A DNA stretch of 64,000 nt from Paracyclopina nana. Lineage: Eukaryota > Arthropoda > Copepoda > Cyclopoida > Cyclopettidae. Position numbers and translations under genes: made by a program. This document shows, piece by piece, positions 1 to 64,000 of the stretch (positions are counted from its first letter, which is position 1; each line of letters begins with the position of its first letter). The stretch spans positions 2,242,001 to 2,306,000 of the forward strand of contig JAGUCH010000009.1 of assembly GCA_019096065.1 (NCBI GenBank), in the 5' to 3' direction. Under the pieces are notes generated by a model. The model was given only the letters and a program-made list of their open reading frames with translations, ran no database searches and had not been told where the DNA came from.

Positions 1-2399
1 TAACTTTGTCAAAAATGAAGCTGGTTTATTCCAAGAGGCTCCCACCAAAACTCAGCCATTTTGAAACGTAAAAAAGGTCAACAGACTACTGAAAAGGTAG
101 AATTTTTCCACAGCAATGTCATCTCTTGACAGTTGTCATGCCTTTAATACAACATGTTGGACCACCAGATATTAAAAAAAAATCTCCTTTGTTATATTAT
201 TGGGGTCAAGCTCTGGACTCGAGTCATTCACTGCTTTTTTCCAGGGGGCGTTTTAAGCCAAGAAGAAGAAAGTGTGCATCAATGCAATTGTGCATTGTTC
301 AAGGATTTGGCCAAGGCATCATCATAAGAAGTATATTAAATGTAAGCAGAGCTTTTAAGCAAAATAGCTTAAAGTACTGAATATTCTCCCAATATTTATA
401 CAAGTCTGCATATCTCATGTCACATGTTTGTCACTATTGTGACATGCTGACCCACAATGTCAAAAGAATCTTGACGACTCAGCTTTGCCCCAGGCTCCTT
501 CAGTGGATTTTGGATGCTCAAAAGCAAAGATACTCATGTCAACCATCATCATGAATATATATGGAGAAATTTCCTGATTGATGATGAATCAATAAAGACT
601 GGACATTTCTCTGATGAATTTATAAAAGTGTCCAAACAATCGATCTTGGGCCATGTCAAGCCAAGTTTCACTTTTGTTCCTCGTATTTGGACCGCTCAAT
701 CAACTCAAAGTGAGAGAGGAATTTCGCCAATTCTCAGGAATATTCATCTCAGATCATCATCACCTTTCGGGTGAGAAAACACAAAACTTTCATCATCATC
801 TTCGTCGTCAATGGCTAAAAACGAAAGTGGACTGTGGAAATTCAGCCCAATAATAACGAGAAAATTTGGGGCGCTCTTCCCAAGGCAAAAACCGCAAAAG
901 CTTCAGATAAGAATCAATTAACTGAAAATCTCTACAACATCATTAGCTTGAAATATCTCTGCTAAAAGCCCGGCCAAGGCTTGATTATCTCCTTGTTAAG
1001 ATCGGATTACGAGGATTTACTTCTGAACTGATCACTTTTAAAAAAATAAAGCCAAAAAAAAACAAGATTTGTACTGCATCACTGCAATTATACTATTTAG
1101 GCTCGGCCTTTTTTGCAATGAGTTTTTGCTCTCGCAGAAATTGCGGTGTGCCTGAAAAATGATGCTTTTTTTGCATATGTAGAAGCTCTACCATTTATTC
1201 TTGACCAGGGAGCAACCCAAGATAACAAACCTAATCTGATTTGCACAAAGCAGAAGTGGCTCGCTGCGTTGTAAAACTTGAACAATTTAGATCTCTCAAA
1301 TTATCTTATGCTGTGGTGTAAAATAGCACAACAACTTGACGACGAAGAAGATGAGAGAGGATTTATGACTGGTTAAGCCACCACAATAAGATCAGCCAGG
1401 CCCAGCCAAAAAAACCTGCTAAATCAATGTTGAAACAGGGATGCCCAAAATATAATGGCTGAGGCCAAAACATGCCAATGCCATGATGCATGAAATTATC
1501 ACGGTGGGACATATGACCATACTTTCCTTCCAAAACTTCCAAATAAAAAGGACTTAAATTGGCCGGCGCCACTTTTGAGCCTTTTTTCCCCTTTGTGTAG
1601 GTTGAGTACTTGCACATAGTGATTTATGCCCGAAGCAAAATTTAACTCTCCCTTTCGAAGATGGTGAGGGAAAATATATTGCATGATGCACAAGAAGATG
1701 GTGAAAAACCAGCAGAAAACAGCTCTTACAAATTACTTTCCATTTCAAAAATTTCTTGAGATTAGCTGCAGCTGTTTAGCTCACATCGAAAAATCGAGTC
1801 AAGACTCATTTTGCCTGGTACAACAACAGCACCAGCCAATTGTCTGGAAAATCTAATTTCTCAGAAGAGCACCTCAACTAAAGTGCAGCAGCAGCAGCAG
1901 CATCAGGTAGTTTAGAAATTTGAGGCCAGGTGATGACTTTTTACCTTGATGGTTTTTTTTCAGCCAGCTCAAGAATGAATTCATTGAGGCCAAGAAGACA
2001 TTTGAGATTCCTATTAGGAAAACTGGCATATTTGGACAAAATGGAGCCTTGTCACACACACTCACACACAAACCAAACAAGATAAAACAAGCTTGATTGA
2101 TTCTCACAACTTTCCCAAAAGTGGGCCAAATTCTGCTCCAAAATTATTCAGGGCAAATTACCTTTAATAGATGATAGCACAATAAAGTGGAAATTAAGGC
2201 TGGCAAAACTTAGAAAAATGATCTTTGTTTACTAATGCAAAGATGCAAATTCACAACAAAAGGAACTTTGAATTTTCCCGCGCTTCTCAAAAATGTCAAA
2301 AGTAAACAAAAAGCTTCTTTGTGCTCCTAACCAAGCTCAAAAAAGCACTTCCTTTCCAGTGTGAATATTTTTATTTTTTGCACAGGTCCTGTTAAGAAG
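1..2399. other. Non-coding flank, 3' of the 468-aa gene
   Basis: No exon with supporting splice sites or protein-like content was found on either strand. The stretch is AT-rich with short homopolymers. It contains a CAG-type trinucleotide tract near 1884-1902 and a CA-rich tract near 2053-2072. Small open frames here overlap one another on several frames and look like chance. Confidence 0.5.
2370..2375 (-). terminator. Poly(A) signal of the 468-aa gene
   Basis: On the minus strand an AATAAA hexamer lies about 25 bases past the TAG stop at 2400-2402. The position fits a cleavage and polyadenylation signal for the minus-strand gene whose last exon is 2400-2573. Confidence 0.5.
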
Positions 2400-2573
2400 C
2401 TAGCCTTGAGTTTCCAGGCGATAATCCTGCAAGGTATGCAGCGGATTATTATATGGCTCATTGTTTACTAAAGAAGACATCATATATGTAAGCATAAGTG
2501 TTGTTCTCCCAGGTTTCTCCAGGAATTCTGTGCATAGTTCACGGATGTCAAGACTTTTAAAATGTGCAAGAGT
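2400..2573 (-). CDS. Exon 3 (terminal) of the 468-aa gene
   Basis: The exon opens after a CTGTCAG acceptor in phase 0, matching the phase of the preceding donor. It encodes 57 residues, beginning TLAHFKSLDIREL, and ends with TAG. A poly(A) signal follows within 30 bases. Confidence 0.62.
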   Translation of the reverse strand, partial: TLAHFKSLDIRELCTEFLEKPGRTTLMLTYMMSSLVNNEPYNNPLHTLQDYRLETQG

Positions 2574-5500
2574 CTGACAGGTGGAAAAAAGCTTGATTTG
2601 GCACAATGGGGACACCAGGCCAGAAATGGGCTTGAAACAAAGGCAACCAGTTTTCTGCAGTAGTATAGCTCCTACAGTGAAAATGGCTGCCCATAAAAAT
2701 GAATGCATGAGTGAGAAGACTGCTGAGGTCTTTGAACCCCTTCCTTTTTTACAACAGCAGCTTCTAATTGCCTGTTCTGGGCAATTTATTAAGTGAGCAA
2801 TTTACTCATTTGCAAAATTGACAGCGCTGAAGAGGATTGTTTGAAAAAAAATTGAATCAGGCAGAGCAAATCCTGCGGATTCTGTCATAAATCTCATAAA
2901 TGCATGAAGGATTCTTACCTCAAGTCCATTTAGGAGTTCAGCTGATGACTGGTCTGGGTGGTCTGAACCATTTATCACTGCACTGTCTGTACTTGTAGTG
3001 GAATGATCAGAAGACTCAGTAAAATGATTCTCCTCACCACTATTGCTGCTCAGCCTGGGTGGCCTGTCACCACTCGCAGGCTCAGCAGTGGGGCTGTAGA
3101 AGCCAGAATCAGCAAAAGTCTCAATGTCAGCTGATGTGGTCATCACTTTGCCAACTTTGCTCACTTGCCTCCTTTCATAGTAGTCAAGCAAGGCTTGCTT
3201 CTGAATCAGCTTCAAAGTGTTGTCAGACACTCTCAGCCTTTTCTCAGGGTCCAAATAGGAAAAGTTGCTCAGGTCTCCAAGAGCATCAGCTGAAATCAGC
3301 TGATGTTCTTGCTGCTCAGCAGCAGCAGCTGACTCCTTACTTTTGCTGAGACTCTGCACTGAAGGGTAGGTTTGCAAGGGGTACTTTTTCAAGTCCTTGA
3401 ATTCACTAGGAGGCTGAATGACTACCGCTGTATTCTCATTAGTGGGAGTCTGGTATCTCAGTGTTTCATTGGAGGAGCTGTTGGACACAACCGAGTCTCT
3501 ACCGTTGGAAGAGCTTTTGTCCTCCTCTGGCACCGAATTGTGGCGCTGCCAGATCATTTTATTTCGGCTGGATCTGGACCTGCGAGCCTCGTATCTTTTG
3601 GCATACTCTTCCAGCTCACAGGATTTGTTGGAGTTGCTGCTCTTCAGTATTTGCTGAGACGACTGCTGGTGCTGGTGCTGCTGAGTGTAAGCATCTATCG
3701 AGAGGCTCCTTGAAATGTAGGGTAAACTGGAGGCTCCCAGATGCTCACTAGTTGACTGGTGATGATGATAGGAAGAAGAGGACATTGGTGCCAAAGACTG
3801 AGGACCAGAGTTGGAATACATTGAGTGTCTCATGTGGTTTTTTGAATGAGTTTCCGAATTCAAAAGCTCTTGCAAAGAGTCTGAGCTCTGAGATATGCCA
3901 GGCCTTGAGGATGAAGACCATCTGGAAGGCCTTTGGTTGTGCTGATGATGATGCTGAATGCTGCAAAGAAGGAAAACGAAATTAGATTGCTTTATTTATT
4001 GAGCTTTTGGAGGAGATTACGAAATCATGCTACTTATCAAGCTGAGGCAATGAACTCATTTAGATACTAAATCTGGCCTCTTTTTTTCCTGCTGCCACAA
4101 TTCACATTTCTTCATCTCTGGCTGCTTAATTACAAGTCTTCAACGTCATGTCAGGAAGCTATTAAAACCGATTTTTTCCTCTGAGTGCTTCTTATTTTTA
4201 GAAATAATGAGACAAAACTGTTTTTTCATTCTGCATTGGTAGCTTTGGCTTGGTCAGTGATTTAGAGGGAAAATCAGTGGAATCGTATGAGAAAATTATC
4301 CAGGTAGAAGAAGCACAATTTGGTGACAATTTCCTGTTACTGCTTTATGAAGAGCGAGAGAGAAAAAAAAGTGCAATTGATATTTAGCTGCAATTAGCAA
4401 GTATATATGGGAAAAAGGTGAAGTTTGAAGAAGACATTTTTCCACCAAGTTTTTTTTCTTATTTATGTTTGAGGCTCGGCTCATAAAGTATTTAGAGGAA
4501 CTGTTGCTCGTGATTTAGCACTCAAAATCCTTTATGTGAGCCAGTGAAATTTTTTCAGCTCCGTGACTGTGTTGTCACTTTCAAACTATAAAGTGAAAGA
4601 AATGATGTGACATCAGCAAAATTCGTGTCATTGCAAATTTCACACCCCAGCCAAGTAAGCATAGGCATATGATAACTGCTGAACCAGCATTTGCGGAAAA
4701 CCGATCGGGAAATAGGTCAAGCTTCAGATAAATCAGCGTTCAAATCACCGTTTTCTTCACGAAAACGCCTGAACCGTGCAATAATCACCAAATTGCTGAC
4801 AATTCGTATGGTATCATAATTTTGGGAAAATTATTGCACATCTTGGCACAAATCTTGAAAGAAGTGCTGTTGATAACTGCCGTGTGATTTATCCCGTTTG
4901 ATCTTTTTTGCTCTTTAAGAGGGTGAAACAGAGTCATTTTCTCAATTATCCTAGCAAGAGGGGCCATTAATTATGCCAGAACCACCGCAATTAAAGTTCA
5001 AGGCATGAAAAAAAGAAGAAAGTCTGCTTGCAGCATCAATTTATGGGCTAGGGAATTTTTCTCCATTTGTTACACCAAAGCACATGTGAAAAAAGGTGGT
5101 GAAAAAGTTAATTTGATTTTAGTCTACACGTTCTTCACATTTATTGTTCAGCTCTTTAAAAACAGAAGGAAGATATTTTTTTGAATGCAGCTGAAAATAA
5201 GCACGTGGACACTTTGGCTCATTATCTTCCGCGTCTTTGATCGTGGCTTGGTTACGGTTGTTATCGCTTCTTATTTACTGACATCGCAACCTCGTCAGTA
5301 AATAAGAACCGATAACAACCGCAACCATGCTACGATCAAAGACGCGGAAGATAATGAGCCATTGTTTACATTTTGATAGTTGCCATTGTTGCAGCCATTT
5401 TTTGCGCCATTCATAACTAGCTTTTTTCTGCTACTTTCACCCCTAATAATACCGTCTGACCGTTCAAAATTGGACGGTGCGGGAATCAAAAGTTTGTGTT

Positions 5501-8500
5501 GTGAATTCATGAATTTTGTGGCTTAATGGGTATCGTTGGAAAGCTTGAACCTTTAGCCATCTTTTTTGTTTTCTGACAAAATGAAAAATATTATAGTGAA
5601 TTCCCGTGACATCAAAAATAAATGACTCACCAGTTTTTTCGTGACAATTTTCTGGATTACCTTGGGAAAATTGAATTTTCCTGGTTTTTTCCTCCTTAAA
5701 TTGATTTTTTCTACTTTTACAAAAAAGATGGAAAAAGGCTCAATCTTTCCAACGCTATCATTTAAAAGTCCTGTATTTCTTGAATATGTGACAAAAAGTA
5801 AAGATTCCGGTACCGTCCAATTTTGAACGGTCAGACTGTATAAGTGAGTGAGTGTAATTTTTTGCACGAGGAGGTTATCTTCTCAGTCATTAGGACCTCA
5901 CGTCTGTTCGTGATTTGGTCCTTGGTAGATCTTATTTAGAGCATTATGCAGATCACACCTTGGAGAAAGTGTTTTGTGTGCCATCATCATCATCATTATT
6001 ATTATTACTATGGTCTAGAAGGTGGGCTTGCAAAACAAGCGAGAGAAGAGCAAGCTTAACGAGGGTAGCATAGTCATGAGTTGGACAAACAAAGCAACTC
6101 ACTCCTTCTTCTTTGAGCATAACAAGCAAAGTTTTACTTTTCATGTCATGTCAGCATCATTTTACACCATAGAGCCCAAAATGGGAATCAGCAATGCATT
6201 GTTGAATGGAATGCCAAGCATTCTTCTTTTTCCCTCCTTTTTTGCAAAAATAAACGTGACTCTTAACGTCGAAAAAGCATTAGCTAATCAGCGAGACGAG
6301 AACAAAAAAAGCCTTTAAAGATGAATCTTTTTCAATCGCACACTAGGAGCAAATCTCAAAAAAATTCCTTACACACATTATATAGATTTTTTTCTTATTA
6401 GATGTATTTTTTCAATTATGACAATTTTTTAATTATTTAAGTTTATGGGCACTTGGAAAAATACCCCTCAGTGTTACAGTGGAACGTTTCTCAGATAATA
6501 TCTTAGTTTTTTGAAGGCGAAATCTTCTTTAGAGAATTGCGTAAGCTTTTTATCTTTTTGTGACAAAAGCGCACATTTTTTCCCTCCTCCAACCTGATTT
6601 CGTTAAAAATAATTGGTCACGAATTATCCTGATTGCAATTATTCCCCCAAGGGAAGTCCTAAGTGGAAATCCTGTTATGCTCATTTACATAGGAATTGCA
6701 CAGGTTTTTCTCTCGTGGTGAATCCAGGAAAAATGTTCAATATTGCTACAAAATCCTAATGATGGATCCTTTCGGAGCCAATTAAGAATGACTTAAGTGT
6801 GTCCATTAGAGCTTTCAAATTTCTTCTATGATGGCGGCCATCTTTGACGGCTGAACGGCGAAATGCATCAAGTTACAAAAATGAATGAGCTAGATCAGCT
6901 TTGTTAATGATGTGTGTTCTATGATGTCTGCAGGGGGAATTGCAAAGAGTTTTGCAGATTTCACCTGCTTTATGCACACTGGGCCAAAAGCCTATTAGCT
7001 GTACAAGAGCCCTTTTGGCTGCTAACTATGCAAGCACGCGGATGGGCTTTGACTGACATCGTCAAAGTGGGTGCCAAAAATCACCAATCAAGATTAGGAT
7101 TTTTTCTGGCGCCAGATTATTTCCCCTGAGTGCATTATTATTATTTGGTTGATTTCGTCGTGGGGAAATTGCGGGCTTTTTTGGGGGGCGCAATTTTAGG
7201 CGTGTTAAAATGCAATGAAGAAGCCTCAAAATGGCTTTATTTTTCAAGGTGAATTGGGCCATTACATATCATAAAAGCATTTTTCACTGGATTAGAAAAT
7301 TTGTGAGGACAAAAGAAATCCTCGTATCAGGGCATGATAAATTATGAAGTTGCAAAAGAGGTTGTTTGACGAGGTAGTTTAGCCCAGTGTGCACACATTA
7401 CTGAGCAGCTCTCTCACGCAAATATTACGCATCCAGGTCCAATTTGGAGTCCTTGTCTTTTCCCATTATTTTTAGAGTGATTTTCAAGTTGCTTTAATCG
7501 TCTGCTCACCTTCAAATCAAACCGTGTAATTTACTAACTGTCACTCGATCTCAGCAATGAGAGCAGCACCCTTTGCAAAAGTGGGCCCTTTTAGTGAATC
7601 ACATGCGGCTGACTATCATTTTCAATTTTTTAATTCATATATATAGTTAGTACATAAGGCAAGAAAAAATGATAGAAAGTTTTGCTGGGAGGCCACCCAC
7701 GATTTTTGCACATCGCGGCTAGATATGATGTAGTAAAGCAAAAAAGGAGGCTCCACCTTGCCTTAAAAATAGTAGGTTGCTCCCATTACATTTTTCAGCC
7801 TCACATAAGCACAGAGGGCTCGTAATTGACACTTTTCCCTTTATAAAGAGCATCACGACAATCAAGAAGTTGCTGAGCTTTGATTTGACCACCGTGGCAT
7901 GGCATGATGATAATCATCGTGAGCATGAAATGTGTTTGTGGTCTTGGGTGGGGTTTAGCTATAAAACTCCTTCTTCACCAGATTTCAGATCCGGCCAGGC
8001 AAAATTCACACTGGGCCTGGCTGTTACCAGTGAGGACGCAGGGCCCTTTTTTCAGGGCTTATGGCCCAGTGTGCACCACCAACCACCACCACCCTTTTGG
8101 CTCTCATTATTATCAGGGCATGCTTGAACACCCACCAGAGTGGCTAGAAATGCGATATTGAGCATGCAATGGCACCTATGAAGGATTGCCAGGATTATCT
8201 GGGACATGAGAGCCTGGATGCCAAGAAAAACACTCTAGAAATTCCAGCCATTCTACCATGATATAAATCATCATGGAGGAACTTTGATGCATCAAATTGG
8301 GTCAAATATGCCTCCAATAATAATTCATCAATTAACAATGAACCTCGAGAATTCAGAGGTGACGACGATGACTGGTTTTTCATGGAAAAAAACGAGTTTT
8401 TCTTCAACCAGCAAGAACCTTCATTTTTTATATATGGAGTGACCAGAAGAAACATCTGGTGCTAAGGGCGATTTACTGAATTTTCAGTTTTCTGCCCTTG

Positions 8501-11500
8501 AGCATTGCAAGATTTCAGACAATCATCAGCTTTTTTTGAATGCCCACACAATGATTGCCTCGAGGCTTGAACGTCTTGAATTTGTGCCATTACTTAAAAA
8601 AGGCCCAAATACTGCATATCCTGATTGTTAGAAAGTTTGGCCAGCTCACAAGAGAAGTAGCAGCCAAAGGGTTAGGTGATTTGTGAGAGCTAATTGGATC
8701 TAGACAACAACAATCTTAATGGTTCTCAAAGCCAGGTTTCACTTCTGTTCCTTCCCATATAATGTAAGATATGTGTCCAACCCCATTAGTGCTGCAACTT
8801 TGCTGAGGAAATCTATGCTGCAACTGAGTTCATCAATTTGAATCAGTGTATTTTCTTGCTAGTAATAGAAATATCAGCCTTTTGAATTTTGAGCAATAAG
8901 CAAAAGTACATATCACTATTTTTGGAAAGGATGGCCAATTATAGTAAGTTGACTAGTGGCATGCAGAAATATGATAAAGTATTAAATGTACAGTTGGCAA
9001 TGCACGTGGCAGATATATAATGATTCAGCTTATTTGTTGCTATCTAACTGGTTTAGTCCAAAGGTGAAATCTGTGTGTGAGTTGCAGCAAGATTTGCTAA
9101 TAACTTTAAAGCATGACAACAGCAGCGTTGGAATGCTGAATAATAAAGCCATTTTTTGGGGGTCAAAATGTGCCTACTCATGATGGCTTTTCTCTTTCTA
9201 AATGAATGCTGAATTTTAATGGCTGATTTTTTCGTAACTAGTCGTGGAAAACTCTAAGGTCTGGTCAGCTCCAGCTATTAAAAGGCAACTTGACCGCCTA
9301 TGGGCACAATTAAATGCGGATTGAGAGCGGAAATTGTTGTTGTTACTGGTCATAATAATTGTAGCCTCACGTGTGAGGAAAATCTTCTTTGTTTTGGACT
9401 TGACAGTGAATAATTGAAAAATTTCTAATCTGTCCACACATCTTTTCTTGGACCAGGCTCAAAATGCCTTATCAACAAGGACAAGTATATACTCGTTTTT
9501 TTATGTCGACTCACAATAGCACGCCATTTTTTCTTCTTCCAGAGGAAAATCAAGGAGAAAACCAATCATGAGACAAGCAGCTCAAAAAATGGCGGAAGTG
9601 AGTCCGAACTTGCCTTGAAATCATTGCTATGCTACTGATCCACCAAAATAGAGCCCCACCCAAAGGATATGAAAAAAATCGTTTCAACTCCTCCTTATAC
9701 GAATGACAACGTCTGTAAATCAACTTTTGCTATTGGCCACTGCCAAAATAGAAAAAAATGCATTATGCTCATAAAAACATAAGAGGTTGTTGTTGTGTGA
9801 GAAATATTTACACGCTGTTTTCATGGGTGACTTCCGAAAAGTAGAACAATTGTGCTTCATTTACCAACTAAAGATGAGAATACTTCTCCCAAAAAAAAGG
9901 TTGTGATTAATGATTTTCGGAGAGGCACAATTTCGTTTTGTTATCAAATTGGAGTGATTTGGTCAAGTGAAATAAAAAGATAAAGACTTTATATTCATAT
10001 CAGATAAGCTACTTTTATAATTAATCTCAACCACTTTAGGAGAATGGGGTTGATAAATTAAATGCTCCTTTGTCACTCTATGTCCCCACTAAATAAATTA
10101 GGAGCAAGGCCTTTATTTCCAATTCTGCTCGTTCTTTCAACGTTTTTTATATACCTAAAATAATTCAAATAAAAAATTACCATGAAGAAAAGCTTCTAAT
10201 TTCAGGACATATAGGCCAGAGAGATCATTAAAAGACTGCAACAAAAACGAGCCTCGATCTCATCAGCTGACTGACTTTCTTGGCATGTCAGCTGCCAATA
10301 AATTATCACGTGACCTGGGCTGAGAGCACCAGCATCCAATAAGGAAGCTGAATTGCAGCCGTATTTCACCCTTTCAAAAGAAGGCTAACTTAACTGCTAC
10401 TCATGCGAAGCAGAAGCTATTGCAGAAAGTGGTTGCGATACGATGATGCCATATGTTGATGGAGTAGAACGTGGGCAGAACTTTCAGTACACAATGTGAA
10501 TTCATGATGGGTATACAGCATGGAGTGGGCAGCATCAGGAAGAAATTCCACTTTTTATTTACCAAAGGTCAAGCTGAGCAAGTAATTGTTTACAGCAGGC
10601 TTGTTTTAGCAACCGACCTTGCAGTCTCAGAATCGAGGAATTTTTGCATGCACCATTGGTCACATCTTGAGGATCTCTTCTTTGGAAGCTATGGGGGGTC
10701 ACCTTTTTATGGTGACAACACTCGAGAATTGGACCACTCCAGACTGACTGGGTCACTCCCCGAATCCAAAAATGAAAAAATTCACTGAACAACTGCCAAG
10801 ATTGAAGAATTCCTTAAAAAATGGCTTAAAAATTGGGGGAAAACTAACCTTAAGGCTTTCTAAAAAAGAAACTTGGAGAGGTTGTTGCAGCCAAGACACT
10901 TGACTAAAACAATGAGCCAAGAAGAATTTTCTTCCTCTCAACATCAGCATTTTTTAATGAAACATCTTTTTTGTGGTCTTGACATTCAATTCTGGAATTA
11001 TTTTAGCTACTGCATACAAACTTCTGTCTACTCTTCCATCATGATGGATGAAATTAACTTTCTCCCTTCCTGCTTGTAACAAAGTGAATGCCCACTTGCA
11101 TCTTTGTATGTAGGCTTGCTTTTGTGTCAGAAAATTAGGGGAACACAATAAAGAAGCTAAAGCAGCTGGCTGCTGTAGCTGTGGCAGGGAAAAAAGTTAG
11201 GTTAATCAGGAACTAATGATGATAAAACTGAGTTTTTCCCATACTTCATTTTATGAAGATTTTAATTTGATGAGGGCCATAAAATGGCCAGACAGGGACA
11301 CACTGAATCCCACAGATGAGCTGGGCTGTGGAATGTAGGAATTCGTAGGAAAAAACCTGGTGGTGGAGGTGGGATGAATCATCTCAACTAAATCTTAACA
11401 AGGATCATAAAAGTTGGATCTTGACCAGAAATCTGGGTTTTTAATAAGGAGATGCTCATAATCAGATCTCAATTAACCTGTTCATAAATTTGAGTTGCAC

Positions 11501-14470
11501 ATAAGTGATTGCTCATAGTACCAAGTTGATTGGGTTGGAATGCCTAACGTTCTCACTGCAGGGGACAAATGTGCTCGCGATGATCGATTTCCCCCAAGCA
11601 CATTGGAAACTTTCCTCAGCAGATATCCAACCCCAAAGTAAAAGTTCAACAGACATCAAAATTGTATATATCCTAGCAATTACAGATTTGAAGAGGATTC
11701 CAGCCGAAATTGTGGGGCATTTCCTTTTGCTCTGAGATTTACTTGTCATCTCCTCCATCTAGAAAAAAAGTGACTGGCTCTATTGCTTCATAATTTGCTA
11801 AGCTTTTTAAAAATTCAATTTTGGCAAGGCTTGGCATTAAGCCCATGATGGGGGGCAACATGCTAGAGTTTGGCTTCTCATTTTTCGCTTCAATGGAGTT
11901 TTGGGTCATTCTGCTAAAAGCCACTTTGAAGACAATGGAATGACTCGATTCTTATCATGCACAGCAGCTCAGCATCTAAGGTTTCTCAGGAGGAATCGAG
12001 TCAGTATTTAGCTCCAGAAACAAGAGATGAAAACAGGCGATTAGGGCTCTCTACAAGGGAAATTAATCAACTTGAAGTATCTCAGTCTCATTCTTTTTGC
12101 ACAAGCTACTTTGTAGCATACTTTCCTTGCCTTATAAGGCGTGCAAAAAATAGGACTGATTTTTGGAGCAGGGGCGCAAAAAAGCTGACTTTTTCTAACT
12201 GGAATTTAGACATGAGTGCAAAAAACAAATTGAAGAAAAATTGCAAAAATAATTTGAGCTCGAATTTTAGGAGGCTGTAACATAGAAAAATGCTTAGTTT
12301 TTCAAATAAGTACAAAAATGTCAACGGTCGTTGATACATTAGCTGCAAGCCAAACAACACCCAAAAAACCGGTGTGTTTCAACCTGGGCATGTGTGCACA
12401 TGGGAGCAGCAGCTGGCACAGCCCTCAATTTTTACTGGTTAAAATTGCCAAAAAAAAGCAGTACTTTGGATGACTAGGCAAATTTCCTCAAGTTGTCCCC
12501 CACCAAAGCTCTCTTTGGTATGTCCTATTTTCCAGGAAATTGAACCCACTACTAAATAAGAGATGGCATCATGTTTGCGGGTGAAACTGCTTGAGGTTGC
12601 CCAGGTCACGAATTTCTGTTGCCCATCACAAACCAACCACACGAGGTTTCCCACAATGACCGTTGGAAAATATGCCAGACATTTTATCCTGGTACACATT
12701 CAGTCCTTTGGTATATTTCCAAGAGCCGAAATTTCGCCAAAATTAACTAATCCTTTTTGTTATTGCAGCACGCCAAAAGAGATAATCCTCTCAGTATTCT
12801 TCATCGTAATAAAAGGGATAATTGATATTTGGAAATAGAAATTGCAACAAGTTTCTTCAACGAGGAAGAAATTGGACACCCGAAAAAAATTACACTCTCT
12901 GTGAAATGATGGTGAGAGAAGAATTTTAAACAAGGTTAAAGTGAAATTTGAGGACTGGGGGGAAAATTCACCTTGGTATCTCAAGTTTTTTGCCATAGTT
13001 CAGCTCTCAGTAGTAGTGCAAATTTTGATCAATTATGGCAATTATTTTCGAGCCTCCCTTTGCAAAAATGCTTGCTGTGCCTTCAAATTATAAAGGCAAC
13101 TTTCGTGACCTTTGCTCTCTTAGCCACCATTTTTTTTTGCTCAAATAATCCACGGCAACCTCAAGAGAGGGAGAGACAGTTAGTCAAGTGTTTTTCCGAA
13201 TAGTTCAAAAATTGGCCAATTTTCAGGTGATGATTGTGCAAACTGAGCTCAAAGCTGGGCATAATGTGCAATTACTAGCCTGGCTTGGTGCATTATTCAA
13301 ACACCCACTTTCATAACAGGGATGCAAAAACTGTGATGTATATTTATGCTGAGCTAGCTGAGAAAACCACTTTGCTGCCATGTTTGCCCACTGTGCCCCT
13401 AGCTGAGCTTAGTTTTCAAACCGTTTGCTGCAGTTGCTCAAAAAAGCTACGTGAGTCAAATATCAAGAATGGGTGAAGAGAGCAATTTTTAACGGTGTTA
13501 TAACGATTCAGAATTCCCACTTGAAATTGGGCTGGAAAAAGTGAAATTGCAATAATAATAATAACAAATGGTGGTGAGAAATTGTGTCGGCGATGAGAAG
13601 GAGGGCCGAAAGTGGAAATTAAGAGCTCGGTTTAACACGTCCCTGCTCCACTTAATAATTTTGCTGTTGTTGTTGTTATTATTTCAGAAGTTTTACAGCA
13701 AAGCAGACGAAGAGACCTTTAAACAGGAAACAGATCCTAGAGTGCAAAATCGAATTTGACAACAACCAGTTTCCCACTACTGCACAGCCCTTTTTCCTTT
13801 CCATATAATAATGGGTTTAAAGGGTGAAATTCCCATCACATGAACCCCCAACTTAAAACTCCCCCTCTTCCTTTTTGGCGTGAAATCAACTGTTGAACTG
13901 TATTCATTATCTTTTTTGCTTGAACTGCTCTGCAAATTTTATTATCACCTCTGCAAGTAAAAGAGGAGGAAAACAAGTTTTTCCCTAGTGGTGTGTGGTG
14001 ATTGAACTTGAAGAACATTTTGCAAGGAATGTGGCCACACCAAAATGGGTTAATGGCTTTGGAATTTGTCACACAGCTCAGCTTGGTTAAAGGTTGTAAA
14101 CAACTCTTGGATGTGAGTTGATAAATTGTATGTAATTTTAGGCATATCTCATATTTGGACTGATGACACTCAAGAGACAAAGCAAATACAAAGTTTGCTT
14201 AAGGGTGAATTTGCTCAAGTCTGACTCATGATTTGAGTCAACACTTTTTTTAAGAGTCAGTGAAAAACGGATTTCTTACCTTTGATAGGCTTGCTGGTCA
14301 TAACCACTAACACTAGACACATTGGACTGATTCAAACTCTGAGGTCCGTAAAAGTAAGATCCACTAGCTCTTTGTACCACACCACCATGACTCAGAATGC
14401 CAGACCTCAAATTATAATGGCCATTTTGGCCATTATTGTACACAAGTGGCAACCCAACTTGGCTTTGCAT
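2400..14470 (-). CDS. Three-exon gene for a 468-aa Ser/His/Gln-rich protein of unknown function
   Basis: Coding exons are 14280-14470, 2919-3960 and 2400-2573. Junctions are GTAAGA donor to TTTGCAG acceptor (phase 2) and GTAAGA donor to CTGTCAG acceptor (phase 0). The 191, 1042 and 174 coding bases sum to exactly 469 codons including TAG, which strongly supports the model. The protein is low-complexity (His, Gln and Ser runs), with basic and acidic stretches and one helical, conserved-looking core, LRVSDNTLKLIQKQALL, about two thirds of the way along. I see no signal peptide, membrane segment or catalytic motif, so a cytoplasmic or nuclear scaffold is only inference. I do not recognise the family. 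The start is the ATG at 14470; two short upstream ATGs in other frames end quickly. It is transcribed away from the mobile element from a GC-rich promoter. Confidence 0.7.
2919..3960 (-). CDS. Exon 2 (main) of the 468-aa gene
   Basis: This exon carries most of the protein. The acceptor is TTCTTTGCAG and the donor GAG|GTAAGAATCC. It begins with a His/Gln-rich segment, continues through a long Ser-rich and charged stretch, and contains the helical core LRVSDNTLKLIQKQALL. The open frame runs past the donor into the intron, but the strong GTAAG site and the phase fit with exon 3 favour splicing. Confidence 0.72.
5216..5360. repeat. Long hairpin (inverted repeat, ~67-bp arms)
   Basis: The arm 5216-5282 is nearly the reverse complement of 5294-5360, with about an 11-base loop. 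A few mismatches or small gaps interrupt the stem. It lies inside a host intron, roughly 90 bases before the MITE. It could be a foldback element, a MITE remnant or a hairpin-RNA precursor. No target-site duplication was evident at its edges. Confidence 0.8.
5452..5838. mobile_element. Tc1/mariner-like MITE with ~36-bp TIRs and TA duplication
   Basis: Terminal inverted repeats lie at 5452-5487 and 5803-5838. The right end read inward begins CAGTCTGACCGTTCAAAATT and the left end differs only slightly. Both ends abut TA (5450-5451 and 5839-5840), the target duplicated by Tc1/mariner transposases, and CAGT is a common mariner terminus. The 387-bp body has no transposase, so the element is non-autonomous. 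Confidence 0.75.
14280..14470 (-). CDS. Exon 1 of the 468-aa gene
   Basis: The exon starts at an ATG at 14470 (MQSQVGLPLVYNNG) and ends at a CAAAG|GTAAGAAAT donor in phase 2. It encodes 63 residues plus two bases, rich in Gly, Ser, Asn and Gln. The sequence just upstream is GC- and CpG-rich with a CRE, as expected for a promoter and 5' UTR. Confidence 0.65.
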
Positions 14471-14578
14471 TTTCACACATGAAGCATTGAAGGGTCTTGA
14501 TTCGAAATCCGCGCGTGTGACCAAGACAACCGGCCAACTCCAACTGATGCGAGGGCACTAAACTGAGCACAGGTCAGC

Positions 14579-14720
14579 TGACGTCAGCGCGGCTGGCTGA
14601 GAGCGCTCGCGCGCGCGAGGCACCCAAGTCTCAGCACTAAGACTCTGAGAGAGAGAGAGTGGCTCAAAAGTTTTGCATCTCCTCCTCATTTCTGTGCTGT
14701 TGACTCCATTATTAATTGGA
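14579..14720 (-). promoter_or_regulatory. GC-rich promoter with a CRE for the 468-aa gene
   Basis: A perfect cAMP-response element TGACGTCA lies at 14579-14586, about 110 bases upstream of the start codon at 14470. It is followed by an alternating CG tract (about 14601-14618) and a GA tract (14646-14659). This CpG density is exceptional for the window. Assignment as promoter is inference from position and composition. Confidence 0.5.
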
Positions 14721-17700
14721 AAACGCCTTTGAGACCAGCAGCATTTTTTGTGGAGTGGCTAGCCTGTGCTGCAGCAGAAGCAGGCCAAATAATGCTTGTG
14801 ACATGAATGACAGAGTTGTATTAATGGGCGGTGGGTTTGAGAAAAATTCTCCAGATTAGCTTCTCCTTTTTGCTCGGGCTATTGTAAGATGATTTTTGTC
14901 AGGGCAATTCTGCTTTGAGCTGACCGCTCTTTTCAAGCTGCTACTACATAGCTTCCATAGGCCAATTTCAATGTCTGCCTTCTTGTTGAAACAAAAACAC
15001 CTTTTTCAAAATGATCCCTCACCACAAATGATGAGTGAGCATGCTCAAAAAAAGGTGGCCATTTTGCACACACATTATGAATGTTGGCACCTCATGAATC
15101 TCAAGAAACTCGTGCAAATCTCTGGGTGTGTCAACCCCAAAAGATGACAATTTGCACAAGCCGAATTTTTCTCCTTTGGCAGCGCTCAACAATGCGAGCT
15201 GAGGTTTTTTCCTGACCTCCTTTGTATACAATCCATCCATATTTGTCTCCATAAAGTCGCTTTTTGCACGTTTGACAGCTCCAAATACGTCATACTTTCT
15301 GCAACCGAACTCAAGCCATTCCCAGCACTAAAAATAATTAAGCTACTCAAATTGAAAAAAATCGTAGTTTTTGGGTGGATTTTTTGGGCCGATTTCGCAC
15401 AGTGGTCCGGTAGTGCACATGAGGGCTTTATATGGCGTTGGGCAAACATTTCGATGGGCATTGTGCGTGCATCATGCCAGCCATATCAAAGGGTTATTCA
15501 TGCAGCTAGCTTCACCAAGGGAAAAGGTAGGTTAATACTATGAGTTGACCGCAATCTTGCCAAGATGACGAGGCACAGATTTCTTCCCAAACAGGGAGGT
15601 CCAGCCTATTTTACGCCGCATTCACTAACATATAGCAAAGGAGCTAGCGCTACTCAAAAAGTGGCACAGTGATGCAGATTGAGCACCAGGCCTTATCTGG
15701 CCCTTGGAAAACACAACTGGAATTGATTGCAGTAGCATAGGAGCAAGGCTCTATCATATGGATGACAGTTCTGAATGTGCCTCTGATGATAAAAGTTCAG
15801 GTTTTGCCCCACTTTCCGCCGCGTACTCCATTGCCAATTAGCTATGCTCTAAGGTGTTGGCTACTTTTGTGGTCGAGCAGCACAAGTGAAAAACGAAACC
15901 AGCTATTTACCACCACGTCACTTTTTGAATCATATCTTTGCACCACCGCATAGAGATTGCAAAGTGAGTTAAGGATTTTGCATATTGGGCAGCGCATATT
16001 GTTCTTACCTGGAAGAGTTTTAATAAGAGTACAAGGCTAGCAAAAATGGAAGGAATACAATTTATGTCTTCCCCTAAAAATGTCAATGATGCAGGATTAG
16101 CCGGTTTTTTAGGCTAAATCAAACTGCCAGTTGATGCATGCACAAAGATAAAATCGAGGGGGGAATTTGAGTGCTATCAAGATACTAGATGCATAATATG
16201 GGGGCCCTATGGGGAGAGAGGTTTCTTTGTTTCCAGGCCATAAAATTTTGACACTTTACAGCAGCCTCAGCAATCCCCTTAAAATGAGCACACAAAGTAG
16301 CAGTGGGAAAATCCGGATTAAACCTTGCAGCAACAATATAAATGGTGTCAAAATAGTAGAAAGTTGACAACAAAAGCAACAATGCAGTGTGCCACCATTC
16401 CTCCTCTTGCAAGCTGAATGGAAAAAAATAATAATTAGCACTTATCAGAGGGCCGAAATAAATGAGCTTCTTCCATAATATGACATAGACATGCCAAAGC
16501 CAAATTTACTTGCAGCATCATTAGAGCAAAATGGCCATAAAAATGCAATTTGCTGTAAAAATATTCACTTTGTCACACAGAAAGAGAAGAATATATTCCT
16601 TAATACCCTTTGGCACTTATAAAAAATGCTCATAGCCTCAAGGTATTCATGTTTATGATTGAGTTCAGTACAAAGAAAAAGAAGAACAGTAATCATCATG
16701 CAATGCACTAGTAACTCACACACTAATTTTTTTACATCTCCTTAGTAAACAAAAAATCATGAATGAACAGCCAGGCATCTCAATTATTGACAAAGTCTGA
16801 TAGCACTCATTGCTTTTTCATTTAAAAAGGGAATCTTTTAACGCTTGGTGCATTGTGAAAATCATGAAGAACATCAAAGCTAGGTGCTCTCTTCTATATT
16901 TGGAGCATTTCGGATTGGGAGAAAATCGTCAACAATGGCGCATGACATGGGCAATTTTCTCCCTTGCGCGTCAAGATGGCGCTGTCATTATCATTATTAA
17001 TCCTCAGAAGAAAATTCGAGGAGGAGTCCACCCAACTTTATTTCTAGCTGCCCGATACATATAGGAAAAATCCCTAGCTAAAATATGGTGGAGGGAAAGG
17101 TGATATTCCAGGGATCATTAACTTCATTTCAGGCCAGGATTTTTATGGATTTTCTCAGTGTACTACTATTTTAGCAGCAGCAGGGGTGAATATTGACCTA
17201 CATCTGATAAACAAAGGGAGTCCCTTTTTAAAAATGTATTGAAAGTCAAATATATACCAAAACAATCTTAGCTTTGGAAATGCGAGGTATGTTTTTCTTA
17301 AATAACAACCAGCTTATGCCAGAACAGGCTTGTTAACACTAATGAGTTATCAAAATGACATTTTTATGAGGCTAACCTGAACAGAGGCCTACAAATTAAT
17401 GTAAGAATCCAAAAATACTAATAGACATCATTAACAGATTCATCAGGAAGTTGGAAAATAGGTCAGAAAGAGAAGTTTTTGTTGTGCTGAATTGTGATCA
17501 ATGTTTGGTATAAGATCATTTGTAGGTTACATGTAAGAAATGTCAAAACAAAATCTCTAGGGAAAATATTTCATCAATTTCTTGTTGTACTCATTTACAG
17601 CTTGTTTCACCCACATGTTCAGGGAAAATACTTATTTTTCAGAAACATTCAGCTATGAAAGAAACCTATGATAATCACTATACATTTCAAACTTGCTCAA

Positions 17701-18524
17701 ATGGTTGACAAAATGTTGGACTTCTATTTGAAGAGATGCTTTAAATTAGGACTACAAGAAATTTCAGTAGCTTCTTTTTCTAAATGGTTGTAGTAGTGAT
17801 GGTAAAAGTTTTAAAAATGGCAAGGCATCAGCATAAATTATTTCATGACCTAAATTTGCCAGCTCTTTAAGATTGAGCCACTAATATGCAAATGAGCAAC
17901 ATACTAGAATGTCAGCTGGTCTTCAAGACTCGAACATGTGAGGGTCATGGGCGGATGCCAGCTCTCAGAAAAGGGATTCAATACTGCAGTTGTAAAAAAG
18001 ATATGCTAATCTTTTTGCAGACAGAGAAAATAGCACATTTCATGACTTTTCCCCACTTTTTGTCCCAAGGTATGAAAAATATCTTTTTAAAAGCCTCATC
18101 ATTTTCACAGCCTTATCTGAAATTGGACAAAAAAAAGCTGGCTAGCTAGAATTTCAATCAGGCCAGCAGGAGGAATCCAAATGCAAGCCTGAAAGTAATG
18201 TAGCAGATAAACAATATGTTTGGTCATATATTTTACCCACAGGTTAATTACATACTTTTCTTCTACCGCTGCTTCCAGCCATGGCATCATCTTAAATTTC
18301 CAGGTCTGATCTTCTGATGTTGATATGGCAAAGTATACTAAGCTAACAAAAAAGTTTTTAATCTCTGCCTCTTGCAATGCCTTGCAGAATTGAGCAGCAT
18401 AATTAAAATAACTTTCTCAATGAAAAAAAAAAGAAGAAAAGTGCTTCAATGTACCATTTATTTGAACTTTCTTAGATGAAAATAGCCCAGATTTTTTAGT
18501 TTGCTTGAAACACAGCTGCAAGTC
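14721..18524. other. Intergenic or intronic DNA left of the element
   Basis: No supported gene was found. The sequence is AT-rich and resembles the other introns. If the minus-strand gene beginning at 60125 extends this far left, this stretch would be part of one of its introns. Confidence 0.45.
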
Positions 18525-18530
18525 AACGAG
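18525..18530. repeat. Left target-site duplication (AACGAG)
   Basis: AACGAG directly precedes the element terminus TGTTGTATAG. The same six bases directly follow the other terminus at 40348-40353, and the flanks diverge beyond this. A 6-bp duplication is the hallmark of Polinton/Maverick integrases. Confidence 0.88.
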
Positions 18531-18609
18531 TGTTGTATAGTACCTACACCACTCTGACACAATTGCGGTAATTAGAAAGCCCCATAGTAGTGCGTGGGAA
18601 CCAAAATGC

Positions 18610-18772
18610 ACTCAGGGGTAAGTGCAATTTGCACCCTTGTGGGGGTGCAAAGGTGCAATTGCACCAAGGTGCAAAACAGGTGCTTTCTCAGGGTTGCACC
18701 ATAGTTTTTAGTGCATTGCACTTTTGGTGAGGGTCAGTCACCTTGAGTTGCTACGGGGATAAAGAGCTCAAA
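18610..18772 (+). promoter_or_regulatory. Terminal GTGCAA/TTGCAC cluster and IAP1 upstream region
   Basis: Within the first 250 bases of the element GTGCAA and TTGCAC recur many times. They include GTGCAATTTGCAC (18622-18634) and the perfect palindrome GGTGCAATTGCACC (18652-18665). A block at 18710-18746 (AGTGCATTGCACTTTT...GGTCAGTCACCTT) is repeated upstream of IAP2, suggesting a shared promoter. The same cluster lies mirrored at about 40106-40268. Roles as integrase, terminal-protein or transcription-factor sites are inference. Confidence 0.5.
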
Positions 18773-19366
18773 ATGGAGGAAATAGTCAAATTTGTTGCAC
18801 CCATGAATCACAAGTATGCTACTTTGGAAAGTAGACTCAACTCATTTGTCACCTGGCCCAAATACTTAATCTAAACCCCACTTGAGATGGCCAGGGCAGG
18901 ATTTTTTTACTCTGGGGTTGGTCATATTGTTTTTTGCTATTATTGTCATCATAAATGGGAAGAATGGATCAGGATGTTTGATCCTTGGGAGGAACATATT
19001 CTGTGGTCTCCCAATTGCCCCTATGTCCGATTGATGAAGGGAAAGTGTTATGTAGAGACTGTCACAGAGAGAGCAGAGAATGACGACGACTTTTCAATAC
19101 TTGAATGCATAACATGCATGATTTGCTCAAAGAATCCACGAACGAAGGAGAAGGATAAAAAACCCTATTTTGCAATGAAAGAAGAAGAAGAATGTAACAC
19201 CTCAACAATACAAAATGAGTGCAAAATATGTTACAAAAGAGAGATCAACATGATGTTTTTACCTTGTAACCATGTGGTGTCTTGCCTAGTTTGTGGAACC
19301 TCAGTCAACAGATGCCCTATCTGTAGGATTCAGTTGACTGGCGGAGCAAGAGCTTTTTTGTCTTAA
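18773..19366 (+). pseudogene. IAP-like BIR-RING gene 1, left copy, interrupted by a nonsense codon
   Basis: IAP proteins bind caspases through BIR domains and ubiquitinate targets through a RING. From the ATG at 18773 the frame opens a BIR N-terminus (YATLESRLNSFVTWP), meets TAA at about 18872-18874, then continues in the same frame. The ATG at 18887 gives a 159-residue frame. The BIR zinc ligands C-x2-C-x16-H-x6-C and a C-terminal RING-HC (C-x2-C-x11-C-x-H-x3-C-x2-C-x6-C-x2-C) are intact. The paralogue downstream has a Gln codon where this one has TAA. Translation from 18887 would give a BIR lacking its first helix but with an intact RING. AATAAA follows at 19401. The same stop is in the right arm. 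Confidence 0.75.
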
Positions 19367-19522
19367 TTCTTTTTAATGTGCTCATTAGGTTTTCTCAGAA
19401 AATAAAGTCTCAATTTCATCCCAGAACCAAAATGAGGTAAAAAAAATAGAATTGGTAGTTTTATGCACACAGGTACAAAAGTAGTGCATAACAAGTGCTT
19501 TCTCATGAACAAAAGCACAGGT

Positions 19523-19589
19523 CCAGTGCAATGCACTTTTTGTGTGGTCAGTCACCTCTTGATGACTGGAGGAGAGAGAGCTAAAAAAA
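19523..19589 (+). promoter_or_regulatory. Duplicated upstream block of IAP2
   Basis: The sequence from 19525 (AGTGCAATGCACTTTTTGTG, then GGTCAGTCACCT) closely matches the block at 18710-18746 upstream of IAP1. Its conservation together with the coding sequence indicates that gene and promoter were duplicated as one unit. Confidence 0.5.
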
Positions 19590-20126
19590 ATGGATCATAT
19601 AATTATATTTAGAGAAACCATGAACAAAAAGTATGCTACTCTGGAAAGTAGACTCAAATCATTTGCAACTTGGCCTATTGGCTTAACCCAACGCCCTATT
19701 AAAATGGCAAAGGCAGGATTTTTTTACTCTGGGTGTGGAGATAGTGTCTACTGCTACTATTGCCATGGTGGCATACATAGATGGTTGCCTAATGAGGATC
19801 CTTGGGTTGAGCATACATTATGGTTCCCCACCTGCCCCTATGTCCGTTTGATGAAAGGGGATCGGTTCATAAGACAAGTATGGCTAACTGGATCAACAGC
19901 GAGCAGGATCCTCAGTGAACAGAAAAAGGATGAAGGAGATGATGAAATAGAAGAAGCTAGGAGGTCAACGTTGAAAAATGAGTGCAAAATATGCTACCAC
20001 AGAGAAATTGGCATGCTATTTTTGCCATGTCACCATGTGGTGTCATGTTTAGTTTGTGGAACCTCAGTCTACACCTGCCCTGTCTGTAGAACTCAGTTGA
20101 TTGGTGCTGTAAGAGCTTTGTCGTAA
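19590..20126 (+). CDS. IAP-like BIR-RING protein 2, left copy (178 aa)
   Basis: Predicted inhibitor-of-apoptosis-like protein and RING E3 ligase, acting in the host cytoplasm. One BIR spans about residues 17-85, with zinc ligands C-x2-C-x16-H-x6-C and the typical AGFFYSG and DPW..H..W signatures. A RING-HC near residues 130-168 has all eight ligands. Cellular IAPs usually have two or three BIRs, so one BIR plus RING gives a compact viral-style architecture. The start at 19590 keeps the BIR N-terminal helix. Two AATAAA hexamers begin at the stop codon. The gene converges with the zinc-finger gene at 20174. It is a diverged tandem copy of IAP1. Confidence 0.82.
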   Translation: MDHIIIFRETMNKKYATLESRLKSFATWPIGLTQRPIKMAKAGFFYSGCGDSVYCYYCHGGIHRWLPNEDPWVEHTLWFPTCPYVRLMKGDRFIRQVWLTGSTASRILSEQKKDEGDDEIEEARRSTLKNECKICYHREIGMLFLPCHHVVSCLVCGTSVYTCPVCRTQLIGAVRALS

Positions 20127-20173
20127 ATAAATAAAAATTTCTTACATGTATCATACAAGTTTATTCGGAAAGC

Positions 20174-20569
20174 TTAGTTCCACATTTTGTAGTCATTGGA
20201 CTCTGTTTTTCTCACTTTGTTTGTTGCATGATTATCTAATGCACGACGATCATACCAATCTGGCATAATGCGAGTCTTTGGGTCTCTGGCTGAGGCAACT
20301 TTTCGTTTCTGAGCTTCCCCAAGGGCATGAATATTTTTTAAATGCCGCTTTAGTGAATTACCACGGGTAAATTCAGAGCCACAGAGGGAGCAAGCAAAGC
20401 GTGGTGCCTCTTCTATCTCCATGGGTGGTTCTTGCATGGGGTCAATGATAGTGTTTGATTCTGGCATCATTTGCGGCTCTGGGGCAACTTGCCCTGAGGT
20501 GGTAGCAAGAACCTGCGGGATTTCAAGGGAAGCAATATCCAGGTTTTCGCAAAAGCATGATTTGGACAT
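20174..20569 (-). CDS. Small C2H2 zinc-finger protein, left copy (131 aa)
   Basis: A single classical finger lies in the middle, FACSLCGSEF followed by H-x4-H (C-x2-C-x12-H-x4-H). An acidic, Pro- and Met-rich N-terminal part precedes it, and a basic tail rich in Lys, Arg and Asn follows. It probably binds nucleic acid and may regulate element transcription. I chose the ATG at 20569 because upstream in-frame codons are non-ATG. It is divergent from integrase, with about 126 bases between starts, so a shared promoter is likely. A minus-strand AATAAA lies at 20160-20165. Confidence 0.65.
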   Translation of the reverse strand: MSKSCFCENLDIASLEIPQVLATTSGQVAPEPQMMPESNTIIDPMQEPPMEIEEAPRFACSLCGSEFTRGNSLKRHLKNIHALGEAQKRKVASARDPKTRIMPDWYDRRALDNHATNKVRKTESNDYKMWN

Positions 20570-20695
20570 TTCAGCCTTGTGCAAGCGCAAGCGAAGAAGA
20601 GAAAGAATCACCCCTCCAACCTCAGGCACCAAAAGAGCCTCAAAAACCAAAAAGGGAAAAGAGAAAACGAATGAGCGAAGATCCCATCATTCATC

Positions 20696-21775
20696 ATGCC
20701 GAGGCTAAAAAGAGCCGTCAAACTGCTTAGAGATAAATATACGATCCCTGGACATCCAATTGCTTTTGCGGGCGTTGAAAAGATTCATCAGTTCTTCAAG
20801 GGGCAGCTGTCCCGTGAAGAAATTGAAGAGTACTTGAAATCTGTAGATGTCTTCACAGTCCATCGTCAGCCCAAGCCTAGTAAAATCTACAACCCTATTT
20901 ATGTATACCACAAACGCGACCAAATTCAAGCGGACTTGTGCTCATTTTTTCAGCAAGAGAAGTACAATCAGGGGTTCAAGTATCAATTAGTGATCATTGA
21001 TTCTTTCACCAGATTCGCTTGGGTGGTACCATTAAAGAACAAACGTGGACCAACTGTGCTAGCCGCCTTCTCCAAGGTGTTTGACGAAGAAATTCACCAG
21101 GCTAGGAAACTGATAGTTGATGCGGGAACCGAGTTCCTCAATAGGCCATTTAGGTCGTGGCTTGATTCCAAAGGCATCAAGCTTCATGTTCCAAGAACCC
21201 TAGGGAAGGCTAGCTTTGCTGAAGCCTTCATCAAAACTCTAAAATCGCTCATTTCAAGATACTGCACTGAATACAGCACCAGCTCCTTTGTTGAGGTGCT
21301 CCCAAAACTTGTGAAAAGTTACAACTTTCGGGTACATCGGGCCATAGGAACAAGCCCTGTAAAAGCGGAACGTGATCACAAAGAGCAGCTGCGAATCCGT
21401 GAGGCAAATTTGTTGCGCTATGCATCGATAACAAAGCGCAAGCCTAAGTATGAAGTGGGACAGCTTGTCAGGATCTCAAGGGACCTTGGCAAATTTGGTC
21501 GATCCTTCAATGCCCACTTTACCAACGAACTTTTTATTGTGAAGGAAATCGTCGACACAAAGCCTATTCCCTTGTACACTCTCACTGACTTAAAGGGCCA
21601 GGACACATTGGAGGGGAGGTTTCGCAATGAAGAGCTCACTGGGGTCAAGCTTTCACTTCAATTGCATGTGGGCAAAATCCTAAGCAAAGAAGGTGACTAT
21701 TGGACCATCAACTTTCAAGGGGCTCCACCATCATTAAGAGTAAAGTTGCATCGTAAAAATTTCAAGAAACAATAA
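20696..21775 (+). CDS. Retroviral-type (Polinton) integrase, left copy (359 aa)
   Basis: It catalyses end processing and strand transfer of the element into host DNA. The rve core spans about residues 70-230 with the acidic triad D80 (QADLCSF), D142 (VDAGTEF) and E176 (FAEAFIK); D142 to E176 has the near-35 spacing of DDE integrases. A C-terminal SH3/chromo-like segment (about residues 250-320, starting YEVGQLVRISRD) follows, as in Polinton and Ty3-type integrases. No clear HHCC zinc domain is visible at the N-terminus, though residues 1-60 are helical and basic. An AATAAA overlaps the stop. The 6-bp duplications at the element ends match this enzyme class. Confidence 0.9.
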   Translation: MPRLKRAVKLLRDKYTIPGHPIAFAGVEKIHQFFKGQLSREEIEEYLKSVDVFTVHRQPKPSKIYNPIYVYHKRDQIQADLCSFFQQEKYNQGFKYQLVIIDSFTRFAWVVPLKNKRGPTVLAAFSKVFDEEIHQARKLIVDAGTEFLNRPFRSWLDSKGIKLHVPRTLGKASFAEAFIKTLKSLISRYCTEYSTSSFVEVLPKLVKSYNFRVHRAIGTSPVKAERDHKEQLRIREANLLRYASITKRKPKYEVGQLVRISRDLGKFGRSFNAHFTNELFIVKEIVDTKPIPLYTLTDLKGQDTLEGRFRNEELTGVKLSLQLHVGKILSKEGDYWTINFQGAPPSLRVKLHRKNFKKQ

Positions 21776-21906
21776 AAAGATGCTTCTCCACTTAACTTCT
21801 AAACCGGAAACACCTCATTTAGCTAGCGTGAAGTTGCCCAAGAGCGGGGGCCTAGAATGTGGGGGTGCTTTCAGTTTGCTTTTCATCTAGTTTCATCAAC
21901 GAATCT

Positions 21907-23376
21907 ATGCCTATCAATCCTGATCTGCCGGCCATGGCACTACTTGATACTGGCTTGGATGTTTCAAAAGAGTCATTGCTCAATTCAGCCGGTATTTATC
22001 TGCAACATGTACCCCTGTCCTTGTTTCACTTAACATTTTTACTCTCAAAAGAGCACACTAATCAAACACACCTAAAAGTAACTTATGATCCTGCCAGAGA
22101 TGCTGTCTACCTGCTCTATCCCACTCTGCAAATCCCTTTCCCATACTTGTGGGTGCATGAAGGTTTGTTCAAGTTCTTGTGGAGAAATACAGAGCCAAGC
22201 CAGGTTGCATCATTCAACGGAAAGCACCAAGTTGATGGTGAAACATACTTCTCATTGAGCATTCGTCACTGGAAGGTCAAGTCTCAACACTATGTTTTTT
22301 TGTCAAGTAATGGTAACCTTTCAGATTCACTGCCGACACTGTACAAGCCTATTGTGCACCTGACCTGTCCCCAACTTTTGCACCCACCATTTGTTGGACC
22401 ACCCATCATTGCATCCATGGAAGTTGCATCGCCTCAGCAACATGTGTATGTTGAAAAGCAATTTAGAAATGCCCACTTTTTTGCTCTTTCCAAAGATTTC
22501 GAATCTGAGTTTGTTATTCAGTTATCTGACTCTGAAGGAAACCCACTGAGACTTCTACCAAACACAAAGCCTACAATTATCAGACTGTTAGCAAGACCGA
22601 TGGGAGAAAAGAGAGAACACACATTCTTTGCCACTGCAACATCAAGAGGAGGCAAGAAGAATTGCCTCTCTCTCTCTTTTGGATCTCAATTGAGTGTAGG
22701 GCAATGGAGCCTAGCCCTTGCAACAGTCATGTTCAGCCCTCGGTTTTCAAACAACCTCTCGGTTGAAGAAAGGCGAATTCATATTCTCAAAGAGTATGCC
22801 CCTAGTGCAAATAAGATGGCTGAGGAATTTGACATCATTATGCCATCAGGCATACTCTCTGTGGGTGAGCTCAAGCAATCTGTAACATCGCAAAGCAATT
22901 ATAGAGTCAAGTTGGACTTGGAGCCCATCCACCAGTGCGTCATTTTCCACCCACCAGAGAGCAATGCAAGGCTTACCCTCTCTATGAGCGCAAAATTGGC
23001 CCAGTTTTTGGGTGCCCAAATTCAAAAAGAGCAAATGAGCGCTAAATATCATGGCCACAAGATTGAATTTCCTCGGCCTGTTCAGCGAAGCAGTATTTCG
23101 CCCAATTGCATAGTTGTGTCTTGCAATGCTGTCCCAATTCAACCCATTGGAAAGCTTACGCTCCCAGCCCTTGGAATTGTACCAATTGAAACAACTAATT
23201 TAGAGGGTTTCATTTCATATGAGCCACCATCGCATCACTTTTTACCCATCTTAGTTTCAAGCGTAAGAAGAATTGAGTTTGAGCTCAGAACTCTGGAAGG
23301 CGCGCTCGTAAACTTTGATGAGGAGCATCCTGAAGAAGAAGTTGTGCTCAATCTAATTTTCAAGAGGAGTCATTAG
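21907..23376 (+). CDS. ~489-aa element protein of unknown function, left copy (capsid-associated candidate)
   Basis: It is read in the same direction as the integrase, 131 bases downstream, and converges on the polymerase gene. The sequence is beta-rich with no membrane segment or known catalytic motif. The C-terminus (RRIEFELRTLEGALVNF, then a charged stretch ending VVLNLIFKRSH) resembles, from memory only, C-termini of uncharacterised proteins found beside integrases in animal Mavericks. A structural virion role is inference. I chose the ATG at 21907 because the open frame upstream has no earlier in-frame ATG; a short upstream ATG at 21857 is in another frame. Confidence 0.6.
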   Translation: MPINPDLPAMALLDTGLDVSKESLLNSAGIYLQHVPLSLFHLTFLLSKEHTNQTHLKVTYDPARDAVYLLYPTLQIPFPYLWVHEGLFKFLWRNTEPSQVASFNGKHQVDGETYFSLSIRHWKVKSQHYVFLSSNGNLSDSLPTLYKPIVHLTCPQLLHPPFVGPPIIASMEVASPQQHVYVEKQFRNAHFFALSKDFESEFVIQLSDSEGNPLRLLPNTKPTIIRLLARPMGEKREHTFFATATSRGGKKNCLSLSFGSQLSVGQWSLALATVMFSPRFSNNLSVEERRIHILKEYAPSANKMAEEFDIIMPSGILSVGELKQSVTSQSNYRVKLDLEPIHQCVIFHPPESNARLTLSMSAKLAQFLGAQIQKEQMSAKYHGHKIEFPRPVQRSSISPNCIVVSCNAVPIQPIGKLTLPALGIVPIETTNLEGFISYEPPSHHFLPILVSSVRRIEFELRTLEGALVNFDEEHPEEEVVLNLIFKRSH

Positions 23377-23505
23377 TTATGTGTACTTGGAATTTTTTTA
23401 TTATGATCTGATATTGAAAGAAAAACCAAAAAAACCGAATAAAAAAAAATGGGTTGTTGTAGTAAATAAACACAACAATAAGAAAGGGAAAAAAGTCCTC
23501 ATTCA

Positions 23506-26500
23506 TTATTTGCATTCATCCACTCCCCTCAGCATGGTTTCTTGCTCCACTGATAGCCCCAAACATCTTCTGCATTTGCCCTTGAAAATGACAATTTCAG
23601 GTGAGCCAAGCGGACAACTGTGGTTGGAACAATCAAACCAATGACGCTTGAGGTCAGTGATGGTGAGGCATTTTTTTTTGAATCCATATGTCCCAAGCAA
23701 AAAAGTTTTCATGCGAATGCCGTAAAAAGTGGCGTATTTTCTCTTTTTTTCAATGTAGGTTTGAAAGTAGTCCTCGAATGTAAACTCTTTTTCTACTAGT
23801 CTTGAGGGGACACCTTTGCACCGCTTGTGCACCAAAGTTGCACCTTGCTTTGCTATCTTGAGCGCATAAGACTTGGGTCGAAGTGCAACACACTCCAAAA
23901 TTTCTTCGTCACCATTCACTTCAAGCTTCCAAAGATGCGGGTGATTTTTACGTGAATCATCATGCATTTCATGCTCTCTTGGAAAGTTTGAAGTATCTAA
24001 GAGATGCTTGAGACGGTGCAAATCTTTATCGGCATTCTTCTTGTCCACTTTGATGATGTATGAATCTGTGTCATGGTACTGAACTGAGAGACTGTCTGGC
24101 CAAACAGCGGCAAATTCAAAGTACAAATCATTATAAACTTTGTTTTTGGCCAACTCGAGAATGGCAAAAGCAAGGTAAATTGGCTTATTCAGGTGAACAC
24201 GCTTTGGTTGCATGTAAACAAATGTCAATCCTGAGCCCAGCTCTTTGAACCCCTTGAAGTTTGATGAGTTAACCCACTTTTGGATGTCAACGGGTCTTTT
24301 AGATACTTTCAGCTCAATGTAGCTGCGTACCTGCTCATTAGTTATTCCATAAATGGAGTTGGGGATAGACTTCAGCATGTTGCCTTCAAACTTTGTCTTT
24401 GCCCTGGCTCTGCGTTTGAGAAAATCCATCATAAAGTCTTGGCCAAAGGGGCGCTGATCAAATTCCAAAATTGAGTGGATTTTGTCCAATCGCATGCCTA
24501 TCCTAAGATAAGTTTGCAGCGTTGCCAAGTGGGTCATGTAATTCTTGCGTGGGAAATATGTTGCTGTGAGCAGTTTTTGTTGAAACTTATCCCGTCCCTC
24601 AATGTCCTTCATGAGGCGCCTAGTGAAGGCGGATACCATGTCTTGATCCACCGTCAGTGATTCAGGGCAGAGTGGAAAGTCACTTGTCTTCAAACAGATA
24701 CTTGCGGGGTAGTGCAAATCAACAAGAACAAAGTACCCTTTCCCCTCTGCCAAGGGGTTGATATCCATCAGGGGGAAATGCTCCACCTCTGCCGGTGAGA
24801 GCCACCGAAAACCACCAACTGGCAAGCTTAGCATAAAGCAAGAGCAATAAAGGCTATTTGCATCAATGTAATACACTGAGGCATCATCGGTTTTAGTGGT
24901 GTGATGCATGGAGGCAGAGCAAAGCCCTCCTCTGATTTGGGACTCAAACAGCTTGTAAGTGTCCAAATCGGTCAACAGTTCTAGCTCAACCTTGGTGAGC
25001 TTGAGAAATGAATCAAACCCCATCGATGGAAGAGTCATGTACCTCAGACTTTCAAGGCCCAGCGTCTCCATCATTTGCGATCGGTACACTTGCATGACCT
25101 CTGCCAATAGCAGGGTATCCAGATGCATGTACACCACCATGTAGTCTAGCATGGTCTGACATTCCAGCATTCTAAAGAGTTCCTTGCCTTTAGCATGTTC
25201 CTCTTTGGTAGCTGAGAAGTCTTGAATCAAGTCGCTGTAAAAGTGATCCCGAGCGGGAAACTCATGCCATACCTTGAGAGACTCAACACTGGTCACCAAC
25301 TGGTAGGGAAACGGTGCTTTAGTCAAAAGTTTTTCTTTTCGACTCAAATCAAAGGTTCCTTGCTTGTTCTTGCAAAGATCCGATTGGGCAAGAATCGGAT
25401 ATTTGTGGTTGCTGGCTTCCAGTGTCTTGGCTAAAGTGGCTAGGCTTGAGTTCAAATGATGCATACTGTCAATGCAAATGAAGCTGTTGAACTGCAGGCA
25501 ACTCAGCTTTTCCATGTTTTTTGGCAAAGCTTTGATGCTTCGAACGTGGTTATTTTCAATGCCTTTCAGAATGAAGGAAACATCATAGTGAAAAAGGTTG
25601 TGCATGACCACCACAATTTTCTGAGCTGAATCAGCCGCTTTCATGTTGCAAACATGGTGAGCGGCACCAATAAAGGCCCCTGAATTGTGGTTATGATGGG
25701 CCACAATGCGCTGGTATCCATCAGGGAGTTGATGCTGGGAACCATACCTCACGTCATAAACAGGATCAAAAGGCTCCAGACACAAGCAGCATCTTGGAGC
25801 GTCAAAAAAGCTATCCCATTCCCTGGCTCCCAAGGCAGCTGGGACAGAGGCCGAAATTTTTTTCAGCAGCAAAGGCTCCAGGTCCAGCAAGGCTCGGACA
25901 AATTTGGTGCCAGCACATCGAGCATCGCAAGTATCCCAAGCTTCATGAAGAAGGCGGCTTTCATGGTCAACAACCACAAATGAATATGAAATGGCTTCAT
26001 GAGAGTGAGTTTGCTCTGTGTATGGTGAATCCGAGTGTGAGTTGCATTTGCATTTTGCACCTATAGCAGTTTTTTCCAGGACGCACTTTTGGCAGGGCTG
26101 TTGCGTTGGCAAAAGAGCAGACTCAAAGTCACCATAGATGACGATTGGAGCTTGTATTTGACGATTTGTATTCTTAAATTGTAGAATGGGAGGCAAACCG
26201 TCATCAGTTCTTCGTGGCATGATTTCCTCGGGACCAAAAACAGGAAACGTGCCATCGATGTAATGGGAATACACGCAACACTTGTTTTGATGCTCTTCCA
26301 GTTTGGTAAATGAATAAAAGGTGTTTAAGCATCTTTCGCAAAATTTGCGACGTGTGTTCCTTGATTCCTGAGCTCCATGCTTGTAGGGAGCTAAAAACTT
26401 GTTGATGTTTTCAATCAGCAAGTATCTCCATTGTGTTTGGCCATCTGCTGATGGAATTCTCAAGAGGGGAACCAAGTACTTAGGCCTGTAGTTTTCAGGG

Positions 26501-26748
26501 GCTTGCAATGCTGTAACAATTGGCTGAACGCTGTTGTCATTTTCCAAGGAGAAGAGATGGATTGCAAAATTAAAGGTTCTTCCGTTTTGATGAACAAATT
26601 TTTCCACAAACTCAATTTCATCCTCGGTGAAAGGAGGTTGATTAAAATCTTGGGGTGAGCAATCAATGGCGTGAGCCAGAGCGTAGTAAAAAGAGGCGCG
26701 CTCATTGACGTCAAAATGTCTCAAGTGTTGCACTCTAGGAATGCTCAT
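23506..26748 (-). CDS. Protein-primed family-B DNA polymerase, left copy (1080 aa)
   Basis: Replicative polymerase of the Polinton/adintovirus type, which starts DNA synthesis from a terminal protein. Numbered from the ATG at 26748: zinc-knuckle-like C137/C140/H153/C157; exonuclease I D207/E209 (YGDFES); a Cys pair at 320/323 with an endonuclease-VII-like HNH patch H351-C367; exonuclease II H383-N384..Y388-D389; polymerase motif A D629 (YIDANSLY); motif B K793..N797..Y800-G801; motif C D893-T-D895-S; and K959-S-Y961. All catalytic residues are present, so this copy looks competent. Length suits the family. It converges with the 489-aa gene; stops are 130 bases apart. Confidence 0.93.
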   Translation of the reverse strand: MSIPRVQHLRHFDVNERASFYYALAHAIDCSPQDFNQPPFTEDEIEFVEKFVHQNGRTFNFAIHLFSLENDNSVQPIVTALQAPENYRPKYLVPLLRIPSADGQTQWRYLLIENINKFLAPYKHGAQESRNTRRKFCERCLNTFYSFTKLEEHQNKCCVYSHYIDGTFPVFGPEEIMPRRTDDGLPPILQFKNTNRQIQAPIVIYGDFESALLPTQQPCQKCVLEKTAIGAKCKCNSHSDSPYTEQTHSHEAISYSFVVVDHESRLLHEAWDTCDARCAGTKFVRALLDLEPLLLKKISASVPAALGAREWDSFFDAPRCCLCLEPFDPVYDVRYGSQHQLPDGYQRIVAHHNHNSGAFIGAAHHVCNMKAADSAQKIVVVMHNLFHYDVSFILKGIENNHVRSIKALPKNMEKLSCLQFNSFICIDSMHHLNSSLATLAKTLEASNHKYPILAQSDLCKNKQGTFDLSRKEKLLTKAPFPYQLVTSVESLKVWHEFPARDHFYSDLIQDFSATKEEHAKGKELFRMLECQTMLDYMVVYMHLDTLLLAEVMQVYRSQMMETLGLESLRYMTLPSMGFDSFLKLTKVELELLTDLDTYKLFESQIRGGLCSASMHHTTKTDDASVYYIDANSLYCSCFMLSLPVGGFRWLSPAEVEHFPLMDINPLAEGKGYFVLVDLHYPASICLKTSDFPLCPESLTVDQDMVSAFTRRLMKDIEGRDKFQQKLLTATYFPRKNYMTHLATLQTYLRIGMRLDKIHSILEFDQRPFGQDFMMDFLKRRARAKTKFEGNMLKSIPNSIYGITNEQVRSYIELKVSKRPVDIQKWVNSSNFKGFKELGSGLTFVYMQPKRVHLNKPIYLAFAILELAKNKVYNDLYFEFAAVWPDSLSVQYHDTDSYIIKVDKKNADKDLHRLKHLLDTSNFPREHEMHDDSRKNHPHLWKLEVNGDEEILECVALRPKSYALKIAKQGATLVHKRCKGVPSRLVEKEFTFEDYFQTYIEKKRKYATFYGIRMKTFLLGTYGFKKKCLTITDLKRHWFDCSNHSCPLGSPEIVIFKGKCRRCLGLSVEQETMLRGVDECK

Positions 26749-27017
26749 GGCGACTAAAGAACATGAGTGAGTCAACTGTGGGAATTCTATGCACGGGAGA
26801 AAGACTGAGAAAGCCTACCTGTCCCGCAAAACAGACATGTCTAAATGAAGAGTAATTTGACCGAGAAGTGGAATGTGCTTTTATTTACGTGTGATGAATA
26901 AATCATTGTGCACCATGATTGGTGGACTAGTTGATATGGACTAGTGGAGGTATTGGGGAAAAAAAAATGGTATCAGAAAATAATATGAGATCATGGACAC
27001 GCATGCAATAAAAAAAG

Positions 27018-27676
27018 CTATTCAATTAACTCATTGAAACCTTCATCCTCATCAGCCACTTCTCTTATGCGAACCCCGATGTCAATGCGTACGCTCTTTG
27101 CTCCCTCGATTTGACCACTAGGAATTAGAGCCTCCAGCTTGGTCACAGTTTCTTGCGCAGTGCGCATGTTCCTCGTAATGAGTCTCGAGGTGCGCTTGAG
27201 TGCATCATCATCCAATGTGCCGAAGCAAAAGATTGCTGCAATGGCAATGTTGACAATCTTGAGTGGCATTGCTGACACCCTCGCGAATGCAAATGGCGAC
27301 AGCATGGTGCGTCTTTGAATGTGCGCCTCAACATGAGAGACATAGGGTGAGGTCATCATGCTGGAGGGATCATGAAGTGCCATAAAATCCTTGACAATCC
27401 TCTTCATTGCATGGATGTGAGCTTTGAGCTCATAACATTGAAAGATGCCACGATGTATTGCCTAGAGTAAAAAAAAAATGCATGTAAGGTGAAGCTATTG
27501 CATAACCTATATCACACCTGACTGCATTCAAAACCATCAAGCCCCTCAAGGCCGGTGAGAGCAATGGTACCCGATTCAGCGCTGTCCTTTGCTGCTTGGA
27601 GATGGAATTCAATGCACCAAAAGAAGCGATCGACATCGATTGGACGGAGCACACCAAATTGAATCTCCATGTTCAT
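27018..27676 (-). CDS. Spliced 200-aa element gene, left copy
   Basis: Coding exons are 27518-27676 and 27018-27461, joined across a 56-base intron (GTGTGA..CTCTAG) that keeps the frame (53 plus 147 codons). The protein starts MNMEIQFGVLRPIDVDRFFW, and its second part has long helical stretches and an acidic C-terminus. I do not recognise it. The first exon is preceded by a good acceptor (TTTTTTGTTACAG), so it may be an internal exon continuing from the C2H2 gene upstream; a phase-0 donor exists near the end of that frame. It lies about 270 bases upstream of the polymerase start. Confidence 0.55.
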
Positions 27677-27881
27677 GTTGTCGTCAAACAAAATCTGTAA
27701 CAAAAAACCAGTGTCGGTGAGAAAAAAGAGTGTTTTGTGTGCTGGGAGGGGTGCAAAATGGGGCAAGAACCATACTTTAATTCTTTATGCATTTTTTTTG
27801 TCAGTTTTATGCCTTTTTTTTTTCCTTTGCCTCTGAGGATAATTTTTTTCACTTTTAATGTTTTTTTTTGTCTTTTTTTCA

Positions 27882-28562
27882 TCACTTTTTTCTCCCTTGT
27901 GGGAGCACATACACCAATGATGGCCAAATGTCCAGCACAATTTTTATGATGCCAAGATTGCACCAACCGCTCCCTTCCAACGACTCGAGGCTGTCAGCTC
28001 TTGCTTTAGCCTCTGAGACGGATTGCTTGAGAATAGATGATTGGGGGAGGGCGGTTGAAGTGCGTCTCCTGGCTAGTCTTATTGGCATGTCGAGGGTAGT
28101 CTCTTCCCTAGACATGCGTAATATGAAAACGATACTGAAGGTTGTGTCCCGGCCCAAAGGAACACTGTGCAAATGTTGGGACAAAAACTCATCGAAAGAA
28201 ATCAGATTGAAATTGGCGGCAAAGCTCCTTTTTTGGGAGGCAGCGGGTGTTGTTTCCATCCATTGGGTGGGAGCACGCTCACTGACGCTACAATGATGCT
28301 GATGAGCAAATAAGGCAACGGATGTCCGAAAAACGCGTCTGCAAGTGGGGCAGAAGTAATGGCGTTTCGGAACGTGGACTTTAGCGTGATGTCTAAGCGT
28401 AGCCTGCCTGGTAAATGATGCTGGACATTGTGGGCATTGATACAAGGATGGGGTCGCCTCTCTGCGAGGGCGAAATGGACATTGTTCAAGATGGTTGCGT
28501 AGAAGAGCGTAGGTAGAAGCACGAAAGCTTCGGCAACGTGGGCAAAGTATGACTTTAGGCAT
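27882..28562 (-). CDS. C2H2/C2HC zinc-finger protein, left copy (up to 226 aa)
   Basis: Three Cys/His clusters fall in the first about 95 residues: C7/C10..H24..C28; a classical C-x2-C-x12-H-x3-H finger beginning YQCPQCPASF; and a C-x2-C-x12-H-x3-C finger beginning YFCPTCRR. The rest is polar without a clear domain. Its likely role is DNA binding or regulation. The last about 10 residues may be intronic, because GTGTATGTG near 27910 could be a phase-0 donor joining this gene to the 200-aa gene downstream. The ATG at 28562 is preceded by an AT-rich stretch. Confidence 0.6.
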   Translation of the reverse strand: MPKVILCPRCRSFRASTYALLRNHLEQCPFRPRREATPSLYQCPQCPASFTRQATLRHHAKVHVPKRHYFCPTCRRVFRTSVALFAHQHHCSVSERAPTQWMETTPAASQKRSFAANFNLISFDEFLSQHLHSVPLGRDTTFSIVFILRMSREETTLDMPIRLARRRTSTALPQSSILKQSVSEAKARADSLESLEGSGWCNLGIIKIVLDIWPSLVYVLPQGRKK

Positions 28563-28642
28563 GACCTAAGAAGCCAAAATTGGTGGGGATAAGAGAAAAA
28601 GTGTAAGAATCGCAATGGTAGCATGAGGATCGAAGAGACGCT

Positions 28643-29541
28643 TCATTGGGCTGAAGCCAATGCAGTCAGCGAGTCTGAAAGAAAAGAAAACAATGAGCCA
28701 GTGATTGTGAGGTGTATGCGACACAAGATTAAATGCCTCATCATCTATGGGCTTTTAGCCCTCTCCACGTTAGAGTTGATATTTTTATTGCTGAAGAACT
28801 ATCAGCTTGTATAATAATATTAACGTTTCTAATGAGCATAATAAACGCTGTATGTGCAGTACCTTCGATTTCGTTTAAGGCTTCCTTGAACTCACGTAGC
28901 TCAGTGAGCGGCATTGTGTAGGTGAAACTATTGGCTTTCTGGCCCAGCACCACAAAGTGCTGCACGCGGGGCTCGCCATCCGCCATCAGAAACAAATGCT
29001 CTTCTTTTGCAATGTAGCGCCACTCGGAAAAGCCAAAGGAAAGGTACTTTGGGCGAAGAATGAGTCGATGATAGGCAGGTCGGCAGTACAATGTGCCCTC
29101 TGCCATATAGTGGTCAGCAAGCTCAGGGGTCGGTAGAGGGTGCGGGCAATCAGGGGTGATGGGGCATTGGAGATAAGGGCGACATAACAAGATGCCTAGG
29201 CCTTTCGATGACCTGGGGCCGGCCTTCCTTGAGCCGCTGCTCGGTGGGACGGGAAAGAGGGCCACTCGTCCCCCATCCTCATCGCGCGCCGCCTTCTTCA
29301 TTATAGATGGCCCTCGAGGCGAAGCCTCGCCAAAACTTGGCTCAGGACATTGTCTGAGAAGCTGGCGGATGCCTTCTTCGTCAATTTCCCGCGCCGCCGC
29401 CGTCGCCGCCGCTGGGATGCCCGCCGAGGCCGGGCGCCGCCTCTGCGCCGGCGCGCAGCTGCTGAGGCGGGCATCCCAGCGGCGGCGACGGCGGCGGCGC
29501 GGGAAATTGACGAAGAAGGCATCCGCCAGCTTCTCAGACAA
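28643..29541 (-). CDS. GC-rich element gene cut by the palindrome centre, left copy
   Basis: An open frame of 266 codons (29541 to 28741) starts in the opposite arm, crosses the 40-base loop and runs outward. A donor at 28862 (CGAAG|GTACTG) and an acceptor ending CTTTCAG at about 28675 would splice it to a short last exon (28643-28674). The first about 25 residues (an Arg-rich run) are antisense to the gene's own 5' part, so they are a product of the fold-back; the true N-terminus is probably lost. An internal Met in IMKKAARDEDGG could serve as start. The C-terminal half has aromatic residues and ends with LTELREFKEALNEIE. A PC4-like coactivator was considered but is not secure. Confidence 0.45.
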
Positions 29542-30248
29542 TGTCCTGAGCCAAGTTTTGGCGAGGCTTCGCCTCGAGGGCCATCTATAATGAAGAAGGC
29601 GGCGCGCGATGAGGATGGGGGACGAGTGGCCCTCTTTCCCGTCCCACCGAGCAGCGGCTCAAGGAAGGCCGGCCCCAGGTCATCGAAAGGCCTAGGCATC
29701 TTGTTATGTCGCCCTTATCTCCAATGCCCCATCACCCCTGATTGCCCGCACCCTCTACCGACCCCTGAGCTTGCTGACCACTATATGGCAGAGGGCACAT
29801 TGTACTGCCGACCTGCCTATCATCGACTCATTCTTCGCCCAAAGTACCTTTCCTTTGGCTTTTCCGAGTGGCGCTACATTGCAAAAGAAGAGCATTTGTT
29901 TCTGATGGCGGATGGCGAGCCCCGCGTGCAGCACTTTGTGGTGCTGGGCCAGAAAGCCAATAGTTTCACCTACACAATGCCGCTCACTGAGCTACGTGAG
30001 TTCAAGGAAGCCTTAAACGAAATCGAAGGTACTGCACATACAGCGTTTATTATGCTCATTAGAAACGTTAATATTATTATACAAGCTGATAGTTCTTCAG
30101 CAATAAAAATATCAACTCTAACGTGGAGAGGGCTAAAAGCCCATAGATGATGAGGCATTTAATCTTGTGTCGCATACACCTCACAATCACTGGCTCATTG
30201 TTTTCTTTTCTTTCAGACTCGCTGACTGCATTGGCTTCAGCCCAATGA
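29350..30248 (+). CDS. GC-rich element gene cut by the palindrome centre, right copy
   Basis: Mirror copy of the 28643-29541 gene: first exon 29350-30028, donor CGAAG|GTACTG, acceptor CTTTCAG, last exon 30217-30248 ending TGA. Reading through the intron instead would stop at 30150. The two copies overlap head to head over 29350-29541, so each supplies the other's artificial N-terminus. The two loops are read on opposite strands, so residues about 26-40 differ between copies while the rest agrees. Confidence 0.45.
29426..29465. repeat. 40-base GC-rich loop at the palindrome centre
   Basis: These 40 bases are the only part of the element without a mirror copy. They are about 80% G+C and contain self-complementary pieces such as GCGCCGGCGC. 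The flanking arm ends are GCC/GGC repeats, which would favour strand fold-back. Confidence 0.75.
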
Positions 30249-30328
30249 AGCGTCTCTTCGATCCTCATGCTACCATTGCGATTCTTACACTTTTTCTCTT
30301 ATCCCCACCAATTTTGGCTTCTTAGGTC

Positions 30329-30968
30329 ATGCCTAAAGTCATACTTTGCCCACGTTGCCGAAGCTGTGGCTTCTACCTACGCTCTTCTACGCAACCATCT
30401 TGAACAATGTCCATTTCGCCCTCGCAGAGAGGCGACCCCATCCTTGTATCAATGCCCACAATGTCCAGCATCATTTACCAGGCAGGCTACGCTTAGACAT
30501 CACGCTAAAGTCCACGTTCCGAAACGCCATTACTTCTGCCCCACTTGCAGACGCTGCTGGACATCCGTTGCCTTATTTGCTCATCAGCATCATTGTAGCG
30601 TCAGTGAGCGTGCTCCCACCCAATGGATGGAAACAACACCCGCTGCCTCCCAAAAAAGGAGCTTTGCCGCCAATTTCAATCTGATTTCTTTCGATGAGTT
30701 TTTGTCCCAACATTTGCACAGTGTTCCTTTGGGCCGGGACACAACCTTCAGTATCGTTTTCATATTACGCATGTCTAGGGAAGAGACTACCCTCGACATG
30801 CCAATAAGACTAGCCAGGAGACGCACTTCAACCGCCCTCCCCCAATCATCTATTCTCAAGCAATCCGTCTCAGAGGCTAAAGCAAGAGCTGACAGCCTCG
30901 AGACGTTGAAAGTGAGCGATTGGTGCAATCTTGGCATCATAAAAATTGTGCTGGACATTTGGCCATAA
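30329..30968 (+). pseudogene. C2H2 zinc-finger gene, right copy, damaged
   Basis: Mirror of 27882-28562. A two-base loss near 30355 shifts the frame a few residues after the ATG at 30329. A three-base loss near 30555 removes one residue beside the third finger. A substitution near 30966 creates TAA. The open stretch from 30267 to 30968 therefore enters the finger-coding frame with an unrelated N-terminus. Consensus error rather than biological decay remains possible. Confidence 0.55.
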
Positions 30969-31204
30969 TTGGTGTATTTGCTCCCACAAGGGAGAAAAAG
31001 TGATGAAAAAAGACAAAAAAACATTAAAAGTGAAAAAAATTATCCTCAGAGGCAAAGGAAAAAAAAAGGCATAAAACTGACAAAAAAAATGCATAAAGAA
31101 TTAAAGTATGGTTCTTGCCCCATTTTGCACCCCTCCCAGCACACAAAACACTCTTTTTTCTCACCGACACTGGTTTTTTGTTACAGATTTTGTTTGACGA
31201 CAAC

Positions 31205-31863
31205 ATGAACATGGAGATTCAATTTGGTGTGCTCCGTCCAATCGATGTCGATCGCTTCTTTTGGTGCATTGAATTCCATCTCCAAGCAGCAAAGGACAGC
31301 GCTGAATCGGGTACCATTGCTCTCACCGGCCTTGAGGGGCTTGATGGTTTTGAATGCAGTCAGGTGTGATATAGGTTATGCAATAGCTTCACCTTACATG
31401 CATTTTTTTTTTACTCTAGGCAATACATCGTGGCATCTTTCAATGTTATGAGCTCAAAGCTCACATCCATGCAATGAAGAGGATTGTCAAGGATTTTATG
31501 GCACTTCATGATCCCTCCAGCATGATGACCTCACCCTATGTCTCTCATGTTGAGGCGCACATTCAAAGACGCACCATGCTGTCGCCATTTGCATTCGCGA
31601 GGGTGTCAGCAATGCCACTCAAGATTGTCAACATTGCCATTGCAGCAATCTTTTGCTTCGGCACATTGGATGATGATGCACTCAAGCGCACCTCGAGACT
31701 CATTACGAGGAACATGCGCACTGCGCAAGAAACTGTGACCAAGCTGGAGGCTCTAATTCCTAGTGGTCAAATCGAGGGAGCAAAGAGCGTACGCATTGAC
31801 ATCGGGGTTCGCATAAGAGAAGTGGCTGATGAGGATGAAGGTTTCAATGAGTTAATTGAATAG
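31205..31863 (+). CDS. Spliced 200-aa element gene, right copy
   Basis: Coding exons are 31205-31363 and 31420-31863, with the same 56-base intron, phase and length as the left copy. No difference affects the protein that I could see, making this one of the best-conserved genes between arms. It is followed by the polymerase start at 32134. Confidence 0.55.
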
Positions 31864-32133
31864 CTTTTTTTATTGCATGCGTGTCCATGATCTCATATTA
31901 TTTTCTGATACCATTTTTTTTTTCCCCAATACCTCCACTAGTCCATATCAACTAGTCCACCAATCATGGTGCACAATGATTTATTCATCACACGTAAATA
32001 AAAGCACATTCCACTTCTCGGTCAAATTACTCTTCATTTAGACATGTCTGTTTTGCGGGACAGGTAGGCTTTCTCAGTCTTTCTCCCGTGCATAGAATTC
32101 CCACAGTTGACTCACTCATGTTCTTTAGTCGCC

Positions 32134-35100
32134 ATGAGCATTCCTAGAGTGCAACACTTGAGACATTTTGACGTCAATGAGCGCGCCTCTTTTTACTACG
32201 CTCTGGCTCACGCCATTGATTGCTCACCCCAAGATTTTAATCAACCTCCTTTCACCGAGGATGAAATTGAGTTTGTGGAAAAATTTGTTCATCAAAACGG
32301 AAGAACCTTTAATTTTGCAATCCATCTCTTCTCCTTGGAAAATGACAACAGCGTTCAGCCAATTGTTACAGCATTGCAAGCCCCTGAAAACTACAGGCCT
32401 AAGTACTTGGTTCCCCTCTTGAGAATTCCATCAGCAGATGGCCAAACACAATGGAGATACTTGCTGATTGAAAACATCAACAAGTTTTTAGCTCCCTACA
32501 AGCATGGAGCTCAGGAATCAAGGAACACACGTCGCAAATTTTGCGAAAGATGCTTAAACACCTTTTATTCATTTACCAAACTGGAAGAGCATCAAAACAA
32601 GTGTTGCGTGTATTCCCATTACATCGATGGCACGTTTCCTGTTTTTGGTCCCGAGGAAATCATGCCACGAAGAACTGATGACGGTTTGCCTCCCATTCTA
32701 CAATTTAAGAATACAAATCGTCAAATACAAGCTCCAATCGTCATCTATGGTGACTTTGAGTCTGCTCTTTTGCCAACGCAACAGCCCTGCCAAAAGTGCG
32801 TCCTGGAAAACTGCTATAGGTGCAAAATGCAAATGCAACTCACACTGGATTCACCATACACAGAGCAAACTCACTCTCATGAAGCCATTTCATATTCATT
32901 TGTGGTTGTTGACCATGAAAGCCGCCTTCTTCATGAAGCTTGGGATACTTGCGATGCTCGATGTGCTGGCACCAAATTTGTCCGAGCCTTGCTGGACCTG
33001 GAGCCTTTGCTGCTGAAAAAAATTTCGGCCTCTGTCCCAGCTGCCTTGGGAGCCAGGGAATGGGATAGCTTTTTTGACGCTCCAAGATGCTGCTTGTGTC
33101 TGGAGCCTTTTGATCCTGTTTATGACGTGAGGTATGGTTCCCAGCATCAACTCCCTGATGGATACCAGCGCATTGTGGCCCATCATAACCACAATTCAGG
33201 GGTTTTATTGGTGCCGCTCACCATGTTTGCAACATGAAAGCGGCTGATTCAGCTCAGAAAATTGTGGTGGTCATGCACAACCTTTTTCACTATGATGTTT
33301 CCTTCATTCTGAAAGGCATTGAACATAACCACGTTCATCGCATCAAAGCATTGCCAACAAAAATGGAAAAGCTGAGTTGCCTGCAGTTCAACAGCTTCAT
33401 TTGCATTGACAGTATGCATCATTTGAACTCAAGCCTAGCCACTTTAGCCAAGACACTGGAAGCCAGCAACCACAAATATCCGATTCTTGCCCAATCGGAT
33501 CTTTGCAAGAACAAGCAATGAACCTTTGATTTGACTCGAAAAGAAAACTTTTGACTAAAGCACCGTTTCCTACCAGTTGGTGACCAGTGTTGAGTCTCTC
33601 AAGGTATGGCATGAGTTTCCCGCTCGGGATCACTTTTACAGCGACTTGATTCAAGACTTCTCAGCTACCAAAGAGGAACATGCTAAAGGCAAGGAACTCT
33701 TTAGAATGCTGGAATGTCAGACCATGCTAGACTACATGGTGGTGTACATGCATCTGGATACCCTGCTATTGGCAGAGGTCATGCAAGTGTACCGATCGCA
33801 AATGATGGAGACGCTGGGCCTTGAAAGTCTGAGGTACATGACTCTTCCATCGATGGGGTTTGATTCATTTCTCAAGCTCACCAAGGTTGAGCTAGAACTG
33901 TTGACCGATTTGGACACTTACAAGCTGTTTGAGTCCCAAATCAGAGGAGGGCTTTGCTCTGCCTCCATGCATCACACCACTAAAACCGATGATGCCTCAG
34001 TGTATTACATTGATGCAAATAGCCTTTATTGCTCTTGCTTTATGCTAAGCTTGCCAGTTGGTGGTTTTCGGTGGCTCTCACCGGCAGAGGTGGAGCATTT
34101 CCCCCTGATGGATATCAACCCCTTGGCAGAGGGGAAAGGGTACTTTGTTCTTGTTGATTTGCACTACCCCGCAAGTATCTGTTTGAAGACAAGTGACTTT
34201 CCACTCTGCCCTGAATCACTGACGGTGGATCAAGACATGGTATCCGCCTTCACTAGGCGCCTCATGAAGGACATTGAGGGACGGGATAAGTTTCAACAAA
34301 AACTGCTCACAGCAACATATTTCCCACGCAAGAATTACATGACCCACTTGGCAACGCTGCAAACTTATCTTAGGATAGGCATGCGATTGGACAAAATCCA
34401 CTCAATTTTGGAATTTGATCAGCGCCCCTTTGGCCAAGACTTTATGATGGATTTTCTCAAACGCAGAGCCAGGGCAAAGACAAAGTTTGAAGGCAACATG
34501 CTGAAGTCTATCCCCAACTCCATTTATGGAATAACTAATGAGCAGGTACGCAGCTACATTGAGCTGAAAGTATCTAAAAGACCCGTTGACATCCAAAAGT
34601 GGGTTAACTCATCAAACTTCAAGGGGTTCAAAGAGCTGGGCTCAGGATTGACATTTGTTTACATGCAACCAAAGCGTGTTCACCTGAATAAGCCAATTTA
34701 CCTTGCTTTTGCCATTCTCGAGTTGGCCAAAAACAAAGTTTATAATGATTTGTACTTTGAATTTGCCGCTGTTTGGCCAGACAGTCTCTCAGTTCAGTAC
34801 CATGACACAGATTCATACATCATCAAAGTGGACAAGAAGAATGCCGATAAAGATTTGCACCGTCTCAAGCATCTCTTAGATACTTCAAACTTTCCAAGAG
34901 AGCATGAAATGCATGATGATTCACGTAAAAATCACCCGCATCTTTGGAAGCTTGAAGTGAATGGTGACGAAGAAATTTTGGAGTGTGTTGCACTTCGACC
35001 CAAGTCTTATGCGCTCAAGATAGCAAAGCAAGGTGCAACTTTGGTGCACAAGCGGTGCAAAGGTGTCCCCTCAAGACTAGTAGAAAAAGAGTTTACATTC

Positions 35101-35373
35101 GAGGACTACTTTCAAACCTACATTGAAAAAAAGAGAAAATACGCCACTTTTTACGGCATTCGCATGAAAACTTTTTTGCTTGGGACATATGGATTCAAAA
35201 AAAAATGCCTCACCATCACTGACCTCAAGCGTCATTGGTTTGATTGTTCCAACCACAGTTGTCCGCTTGGCTCACCTGAAATTGTCATTTTCAAGGGCAA
35301 ATGCAGAAGATGTTTGGGGCTATCCCGAGTGGAGCAAGAAACCATGCTGAGGGGAGTGGATGAATGCAAATAA
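32134..35373 (+). pseudogene. Protein-primed family-B DNA polymerase, right copy, frameshifted
   Basis: Mirror of 23506-26748. Losses of two and one bases near 32812-32850 change a short segment but restore frame. A one-base loss near 33200 shifts the frame, giving TGA at 33235-33237 in the HNH-like region. Further differences near 33519-33575 include an in-frame TGA. Downstream the frame is open from about 33577 to the stop and keeps motifs A, B, C and KxY, with a three-base insertion near 35330. As written it cannot make a full polymerase. Confidence 0.75.
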
Positions 35374-35504
35374 TGAATGAGGACTTTTTTTCCCTTTCTT
35401 ATTGTTGTGTTTATTTACTACAACAACCCATTTTTTTTTATTCGGTTTTTTTTGGTTTTTATTTCAATATCAGATCATAATAAAAAAATTCCAAGTACAC
35501 ATAA

Positions 35505-36975
35505 CTAATGACTCCTCTTGAAAATTAGATTGAGCACAACTTCTTCTTCAGGATGCTCCTCATCAAAGTTTACGAGCGCGCCTTCCAGAGTTCTGAGCTC
35601 AAACTCAATTCTTCTTACGCTTGAAACTAAGATGGGTAAAAAGTGATGCGATGGTGGCTCATATGAAATGAAACCCTCTAAATTAGTTGTTTCAATTGGT
35701 ACAATTCCAAGGGCTGGGAGCGTAAGCTTTCCAATGGGTTGAATTGGGACAGCATTGCAAGACACAACTATGCAATTGGGCGAAATACTGCTTCGCTGAA
35801 CAGGCCGAGGAAATTCAATCTTGTGGCCATGATATTTAGCGCTCATTTGCTCTTTTTGAATTTGGGCACCCAAAAACTGGGCCAATTTTGCGCTCATAGA
35901 GAGGGTAAGCCTTGCATTGCTCTCTGGTGGGTGGAAAATGACGCACTGGTGGATGGGCTCCAAGTCCAACTTGACTCTATAATTGCTTTGCGATGTTACA
36001 GATTGCTTGAGCTCACCCACAGAGAGTATGCCTGATGGCATAATGATGTCAAATTCCTCAGCCATCTTATTTGCACTAGGGGCATACTCTTTGAGAATAT
36101 GAATTCGCCTTTCTTCAACCGAGAGGTTGTTTGAAAACCGAGGGCTGAACATGACTGTTGCAAGGGCTAGGCTCCATTGCCCTACACTCAATTGAGATCC
36201 AAAAGAGAGAGAGAGGCAATTCTTCTTGCCTCCTCTTGATGTTGCAGTGGCAAAGAATGTGTGTTCTCTCTTTTCTCCCATCGGTCTTGCTAACAGTCTG
36301 ATAATTGTAGGCTTTGTGTTTGGTAGAAGTCTCAGTGGGTTTCCTTCAGAGTCAGATAACTGAATAACAAACTCAGATTCGAAATCTTTGGAAAGAGCAA
36401 AAAAGTGGGCATTTCTAAATTGCTTTTCAACATACACATGTTGCTGAGGCGATGCAACTTCCATGGATGCAATGATGGGTGGTCCAACAAATGGTGGGTG
36501 CAAAAGTTGGGGACAGGTCAGGTGCACAATAGGCTTGTACAGTGTCGGCAGTGAATCTGAAAGGTTACCATTACTTGACAAAAAAACATAGTGTTGAGAC
36601 TTGACCTTCCAGTGACGAATGCTCAATGAGAAGTATGTTTCACCATCAACTTGGTGCTTTCCGTTGAATGATGCAACCTGGCTTGGCTCTGTATTTCTCC
36701 ACAAGAACTTGAACAAACCTTCATGCACCCACAAGTATGGGAAAGGGATTTGCAGAGTGGGATAGAGCAGGTAGACAGCATCTCTGGCAGGATCATAAGT
36801 TACTTTTAGGTGTGTTTGATTAGTGTGTTTCTTTTGAGAGTAAAAATGTTAAGTGAAACAAGGACAGGGGTACATGTTGCAGATAAATACCGGCTGAATT
36901 GAGCAATGACTCTTTTGAAACATCCAAGCCAGTATCAAGTAGTGCCATGGCCGGCAGATCAGGATTGATAGGCAT
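35505..36975 (-). pseudogene. ~489-aa element protein, right copy, frameshifted
   Basis: Mirror of 21907-23376. A one-base length change near 36830, where GCTC in the left arm is read as TTTC plus a base, breaks the frame about 45 residues after the ATG at 36975. The remaining about 409 codons are open and match the left copy. Confidence 0.65.
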
Positions 36976-37106
36976 AGATTCGTTGATGAAACTAGATGAA
37001 AAGCAAACTGAAAGCACCCCCACATTCTAGGCCCCCGCTCTTGGGCAACTTCACGCTAGCTAAATGAGGTGTTTCCGGTTTAGAAGTTAAGTGGAGAAGC
37101 ATCTTT

Positions 37107-38184
37107 TTATTGTTTCTTGAAATTTTTACGATGCAACTTTACTCTTAATGATGGTGGAGCCCCTTGAAAGTTGATGGTCCAATAGTCACCTTCTTTGCTT
37201 AGGATTTTGCCCACATGCAATTGAAGTGAAAGCTTGACCCCAGTGAGCTCTTCATTGCGAAACCTCCCCTCCAATGTGTCCTGGCCCTTTAAGTCAGTGA
37301 GAGTGTACAAGGGAATAGGCTTTGTGTCGACGATTTCCTTCACAATAAAAAGTTCGTTGGTAAAGTGGGCATTGAAGGATCGACCAAATTTGCCAAGGTC
37401 CCTTGAGATCCTGACAAGCTGTCCCACTTCATACTTAGGCTTGCGCTTTGTTATCGATGCATAGCGCAACAAATTTGCCTCACGGATTCGCAGCTGCTCT
37501 TTGTGATCACGTTCCGCTTTTACAGGGCTTGTTCCTATGGCCCGATGTACCCGAAAGTTGTAACTTTTCACAAGTTTTGGGAGCACCTCAACAAAGGAGC
37601 TGGTGCTGTATTCAGTGCAGTATCTTGAAATGAGCGATTTTAGAGTTTTGATGAAGGCTTCAGCAAAGCTAGCCTTCCCTAGGGTTCTTGGAACATGAAG
37701 CTTGATGCCTTTGGAATCAAGCCACGACCTAAATGGCCTATTGAGGAACTCGGTTCCCGCATCAACTATCAGTTTCCTAGCCTGGTGAATTTCTTCGTCA
37801 AACACCTTGGAGAAGGCGGCTAGCACAGTTGGTCCACGTTTGTTCTTTAATGGTACCACCCAAGCGAATCTGGTGAAAGAATCAATGATCACTAATTGAT
37901 ACTTGAACCCCTGATTGTACTTCTCTTGCTGAAAAAATGAGCACAAGTCCGCTTGAATTTGGTCGCGTTTGTGGTATACATAAATAGGGTTGTAGATTTT
38001 ACTAGGCTTGGGCTGACGATGGACTGTGAAGACATCTACAGATTTCAAGTACTCTTCAATTTCTTCACGGGACAGCTGCCCCTTGAAGAACTGATGAATC
38101 TTTTCAACGCCCGCAAAAGCAATTGGATGTCCAGGGATCGTATATTTATCTCTAAGCAGTTTGACGGCTCTTTAGCCTCGGCAT
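37107..38184 (-). pseudogene. Integrase, right copy, frameshifted near the start
   Basis: Mirror of 20696-21775. The A-run just after the start (near 38172) is two bases shorter than in the left arm, so translation from the ATG at 38184 ends after about ten codons. The catalytic core with all three acidic residues is open from about 38150 to the stop. Confidence 0.7.
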
Positions 38185-38307
38185 GATGAATGATGGGATC
38201 TTCGCTCATTCGTTTTCTTTTCCCTTTTTGGTTTTTGAGGCTCTTTTGGTGCCTGAGGTTGGAGGGGTGATTCTTTCTCTCTTCGCTTGCGCTTGCACAA
38301 GGCTGAA

Positions 38308-38703
38308 ATGTCCAAATCATGCTTTTGCGAAAACCTGGATATTGCTTCCCTTGAAATCCCGCAGGTTCTTGCTACCACCTCAGGGCAAGTTGCCCCAGAG
38401 CCGCAAATGATGCCAGAATCAAACACTATCATTGACCCCATGCAAGAACCACCCATGGAGATAGAAGAGGCACCACGCTTTGCTTGCTCCCTCTGTGGCT
38501 CTGAATTTACCCGTGGTAATTCACTAAAGCGGCATTTAAAAAATATTCATGCCCTTGGGGAAGCTCAGAAACGAAAAGTTGCCTCAGCCAGAGACCCAAA
38601 GACTCGCATTATGCCAGATTGGTATGATCGTCGTGCATTAGATAATCATGCAACAAACAAAGTGAGAAAAACAGAGTCCAATGACTACAAAATGTGGAAC
38701 TAA
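38308..38703 (+). CDS. Small C2H2 zinc-finger protein, right copy (131 aa)
   Basis: Same length and same C-x2-C-x12-H-x4-H finger as the left copy at 20174-20569. It is convergent with the right IAP2 and divergent from the right integrase. No disabling difference was seen. Confidence 0.62.
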   Translation: MSKSCFCENLDIASLEIPQVLATTSGQVAPEPQMMPESNTIIDPMQEPPMEIEEAPRFACSLCGSEFTRGNSLKRHLKNIHALGEAQKRKVASARDPKTRIMPDWYDRRALDNHATNKVRKTESNDYKMWN

Positions 38704-38750
38704 GCTTTCCGAATAAACTTGTATGATACATGTAAGAAATTTTTATTTAT

Positions 38751-39288
38751 TTACGACAAAGCTCTTACAGCACCAATCAACTGAGTTCTACAGACAGGGC
38801 AGGTGTAGACTGAGGTTCCACAAACTAAACATGACACCACATGGTGACATGGCAAAAATAGCATGCCAATTTCTCTGTGGTAGCATATTTTGCACTCATT
38901 TTTCAACGTTGACCTCCTAGCTTCTTCTATTTCATCATCTCCTTCATCCTTTTTCTGTTCACTGAGGATCCTGCTCGCTGTTGATCCAGTTAGCCATACT
39001 TGTCTTATGAACCGATCCCCTTTCATCAAACGGACATAGGGGCAGGTGGGGAACCATAATGTATGCTCAACCCAAGGATCCTCATTAGGCAACCATCTAT
39101 GTATGCCACCATGGCAATAGTAGCAGTAGACACTATCTCCACACCCAGAGTAAAAAAATCCTGCCTTTGCCATTTTAATAGGGCGTTGGGTTAAGCCAAT
39201 AGGCCAAGTTGCAAATGATTTGAGTCTACTTTCCAGAGTAGCATACTTTTTTGTTCATGGTTTCTCTAAATATAATTATATGATCCAT
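38751..39288 (-). pseudogene. IAP-like BIR-RING gene 2, right copy, frameshifted
   Basis: Mirror of 19590-20126. An A-run near 39248 has six A where the left arm has five, which shifts the frame between the ATG at 39288 and the BIR. From the internal ATG at 39173 a 140-residue frame still carries the BIR zinc ligands and the RING. Confidence 0.7.
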
Positions 39289-39511
39289 TTTTTTTAGCTC
39301 TCTCTCCTCCAGTCATCAAGAGGTGACTGACCACACAAAAAGTGCATTGCACTGGACCTGTGCTTTTGTTCATGAGAAAGCACTTGTTATGCACTACTTT
39401 TGTACCTGTGTGCATAAAACTACCAATTCTATTTTTTTTACCTCATTTTGGTTCTGGGATGAAATTGAGACTTTATTTTCTGAGAAAACCTAATGAGCAC
39501 ATTAAAAAGAA

Positions 39512-40105
39512 TTAAGACAAAAAAGCTCTTGCTCCGCCAGTCAACTGAATCCTACAGATAGGGCATCTGTTGACTGAGGTTCCACAAACTAGGCAAGACA
39601 CCACATGGTTACAAGGTAAAAACATCATGTTGATCTCTCTTTTGTAACATATTTTGCACTCATTTTGTATTGTTGAGGTGTTACATTCTTCTTCTTCTTT
39701 CATTGCAAAATAGGGTTTTTTATCCTTCTCCTTCGTTCGTGGATTCTTTGAGCAAATCATGCATGTTATGCATTCAAGTATTGAAAAGTCGTCGTCATTC
39801 TCTGCTCTCTCTGTGACAGTCTCTACATAACACTTTCCCTTCATCAATCGGACATAGGGGCAATTGGGAGACCACAGAATATGTTCCTCCCAAGGATCAA
39901 ACATCCTGATCCATTCTTCCCATTTATGATGACAATAATAGCAAAAAACAATATGACCAACCCCAGAGTAAAAAAATCCTGCCCTGGCCATCTCAAGTGG
40001 GGTTTAGATTAAGTATTTGGGCCAGGTGACAAATGAGTTGAGTCTACTTTCCAAAGTAGCATACTTGTGATTCATGGGTGCAACAAATTTGACTATTTCC
40101 TCCAT
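39512..40105 (-). pseudogene. IAP-like BIR-RING gene 1, right copy, same nonsense codon
   Basis: Mirror of 18773-19366. The TAA inside the BIR is present here too, so it predates the palindrome or was copied with it. The downstream frame from the ATG at 39991 (159 residues) keeps the BIR zinc ligands and RING and equals the left copy. Confidence 0.75.
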
Positions 40106-40347
40106 TTTGAGCTCTTTATCCCCGTAGCAACTCAAGGTGACTGACCCTCACCAAAAGTGCAATGCACTAAAAACTATGGTGCAACCCTGAGAAAGCACCT
40201 GTTTTGCACCTTGGTGCAATTGCACCTTTGCACCCCCACAAGGGTGCAAATTGCACTTACCCCTGAGTGCATTTTGGTTCCCACGCACTACTATGGGGCT
40301 TTCTAATTACCGCAATTGTGTCAGAGTGGTGTAGGTACTATACAACA

Positions 40348-40353
40348 AACGAG
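40348..40353. repeat. Right target-site duplication (AACGAG)
   Basis: It directly follows the element terminus CTATACAACA and equals 18525-18530. The bases beyond (ATACTATT) are unrelated to the reverse complement of the left flank. Confidence 0.88.
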
Positions 40354-43300
40354 ATACTATTTATGGCCTAGAGCGAGAGAAACACGAGATTAATCTGTGG
40401 CACCACAACAAATATTTGAAGAAGATGGCCATACTTCTATTCTGGTAGATGTTGTTGTAATTTATTTTGATTTTCCAAGTGTCAAGGCCAGATTAAAGCT
40501 TCATTTCCCCATCAATTTCTGCTATGGATTTCCGGCTGTTAACTGGCGTTAGAGCGCGCAGTTATTGCTAACTGATCTCGATTACTTGAATTTTTACAGT
40601 AATTTTTTTTCATCGCAAAATCATGCCAACCTCCAATTAAAGCCACTTGGTCTTGGTCGGCTCTTCTTTATTTCACAACCAATCATCCTCTTCAATAAAA
40701 TTGGAATCATCTTTTATATAGCATGACGATCACTTGACCTTAGATCAAAAGGCCTTTATTTTAGTAGGCCCATGAAAAAGAACCAAGGAGCAAATAAAAG
40801 ATAACAATAGAAAGGGCCATTTTACAAGCTGTAAAAGTACAAATGTTCATTAGTCACTTTGCAGTATTTGGAATTCATGATGAGACTGATGTAAAAAAAA
40901 ACATGTTCCATACCATTCTAAATAGTAACATATATCATGGTTAGATGCGATTTCTTGACATGATCGTGTCGAGCTGATGACCCACTTTGCTCATTTACAG
41001 AGAGAGAGAGAGTTCACCAAATGTGCAACATGGCATCATGCTTTTTAAAATGTCAGCTCATCATTTGCGCGCCATCTTGCTAACAAACATTAATAACTTC
41101 TACAGCTTGCATTGCATGTACATGCAAAGTAGAAGAAAGTATTGGTATACACACACTCACGAGCAGCAGAGAGAAATCATGCAAAAATGTGCAAAAGATG
41201 TTTAAAATGGCGAACTTTGCCTGAAAAAGAGTCTGATCCTATAAAAACCATTATTTGATTTTCTTGCATTCTTAGCTCATAAAATAAATAAAGCCTAGAA
41301 GATTGTTGCTTGCTTAGTAATTTTTTGTAGGTTTTTTCCTCAGCGAAATCTGCTGCAAGTCTTGAGGGATGATAAACTGGCTATAAATTCATGTCCATAA
41401 TTTAATGATAACTAGCACGAAAATGGTGACCAAGACCAACAACATCAACTATGTGTGCGTTTATTGACCTCACTCTTGCAAAATTGCAAATTGCACGTTC
41501 TATTCAAGACACGCTCGGCTTGCAAAATAATAATTCATGATGGGCTTAATGTGCTATACAAACCGATCTGATTAGCTGGGTCAAGTTTCTTTTCGAAGAA
41601 TATCTATAGAGTACTCGCGCGGATATAATTAATTCTGCCACAGCAAATGCAGCAGCAGCAGCAGCTCTTGTTATGCATGCATGGACGAGCAATAATTGTT
41701 TTTCAATGACGAGGCACAATTTCAAGTAAAAGTTTGAGTTTCAGCCAAAAAGTAATCTCTCGTCATCGCAGTATTTGCTATACACTTGAACCACCAAAAA
41801 ACACCTTTTTGAAGATATGATGGAGGAAAAAAACAGTTTTGAAGCAGATCTATCAGTAAAAAGGCCATTGTTCACCAAATAATCACCGCAGCAGCAGCAA
41901 CGCACCTATATTTTGATTGTCATTGTGCAGTATCATAAATAATGCTATGGGTTGACATGTAAATAAGTCTGGGTTCAAGGATGAGCCTGTTGCTGATCTG
42001 GAGTTGGTAATTTGATACCACAGAGCACGTGGTGAGTTGAGGAGATCATCAAAAGTTCATCAAAGTCACTCAATACTAATTACCTTTTTTTCCCAAAAAA
42101 CACCACTCATAAAAAGGAAGCTAAAAAAAGAGGCTGTTGCTGTGTTCAATTTGAGCCTTTGAAAATGTTCAAAATGTGCAACAAGTTACTTTTTGTGCCA
42201 TGTAGAACTCGTTCAATCGTCGTTGCAGTATTTGCATGTAAATTGCTTTGTCGCGTCAAATTTGCCTTTGATGAGCGTTTTAAAGCCACTCGTACCACAA
42301 TGTGAATATTTTCCATGGAAATGTTGTTTTCCCCCAAACTCATCCAATAAATGGCCAATTGGCAACGTGTGAAATGAAATATGTGGCTGGTCAATTGGTC
42401 ACAGCTGAATTTTCGCAGTATTTTCTTGCTGAGAATTCTCCATACTCCACAGCTTTTAAATAATTCTCAAAACAATGAAAAGATTAGAGTGAAGAAGAGT
42501 TGAAATTGGATATCAGGCCAACTGTGTCTTATTAGAATGAGCTCGTATAGTAAATAGCTTCATTGCATCCCACTGAGTTGACTTTTTGCTCAGTTCAATC
42601 AATGCTTAGCAAAAAAGGCTGAACCCATTTCATTTGGCAGGCCTAGCTTCTTCCACTGTTATTTCGTATCAAAAAGTATGGCAAATGGCTGCACTTGTTT
42701 TCTCCTAGTTATGTAGCAATGCAATGGCAGTAGCTATGAAATCGGATATTGGAAAATGCTCCAATGTCAATCATGATCAAGAGCTCAGGAGCAAAGCACC
42801 AGAGATCGAATCAACCAGGATAAATCCATCAACTTTTAGCGCAAAACCAGACCTGCATTTCCCAAGCACTCATTTTTAGGGCGAAAACCGTTGATATACG
42901 AAATAATATTAGCACTGGGCAAACACAGAGCAAAAGAAAACCCAACAATTCAAACAAGCTCATTTTCGTTGTAACTGCCATTCAGGTCACGTGATCGACT
43001 GGTCATCAGTTCAACGAGCTATCAGATCAATTGGTGGCCATAGGACATTTCCACAGCCAAATGTCCCCGAGAAACATGCAGAAGAAACGGGTTTATCTTT
43101 CACTCCTATCAGGTCACGATTGGAAAACTCGAATGTTGCTCAGTATGTAATTCGTGACACAAACAATGTCAAGAATTTTGCAGTCGCCCCATAGCTCAGA
43201 TACGATACTTTCCAGCAAAGCTGCATGCACATTTTTGCCTACTTTTTCAAATTGCCCACCTTCTTCCCACATTTTTTTCAATCTCGAGTTCAAACTAGGT

Positions 43301-46300
43301 TTGGTATTAGCGACCTTTTCCACGCTTTGACGCCCATCCATCAACTTGATCAAAACGTTGTGCGATTTCAAAGTTGCCAAACGAAATGCGCAACATTAAA
43401 GCAGTGAAAAAGTGCGAACTTCCTGCTTTTTTAAGGGCTTGAATTTAATAACAACAAGGCGTGTATTTAATGCAAAATATTCAAGGCTCAAAGTGATTTG
43501 CGCACCATCACAGCATTTTTTGCTAAATTATCGCCGATATTATAATGTGCATTTCCGTCGGAGCGAACAAGTTGCAAAAGTAAGCGGAGATTTCAACGCG
43601 CGGCTAGATGCGTTAGCGTTTCGTAAAGCGTAGTGACATTTAAAATCGAGAATGAAGTTAATGAGCTTTGAATAGCCGAGAGAAAATCGTGAGTAAAGAT
43701 CTCGAAGACTCGATCAACTATTTTAGGCACGGAATAAAGTTTTTTTAGGCTGGTATAGATGAACGGGGCTCACAAGCCCATATCATGTACGGTTCAATGA
43801 CTAGCAAAGACTGAAGGACATGAGTTGGCATAATTTGCGTAAAAAAGGAAAAAATCAGCAAAATAGTGTTTTATACCCTAACGTCTTGACCATGAAATGG
43901 GATTTGTACCCCCAAAATCAGGAAGATTCCTTAAGATGAATATCAAGTTTTCGCAATCAAAAGTAAGTGAGGAAAATCCGGGTATGATTGCGTTGCAAAA
44001 TGAATAACTGCTTTTGTGGAGATCAAACACGATTGGTATATACAATTGTAACTTCCTTCTCTATTTTTATCAAAAGAATTTCCGTGTTAGCATAGAGACT
44101 AGACCATGTTGCATTTTTGCATTTGCACCTCCTTTTGGCACTAAAAATCTTAATAATGACTGACGTTGGCTGTCAAGTCAGCCCCAAAAAAGCAACATGA
44201 AGAATGCCAGCCTCATAAAGGGAATGGAGCATTAATTTTCCCCTTGCAGCAGCAACTTTGAATGACTTTTGTAATGGGATCCAAGGACTTGCCAAAATTT
44301 AACCATATAGATATCTAAGCCAGAACAAAAGAGCCTTAATGAAGCCATCTCAAGTGTAAAAAGAACCTTTTTAACTGACCTGATGAAAAGACTCTGCTAT
44401 TGTGGCTGTAAAATTACAACATTTCCTACATGGTATCTGAAAATCTGAGCAGAAACCTTGGGCCCGGATTTTTGACGATTTTCCCAGGTTCCGCCCACTG
44501 TGCTCAGCAAGGAATGGTTTGCATCACACATCATTGAGAATTTGCCTTTTAGTGGGAGAAGAAGTGTCGAACTGAAGATTATCCTAGGCGTAATTCTTTC
44601 ATGCTCAATCTCGCCCACAAAAGAGCAAACTTTCAAAAAAAAAAGCTCGTTTTGGCCACCTAGTGAGCAAAAAGAGAGTTTGCACCTTTGAACGGGTCAG
44701 TTTTCAAGCCTTTGCAGGAATTCCAGCAATTTGCACAACTCCAAGCATTCAGGCCGCTAGTTAAGCGCAAATAAGTGGTCAAATGCGTCAAAGTCAAAGC
44801 CTCATGCTGCCTAGCCTTTGTGTGATCTAAAGCCTAAATTGACACGTGGCTTTTAGATGAAACATCTGCCCCTGTTTTGAGTTGCTGCTGCTGCTATTTT
44901 AGCCCTCATCTGATCGTTTTTATAAAGTTTCCAACGGCCAACACATTCCAGCCCACTGTGTATGTGCGATTCAGCTGCATTCTTCAACGTTCACCTATAC
45001 GAAATTCCTCACTCATAGGAGCGCTAGCTGCTGCTTGAATATTTTATGGCCCAAATTGATATAATTGTCAGGCCATCACGAGTTTCACCTTTTTATGCAA
45101 ATCTCCATGCTAAATAAGCAGTTATTCACGAGAGATTGAATTTAATGGGCTCTAGAAACGAGCCATTCTCTTCGCAGTAATTATTGAGCCTTTCAATGCA
45201 TCAGCATTATAGGATCACAGAAAGCTATATAAATTAAGGGCCTAAGAATCTCAAATATTTGAGATAGTAGACTGCAAGTCATCCCTTTATTGGCTCAGCT
45301 GAGGAAAAAAACGAACCAAGAAAACTAGCTTCGCTTTGAATAGGACACACATTTTAAAGGGCATCCATCCCTTCGCTATGGCAGTTCACTGAGGGAATGA
45401 TTGGTGAGGATAAGCAATCTAGGAATGCCAGGCATGAAGGGGTTGTTCTGAGTCCCAGGGTGACGAGGAATTCAATGCTGTTACACAATCTTCTTCTTGC
45501 CTATTATTGTACACATTTGTTCTTGTCATCTGATTTAAATGTCACCATTAGTCCTTTGGAAGGACACCCCGCATGACAAAAAAAGAAAATCGGTCCCTAA
45601 ACTCATTCTGTCCGACCTAACTGCTGATAGCGATCTAGAATTGCAAATTGCCATTAACCCATCTTTTTGGGGGGACCGGCCGCTCTACCCCTCTTCCAAT
45701 GGTCAATTTTCAGTGCTTCAACAGCAATATTTGCACTTCTCCAGCGTGAAATTCAAAATCAAAACAAATTACCGCGGACAGATTCTACGCATTTGCAGCG
45801 TACAGCTGCGTAGAATTGTTCCAGTGATAGGAATTTCTTGGTGCTGCATTTTCATCAGGATAAAAATAGCAAACTAGTGCAACGAAAAAAGCAAATTTAT
45901 GAGGGCGGAAACGAAGCTAAAATTGGAATATGAATTGATAAAGGCTCAAAAAGGAAAGCGTTGAAGATCACGAAGGGTATAGTTATCACACATTTTTTGC
46001 GGTCAAATCCAAAAATGTCGAGCACTTGAGATCAATAAATCTGAGCTTTTCAAGGATATACAATATATGCTACAATTTTGATGGTTGGATGAAAAAAGGG
46101 GGATTTATTTGAATCGGTCACGAATTCAGGTTGTAACTCTTCAATTCAAAGCAGGAACGCGGATCTTTCCCATTTTTATTTCAATTTTTAGCCCCTTACT
46201 CTTTGTGCAAGAGGCTATTTATTGAGAGGGGGTAAATCCAAGAATTGAAAGAGTTCTCATGTCCTTTTTCCTGACATTATCACTTCGAACAGAAAGCCTG

Positions 46301-48059
46301 ATCTTGACTAGGAAAAATGAAGTTGACCCTGGGGTCATCTCGGTCTATTTTTGTTCCCTCATTCTATCAAACTTTCCCTATTTAATACGAATAATTGATG
46401 GCATCATTGCAATCAATGCCTTAATGGGCAATTTAAGTTTAGTAGCTATTTTTTTCTTTGTTTACTTTTTCAACGGGTCATGGCGTGGCACGCCACGTGG
46501 GACAACAGCTGACCACTCTCAAATTTCCAGCTAGCTGGGAATTTAAAAGCTCATGATAAATATCAACTATTCAAAAGGCTGCATCTAGTTAAGTCATCTT
46601 TCATGATGAAGAGCACTAATGGTGGTTTTTAAATTCCCCTTCCATTGTTGCTCAGTGCACACATCCAGAGACTTGTGTGAAAAATGGTCATCCTTGGAGT
46701 TTTCCCAAATTGGGTGAAAGTACTACATCTATTCAAAAATGAGCCATAAGTCAAGTGGGTGAAGTCAGTCAGTTTCCAGGGGTTTAAACAAAGGCTAGCT
46801 AATTATTATGAAAAAATTCTAATTCACGCAACAGGGAAGCCTGACTTATTGCACCTCATTTTGGACAGAATGATGGTAGATTCCTAGGAATTGACAGGCA
46901 AGGATCATATCCTGTTGCTTGTTGTTTCTTGCCCTTATCATCTGCAAATGACATAATGGCTTTCAAGATAAAATGATCATATTTAATTTTTTCTTTTTGA
47001 TAAAGAACACACTTGAAGTAGTTTATTTATCAGCTTCAGTAAATTATAGAATGGTAGCCCCATTTTAAAAGCTCTTATCATGTTTCAAGATCAGTGCCTG
47101 TCATGCCATTTGTGTTTTACATATTTAGTAAAAAAATTCAATGTTGACCTACTATTTTGGCCACTATCATCACACGATGGTGGTGAGAGAAAGAAATTGT
47201 TGAGATGGATATCAAATCATCACATGACTTGTCTCACATTTAAGGCTGCAATAATTCAGGCTCCCTGCGAAGCCAGACAAAGAGCATGAAAATGGTAACC
47301 CTGAATAGGATGATGTTACCATTTCTTACCCTTAACTTATTTCCTTAACCCTCGACATAAAATCTCTCAAGATCCAAGAACAATAGCACAGTATCATAAA
47401 ATTGATTTAATATTGAGTCATCTTGATCTCACAAGCTCATAAAGAGAAATAGGAAATTCCCAGTTTTCCCAAAGCATTTTTAGATGACAAAAATTTGTCA
47501 GATGTTGGATGGAACAAAAGCTCATTTGAGTTCCCATCCTTAAAAAGGGATTGCTAAGGTCATCTAATAGATGGTAGTGCCTTATCTATCTCGAGTTATG
47601 CTAAATGATGTAATTTGTCAAATCAACTGGCTGCAGCACGACTTAGATAGGGTTCAATTGGCCGATAGCATTGACTAGAGTTAAAGTGTGTCCACCATAG
47701 CCATTTCGTGACTTGGTCTAATTGGTCAATCTAGCGAATTTCTCGCTTTTGAAAAAAAGAGTGCCATTCACACTTTCTTGTATAGCCAGTAGTAAATCCA
47801 AAATTAAGTTGAAAATCTGGATGTCCAAATAACTTGTTTTCCAAGGCCCTTCAAGCTGAGTACTGTTAGGTAATATCAGATAATTCACATCTGATCCACT
47901 CCTTTTCCATCACAAGGGGGGAACCCACGACGTGAAATATGATGGCTTACCTTGAGTAGATGGGAGACCCAGAGGAATTCCGAACTGGTAAATCCTGAAA
48001 AATTAACTTGTTGTACTCTAACTCAATAAGGCAAAAGGTGTCACCAGCATGTCATTTAC
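40354..48059. other. Intergenic or intronic DNA right of the element
   Basis: No exon could be supported, although the minus-strand gene at 48060-60125 must continue somewhere to the left. CAG/CTG trinucleotide tracts occur near 41649-41665, 41887 and 44883. Open frames at 43114-43380 (minus) and 45539-45877 (plus) have no convincing splice sites or homology. Confidence 0.45.
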
Positions 48060-48300
48060 CTGGATCAAATCCGGCTCGGTCTCCGGCTGAGGAAATATGA
48101 CTTTTCGCTCAGGAAGAAAATGGACATAATTGGACAAATTATCTTCGGTGAGTAGGATGCTTTTTGCACCAGGCATTGTCGGCTCAACAATGGCGCTGGA
48201 ATTGGCATTCCGGACATGATGCCGAGTTGACAATTCGTTCAAGTCCACGTAGATGCTGTTACCACAATATTCCAAAAAGTTGTCACTAGCACGATTTTTC
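48060..48300 (-). CDS. Internal exon (80 codons) of the second host gene
   Basis: The acceptor is CCTTTTTTGCAG and the donor ATCCAG|GTAAATG. It joins in frame to the exon at 48414-48755 across a 113-base intron. The encoded segment includes FLEYCGNSIYVDLNELSTRH and ends in phase 0. Confidence 0.65.
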
Positions 48301-51300
48301 CTGCAAAAAAGGTGAGTCGCGTCACTCAACTGAGTAATCGAGTCAGCTGCTCAGCTGAGCTCAGGCTGAGGTGCGGATCGAGCTGAAGGAACAAGCCAGA
48401 AGTTTTTGTTTACCTTTTCCAATCTCGCGAAGTTCGTTCGGATTCTCTTCTATGAATAGATGTGGAAGAGCCTCTTTTCTCCTGCGGCTGTGATGCGAGC
48501 TTCTCTCGCTTTTTCAGCTCACTTGACCGGCCGGCGTGAAAACTGTGCGACCGGCCGGCTTGAGTGCCAGCTTTTTTCACAGGAGCTTTTTCCTCCAATT
48601 CAGGATTTCCAGTTAAACTTGAGCCACTGCTTCTTCTTTGCCTGCTTTCACTGGTCCTTGATTTGCTGAGGTTCCGGAGAAGCTTGGCAGCATTTTGAAG
48701 ACGAGTCGATTCTCTTCGCTCAACTGGCTTCCTCACTGGCTCAGGTGCCTCTTTTCTGTAAAATAAAATAACATTTGCATTGTTTGTTGTATACGATTCA
48801 AAGCTTTAATTGGCCGGTCAATTTAGTTAATTACAATAACCAAGCTAGACCTACCAAAAAAGCATGTAAAGTCACGACACCCATTTACAAGTTGGTGAAC
48901 TCGGCGTAATGCAAAAGCCTAAGTCTGTGTTGTAGTTCCATTTTTCTCTTATAGAGGGCGCTTCGGGATGCAATCGCTACACTCAGTGCAACTCAAGCGC
49001 CCTCTATACTTCATTATATGAACTACCAATTTCCTTCGCAACTTCCTTAAGTTAGTTTTTACAGCCTTCTTTATCCAGTACATTGAAATGTCATTTTAAC
49101 GTAAAAAAAGCTTTAAAAGTCTTTTTCTGCGGAGCTTTTAAATATTGCATACAGGAAAGTTTCTCTATGCAGCCATGAATTATCGCCCGCGCTTTTTCCC
49201 CAAATTGATTACAGTTGGTTGAATTAAGTACTAAATTCTAATGGTTAAATGGCAAGGTATTCAGAATGAGTTTCAATGCGGAAATGTGATAAAATTTCCA
49301 TGAAATGAGCTCATTGTGCACGAAATTAAAAGAAGTGTTATCCAACGACAACAATGGAGTGCTGACCTTGCTTCTTGCATGGAAATGCTTGTAATTAATG
49401 CAAAACTTTCAGTCATTTCCGATTAACTTAATGAATACCCCACCAGAAGCTCCGATCCGTCAATAATCACGAGAAAGTGAAATCATGAAATTATAGTTAT
49501 TTATTTCGAGCTGGGGCACGTAAAGTAGGGTCATTAAATAGCTGAGCGAGGATTTTAAAATGGGAAAACTCGAGTACAGCTTTACTAGCCCGAGCCTGCG
49601 AGGGCTGTAATTGTACGAGTGTTTTTCCATTTTAAAATCCGAGGTCAGCTATTTAATGACCCAATTTTACGTGCCCCAGCTCAAAATATACAATTTTATA
49701 TACTGTAATACGATTTTCGAGTGTTTTAATGAAGTTACCGGCCTGCCCCATGCCCTAGAAAATGCTGCTCGGTTTTTATGCTATGTATCACTGGCTCTCA
49801 TCAGCTAGCATCCAGTGGTTTGAGAGCAATAAAATAGACTTTTAAATTGCATTTTATGTGAATTGCACCTATGGCATAGTGGTTAGAGGGCTTGGCTCTT
49901 GATTCCGCAGTCTAGGGTTCAAACCCCAGTCATTCCTCAATTTTTTTTGTTTCTTTATCTGACTTAAATTATGTTTTAGTCCTATACATAGCATGCAATT
50001 TTCATGGTGTCACCATAGCTCAGTGGCAAGAGTATTGGAATGCTGATCCAACTGGCTGAGGTTCAAATCTTGGATGATTCTCTCTTTTTTTTACCTTCTT
50101 TGAAATGTTGATTAGTTTCATGGAATATGAGGGGCATTAAACTACTTAAAATCCCTCAAATTTGATTCCAGGGACGTTAAGTATTTAATATCCCCCAAAT
50201 TGCTTAGAAAGAACTGTGATATAAAAGAGCTGAGTCGGATCGGTAAACTGAATTATAACACGAGGAAATCGTATTACAGTATATAAAATCTTTTTCGGGG
50301 GCCATTTTCTCTCTCCAGCAACAGAAGAATGACAACAACACAAGAAGTGAATGCAACAACAAGCTGATGAGAAATATTCCATATGTTGCACCAGAGACAC
50401 AAATTGTGCCCTCGGGTACCTTATTAGTACCATAAAAGCCGCGTTTTCTTACAACAAAGCTCCATTGAAATGTAAAAACAAGAAATCCTCATCTGAAAAT
50501 AATTGCGGTGATCGGAATATCTCTCTGCTGCCATGCTCATGTGTGATGAAAAATCACTTGAAGCGAGAAATTATAATTTCCTTGGGGGAGGTTTTTTTCC
50601 ACTTCGTCATCTACCTGTGAAAAGTTCGAAAGGTCACTGATCCAATAACAGTCCACATACGATTATTGCACTATTCTTCCTGTATGCACTTGACTTTATT
50701 TTGCACCATAAATGAATGCTTGCTTCAAAGTTCACTCCTTCTACCATCGTCTATTGCAAATAGCTACCACAGGTGGCGCTTTTTATGGCACAGGCTGGAC
50801 GGCCACGTGGGCAGAATGGGCCGGCAAAATCAATTGTTTTTGTTTTTTTCCACACTTCTTGACTAAATTCCATTCTTGCCAGCTGTAGCTATTTTGAATC
50901 CGAATATCTCCTGCATATTTCAAATACAGTCACGATTTGAGTTTGTTGCCTATTATTGAAAAAACCTCCTCGAGTCAGGAGGAAGACTTTCTACGAAGAT
51001 TGTGTGAAAATAGCCATTTCTTAGCATGATGCATGAAAATTAGAGGGCAGCATCAGTCAGAAGAAAATTGTAAGGACTTTTTCCAGAGTAATTGGATTTC
51101 AAATTTCAATCTCGTTTTTTTGTGAAATTATGTCACGAACCTTTAGGTGAGTTGAAAAGTCATGTCAGCAAATGAAAGAAATCTATCTTATTTTCAGGTA
51201 ACAGCAAAAGTCACCCTTTTTCATGAAGTAGTAAAACTCTCCTTGGAAGAAAAAGAGAAAGTACTTGAGATTGCAAATCATTTTGGCCAAGATTGTAATC

Positions 51301-54300
51301 TCAACAATTCATGTTTTGATAGAGTTCAAAAGGTTTCTTCAACTACTTCTTCAACAACCACAACTGTGTGTGTATATACCCTTCTTTCGAAACGTGATTT
51401 ACTGCAAATTATTGGCTGAATACATGCGAAATCCAATTAATGATGCCTTTTATTCCTGACAATGCAAAGAGTTGCGAAACCGAAGGATGCATAAGATGAG
51501 GGCAAAAAGCGATCCCATATCTTTGCTCTGTTCGCTCGGTTAATCCAAGGCATCTTGAAAAAGAAATTTCAGATCCTTGCTCATTTCCGCAATGTCCCAG
51601 GCCAAAATTAGAGGAATTGCAACATCTTCATACTGAAGAAGCCATGGTGTCAAGTATCTGGTAGCTCTGCTCAAATGAAATCAAGGCAATAAAATCGCGC
51701 AATTTCTCCATCTGCACACGAATAATGATGACTTCCTTTGAAGCAGCAGCAGCAGCAGCCCAGAAAAGGCTAATAAAATTATATTGCGGCTGGTGCCAAT
51801 TTTCGGAGCAGCACATGCAAAAAGTGAAAATCCCAGATACGTACCGTAAAATCCCATCATTGCATTGTGGGCTTTAAATGTAATTGAAAGGAGCCATTTT
51901 TCAGGTCGTGCGAGCTCCCAAAATGGCGCACAAATACGTACGCAAAATCGGCTCATTTTACGCAATAGGAAAATAGAGTTTATGGATGATAAAGGAAGGA
52001 AAATATCGGAGGTTTTCATTAGAAGTGACATTCTTGTTATCAATGAAAACAGATGGCAGAAAGGTGCACAGTGGGGCCACTAAATAACTCTTACTCACAA
52101 AGATTAGGATCAAAAAATTTCCCTCTAATTGACTTTTCAAAGTAGGGCACTAAATAGTGTTTTTGCAGCCAAAAAATCACAAACCTAAAACTCCTTCACG
52201 GCAGAGAATCATGAATTTCTTGTCCAGCTTCTAAAAATGGAAAATCTCGTAACTGTTGTTGCTTTTCTTGTGGTTAACTGGTTTGATTAGCTATGAGAAT
52301 GAAGACAATATGGTCCATTTTTGTACGTAAAAAAACTAGTCAAAATCCGGACTTGGATGCTGCGGTTGAAAATGGCGAATGGTTGCTTTTTTATTGAGCT
52401 GTGGCATTTAGGTTTTTACTGCAACCTTACCGGGGAAGATTCTCAGTTTTCGAGCGAGCGACACTTTTTTGGGCTTTGTTCACGACTCGCGTATCTTGAG
52501 TTTCCTCGTTTTCTCTCTAAGCGTGAATGCGTCTTTATTATGCAGTTTCCTGGAACAGCCTAGCAGAATTTTACATGAGAACCCCCAACAAAATAATCCT
52601 GAATGTGGCCAACAATTGAGCAAATTGTGCCATTTCCGACCCTTCACTGAGTCTGTTTATTAATGATCTCAGTTTTTGCTGAGTACTTGGAAATCAGCTC
52701 ACGCACTCTCACGCAAAACAAAAACAAACTCAGCACGAGTTTTATTATTATCATCGCGTGATTATATGAGCTTTTGCTCTGATTGAAATTCCCTCCTGGA
52801 TTCTGTTGATTTTGCGATGGTTGTTTACTGATAGAGGCGGCCAAAAACCGGGCTTTTTCACATTTTACTAGCATACTTTTAATAATGTCATAATATAAGC
52901 ATGGCATTTGTGGCCCACGCAAATCTCAATCGTCCCCACCAGAAATTACAGCTCGAATTCGAAATTGACAATATTCTATCTTCGCATTCCTTAGTTTGAT
53001 AGATCCCCACCGCAGATGAAATATATCACAAAAGTCATATAGGAAATGAACTTAAGATGTCTGGTGGGGAATTAGAAGAGTGATGGATGTAGCGGGTAAA
53101 CTTTAGTGAAAGTGATGAGCGAAACGTGCTCGTAAAACTGAATCATTATCACAAGATCAATTTAAAAGCATATCCATAACATAGGGGGAATGAACTTTTA
53201 GAATATATTTTTTTAATTTTTAATACTTGCTTGGCTTACAGTGCAGCAGATGAAAAGATGGCTGCTAGCTGCTTGCATGATATCATCTTCATAAGACAAT
53301 GCACCAGTTGTTATACTCGCACAAAGCATTGAAGTAAAGGTGAAAATTCCCTCGCCCCGGCTCAAATGTTCCCATTAAAAAGGCATAAAATTCATTCACC
53401 ATTTTTGAGGATGCAGCTTCTCTTCCTAATGGCTTCATTTCCTGATTTCCTAATTCAAGGTGAGGAGCTCACAAGAAGATGATAAATTACATTTGGATAT
53501 GTACATCATATAATTTGCCTAAACTTTGCAATTAATTGCCTCCATAAATCTCATACTATATGCCTATAAAGCCTTATGGGATCTTAATTCAATGAACTTC
53601 CCACAGTGTGCAGCCACGGTATTTCCATCAATAAAAATGATAGCTTTGAAAGGCTGAGAATTCTGGGAACTCTCTAGCTAGCTTTGCTGGCAGACATGCA
53701 AAGAAGACAACATCAAAAAGCCTCAGGTGGTCAAGCAGCAGCTCCAAAAAAACTGTTGCCAAACTCAATTTTTAGGAGGACCTTGAAAAAAAAATCTGCA
53801 TTCAAACGGACGCACCGACTCCAATTTTGGCGGCGCGGTTCTCAGACAAAAATTATAGCTCAAGCTTTTTCGCCACGAAAAGAGGGGAAAAAACACACAC
53901 ACCAAATGGCAATCAGGCCAAGGAAAAAGTTGTGTATTGCAGATTTTTCTCCTACTGTGAAATTGCATTCCGAATTTTTGAGCTGGAAAAACAAAGGTTT
54001 TTCGACTTGGGAGATTTCAACGCGCGGAGTTAGTTGGAGCAATTAAAATCGAAATCTTGGACATATGCTCCCATTTTGAAGATTCATTTCCTGGTCTTTT
54101 TTGTTGTTTTCTCTTTTAGTTTGCTCATGAGTGTGTGAACAGTCAAAGTCATGGTGACTGAAATTCTTTTGCCGGAAGGGTACACGATGTTTGGTGCTGC
54201 TATGCACATAGGGGACACTAGCATATTATTGGCATAAATGCCACGAAACCATGCAGTTTTTCTCACATGATTAAAAGCATAATTTTGCAGAGGAAGTGAA

Positions 54301-57300
54301 CGCTTTTAAAAAATTGCTGCTTCTTACCAACCAATGCAAAGACGTGAATTTTCGTATAAAAGCATGTGACAAAAAAGCTAATCCGATTTCGTGAGAAAAT
54401 TCTGCTGCTCTTTTAATGGCTTTCTTACTGTTCTTCTTTGCCTTCTCGATTTTGAAGCGGAAAAGAAAACATTGACTCGAGCCAGGTCCCCTGATGCTTA
54501 AAGCCTCGTTACATTTTCATCTCAAAGTCACGACATGTAGAATCTAGTATAAAGCACAAGCCGCGGAAATTCACCCAATGCGCGAGTATATGCAGTTTTT
54601 GTGCGTAGGACATGCCACGACGATGAGGAAACAGCTTAGAGTCAATCCCAACATGTCAAGCTGCCTTTCTAATTTTTTTAGATCTAACTTATAAAAAAGA
54701 TGGGAATTTTAAAATGATACATTGAATATGTATCTATTCTGGTATTGATCAAGTAAGGTCGAGCTCAGAGCTCGATTTTGCCAGGAAAAGTGGATCATCT
54801 AAAGGCTGCACGCACTTCTACAAAAATGACATCATGCAAAGATGGATGACCCGTCATAGCAGAGTTTTGACATCAGACATTTCCTATACAGCATAACGCA
54901 GATGCTCAAAAACTAAAAATGTTGCCAAGGATAGGTAGTTTTCATTTTGGTACATTGTATTAGCAAAATTACGAAAGATGACTTCTTTTCTTTGCCGTCA
55001 TCATTCAAGTCTTTCCAAGTTGCTTCACTATTAGCTAAAAAGTGTCTATCCATCATGTCTATCAAGATTTTCTTTTTAGACATTTTTCGTACATGACTTT
55101 TGACCCAACGACTCGGGGGTTGCCCGTAACTGTACAAGAGGAGATTTACATCTACTACGAGTTTTGCAAACTCCGTCAGGAACAAATCAGAAAAAAACCT
55201 CGCTTTTGTATTTTTTGTCAAGAAAAATTTGAGAGAGCAACAAAAAAGTATTAGCCAGCCCCATCTCGTAAGGCTATTCTTGACGGAACAAAAAGACATA
55301 AAATCACGAAATCTGTTCGTCATAACTGCGGCGGCGCTGCTATCACTAAAAGAGGGAACTAAAGTAGAAAGTAATGCAGATGCTGGAGCTAATGATTTCT
55401 AATATTATTCCCTAAGAATTTTTCATTTTAAAATGCATTTTTATCTTGGATATGATTATCAATTTATAATAACTTTATATATATATATAACTTTAACTTC
55501 AATAACATTGAATTTTCCAGCCCAGGCTTTAAAAACAGGAAGGGCTACTATCAGCATCTTTGCTACTTTTCTCATCTACTCTTTTAAATCCAATGTGGCT
55601 AATTTTTGCTGAAACTGTTTTGTTTTGAAGTCAGTGTTGCCAGATTTTTTTTAATTCTCAAAAGCTCTCTATTTTGGCGTTTTCTGTGAAACTCTGGCAA
55701 AAAATGAAATTGTTAATATTGATAAAATTCACAGTGTTCAATTTTTTTCGTCAGACGGGGTACCACAGTATAGTCCGACAGCTCATAGAAGTGAAGCTCA
55801 GCTAGTATGTCACCTTATATTATAGATCATCTTGGTATTAGCATGGTTTACAGTGGGTCATATTCAAACGCCCCACTGATGTACGTGAGAATTCTCTTCT
55901 GTGTTGTTTTCAACTTTGAAGGGGCAAGTTTGAGGGAATTTTCGTGAAGAGACCACCAACATCTTGGTAACATTTCACGCCCAATTGTCGACAGAAAAAC
56001 AACCTTTTCAAAGCTTGGATGGTCTAGATTTCTAATTTCAAACAATATGGTGGCAATTTCAAAGACAACTGCCGAAAGTTTTAGTCACAATGGTGGCAGA
56101 AAAATGTGTAGCAAAATACCAATGCAACCGTTTTCTTTAAGCAATTTAGCAATTAGGCTTCCACTTAGATTTCATATGATTTTTATTAGACAATAAACGT
56201 GGAAATCAGTAGCAGTGAAAATTTTATTCAAACGAATTTTTAATGTGAGAGCGTAAAAGTCCAATTCAGACTTGATTGCAATTTTGGCTGGCTGGAAAAA
56301 AAGCAAAAGCGCTGCAGCAAATTTTGTGCAGTTTTACGAGCCATAATAGTCTGGCAACGCTGTACGTACGTCTCACGTTTTTGCTGTTGTTGTTGTTGCT
56401 TAATGGCAACCACGGTCTAATTTCGCTCATGTCGTTATTGTTCTTTGTAATTTGGCCTGAGCCAAAAGGGGAAAACATTTTTTCGTAAAAAACCTCACTT
56501 TCCAGCTATTTTTCAAGAGAGAGAGAGGTCACATTTCAATTTTCCGGCGATCATCGATTCAATCTTTAAAAAGGGAAAGTTTGAGATGTTCCCATTCTCC
56601 GATTTGTCCATTTTTTCCTTCTTCTGCATTATTCATTGCTTCGCAAATTCAGGCCACGATTTTCAGAGATTCGCTGATTGCATGAAGAATTAGGAATTGC
56701 CCATCATCATCATGATCAATATCTCATTTTTGAACCGAATTAAAATTCGCCAAACGTTGCACGCGTTGCTGAGAATCTCCGGCAAAATCCGAGCGGAACT
56801 TTTATGGAGTCCAATCACGCAACCTCGAATTAGCCTCTTATAGCCAGAGGTAAGTTAACTGCTTTTTGCCTGCAAGGTAAAAGGGTGCTGTTGTTGGTGT
56901 GGTAGGTAGGAAATGCTATTTAAAAGTCACCCCTTTTTTGGCTGCTGTCTGAGCTTGAAAAGAGCATTGACTTCAGCTTCAAATTACAGGCTTGTTTCAG
57001 CTTGGGGAGCACTTCAGCTTCAAGCTGAGGTGAAGTAGTGTTGCGTTTTGGCTCGAGAGGTCACACATCCGCGAGGGCTAAGGCATGACTAATTTGGAAA
57101 AATACAAATAAACCACCACAGAGAGATCTGCAGCAGGAATTATTTTTCCAAACTCTGACTGCTTCCAATTTTGGCAAGAAAAACAATTGAGTAGGCTTAT
57201 CGTGATAATTGGGAGTGGCCATAAAGGAACTATTTGAAAATGCACTTATATCAAATGCAGATAATTACTGACCTTATAATAGCATTCCACCCCATGTGCA

Positions 57301-60125
57301 TAAAAAAGTCTTCATTTTTTTTATAGCGAATGATTCAAATATCAAATTGGACTGCTCTTTCGCAGAAAAAATGCTGCTGCCTGACTGAACTGCAATAATA
57401 ATTCTTGCGAGCAGGGAGAAACCTATGAATACCTAAGCAGATATATGGAGCAATATGAGGAGATAAAGATCGATCACAGGAGAAATTTCGGTGGCAGCAG
57501 CCTCAAAAATGGGGTGAATTTTGCCGCCATAAAAAGGGTTGTTGCTGGTTTTTATTGCTTTGGAAAAGTTGGCTCGCAAAGACAAATGGAGCCCAACAAA
57601 TCTTGAGACAAAATCTCCCTAAAGTAGATTTATTGTTAGACTTGACCAAAGCAGTGCAACAGATGTTGTATGAAAACGACTTCATTAAAACTGACACTCA
57701 AAAAGCATAATTAAGCCAATTTATGGGGTGAGTTTCCACTTGAAATATGACGAAAATCCATGTTGCTGTATTTTGATAAGCCATCTTTGTTGGATCTCGT
57801 TATTCAGGGGCCGAAAAAAGAATTCCTTGCCATGAAAAATGCGCTGGTGAGTTTGTGAGCTTTTTGTCCACAATTCCAATTCTTGACCGTTAAAGACCAG
57901 TAAACATTACGTATCCTAATGACCGTTTTCTTCCAAATGAAGAGCTTTTATGGTGGCCCGAAATGCAGACGGCAAAACTGGGCAACACTTGCTATTTCAG
58001 ATAAATTAATGGACCCCTAGAGACATTCAAATTTCTCATGCAGACTTGGCACACTTTTTGAATAATTATGTTTCTTTTCTGCGTGGGTGACGATGCTAAC
58101 TTGATGGTAATTCACGAGCAGTCTTCGTAATTCGTGAAAACGCTGAGTTTGGCCACATCAAAAACTTTCCACCTATTTCATCCGAATTATCACAAAACCG
58201 ACTATAACAACACAGAGTGGACGCTAACTGACACAAATGAATATAATAAAAATCCCACTGAATGGCCAAAATTAATTTATGGGCTAAATGCCTTAAAAAA
58301 GGAAGCGTGGCAGAATTAAAAGAGGTTCGACTTGGCTAAAGGCTTTTATTATGCACAAAACAATCAATTAAGCAAGACACTTGAAGAACAAAACTAAAAA
58401 AAATAATAAATATATAGTGTAAACTAATTTCTAATAATGAACTTAAAATCTGAGATGAAGCAAAAAAAAAAGCCTCAGGCAAATGCTACGAATAAAGAGC
58501 GGTCTCTTAGATCCTTTAACAAAGTAGAAAAGAGCGGGAAGGCGTGAGAAAAGCAACAAGATGCTCACTTTCTGCCCTTTGCATTTGCATTATTCATTGA
58601 ATGAGTTTTCGGTTAAGCACTGCGCGCCATAAATTGGTGGTGAAAAGCTTGTTCACATGTCCCGCAAGCAATAATTGCAATTACAAGAATTTCTCCTGCC
58701 ATCATCCGACCGTCAAAAACCTATGCAAAACAGTTAGAAGAAGACATAAAGATGAGCTATGTAGATAAAACAGAGAAACATTCAAAGCCTGGCCACAATT
58801 GCCATCAAACGAAGAATTTCTTTGAGCCGTACCACAACTTTTTAAATTCTTCCAAGAAAACCGGTTGACAGTTGGTAAACACAAAAACTTATCAGTTTTT
58901 TTTTCAAAGTCAAATAACTGCTGGTAAACGCAGTCAAATGAGATCTTCAGCAGACAATTTTGCATGATGGATGGTGGTGGAGTTTGTAAGGTTATCACAT
59001 GTTTCTCATCTAGAACTTTGGAAGTCAAAACGTCTGGTGGAAGCCAAGCCAAGGATGATCTTGGTAGATCTTCTATTGAGCATTTTGACTTGTTTAATAC
59101 ATATATACCAGTTCTAGCGTAGATGCTAAAAAACTAGCATGTAACTCCAACATTTGAGGAAATCAATTAAAAACCACAAATGAACCTCAAGACTGCCAAA
59201 AGCAGGTGAACTGATTCTGGTTTTTTATTTTGGCTTTACTACTGCTGCCAAATATATGCTATAATAAAGCCTATAATGTACACCCGAGTAGTATGGTTAT
59301 ATGATTTATGGGATATGAGCGTATATACCATATCGTATGGGTAATCATAGGCTCGCAAGCCACAATGCAGCTAGCTAGCAAGCAAGGCTGTTTTATGCCA
59401 AAAGAACCAACTCGTGCATAGAGAAATCATTTGTTCAAACTTGTCACTTTTTTGGCACATGCAGCAATGAGAGCAGCAACACTTTGGCATTCCTTTGACT
59501 CAAGACCACCAAAAAGAATGTGGAAATTGCCATTATCCCCTTCAAATCAGAGCTTGAAATTATTCAGATCAATTTTCTAGTCAAGCAACGCCCTATCTTA
59601 AAAAAGTGACACTTTTTACACCTTTTCAACCTCGCCCTTCCCTCAATTTGAATGAAATGACAGCAAAGGAAAAGTGCTTAAGGTTTTCTCCAGACCAAAT
59701 ATAATAGCGCAATAAAAAGCATTTTTTAAGTAATGTCCTGCATAATTTTTTGACTTGTCATTTGAACTGCATTTGGGCTGGTGCTACTAAGCTTTTTGGA
59801 TTGAAATGGGTCGGGATAAAACCGATGGGAAAAATACAGCAAATCAGCATTTTCTCAATGGCAAAGCTATTAATCAACAGGTTTTTTATACGATCAATAA
59901 ACTAAGGTATGCAAATAAATCAACGCCATCACCAAGTCAACAAAAATCAACAATTTCAGGCTAAATACCGTGCATAATCTTAATAAATAAAGGCCAAAAG
60001 GCCATTTTCGCAGACTGCCCAAAAGAAGCAAATTAAAGAAGTTCTTACCTTGGTTGTTTCGGAATCTCTTGGCCTTTGCCCCTGAGTGTGGCGAAAAATC
60101 CACGCTTTTTATTAGCTTCACTCAT
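48060..60125 (-). CDS. 5' three exons of a second host gene, function unknown (partial)
   Basis: Proposed exons are 60049-60125, 48414-48755 and 48060-48300. Junction phases agree (2, 2, then 0 at the last donor) and the 77, 342 and 241 bases make exactly 220 codons. The N-terminus is MSEANKKRGFFATLRGKGQ. Exon 2 is very basic and Ser/Arg/Lys-rich, suggesting disorder or nucleic-acid or membrane contact; exon 3 is more ordered and acidic. I do not recognise the family. The last donor (CCAG|GTAAATG) shows that more exons lie to the left, perhaps beyond the mobile element. The link from exon 1 across an 11.3-kb intron rests on phase alone. Confidence 0.5.
48414..48755 (-). CDS. Internal basic exon of the second host gene
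   Basis: The acceptor is TTTTATTTTACAG and the donor AAAAG|GTAAAC. The 342 bases encode a strongly basic, Ser/Arg/Lys-rich segment including STRLQNAAKLLRNLSKSR. It starts with one leftover base, as needed after the phase-2 donor at 60049. Confidence 0.65.
48950..49008. repeat. Perfect 14-bp inverted repeat with CTCF-like cores
   Basis: TATAGAGGGCGCTT (48950-48963) is repeated inverted as AAGCGCCCTCTATA (48995-49008), with 31 bases between. AGAGGGCGC resembles the CTCF core AGGGGGCGC. Convergent CTCF-type sites are an inference from the motif only. Confidence 0.5.
49508..49682. repeat. Long imperfect hairpin (~75-bp arms)
   Basis: The arm 49508-49580 (starting GAGCTGGGGCACGTAAA) matches 49606-49682 in reverse complement with a few mismatches. 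The loop of about 25 bases contains its own short stem. It is 10 bases from the adjacent TIR element, so the two may form one composite element. Confidence 0.75.
49865..49937 (+). tRNA. tRNA-like Pol III unit 1 (degenerate)
   Basis: The A box TGGCATAGTGG and B box GGTTCAAACCC fit the Pol III consensus, and an eight-T run at 49941-49948 could terminate transcription. The T arm pairs reasonably, but acceptor and anticodon stems do not, so this is probably a tRNA-derived pseudogene or SINE head rather than a working tRNA. Confidence 0.4.
50009..50080 (+). tRNA. tRNA-like Pol III unit 2 (degenerate, anticodon loop GCT)
   Basis: The A box TAGCTCAGTGG is perfect and the B box GGTTCAAATCT near-perfect; an eight-T run follows at 50085-50092. 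The D stem (GCTC/GAGT) and anticodon stem (TTGGA/TCCAA, seven-base loop) pair well, but the acceptor stem does not. The loop would read GCT, yet there is no long variable arm as in tRNA-Ser. Confidence 0.42.
55476..55490. repeat. TA dinucleotide tract
   Basis: A short run of TA repeats inside the 11.3-kb intron; a simple microsatellite. Confidence 0.6.
60049..60125 (-). CDS. First coding exon of a minus-strand gene
   Basis: The ATG at 60125 opens 25 codons (MSEANKKRGFFATLRGKGQ...) and ends at a strong AAG|GTAAGAAC donor in phase 2. It faces the BTB gene head to head. Its best partner is the exon at 48755. Confidence 0.55.
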
Positions 60126-60796
60126 GCTTCACTCTTTATTTTAATGTAACATGATCTAGAAGGAATTTCACTGTGCATAAATCACGAGGAGTTCACTGAG
60201 TGAAGCTCGGGTTGGAACTGAAAAAATAAGCAACATCTTCTCACCTAAGGCGACCATGCAACGAACTCCTCGTGAGAACTGAGAAGCGCGCGATCGTACT
60301 CAACGAGAAATGCGCGAGGTTGCGTGCCTGCATTGTTAAATGTTCCGATTTGTATGATTATAAAAAACCTAGAGATTTTTACTATCTAAATTCTAATGTT
60401 GAATTTGACTCTTGGCGGCTTTACAGATACTTAGCTTCTTATATAAAACCCCCCAATTTATTTCCGGAAAGAAAAACTTTTGGCTATTTTTACTGCTATC
60501 AGGCCATAAAATGGTCAAGACAGTTTACTAACTGAGAAAACGCGTTCAATCGTGTTTCTTCAGCTGACGCTTTTTTGTCGCCTTGGCCCATTGAACTTTG
60601 CACTTTGACTTCTAAGTTGTGAGTAACTTAAGATTAACTTGTTTAAATAAGAAAAAAATATATTTAACTTTTGTAAAAGCGCCATTTCATACCGCAATAA
60701 CTAGAAATTAACCCGGCTTTGATTTTAGCTCCTTTTGTGTTTCGGTACTTTTACTTAGCCACTAATTTAAATCCCTTGCATTATTTTTTATAGAGA
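60126..60796. promoter_or_regulatory. Head-to-head intergenic (bidirectional promoter) region
   Basis: The stretch separates the minus-strand ATG at 60125 from the plus-strand ATG at 60797. It is CpG-richer than its surroundings around 60280-60325. It contains a perfect 12-bp inverted repeat, CACGAGGAGTTC at 60183-60194 and GAACTCCTCGTG at 60263-60274. A shared promoter is inference. Confidence 0.45.
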
Positions 60797-62032
60797 ATGG
60801 GCGAGAAAGAAGAGCGATGCTTGGCTGAGGGTAAATTGGCTGTGGCGATACATCAACCACCCAATTCAATTAGTTGGATCGATTGGATGAAGACTTTCGG
60901 AGTCATTGGCAAAGATGGGACCCTCTTCAAGTTTAGGATGAACTTCATTGCAAGCAAAGCTCTAGAAGAGGAGGATGAAGATGTGACAGAACTTGATAGA
61001 ATTGGTATGTTGACAGATGAAAGTGAGGAGAGTTGGGTAATGCCAAACCCAAACTATTACTATGACTATAGTGTTAATCATGATACGAGTTGCACATTTA
61101 AGATTTACAACTTGAATGCCTTTCCTGTCAAAATCACTTGTACCTTTGTGAACCTACTGTACCACGACTTCGGAGCATGTGCTATGAGGTTTGTCAAGAA
61201 AAAGCTCGCCCCAGCAAGTCATGCATTTTTAGCAGCAGACAGAAGACACCTGGAAGACTTGGAGCGTAAGTAACTACGTTGTCATTTTTCAATAAATTCT
61301 TTTCTTAAATTAATTTCTGCATTAGCCTATGTTACTGAAATATTTGGTGCCAATCATTTGGACAAGATGAGGAGCAATACTGGTCTCTTGATGCATATAA
61401 AAGTGCATCGTATGTACCTCAAGACTCCCCTCAATGGCCTCAAGATGGGAGTGCTCAAGCTGTACAACGACAAAGCCTCAAGTGACTTCAGATTTATTTG
61501 CCAACACCAGACATTCTATGTACACAAGTTTGTCTTGTCACTCTGGAGTGAGAGCTTGACCAAGATGTTTTCCACTGTTGGCACAAATGAGTACAAAAGC
61601 AACCAAGTGGTCATCACCGATTTCAACCCCAACACGGTCGAGGCTTTCCTTCGATACATGTATACTGAAGTGGTCAATCCTTTGGATGTCAATACTGAAT
61701 TGCTCTCCATCGCTGACAAGTACTTGGTCTCACCGTTGTTCAAGATCTGCGAAAACCACTTAGAGCAATTTGGATGTTCTAGTGACGAGGAAATCATCAA
61801 ACTGGCAATCATTGGTCATCAGGTCAACAGCAAGCGTCTCATGAATGCTGCTTTGAATAAGTTGATCAGGTGCAAACCAGGCAATCCGGCATTGTCAAAA
61901 TCATGGGCTAAAGTGTGCTCCCGAAGGCCTAAGCTGGGTATGGCCATGTCCTTGCTGCTGGTCAAGGAGGAACCCGAGACTGTTCCATCCAGTATAGGTC
62001 AAAGTACTTCCAATGTCACTTTGATTTATTGA
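60797..62032 (+). CDS. BTB/POZ domain protein (391 aa, two exons)
   Basis: Exons are 60797-61265 and 61326-62032, joined across a 60-base intron (GAGC|GTAAGT to GCATTAG) in phase 1; the total is exactly 392 codons with the stop. Residues about 200-305 form a BTB domain: SDFRFICQHQTFYVHKFVLS, then a helix-strand pattern and ELLSIADKYLVSPLFKICE, the usual BTB end. A BACK-like helical tail follows. Residues 1-155 are not clearly assigned; position and fold hints suit a MATH-like domain as in SPOP-type Cullin-3 adaptors, but this is weak. The likely role is protein-protein contact or substrate recruitment to Cullin-3. It lies 223 bases upstream of MSH3 on the same strand. Confidence 0.78.
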
Positions 62033-62255
62033 CTTTCTTATACGTTTAGCGAGCAATTGTGGCCGGAAAGTTGGCTCGGTGATATGTTGAATAGAATATT
62101 TACTTGAAAATTTGTCAGCTCATTTCTTTCTGGTGAACATTACCGGTTTAATTGATTTTTGTATAAAGGTTGCGAGACTATATTTTAAATTTTCCGTTGA
62201 ATAACGACGAAAACTCGTCAAAAGTGAAAAATATAAACAAAGCTAAGACGCAACC

Positions 62256-64000
62256 ATGAGTTCTCGCGGCGGCGGCAAGAAATCGCAATATTTCAGAATT
62301 TTGCAAGCCAAAAAGAGAAAGGCCAATTCAAGCGAAAATCCTCCAAATGTCAAGCCTTCCAAGGCGTCCAACCAAAAGTCCATATCTTGTTTTTTTGCTC
62401 CGAAACTACTTGTAAATAATCCAAAGCCTGTTAAAGAATGTACCAGGTCCAACGACGCAACTTTGAAAAGGAAACTGGACAGCTTCAAATTCAGCGATCT
62501 GGAGACTCAAGGCAATCCAGAAAAGCAGCTCAAGTTGATCAGTGATGACGAACCTCTGGTTTCAAGTGGCTCATCAAAAAAGAAGTCATCATTGACTCCA
62601 CTGGAGCAACAAGTGCAACAATTGAAAGCCAAGTATCCGGATACCCTGCTCATGGTTGAATGTGGCTACAGATATCGTTTTTTTGGCTGTGATGCTGAAA
62701 AAGCAGCACTTGTCTTGGACATTTCAGCTCATGAAGACACAGTTGGAAGTGGATTGTTAGGACTTACTGCCAGTGTGCCTACTTTTAATGGGTATGCAAG
62801 TTATGTCCGAAAATTGATATTGCAAGGCCACAAAGTGGGCATTGTGGCTCAAACGGAAACATCGGCTGAGAAAAAAGTCCAAAAGTCCTCTACCAAAGGA
62901 CCTTTTGCCAGAGATGTGACTGAAATCTTCACATCGGCTACTTTCTTGGATGAGTTGTATGATGACAAGCTCAGGAGTCATTCAATTTTGGCCATTTCAG
63001 GCTCTGCCACCTTAGCTTTAACTCCTCACCTTGGAAAATTGGTGCTGACTAAAAGCATATCTCCCAAAGAGCTCAGGGATCATTTGAATAAAGTGGAACC
63101 ATCAGAAATTGTCACTGGCAAAGATGAAGTAGCCTCAATTGAACAGTACATTCATGATCAGACGTTTTTCAATGACAATCCAGTCAGACTAGAAAAATTG
63201 GATTTGCAAGATGTTCTCAATGAGCTAGAAGAAATAATGCTGAATGAGGATCATACTGTCAAGGAGCTGAGACAAGCTTGGCCTAGCTTGTTCAAGGATG
63301 AAATGAATGTTTTCAAGCTGATGTATCAATATTTGAAGCAATTTTCATTGACCAGTTTGTTGACCAAGTCATTATTTGAAATCGGCTCTTCAACCAGTCA
63401 AATGAATTCCTCAGGCGTCGTCAGGCTTCCTCAAATGACGATTGAAAACCTCGAACTTGCTTCAACTGCCAAAGGCTCCTTGATGAGCATCATGAATTGT
63501 GCCAAGACCAAGGCCGGCAAAAGAATGTTCAAGTCGTGGATGCTTAACCCAATTACGATTCAAGCTGATCTAGAGCAAAGGTTGGACGCAGTTGAATTTC
63601 TCAAGAATGATATCGAGCTAAAGGCTAAGCTGAAGAATTTTTTGTCGAAAAATCAGTATGATTATGAGATCTTTTTATCTTCAGCAATCAATCAGAAAAT
63701 GGCTCAAGACAAGTTCAAGAGGGTCATGACTTCATTGGCCTCTATCTCATTGGGCTTGGCCAGCATTGTCAGCGATACCAAAGAAATGCCTAGTTTATTG
63801 CAGAAAATTGTTGGAAAGATCATTGAAGCTTTCAGCACCACGCCTCAAGAAATATTAAAGCCTCTAGACAACGTTGACGAGATCATCAGCAATGAAGTCA
63901 TTGAAGATCTCCAAGAACAAATTACGGAAATTAAAGATAGGCTTGACAACCATAGCGGAGAAATTGCAAAAGTCCTTGGGCTGTTGTCATTTCAGTATTG
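62256..64000 (+). CDS. MSH3: DNA mismatch repair protein MSH3 (N-terminal part, runs off the window)
   Basis: MSH3 pairs with MSH2 (MutS-beta) to bind insertion-deletion loops in the nucleus. The frame is open from the ATG at 62256 to the window end (581 codons) without introns. A PIP box for PCNA lies at Q40-x2-I43-x2-F46-F47 (QKSISCFF). The MutS-I domain starts near residue 114 (TPLEQQVQQL), with VECGYRYRFFG near 133-143. MSH3 and not MSH6 is indicated by the absence of the Phe-x-Glu mismatch wedge at this place. Connector and lever regions follow, with the core signature AKTKAGKRMFKSWMLNP near residues 415-435. The ATPase domain lies beyond the window. Confidence 0.92.
   Translation, partial: MSSRGGGKKSQYFRILQAKKRKANSSENPPNVKPSKASNQKSISCFFAPKLLVNNPKPVKECTRSNDATLKRKLDSFKFSDLETQGNPEKQLKLISDDEPLVSSGSSKKKSSLTPLEQQVQQLKAKYPDTLLMVECGYRYRFFGCDAEKAALVLDISAHEDTVGSGLLGLTASVPTFNGYASYVRKLILQGHKVGIVAQTETSAEKKVQKSSTKGPFARDVTEIFTSATFLDELYDDKLRSHSILAISGSATLALTPHLGKLVLTKSISPKELRDHLNKVEPSEIVTGKDEVASIEQYIHDQTFFNDNPVRLEKLDLQDVLNELEEIMLNEDHTVKELRQAWPSLFKDEMNVFKLMYQYLKQFSLTSLLTKSLFEIGSSTSQMNSSGVVRLPQMTIENLELASTAKGSLMSIMNCAKTKAGKRMFKSWMLNPITIQADLEQRLDAVEFLKNDIELKAKLKNFLSKNQYDYEIFLSSAINQKMAQDKFKRVMTSLASISLGLASIVSDTKEMPSLLQKIVGKIIEAFSTTPQEILKPLDNVDEIISNEVIEDLQEQITEIKDRLDNHSGEIAKVLGLLSFQY

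What the first reader, a model, noticed from the sequence alone, without database searches (positions are those of the whole stretch)
18525..40353. Whole integrated virus-like element is a 21.8-kb palindrome inside one 6-bp target-site duplication
The arms 18531-29425 and 29466-40347 are reverse complements around a 40-base loop. AACGAG sits directly outside both termini, and the host flanks beyond it are unrelated to each other. A normal Polinton has TIRs of a few hundred bases and a unique interior; here the inverted repeat is essentially the entire element. The duplication implies that one integration event placed both arms together. I know of no described class of palindromic Polintons or adintoviruses.
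Basis: partly seen in the sequence, partly recalled or inferred. Interest (0 to 1): 0.95.

Follow-up and report, generated by a model that had tools for sequence, protein, structure and literature searches.

The report
Mobile palindromic derivative of a Polinton
An integrated virus-like element in an animal genome has folded back and become a mirror image of its own left part, and three such mirror-image copies sit at three different places beside three normal copies, which suggests that the palindrome itself moves around the genome as a unit.

Summary
Confirmed: the element at 18531-40347 is two ~10.9-kb arms (10,853 of 10,895 left-arm bases match) around a 40-nt loop, inside one AACGAG duplication. 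The assembly holds six copies with these ends, each with its own 6-bp duplication: three palindromes (21,804-21,817 bp) and three ordinary Polinton-type elements with ~454-bp TIRs and a unique second half (21,636-22,355 bp). All six palindromic arms carry one identical ~3.8-kb deletion that removed ATPase-like, double-jelly-roll capsid, TBP-like and most of a TFIIB-like gene. They turn back at a 7-8-bp inverted repeat already present in the ordinary copies. Loop changes are shared and 25 fixed differences unite the palindromes. Best reading: one snap-back replication error made a defective palindrome that kept integrase and polymerase genes and integrated at least three times. Changes private to an element sit in both its arms (30); none pairs arms of two elements. 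Helper use, packaging and the cause of arm concordance are inferred; raw reads were unavailable. No palindromic Polinton appeared in the (capped) paper listings.

The parts
18525..18530 (.). Left copy of 6-bp target-site duplication AACGAG
40348..40353 (.). Right copy of 6-bp target-site duplication AACGAG
18531..29425 (+). Left arm of the palindrome; in the fetched pieces of ordinary copies it matches as arm bases 1-1960 and from 1959 on to the arm's end, with ~3.8 kb missing between
29466..40347 (-). Right arm, reverse complement of the left arm
29426..29465 (+). 40-nt central loop; close match to the loop of the pre-existing inverted repeat in the ordinary copies, with changes shared by all three palindromes
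29419..29425 (+). Left half of the turn-back stem (GCCCGCC); already present in the three ordinary copies
29466..29472 (+). Right half of the turn-back stem (GGCGGGC); in ordinary copies the sequence departs after it
18531..18984 (+). Part of the left end that is a true TIR (about 454 bp, 94-96%) in ordinary copies
20480..20500 (+). Deletion scar in the left arm (near 20489): ~3.8 kb of the ordinary element missing; identical in all six palindromic arms; about 2-bp microhomology
38378..38398 (-). Same deletion scar in the right arm (near 38388, placed from the alignment)
18887..19366 (+). BIR-RING (inhibitor-of-apoptosis-like) gene 1, 159 aa here, 197 aa in ordinary copy C1
19590..20126 (+). 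BIR-RING gene 2
20174..20569 (-). C2H2 zinc-finger-like protein (weak, below cut-off), start side altered by the deletion
20696..21775 (+). Integrase, rve core (PF00665), open in left arm
21907..23376 (+). 489-aa protein of unknown family, with relatives beside the integrase in other Polinton-type elements of this genome
23506..26748 (-). Family B DNA polymerase (DNA_pol_B_2, PF03175), open in left arm (1080 aa)
27018..27407 (-). 129-aa ORF, unknown
27882..28562 (-). C2H2 zinc-finger protein (226 aa)
28741..29301 (-). 186-aa ORF, unknown; in two ordinary copies looked at part of a longer ORF (265 and 279 aa) that runs past the turn-back point
29590..30150 (+). Mirror copy of the 186-aa ORF
32068..35373 (+). 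Mirror copy of the polymerase, frame broken (389 + 604 aa pieces)
35505..36848 (-). Mirror copy of the 489-aa gene, frame shortened (447 aa)
37107..38171 (-). Mirror copy of the integrase (354 aa open frame)
38751..39254 (-). Mirror copy of BIR-RING gene 2 (open frame)
39512..40003 (-). Mirror copy of BIR-RING gene 1 (open frame)

Best explanation
The element is a defective, palindromic derivative of an ordinary Polinton/Maverick-type family that lives in the same genome. First, a ~3.8-kb deletion removed the ATPase-like gene, the major capsid protein gene, the TBP-like gene and most of the TFIIB-like gene. Then (or before) a nascent strand, during the family's own replication, stopped just after a short inverted repeat, folded back on it (7-8-bp stem, 42-43-nt loop), and was extended back to its own left end, giving a linear palindrome with two left-type ends. 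Those ends carry what the integrase and polymerase need, so the palindrome was replicated and integrated as a unit at three or more sites, each time with a 6-bp duplication. Shown from sequence: the structure, the shared deletion, the turn-back at a pre-existing inverted repeat, common ancestry of the three palindromic copies, and separate integration sites. Inferred: that fold-back happened during protein-primed replication, that proteins missing or broken in the palindromes (capsid, if used; polymerase for the C3 copy) come from ordinary copies, and that copying through a hairpin intermediate keeps the arms alike.
For: Six copies, six different 6-bp duplications, 3 palindromic and 3 ordinary. 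Identical deletion junction in 6 of 6 palindromic arms and in 0 of 3 ordinary copies. All three ordinary copies already hold the stem (8 bp in two, 7 bp in one) with a 42-43-nt loop exactly at the turn-back point. Loops of the three palindromes share derived bases (GCAGCTGCTGA against GCTGCTGCTGCTGA), and one of the three lies in the opposite orientation, as expected if a symmetric element can insert either way. 25 differences are fixed between all six arms and all three ordinary copies, over the part of the arm read in all (24 under a stricter column filter). Two-arm changes: 17 in C3 (one of them, at 22939, also seen in an ordinary copy), 9 in C7 (4.63 Mb), 4 in C9, and 0 shared by two arms of different elements. 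Integrase and PolB frames are open in the left arm of C9 and of C7 (4.63 Mb). The capsid family has a double-jelly-roll fold (model of homologue P0003), and its gene is found in 3 of 3 ordinary copies and at none of the palindromic places.
Against: No reads were available, so the assembly itself is untested. The turn-back inverted repeat is not the strongest in the ordinary copies (58, 60 and 57 repeats of 7 bp or more with a 20-60-nt loop in three pieces of 9.5-10 kb), and the local single strand folds no better than shuffles (z = 0.74; 154 of 200 shuffles fold at least as well). Arm concordance could come from assembly consensus or from gene conversion after integration. The near-equal length of palindromes and ordinary copies is one data point, because the palindromes share one origin. 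In the C3 palindrome the polymerase frame is interrupted in both arms, so not every palindrome could supply its own polymerase today. Independent palindrome formation from an unseen deletion-bearing monomer lineage is not excluded.
Confidence: 0.66

Rival explanations
1. Assembly artefact: the three palindromes are ordinary copies whose right half was replaced by a mirrored left half during assembly or polishing of noisy reads.
For: Indels between arms are mostly in homopolymers, and single-arm substitutions are clustered and biased to right arms in two copies (C7aR 25 against C7aL 1, C9R 14 against C9L 1; C3R 4 against C3L 3). Contig ends look noisy, so assembly noise is real here.
Against: Both flanks of each palindrome join left-type ends that run through the shared deletion scar within 2 kb, a structure none of the three ordinary copies has, so reads of little more than 2 kb should separate the two types. 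Three loci have different duplications, and their central loops differ in sequence, one also in orientation.
Confidence: 0.1
2. In-place formation: an ordinary integrated copy was turned into a palindrome on the chromosome by break repair and arm-to-arm or TIR gene conversion, without any extrachromosomal palindromic genome.
For: The 454-bp TIRs could guide such repair and would keep the target-site duplication. Gene conversion between palindrome arms is known from human Y chromosomes (PMC3723533, listing and start of abstract only) and would also explain the concordant arms.
Against: The three palindromes share the same deletion, turn-back point and loop changes, yet sit at three sites. In-place formation would have to occur identically three times, or one palindrome made in place must then have moved as a unit.
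Confidence: 0.12
3. Recurrent fold-back: a monomeric lineage with the 3.8-kb deletion circulated and each palindrome formed anew at the same inverted repeat.
For: It explains why private changes lie in both arms of each palindrome (30 changes) without any homogenisation.
Against: No monomer with the deletion is among the six copies found with these ends. The loop changes are shared by all three palindromes.
Confidence: 0.12

Closest known systems
Polinton/Maverick (adintovirus-type) elements
   Same: 6-bp target-site duplications, TIRs, rve integrase, DNA_pol_B_2 polymerase; ordinary copies add a P-loop ATPase-like gene and a double-jelly-roll capsid family. TIRs and 6-bp duplications are published features of intact vertebrate Mavericks (PMC8097293, passages).
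   Different: The inverted repeat is the whole element; capsid gene, ATPase-like gene and the right half are missing; every kept gene occurs twice in mirror order.
AAV snapback genomes (5'- and 3'-SBG)
   Same: Self-complementary genomes holding one end of the virus, described as defective interfering or satellite particles that replicate with helper functions (PMC8235507, passages).
   Different: A parvovirus, with no integrase of this kind (recalled); those authors name end joining as the mechanism that can explain the forms. Here the palindromes are integrated with target duplications, and the turn-back uses a pre-existing short inverted repeat.
Adenovirus symmetric recombinants and inverted left-end duplications
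   Same: Palindromic derivatives of a protein-primed linear genome keeping one end (recalled; the 15 papers listed of 2,416 did not include one).
   Different: Recalled as cell-culture products, not as integrated, dispersing germline elements.
Foldback-type and long-TIR DNA transposons
   Same: Long inverted repeats at the ends (recalled).
   Different: As recalled, those repeats do not consist of a self-synthesising element's gene set with turn-back at mid-element.

Membership tests
Polinton/Maverick | 6-bp target-site duplication | tested here: met
   6 of 6 copies with these ends
Polinton/Maverick | terminal inverted repeats | tested here: met
   ~454 bp in 3 ordinary copies; whole arm in 3 palindromes
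Polinton/Maverick | retroviral-type (rve) integrase | tested here: met
   PF00665, 41.3 bits against cut-off 32.6
Polinton/Maverick | family B DNA polymerase of the viral/organellar type | tested here: met
   PF03175 over cut-off; the whole 1080-aa protein gave no Pfam hit up to E = 1
Polinton/Maverick | major capsid protein, double jelly roll | tested here: not met
   No match at the palindromic places; present in 3 of 3 ordinary copies; fold shown on homologue P0003. The palindrome is therefore filed as a derivative of a Polinton, not a complete one.
Polinton/Maverick | packaging ATPase | tested here: not met
   The ATPase-like gene lies inside the deleted 3.8 kb; in the ordinary copy C1 its P-loop hits are below cut-off, best AAA_22 and Pox_A32
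Polinton/Maverick | capsid maturation protease | tested here: inconclusive
   No Pfam protease hit among the ORFs scanned from the window arm and two pieces of one ordinary copy; about 3-4 kb of each ordinary copy was not fetched
Defective interfering / satellite genome | depends on a helper and is packaged or moved by it | not testable with these tools
   Ordinary copies exist in the same genome; dependence not tested
Snapback genome | self-complementary with a turn-back at or near a short inverted repeat | tested here: met

The most novel reading that the evidence does not exclude
A palindromic satellite lineage of a Polinton virus: it travels as a self-complementary genome, is kept near helper genome length (21.8 against 21.6-22.4 kb) by packaging limits, uses helper capsids, and rewrites one arm from the other through a hairpin intermediate at each cycle, so that its genes evolve as one though present twice. 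It would be natural evidence that Polintons replicate as linear, protein-primed viral genomes.
Probability: 0.3. Interest if true: 0.92.

Novelty: new variant of a known kind. Interest (0 to 1): 0.8.

Why it matters
Maverick virions had not been observed according to the abstract of PMC8097293 (listing). A palindrome that formed by fold-back at a defined inverted repeat and then integrated several times is a genomic record that fits linear, strand-displacing replication in this group, and of a defective genome that could spread. It gives a concrete, testable case of virus-satellite dynamics inside an animal genome, and a warning that long palindromic elements in assemblies need not be errors.

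Tried and rejected
Second palindrome: C9:805591-835548 (about 29.96 kb) of another Polinton-type family (integrase 40% identical) is an older palindrome: larger blocks of the arms are 83-93% alike, shorter ones 75-97%; a capsid-like gene lies in both arms (partial in the right one); the centre is a 14-bp stem with a 6-nt loop. Its outer ends show no 6-bp duplication and no convincing TIR match to the centre, so I do not count it as an integrated palindrome; it may be a chromosomal inverted duplication.

The 489-aa gene: none of 7,651 and 7,996 (alignment query) word-sharing candidates from a 5.8-billion-protein database scored E <= 1e-3; its single-sequence fold is worthless (pLDDT 33). I suspect a minor capsid protein from the look of the alignment (recalled pattern) but cannot show it.

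IMG/VR scans with PolB and with the capsid alignment found no relatives. A PDB sequence search with PolB gave one meaningless match (E = 0.15). PHROGs gave nothing below E = 0.04. DNA folding of the turn-back region was not special. The recalled nematode spliced-leader pattern has no exact match, while TTAGG-type repeats at four of the seven contig ends printed (of the other three, one is masked, one another simple repeat, one no repeat) point to an arthropod-type host by recalled telomere types; species not identified. Literature: ten searches showed no title or abstract start on palindromic Polintons; several lists were capped (for example 25 of 30, 20 of 3,159, 15 of 63), and subscription journals are mostly not held. 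Passages of two further papers (PMC12721341; PMC11071308) did not bear on palindromes. Two papers I wanted were not held.

Full report
Observation. The window holds an inverted repeat made of 18531-29425 and 29466-40347 around a 40-nt loop. A global alignment of the arms gives 10,853 identical columns (99.6% of left-arm bases), 19 substitutions and 22 indels, mostly homopolymer length changes and a few clusters. AACGAG lies directly outside both ends and the flanks differ.

Other copies. The window is C9:2242001-2306000 of a 91.95-Mb assembly in 10 contigs. A search with the outer 340 bases finds 21 matches: 12 at 97-100%, which form six pairs, hence six elements, and 9 at 71-72%, which are internal repeats. 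Every element has its own 6-bp duplication: ACCGAC (C1), CTTAAT (C7, 6.96 Mb), CGCGCC (C2), CACATT (C7, 4.63 Mb), GGTTGC (C3), AACGAG (C9). Integrase and centre probes show one copy each in C1, C2 and C7-6.96, and two mirrored copies in C9, C7-4.63 and C3, the right integrase of C3 being broken. Lengths are 21,694, 22,355 and 21,636 bp for the ordinary C1, C2 and C7-6.96, and 21,817, 21,807 and 21,804 bp for the palindromic C9, C7-4.63 and C3. So three copies have a unique second half and three do not. All counts of copies are lower bounds, as the tool states.

How the palindrome relates to the ordinary element. In the fetched pieces the arm matches ordinary copies from base 1 to 1960 and again from 1959, up to the arm's end at 10895, with about 3.8 kb of the ordinary element missing in between; the middle of the arm (about 3-4 kb) lies in parts of the ordinary copies that I did not fetch. 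The junction is identical in all six palindromic arms. In the ordinary copy C1 the missing stretch encodes a 222-aa P-loop ATPase-like protein (AAA_22 and Pox_A32 hits below cut-off), a 434-aa capsid protein, a TBP-like protein (PF00352, above cut-off) and most of a TFIIB-like protein (PF00382, 23.5 bits against a cut-off of 23.6). A model of P0003, a 439-aa homologue 30% identical to the 434-aa protein (pLDDT 81), matches double-jelly-roll capsid proteins of Sputnik, mavirus and PBCV-1. The ordinary right half, with 178-aa and 289-aa ORFs and a Rab/Ras-like fragment, is absent from the palindrome. The palindrome keeps two BIR-RING genes, zinc-finger genes, integrase (PF00665), a 489-aa protein, and a family B polymerase (PF03175 above cut-off, though not when the full protein was scanned).

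State of the genes. In C9 and C7-4.63 the left arm has open integrase and polymerase frames. The mirror copies are partly broken. In C3 the polymerase is interrupted in both arms (left 419 + 682 aa; right in smaller pieces). Some breaks may be assembly noise.

Turn-back point. All three ordinary copies hold, at the exact place where the arms turn, an inverted repeat of 7-8 bp (GCCCGCC/GGCGGGC core) with a loop of 42-43 nt. In the palindromes the same stem encloses nearly the same loop, after which the sequence continues as the complement of the left side. This is what a 3' end leaves when it folds back and is extended on its own strand. The stem is not the strongest such repeat in the pieces (58, 60 and 57 of 7 bp or more) and the local fold is not more stable than shuffles, so position, not stability, carries the argument.

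One origin, three integrations. The three loops share changes that none of the three ordinary copies has, and the C7-4.63 loop lies in the reverse direction. 25 differences are fixed between six arms and three ordinary copies; of these 14 are synonymous, 3 non-synonymous and 8 non-coding. Together with the common deletion this points to one founder that later integrated at three sites.

Arms evolve together. Over 10,220 compared columns (of 10,895; columns near a gap in any arm were dropped), two-arm minority states number 17 in C3, 9 in C7-4.63 and 4 in C9, and none joins arms of different elements. One of the 17 (22939) is also seen in the ordinary copy C2, and at 23412 the right arm of C7-4.63 alone has the base of the ordinary copies. 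Single-arm changes number 25 (C7aR), 14 (C9R), 4 (C3R), 3 (C3L), 1 (C9L) and 1 (C7aL); many are adjacent or clustered and are probably assembly noise. The 30 concordant changes split into 20 non-synonymous, 5 synonymous and 5 non-coding, near the neutral ratio of about 3:1, whereas the fixed differences are strongly synonymous (3:14; Fisher P = 1e-4). The two sets cover different stretches; limited to the part also read in ordinary copies the concordant changes are 11 to 3 and P is 0.001. So divergence between the two lineages went under selection, and change private to each palindrome did not, as expected for defective genomes or dead insertions. Concordance may come from hairpin-mediated copying, gene conversion after integration, recurrent fold-back, or assembly consensus; I cannot separate these without reads. 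Ordinary copies have too few private changes for a firm comparison (C2 5 N and 6 S; C7-6.96 2 N; C1 and C7-6.96 together 3 N and 2 S).

Mechanism. Most likely, a deletion-bearing genome folded back during the family's own strand-displacing replication and produced a linear palindrome whose two ends are both left ends. Having origin and integrase sites at both ends, it could be copied and integrated like the parent. Loss of capsid protein and ATPase-like genes means that transfer between cells, if any, would need an ordinary copy as helper. The equal length of palindromes and ordinary copies fits a packaging limit but counts as one observation. Shown: structure, shared scar, pre-existing stem, ancestry, separate integration sites. 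Inferred: replication mode, helper use, length limit.

Known relatives. TIRs and 6-bp duplications are published features of intact Mavericks (PMC8097293, passages). Snapback genomes that act as satellite or interfering particles are published for AAV (PMC8235507, passages). Palindromic adenovirus derivatives are recalled only; the 15 papers listed did not include one. Searches listed no palindromic Polinton by title or abstract start, some lists being capped. The finding is filed as a new variant of a known kind: a palindromic, defective, dispersing Polinton derivative.

Limits. Parts of the ordinary copies (about 3-4 kb each) were not read, so the arm-to-ordinary comparison covers about 6.5-7.0 kb of 10.9.

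Noticed in passing
G000 C9:805591-835548 (L033-L038, L042, L043): A second, older palindrome of about 30 kb in another Polinton-type family of the same genome, larger arm blocks 83-93% alike, centre with a 14-bp stem and 6-nt loop, no target-site duplication found.
   Followed up: partly
L021:5190-5762 and L021:5711-6457 (ordinary copy on C1): The ordinary element encodes a TBP-like protein (PF00352) and a TFIIB-like protein (just under cut-off) next to each other; to my recollection an unusual pair for a Polinton.
   Followed up: partly
L022:6465-6824: A Rab/Ras-like fragment (PF00071) inside the ordinary element's right half, possibly a captured host gene piece.
   Followed up: no
18887-20126: Two neighbouring diverged BIR-RING (inhibitor-of-apoptosis-like) genes just inside the TIR; the first is shorter here than in the ordinary copy C1.
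   Followed up: no
21907-23376: 489-aa protein beside the integrase, with relatives in several Polinton-type families of this genome but no scored relative in the large protein search.
   Followed up: partly
G000 C3:5.88 Mb, C2:6.46 Mb, C8:1.92 Mb, C9:3.98 Mb, C1:16.40 Mb, C3:9.67 Mb, C2:14.45 Mb: Further Polinton-type elements of several families with single, unmirrored strong integrase hits and a capsid-family hit nearby.
   Followed up: no
61274-62032: Host-side ORF with a BTB/POZ domain; nine other flank ORFs scanned gave no Pfam hit.
   Followed up: no
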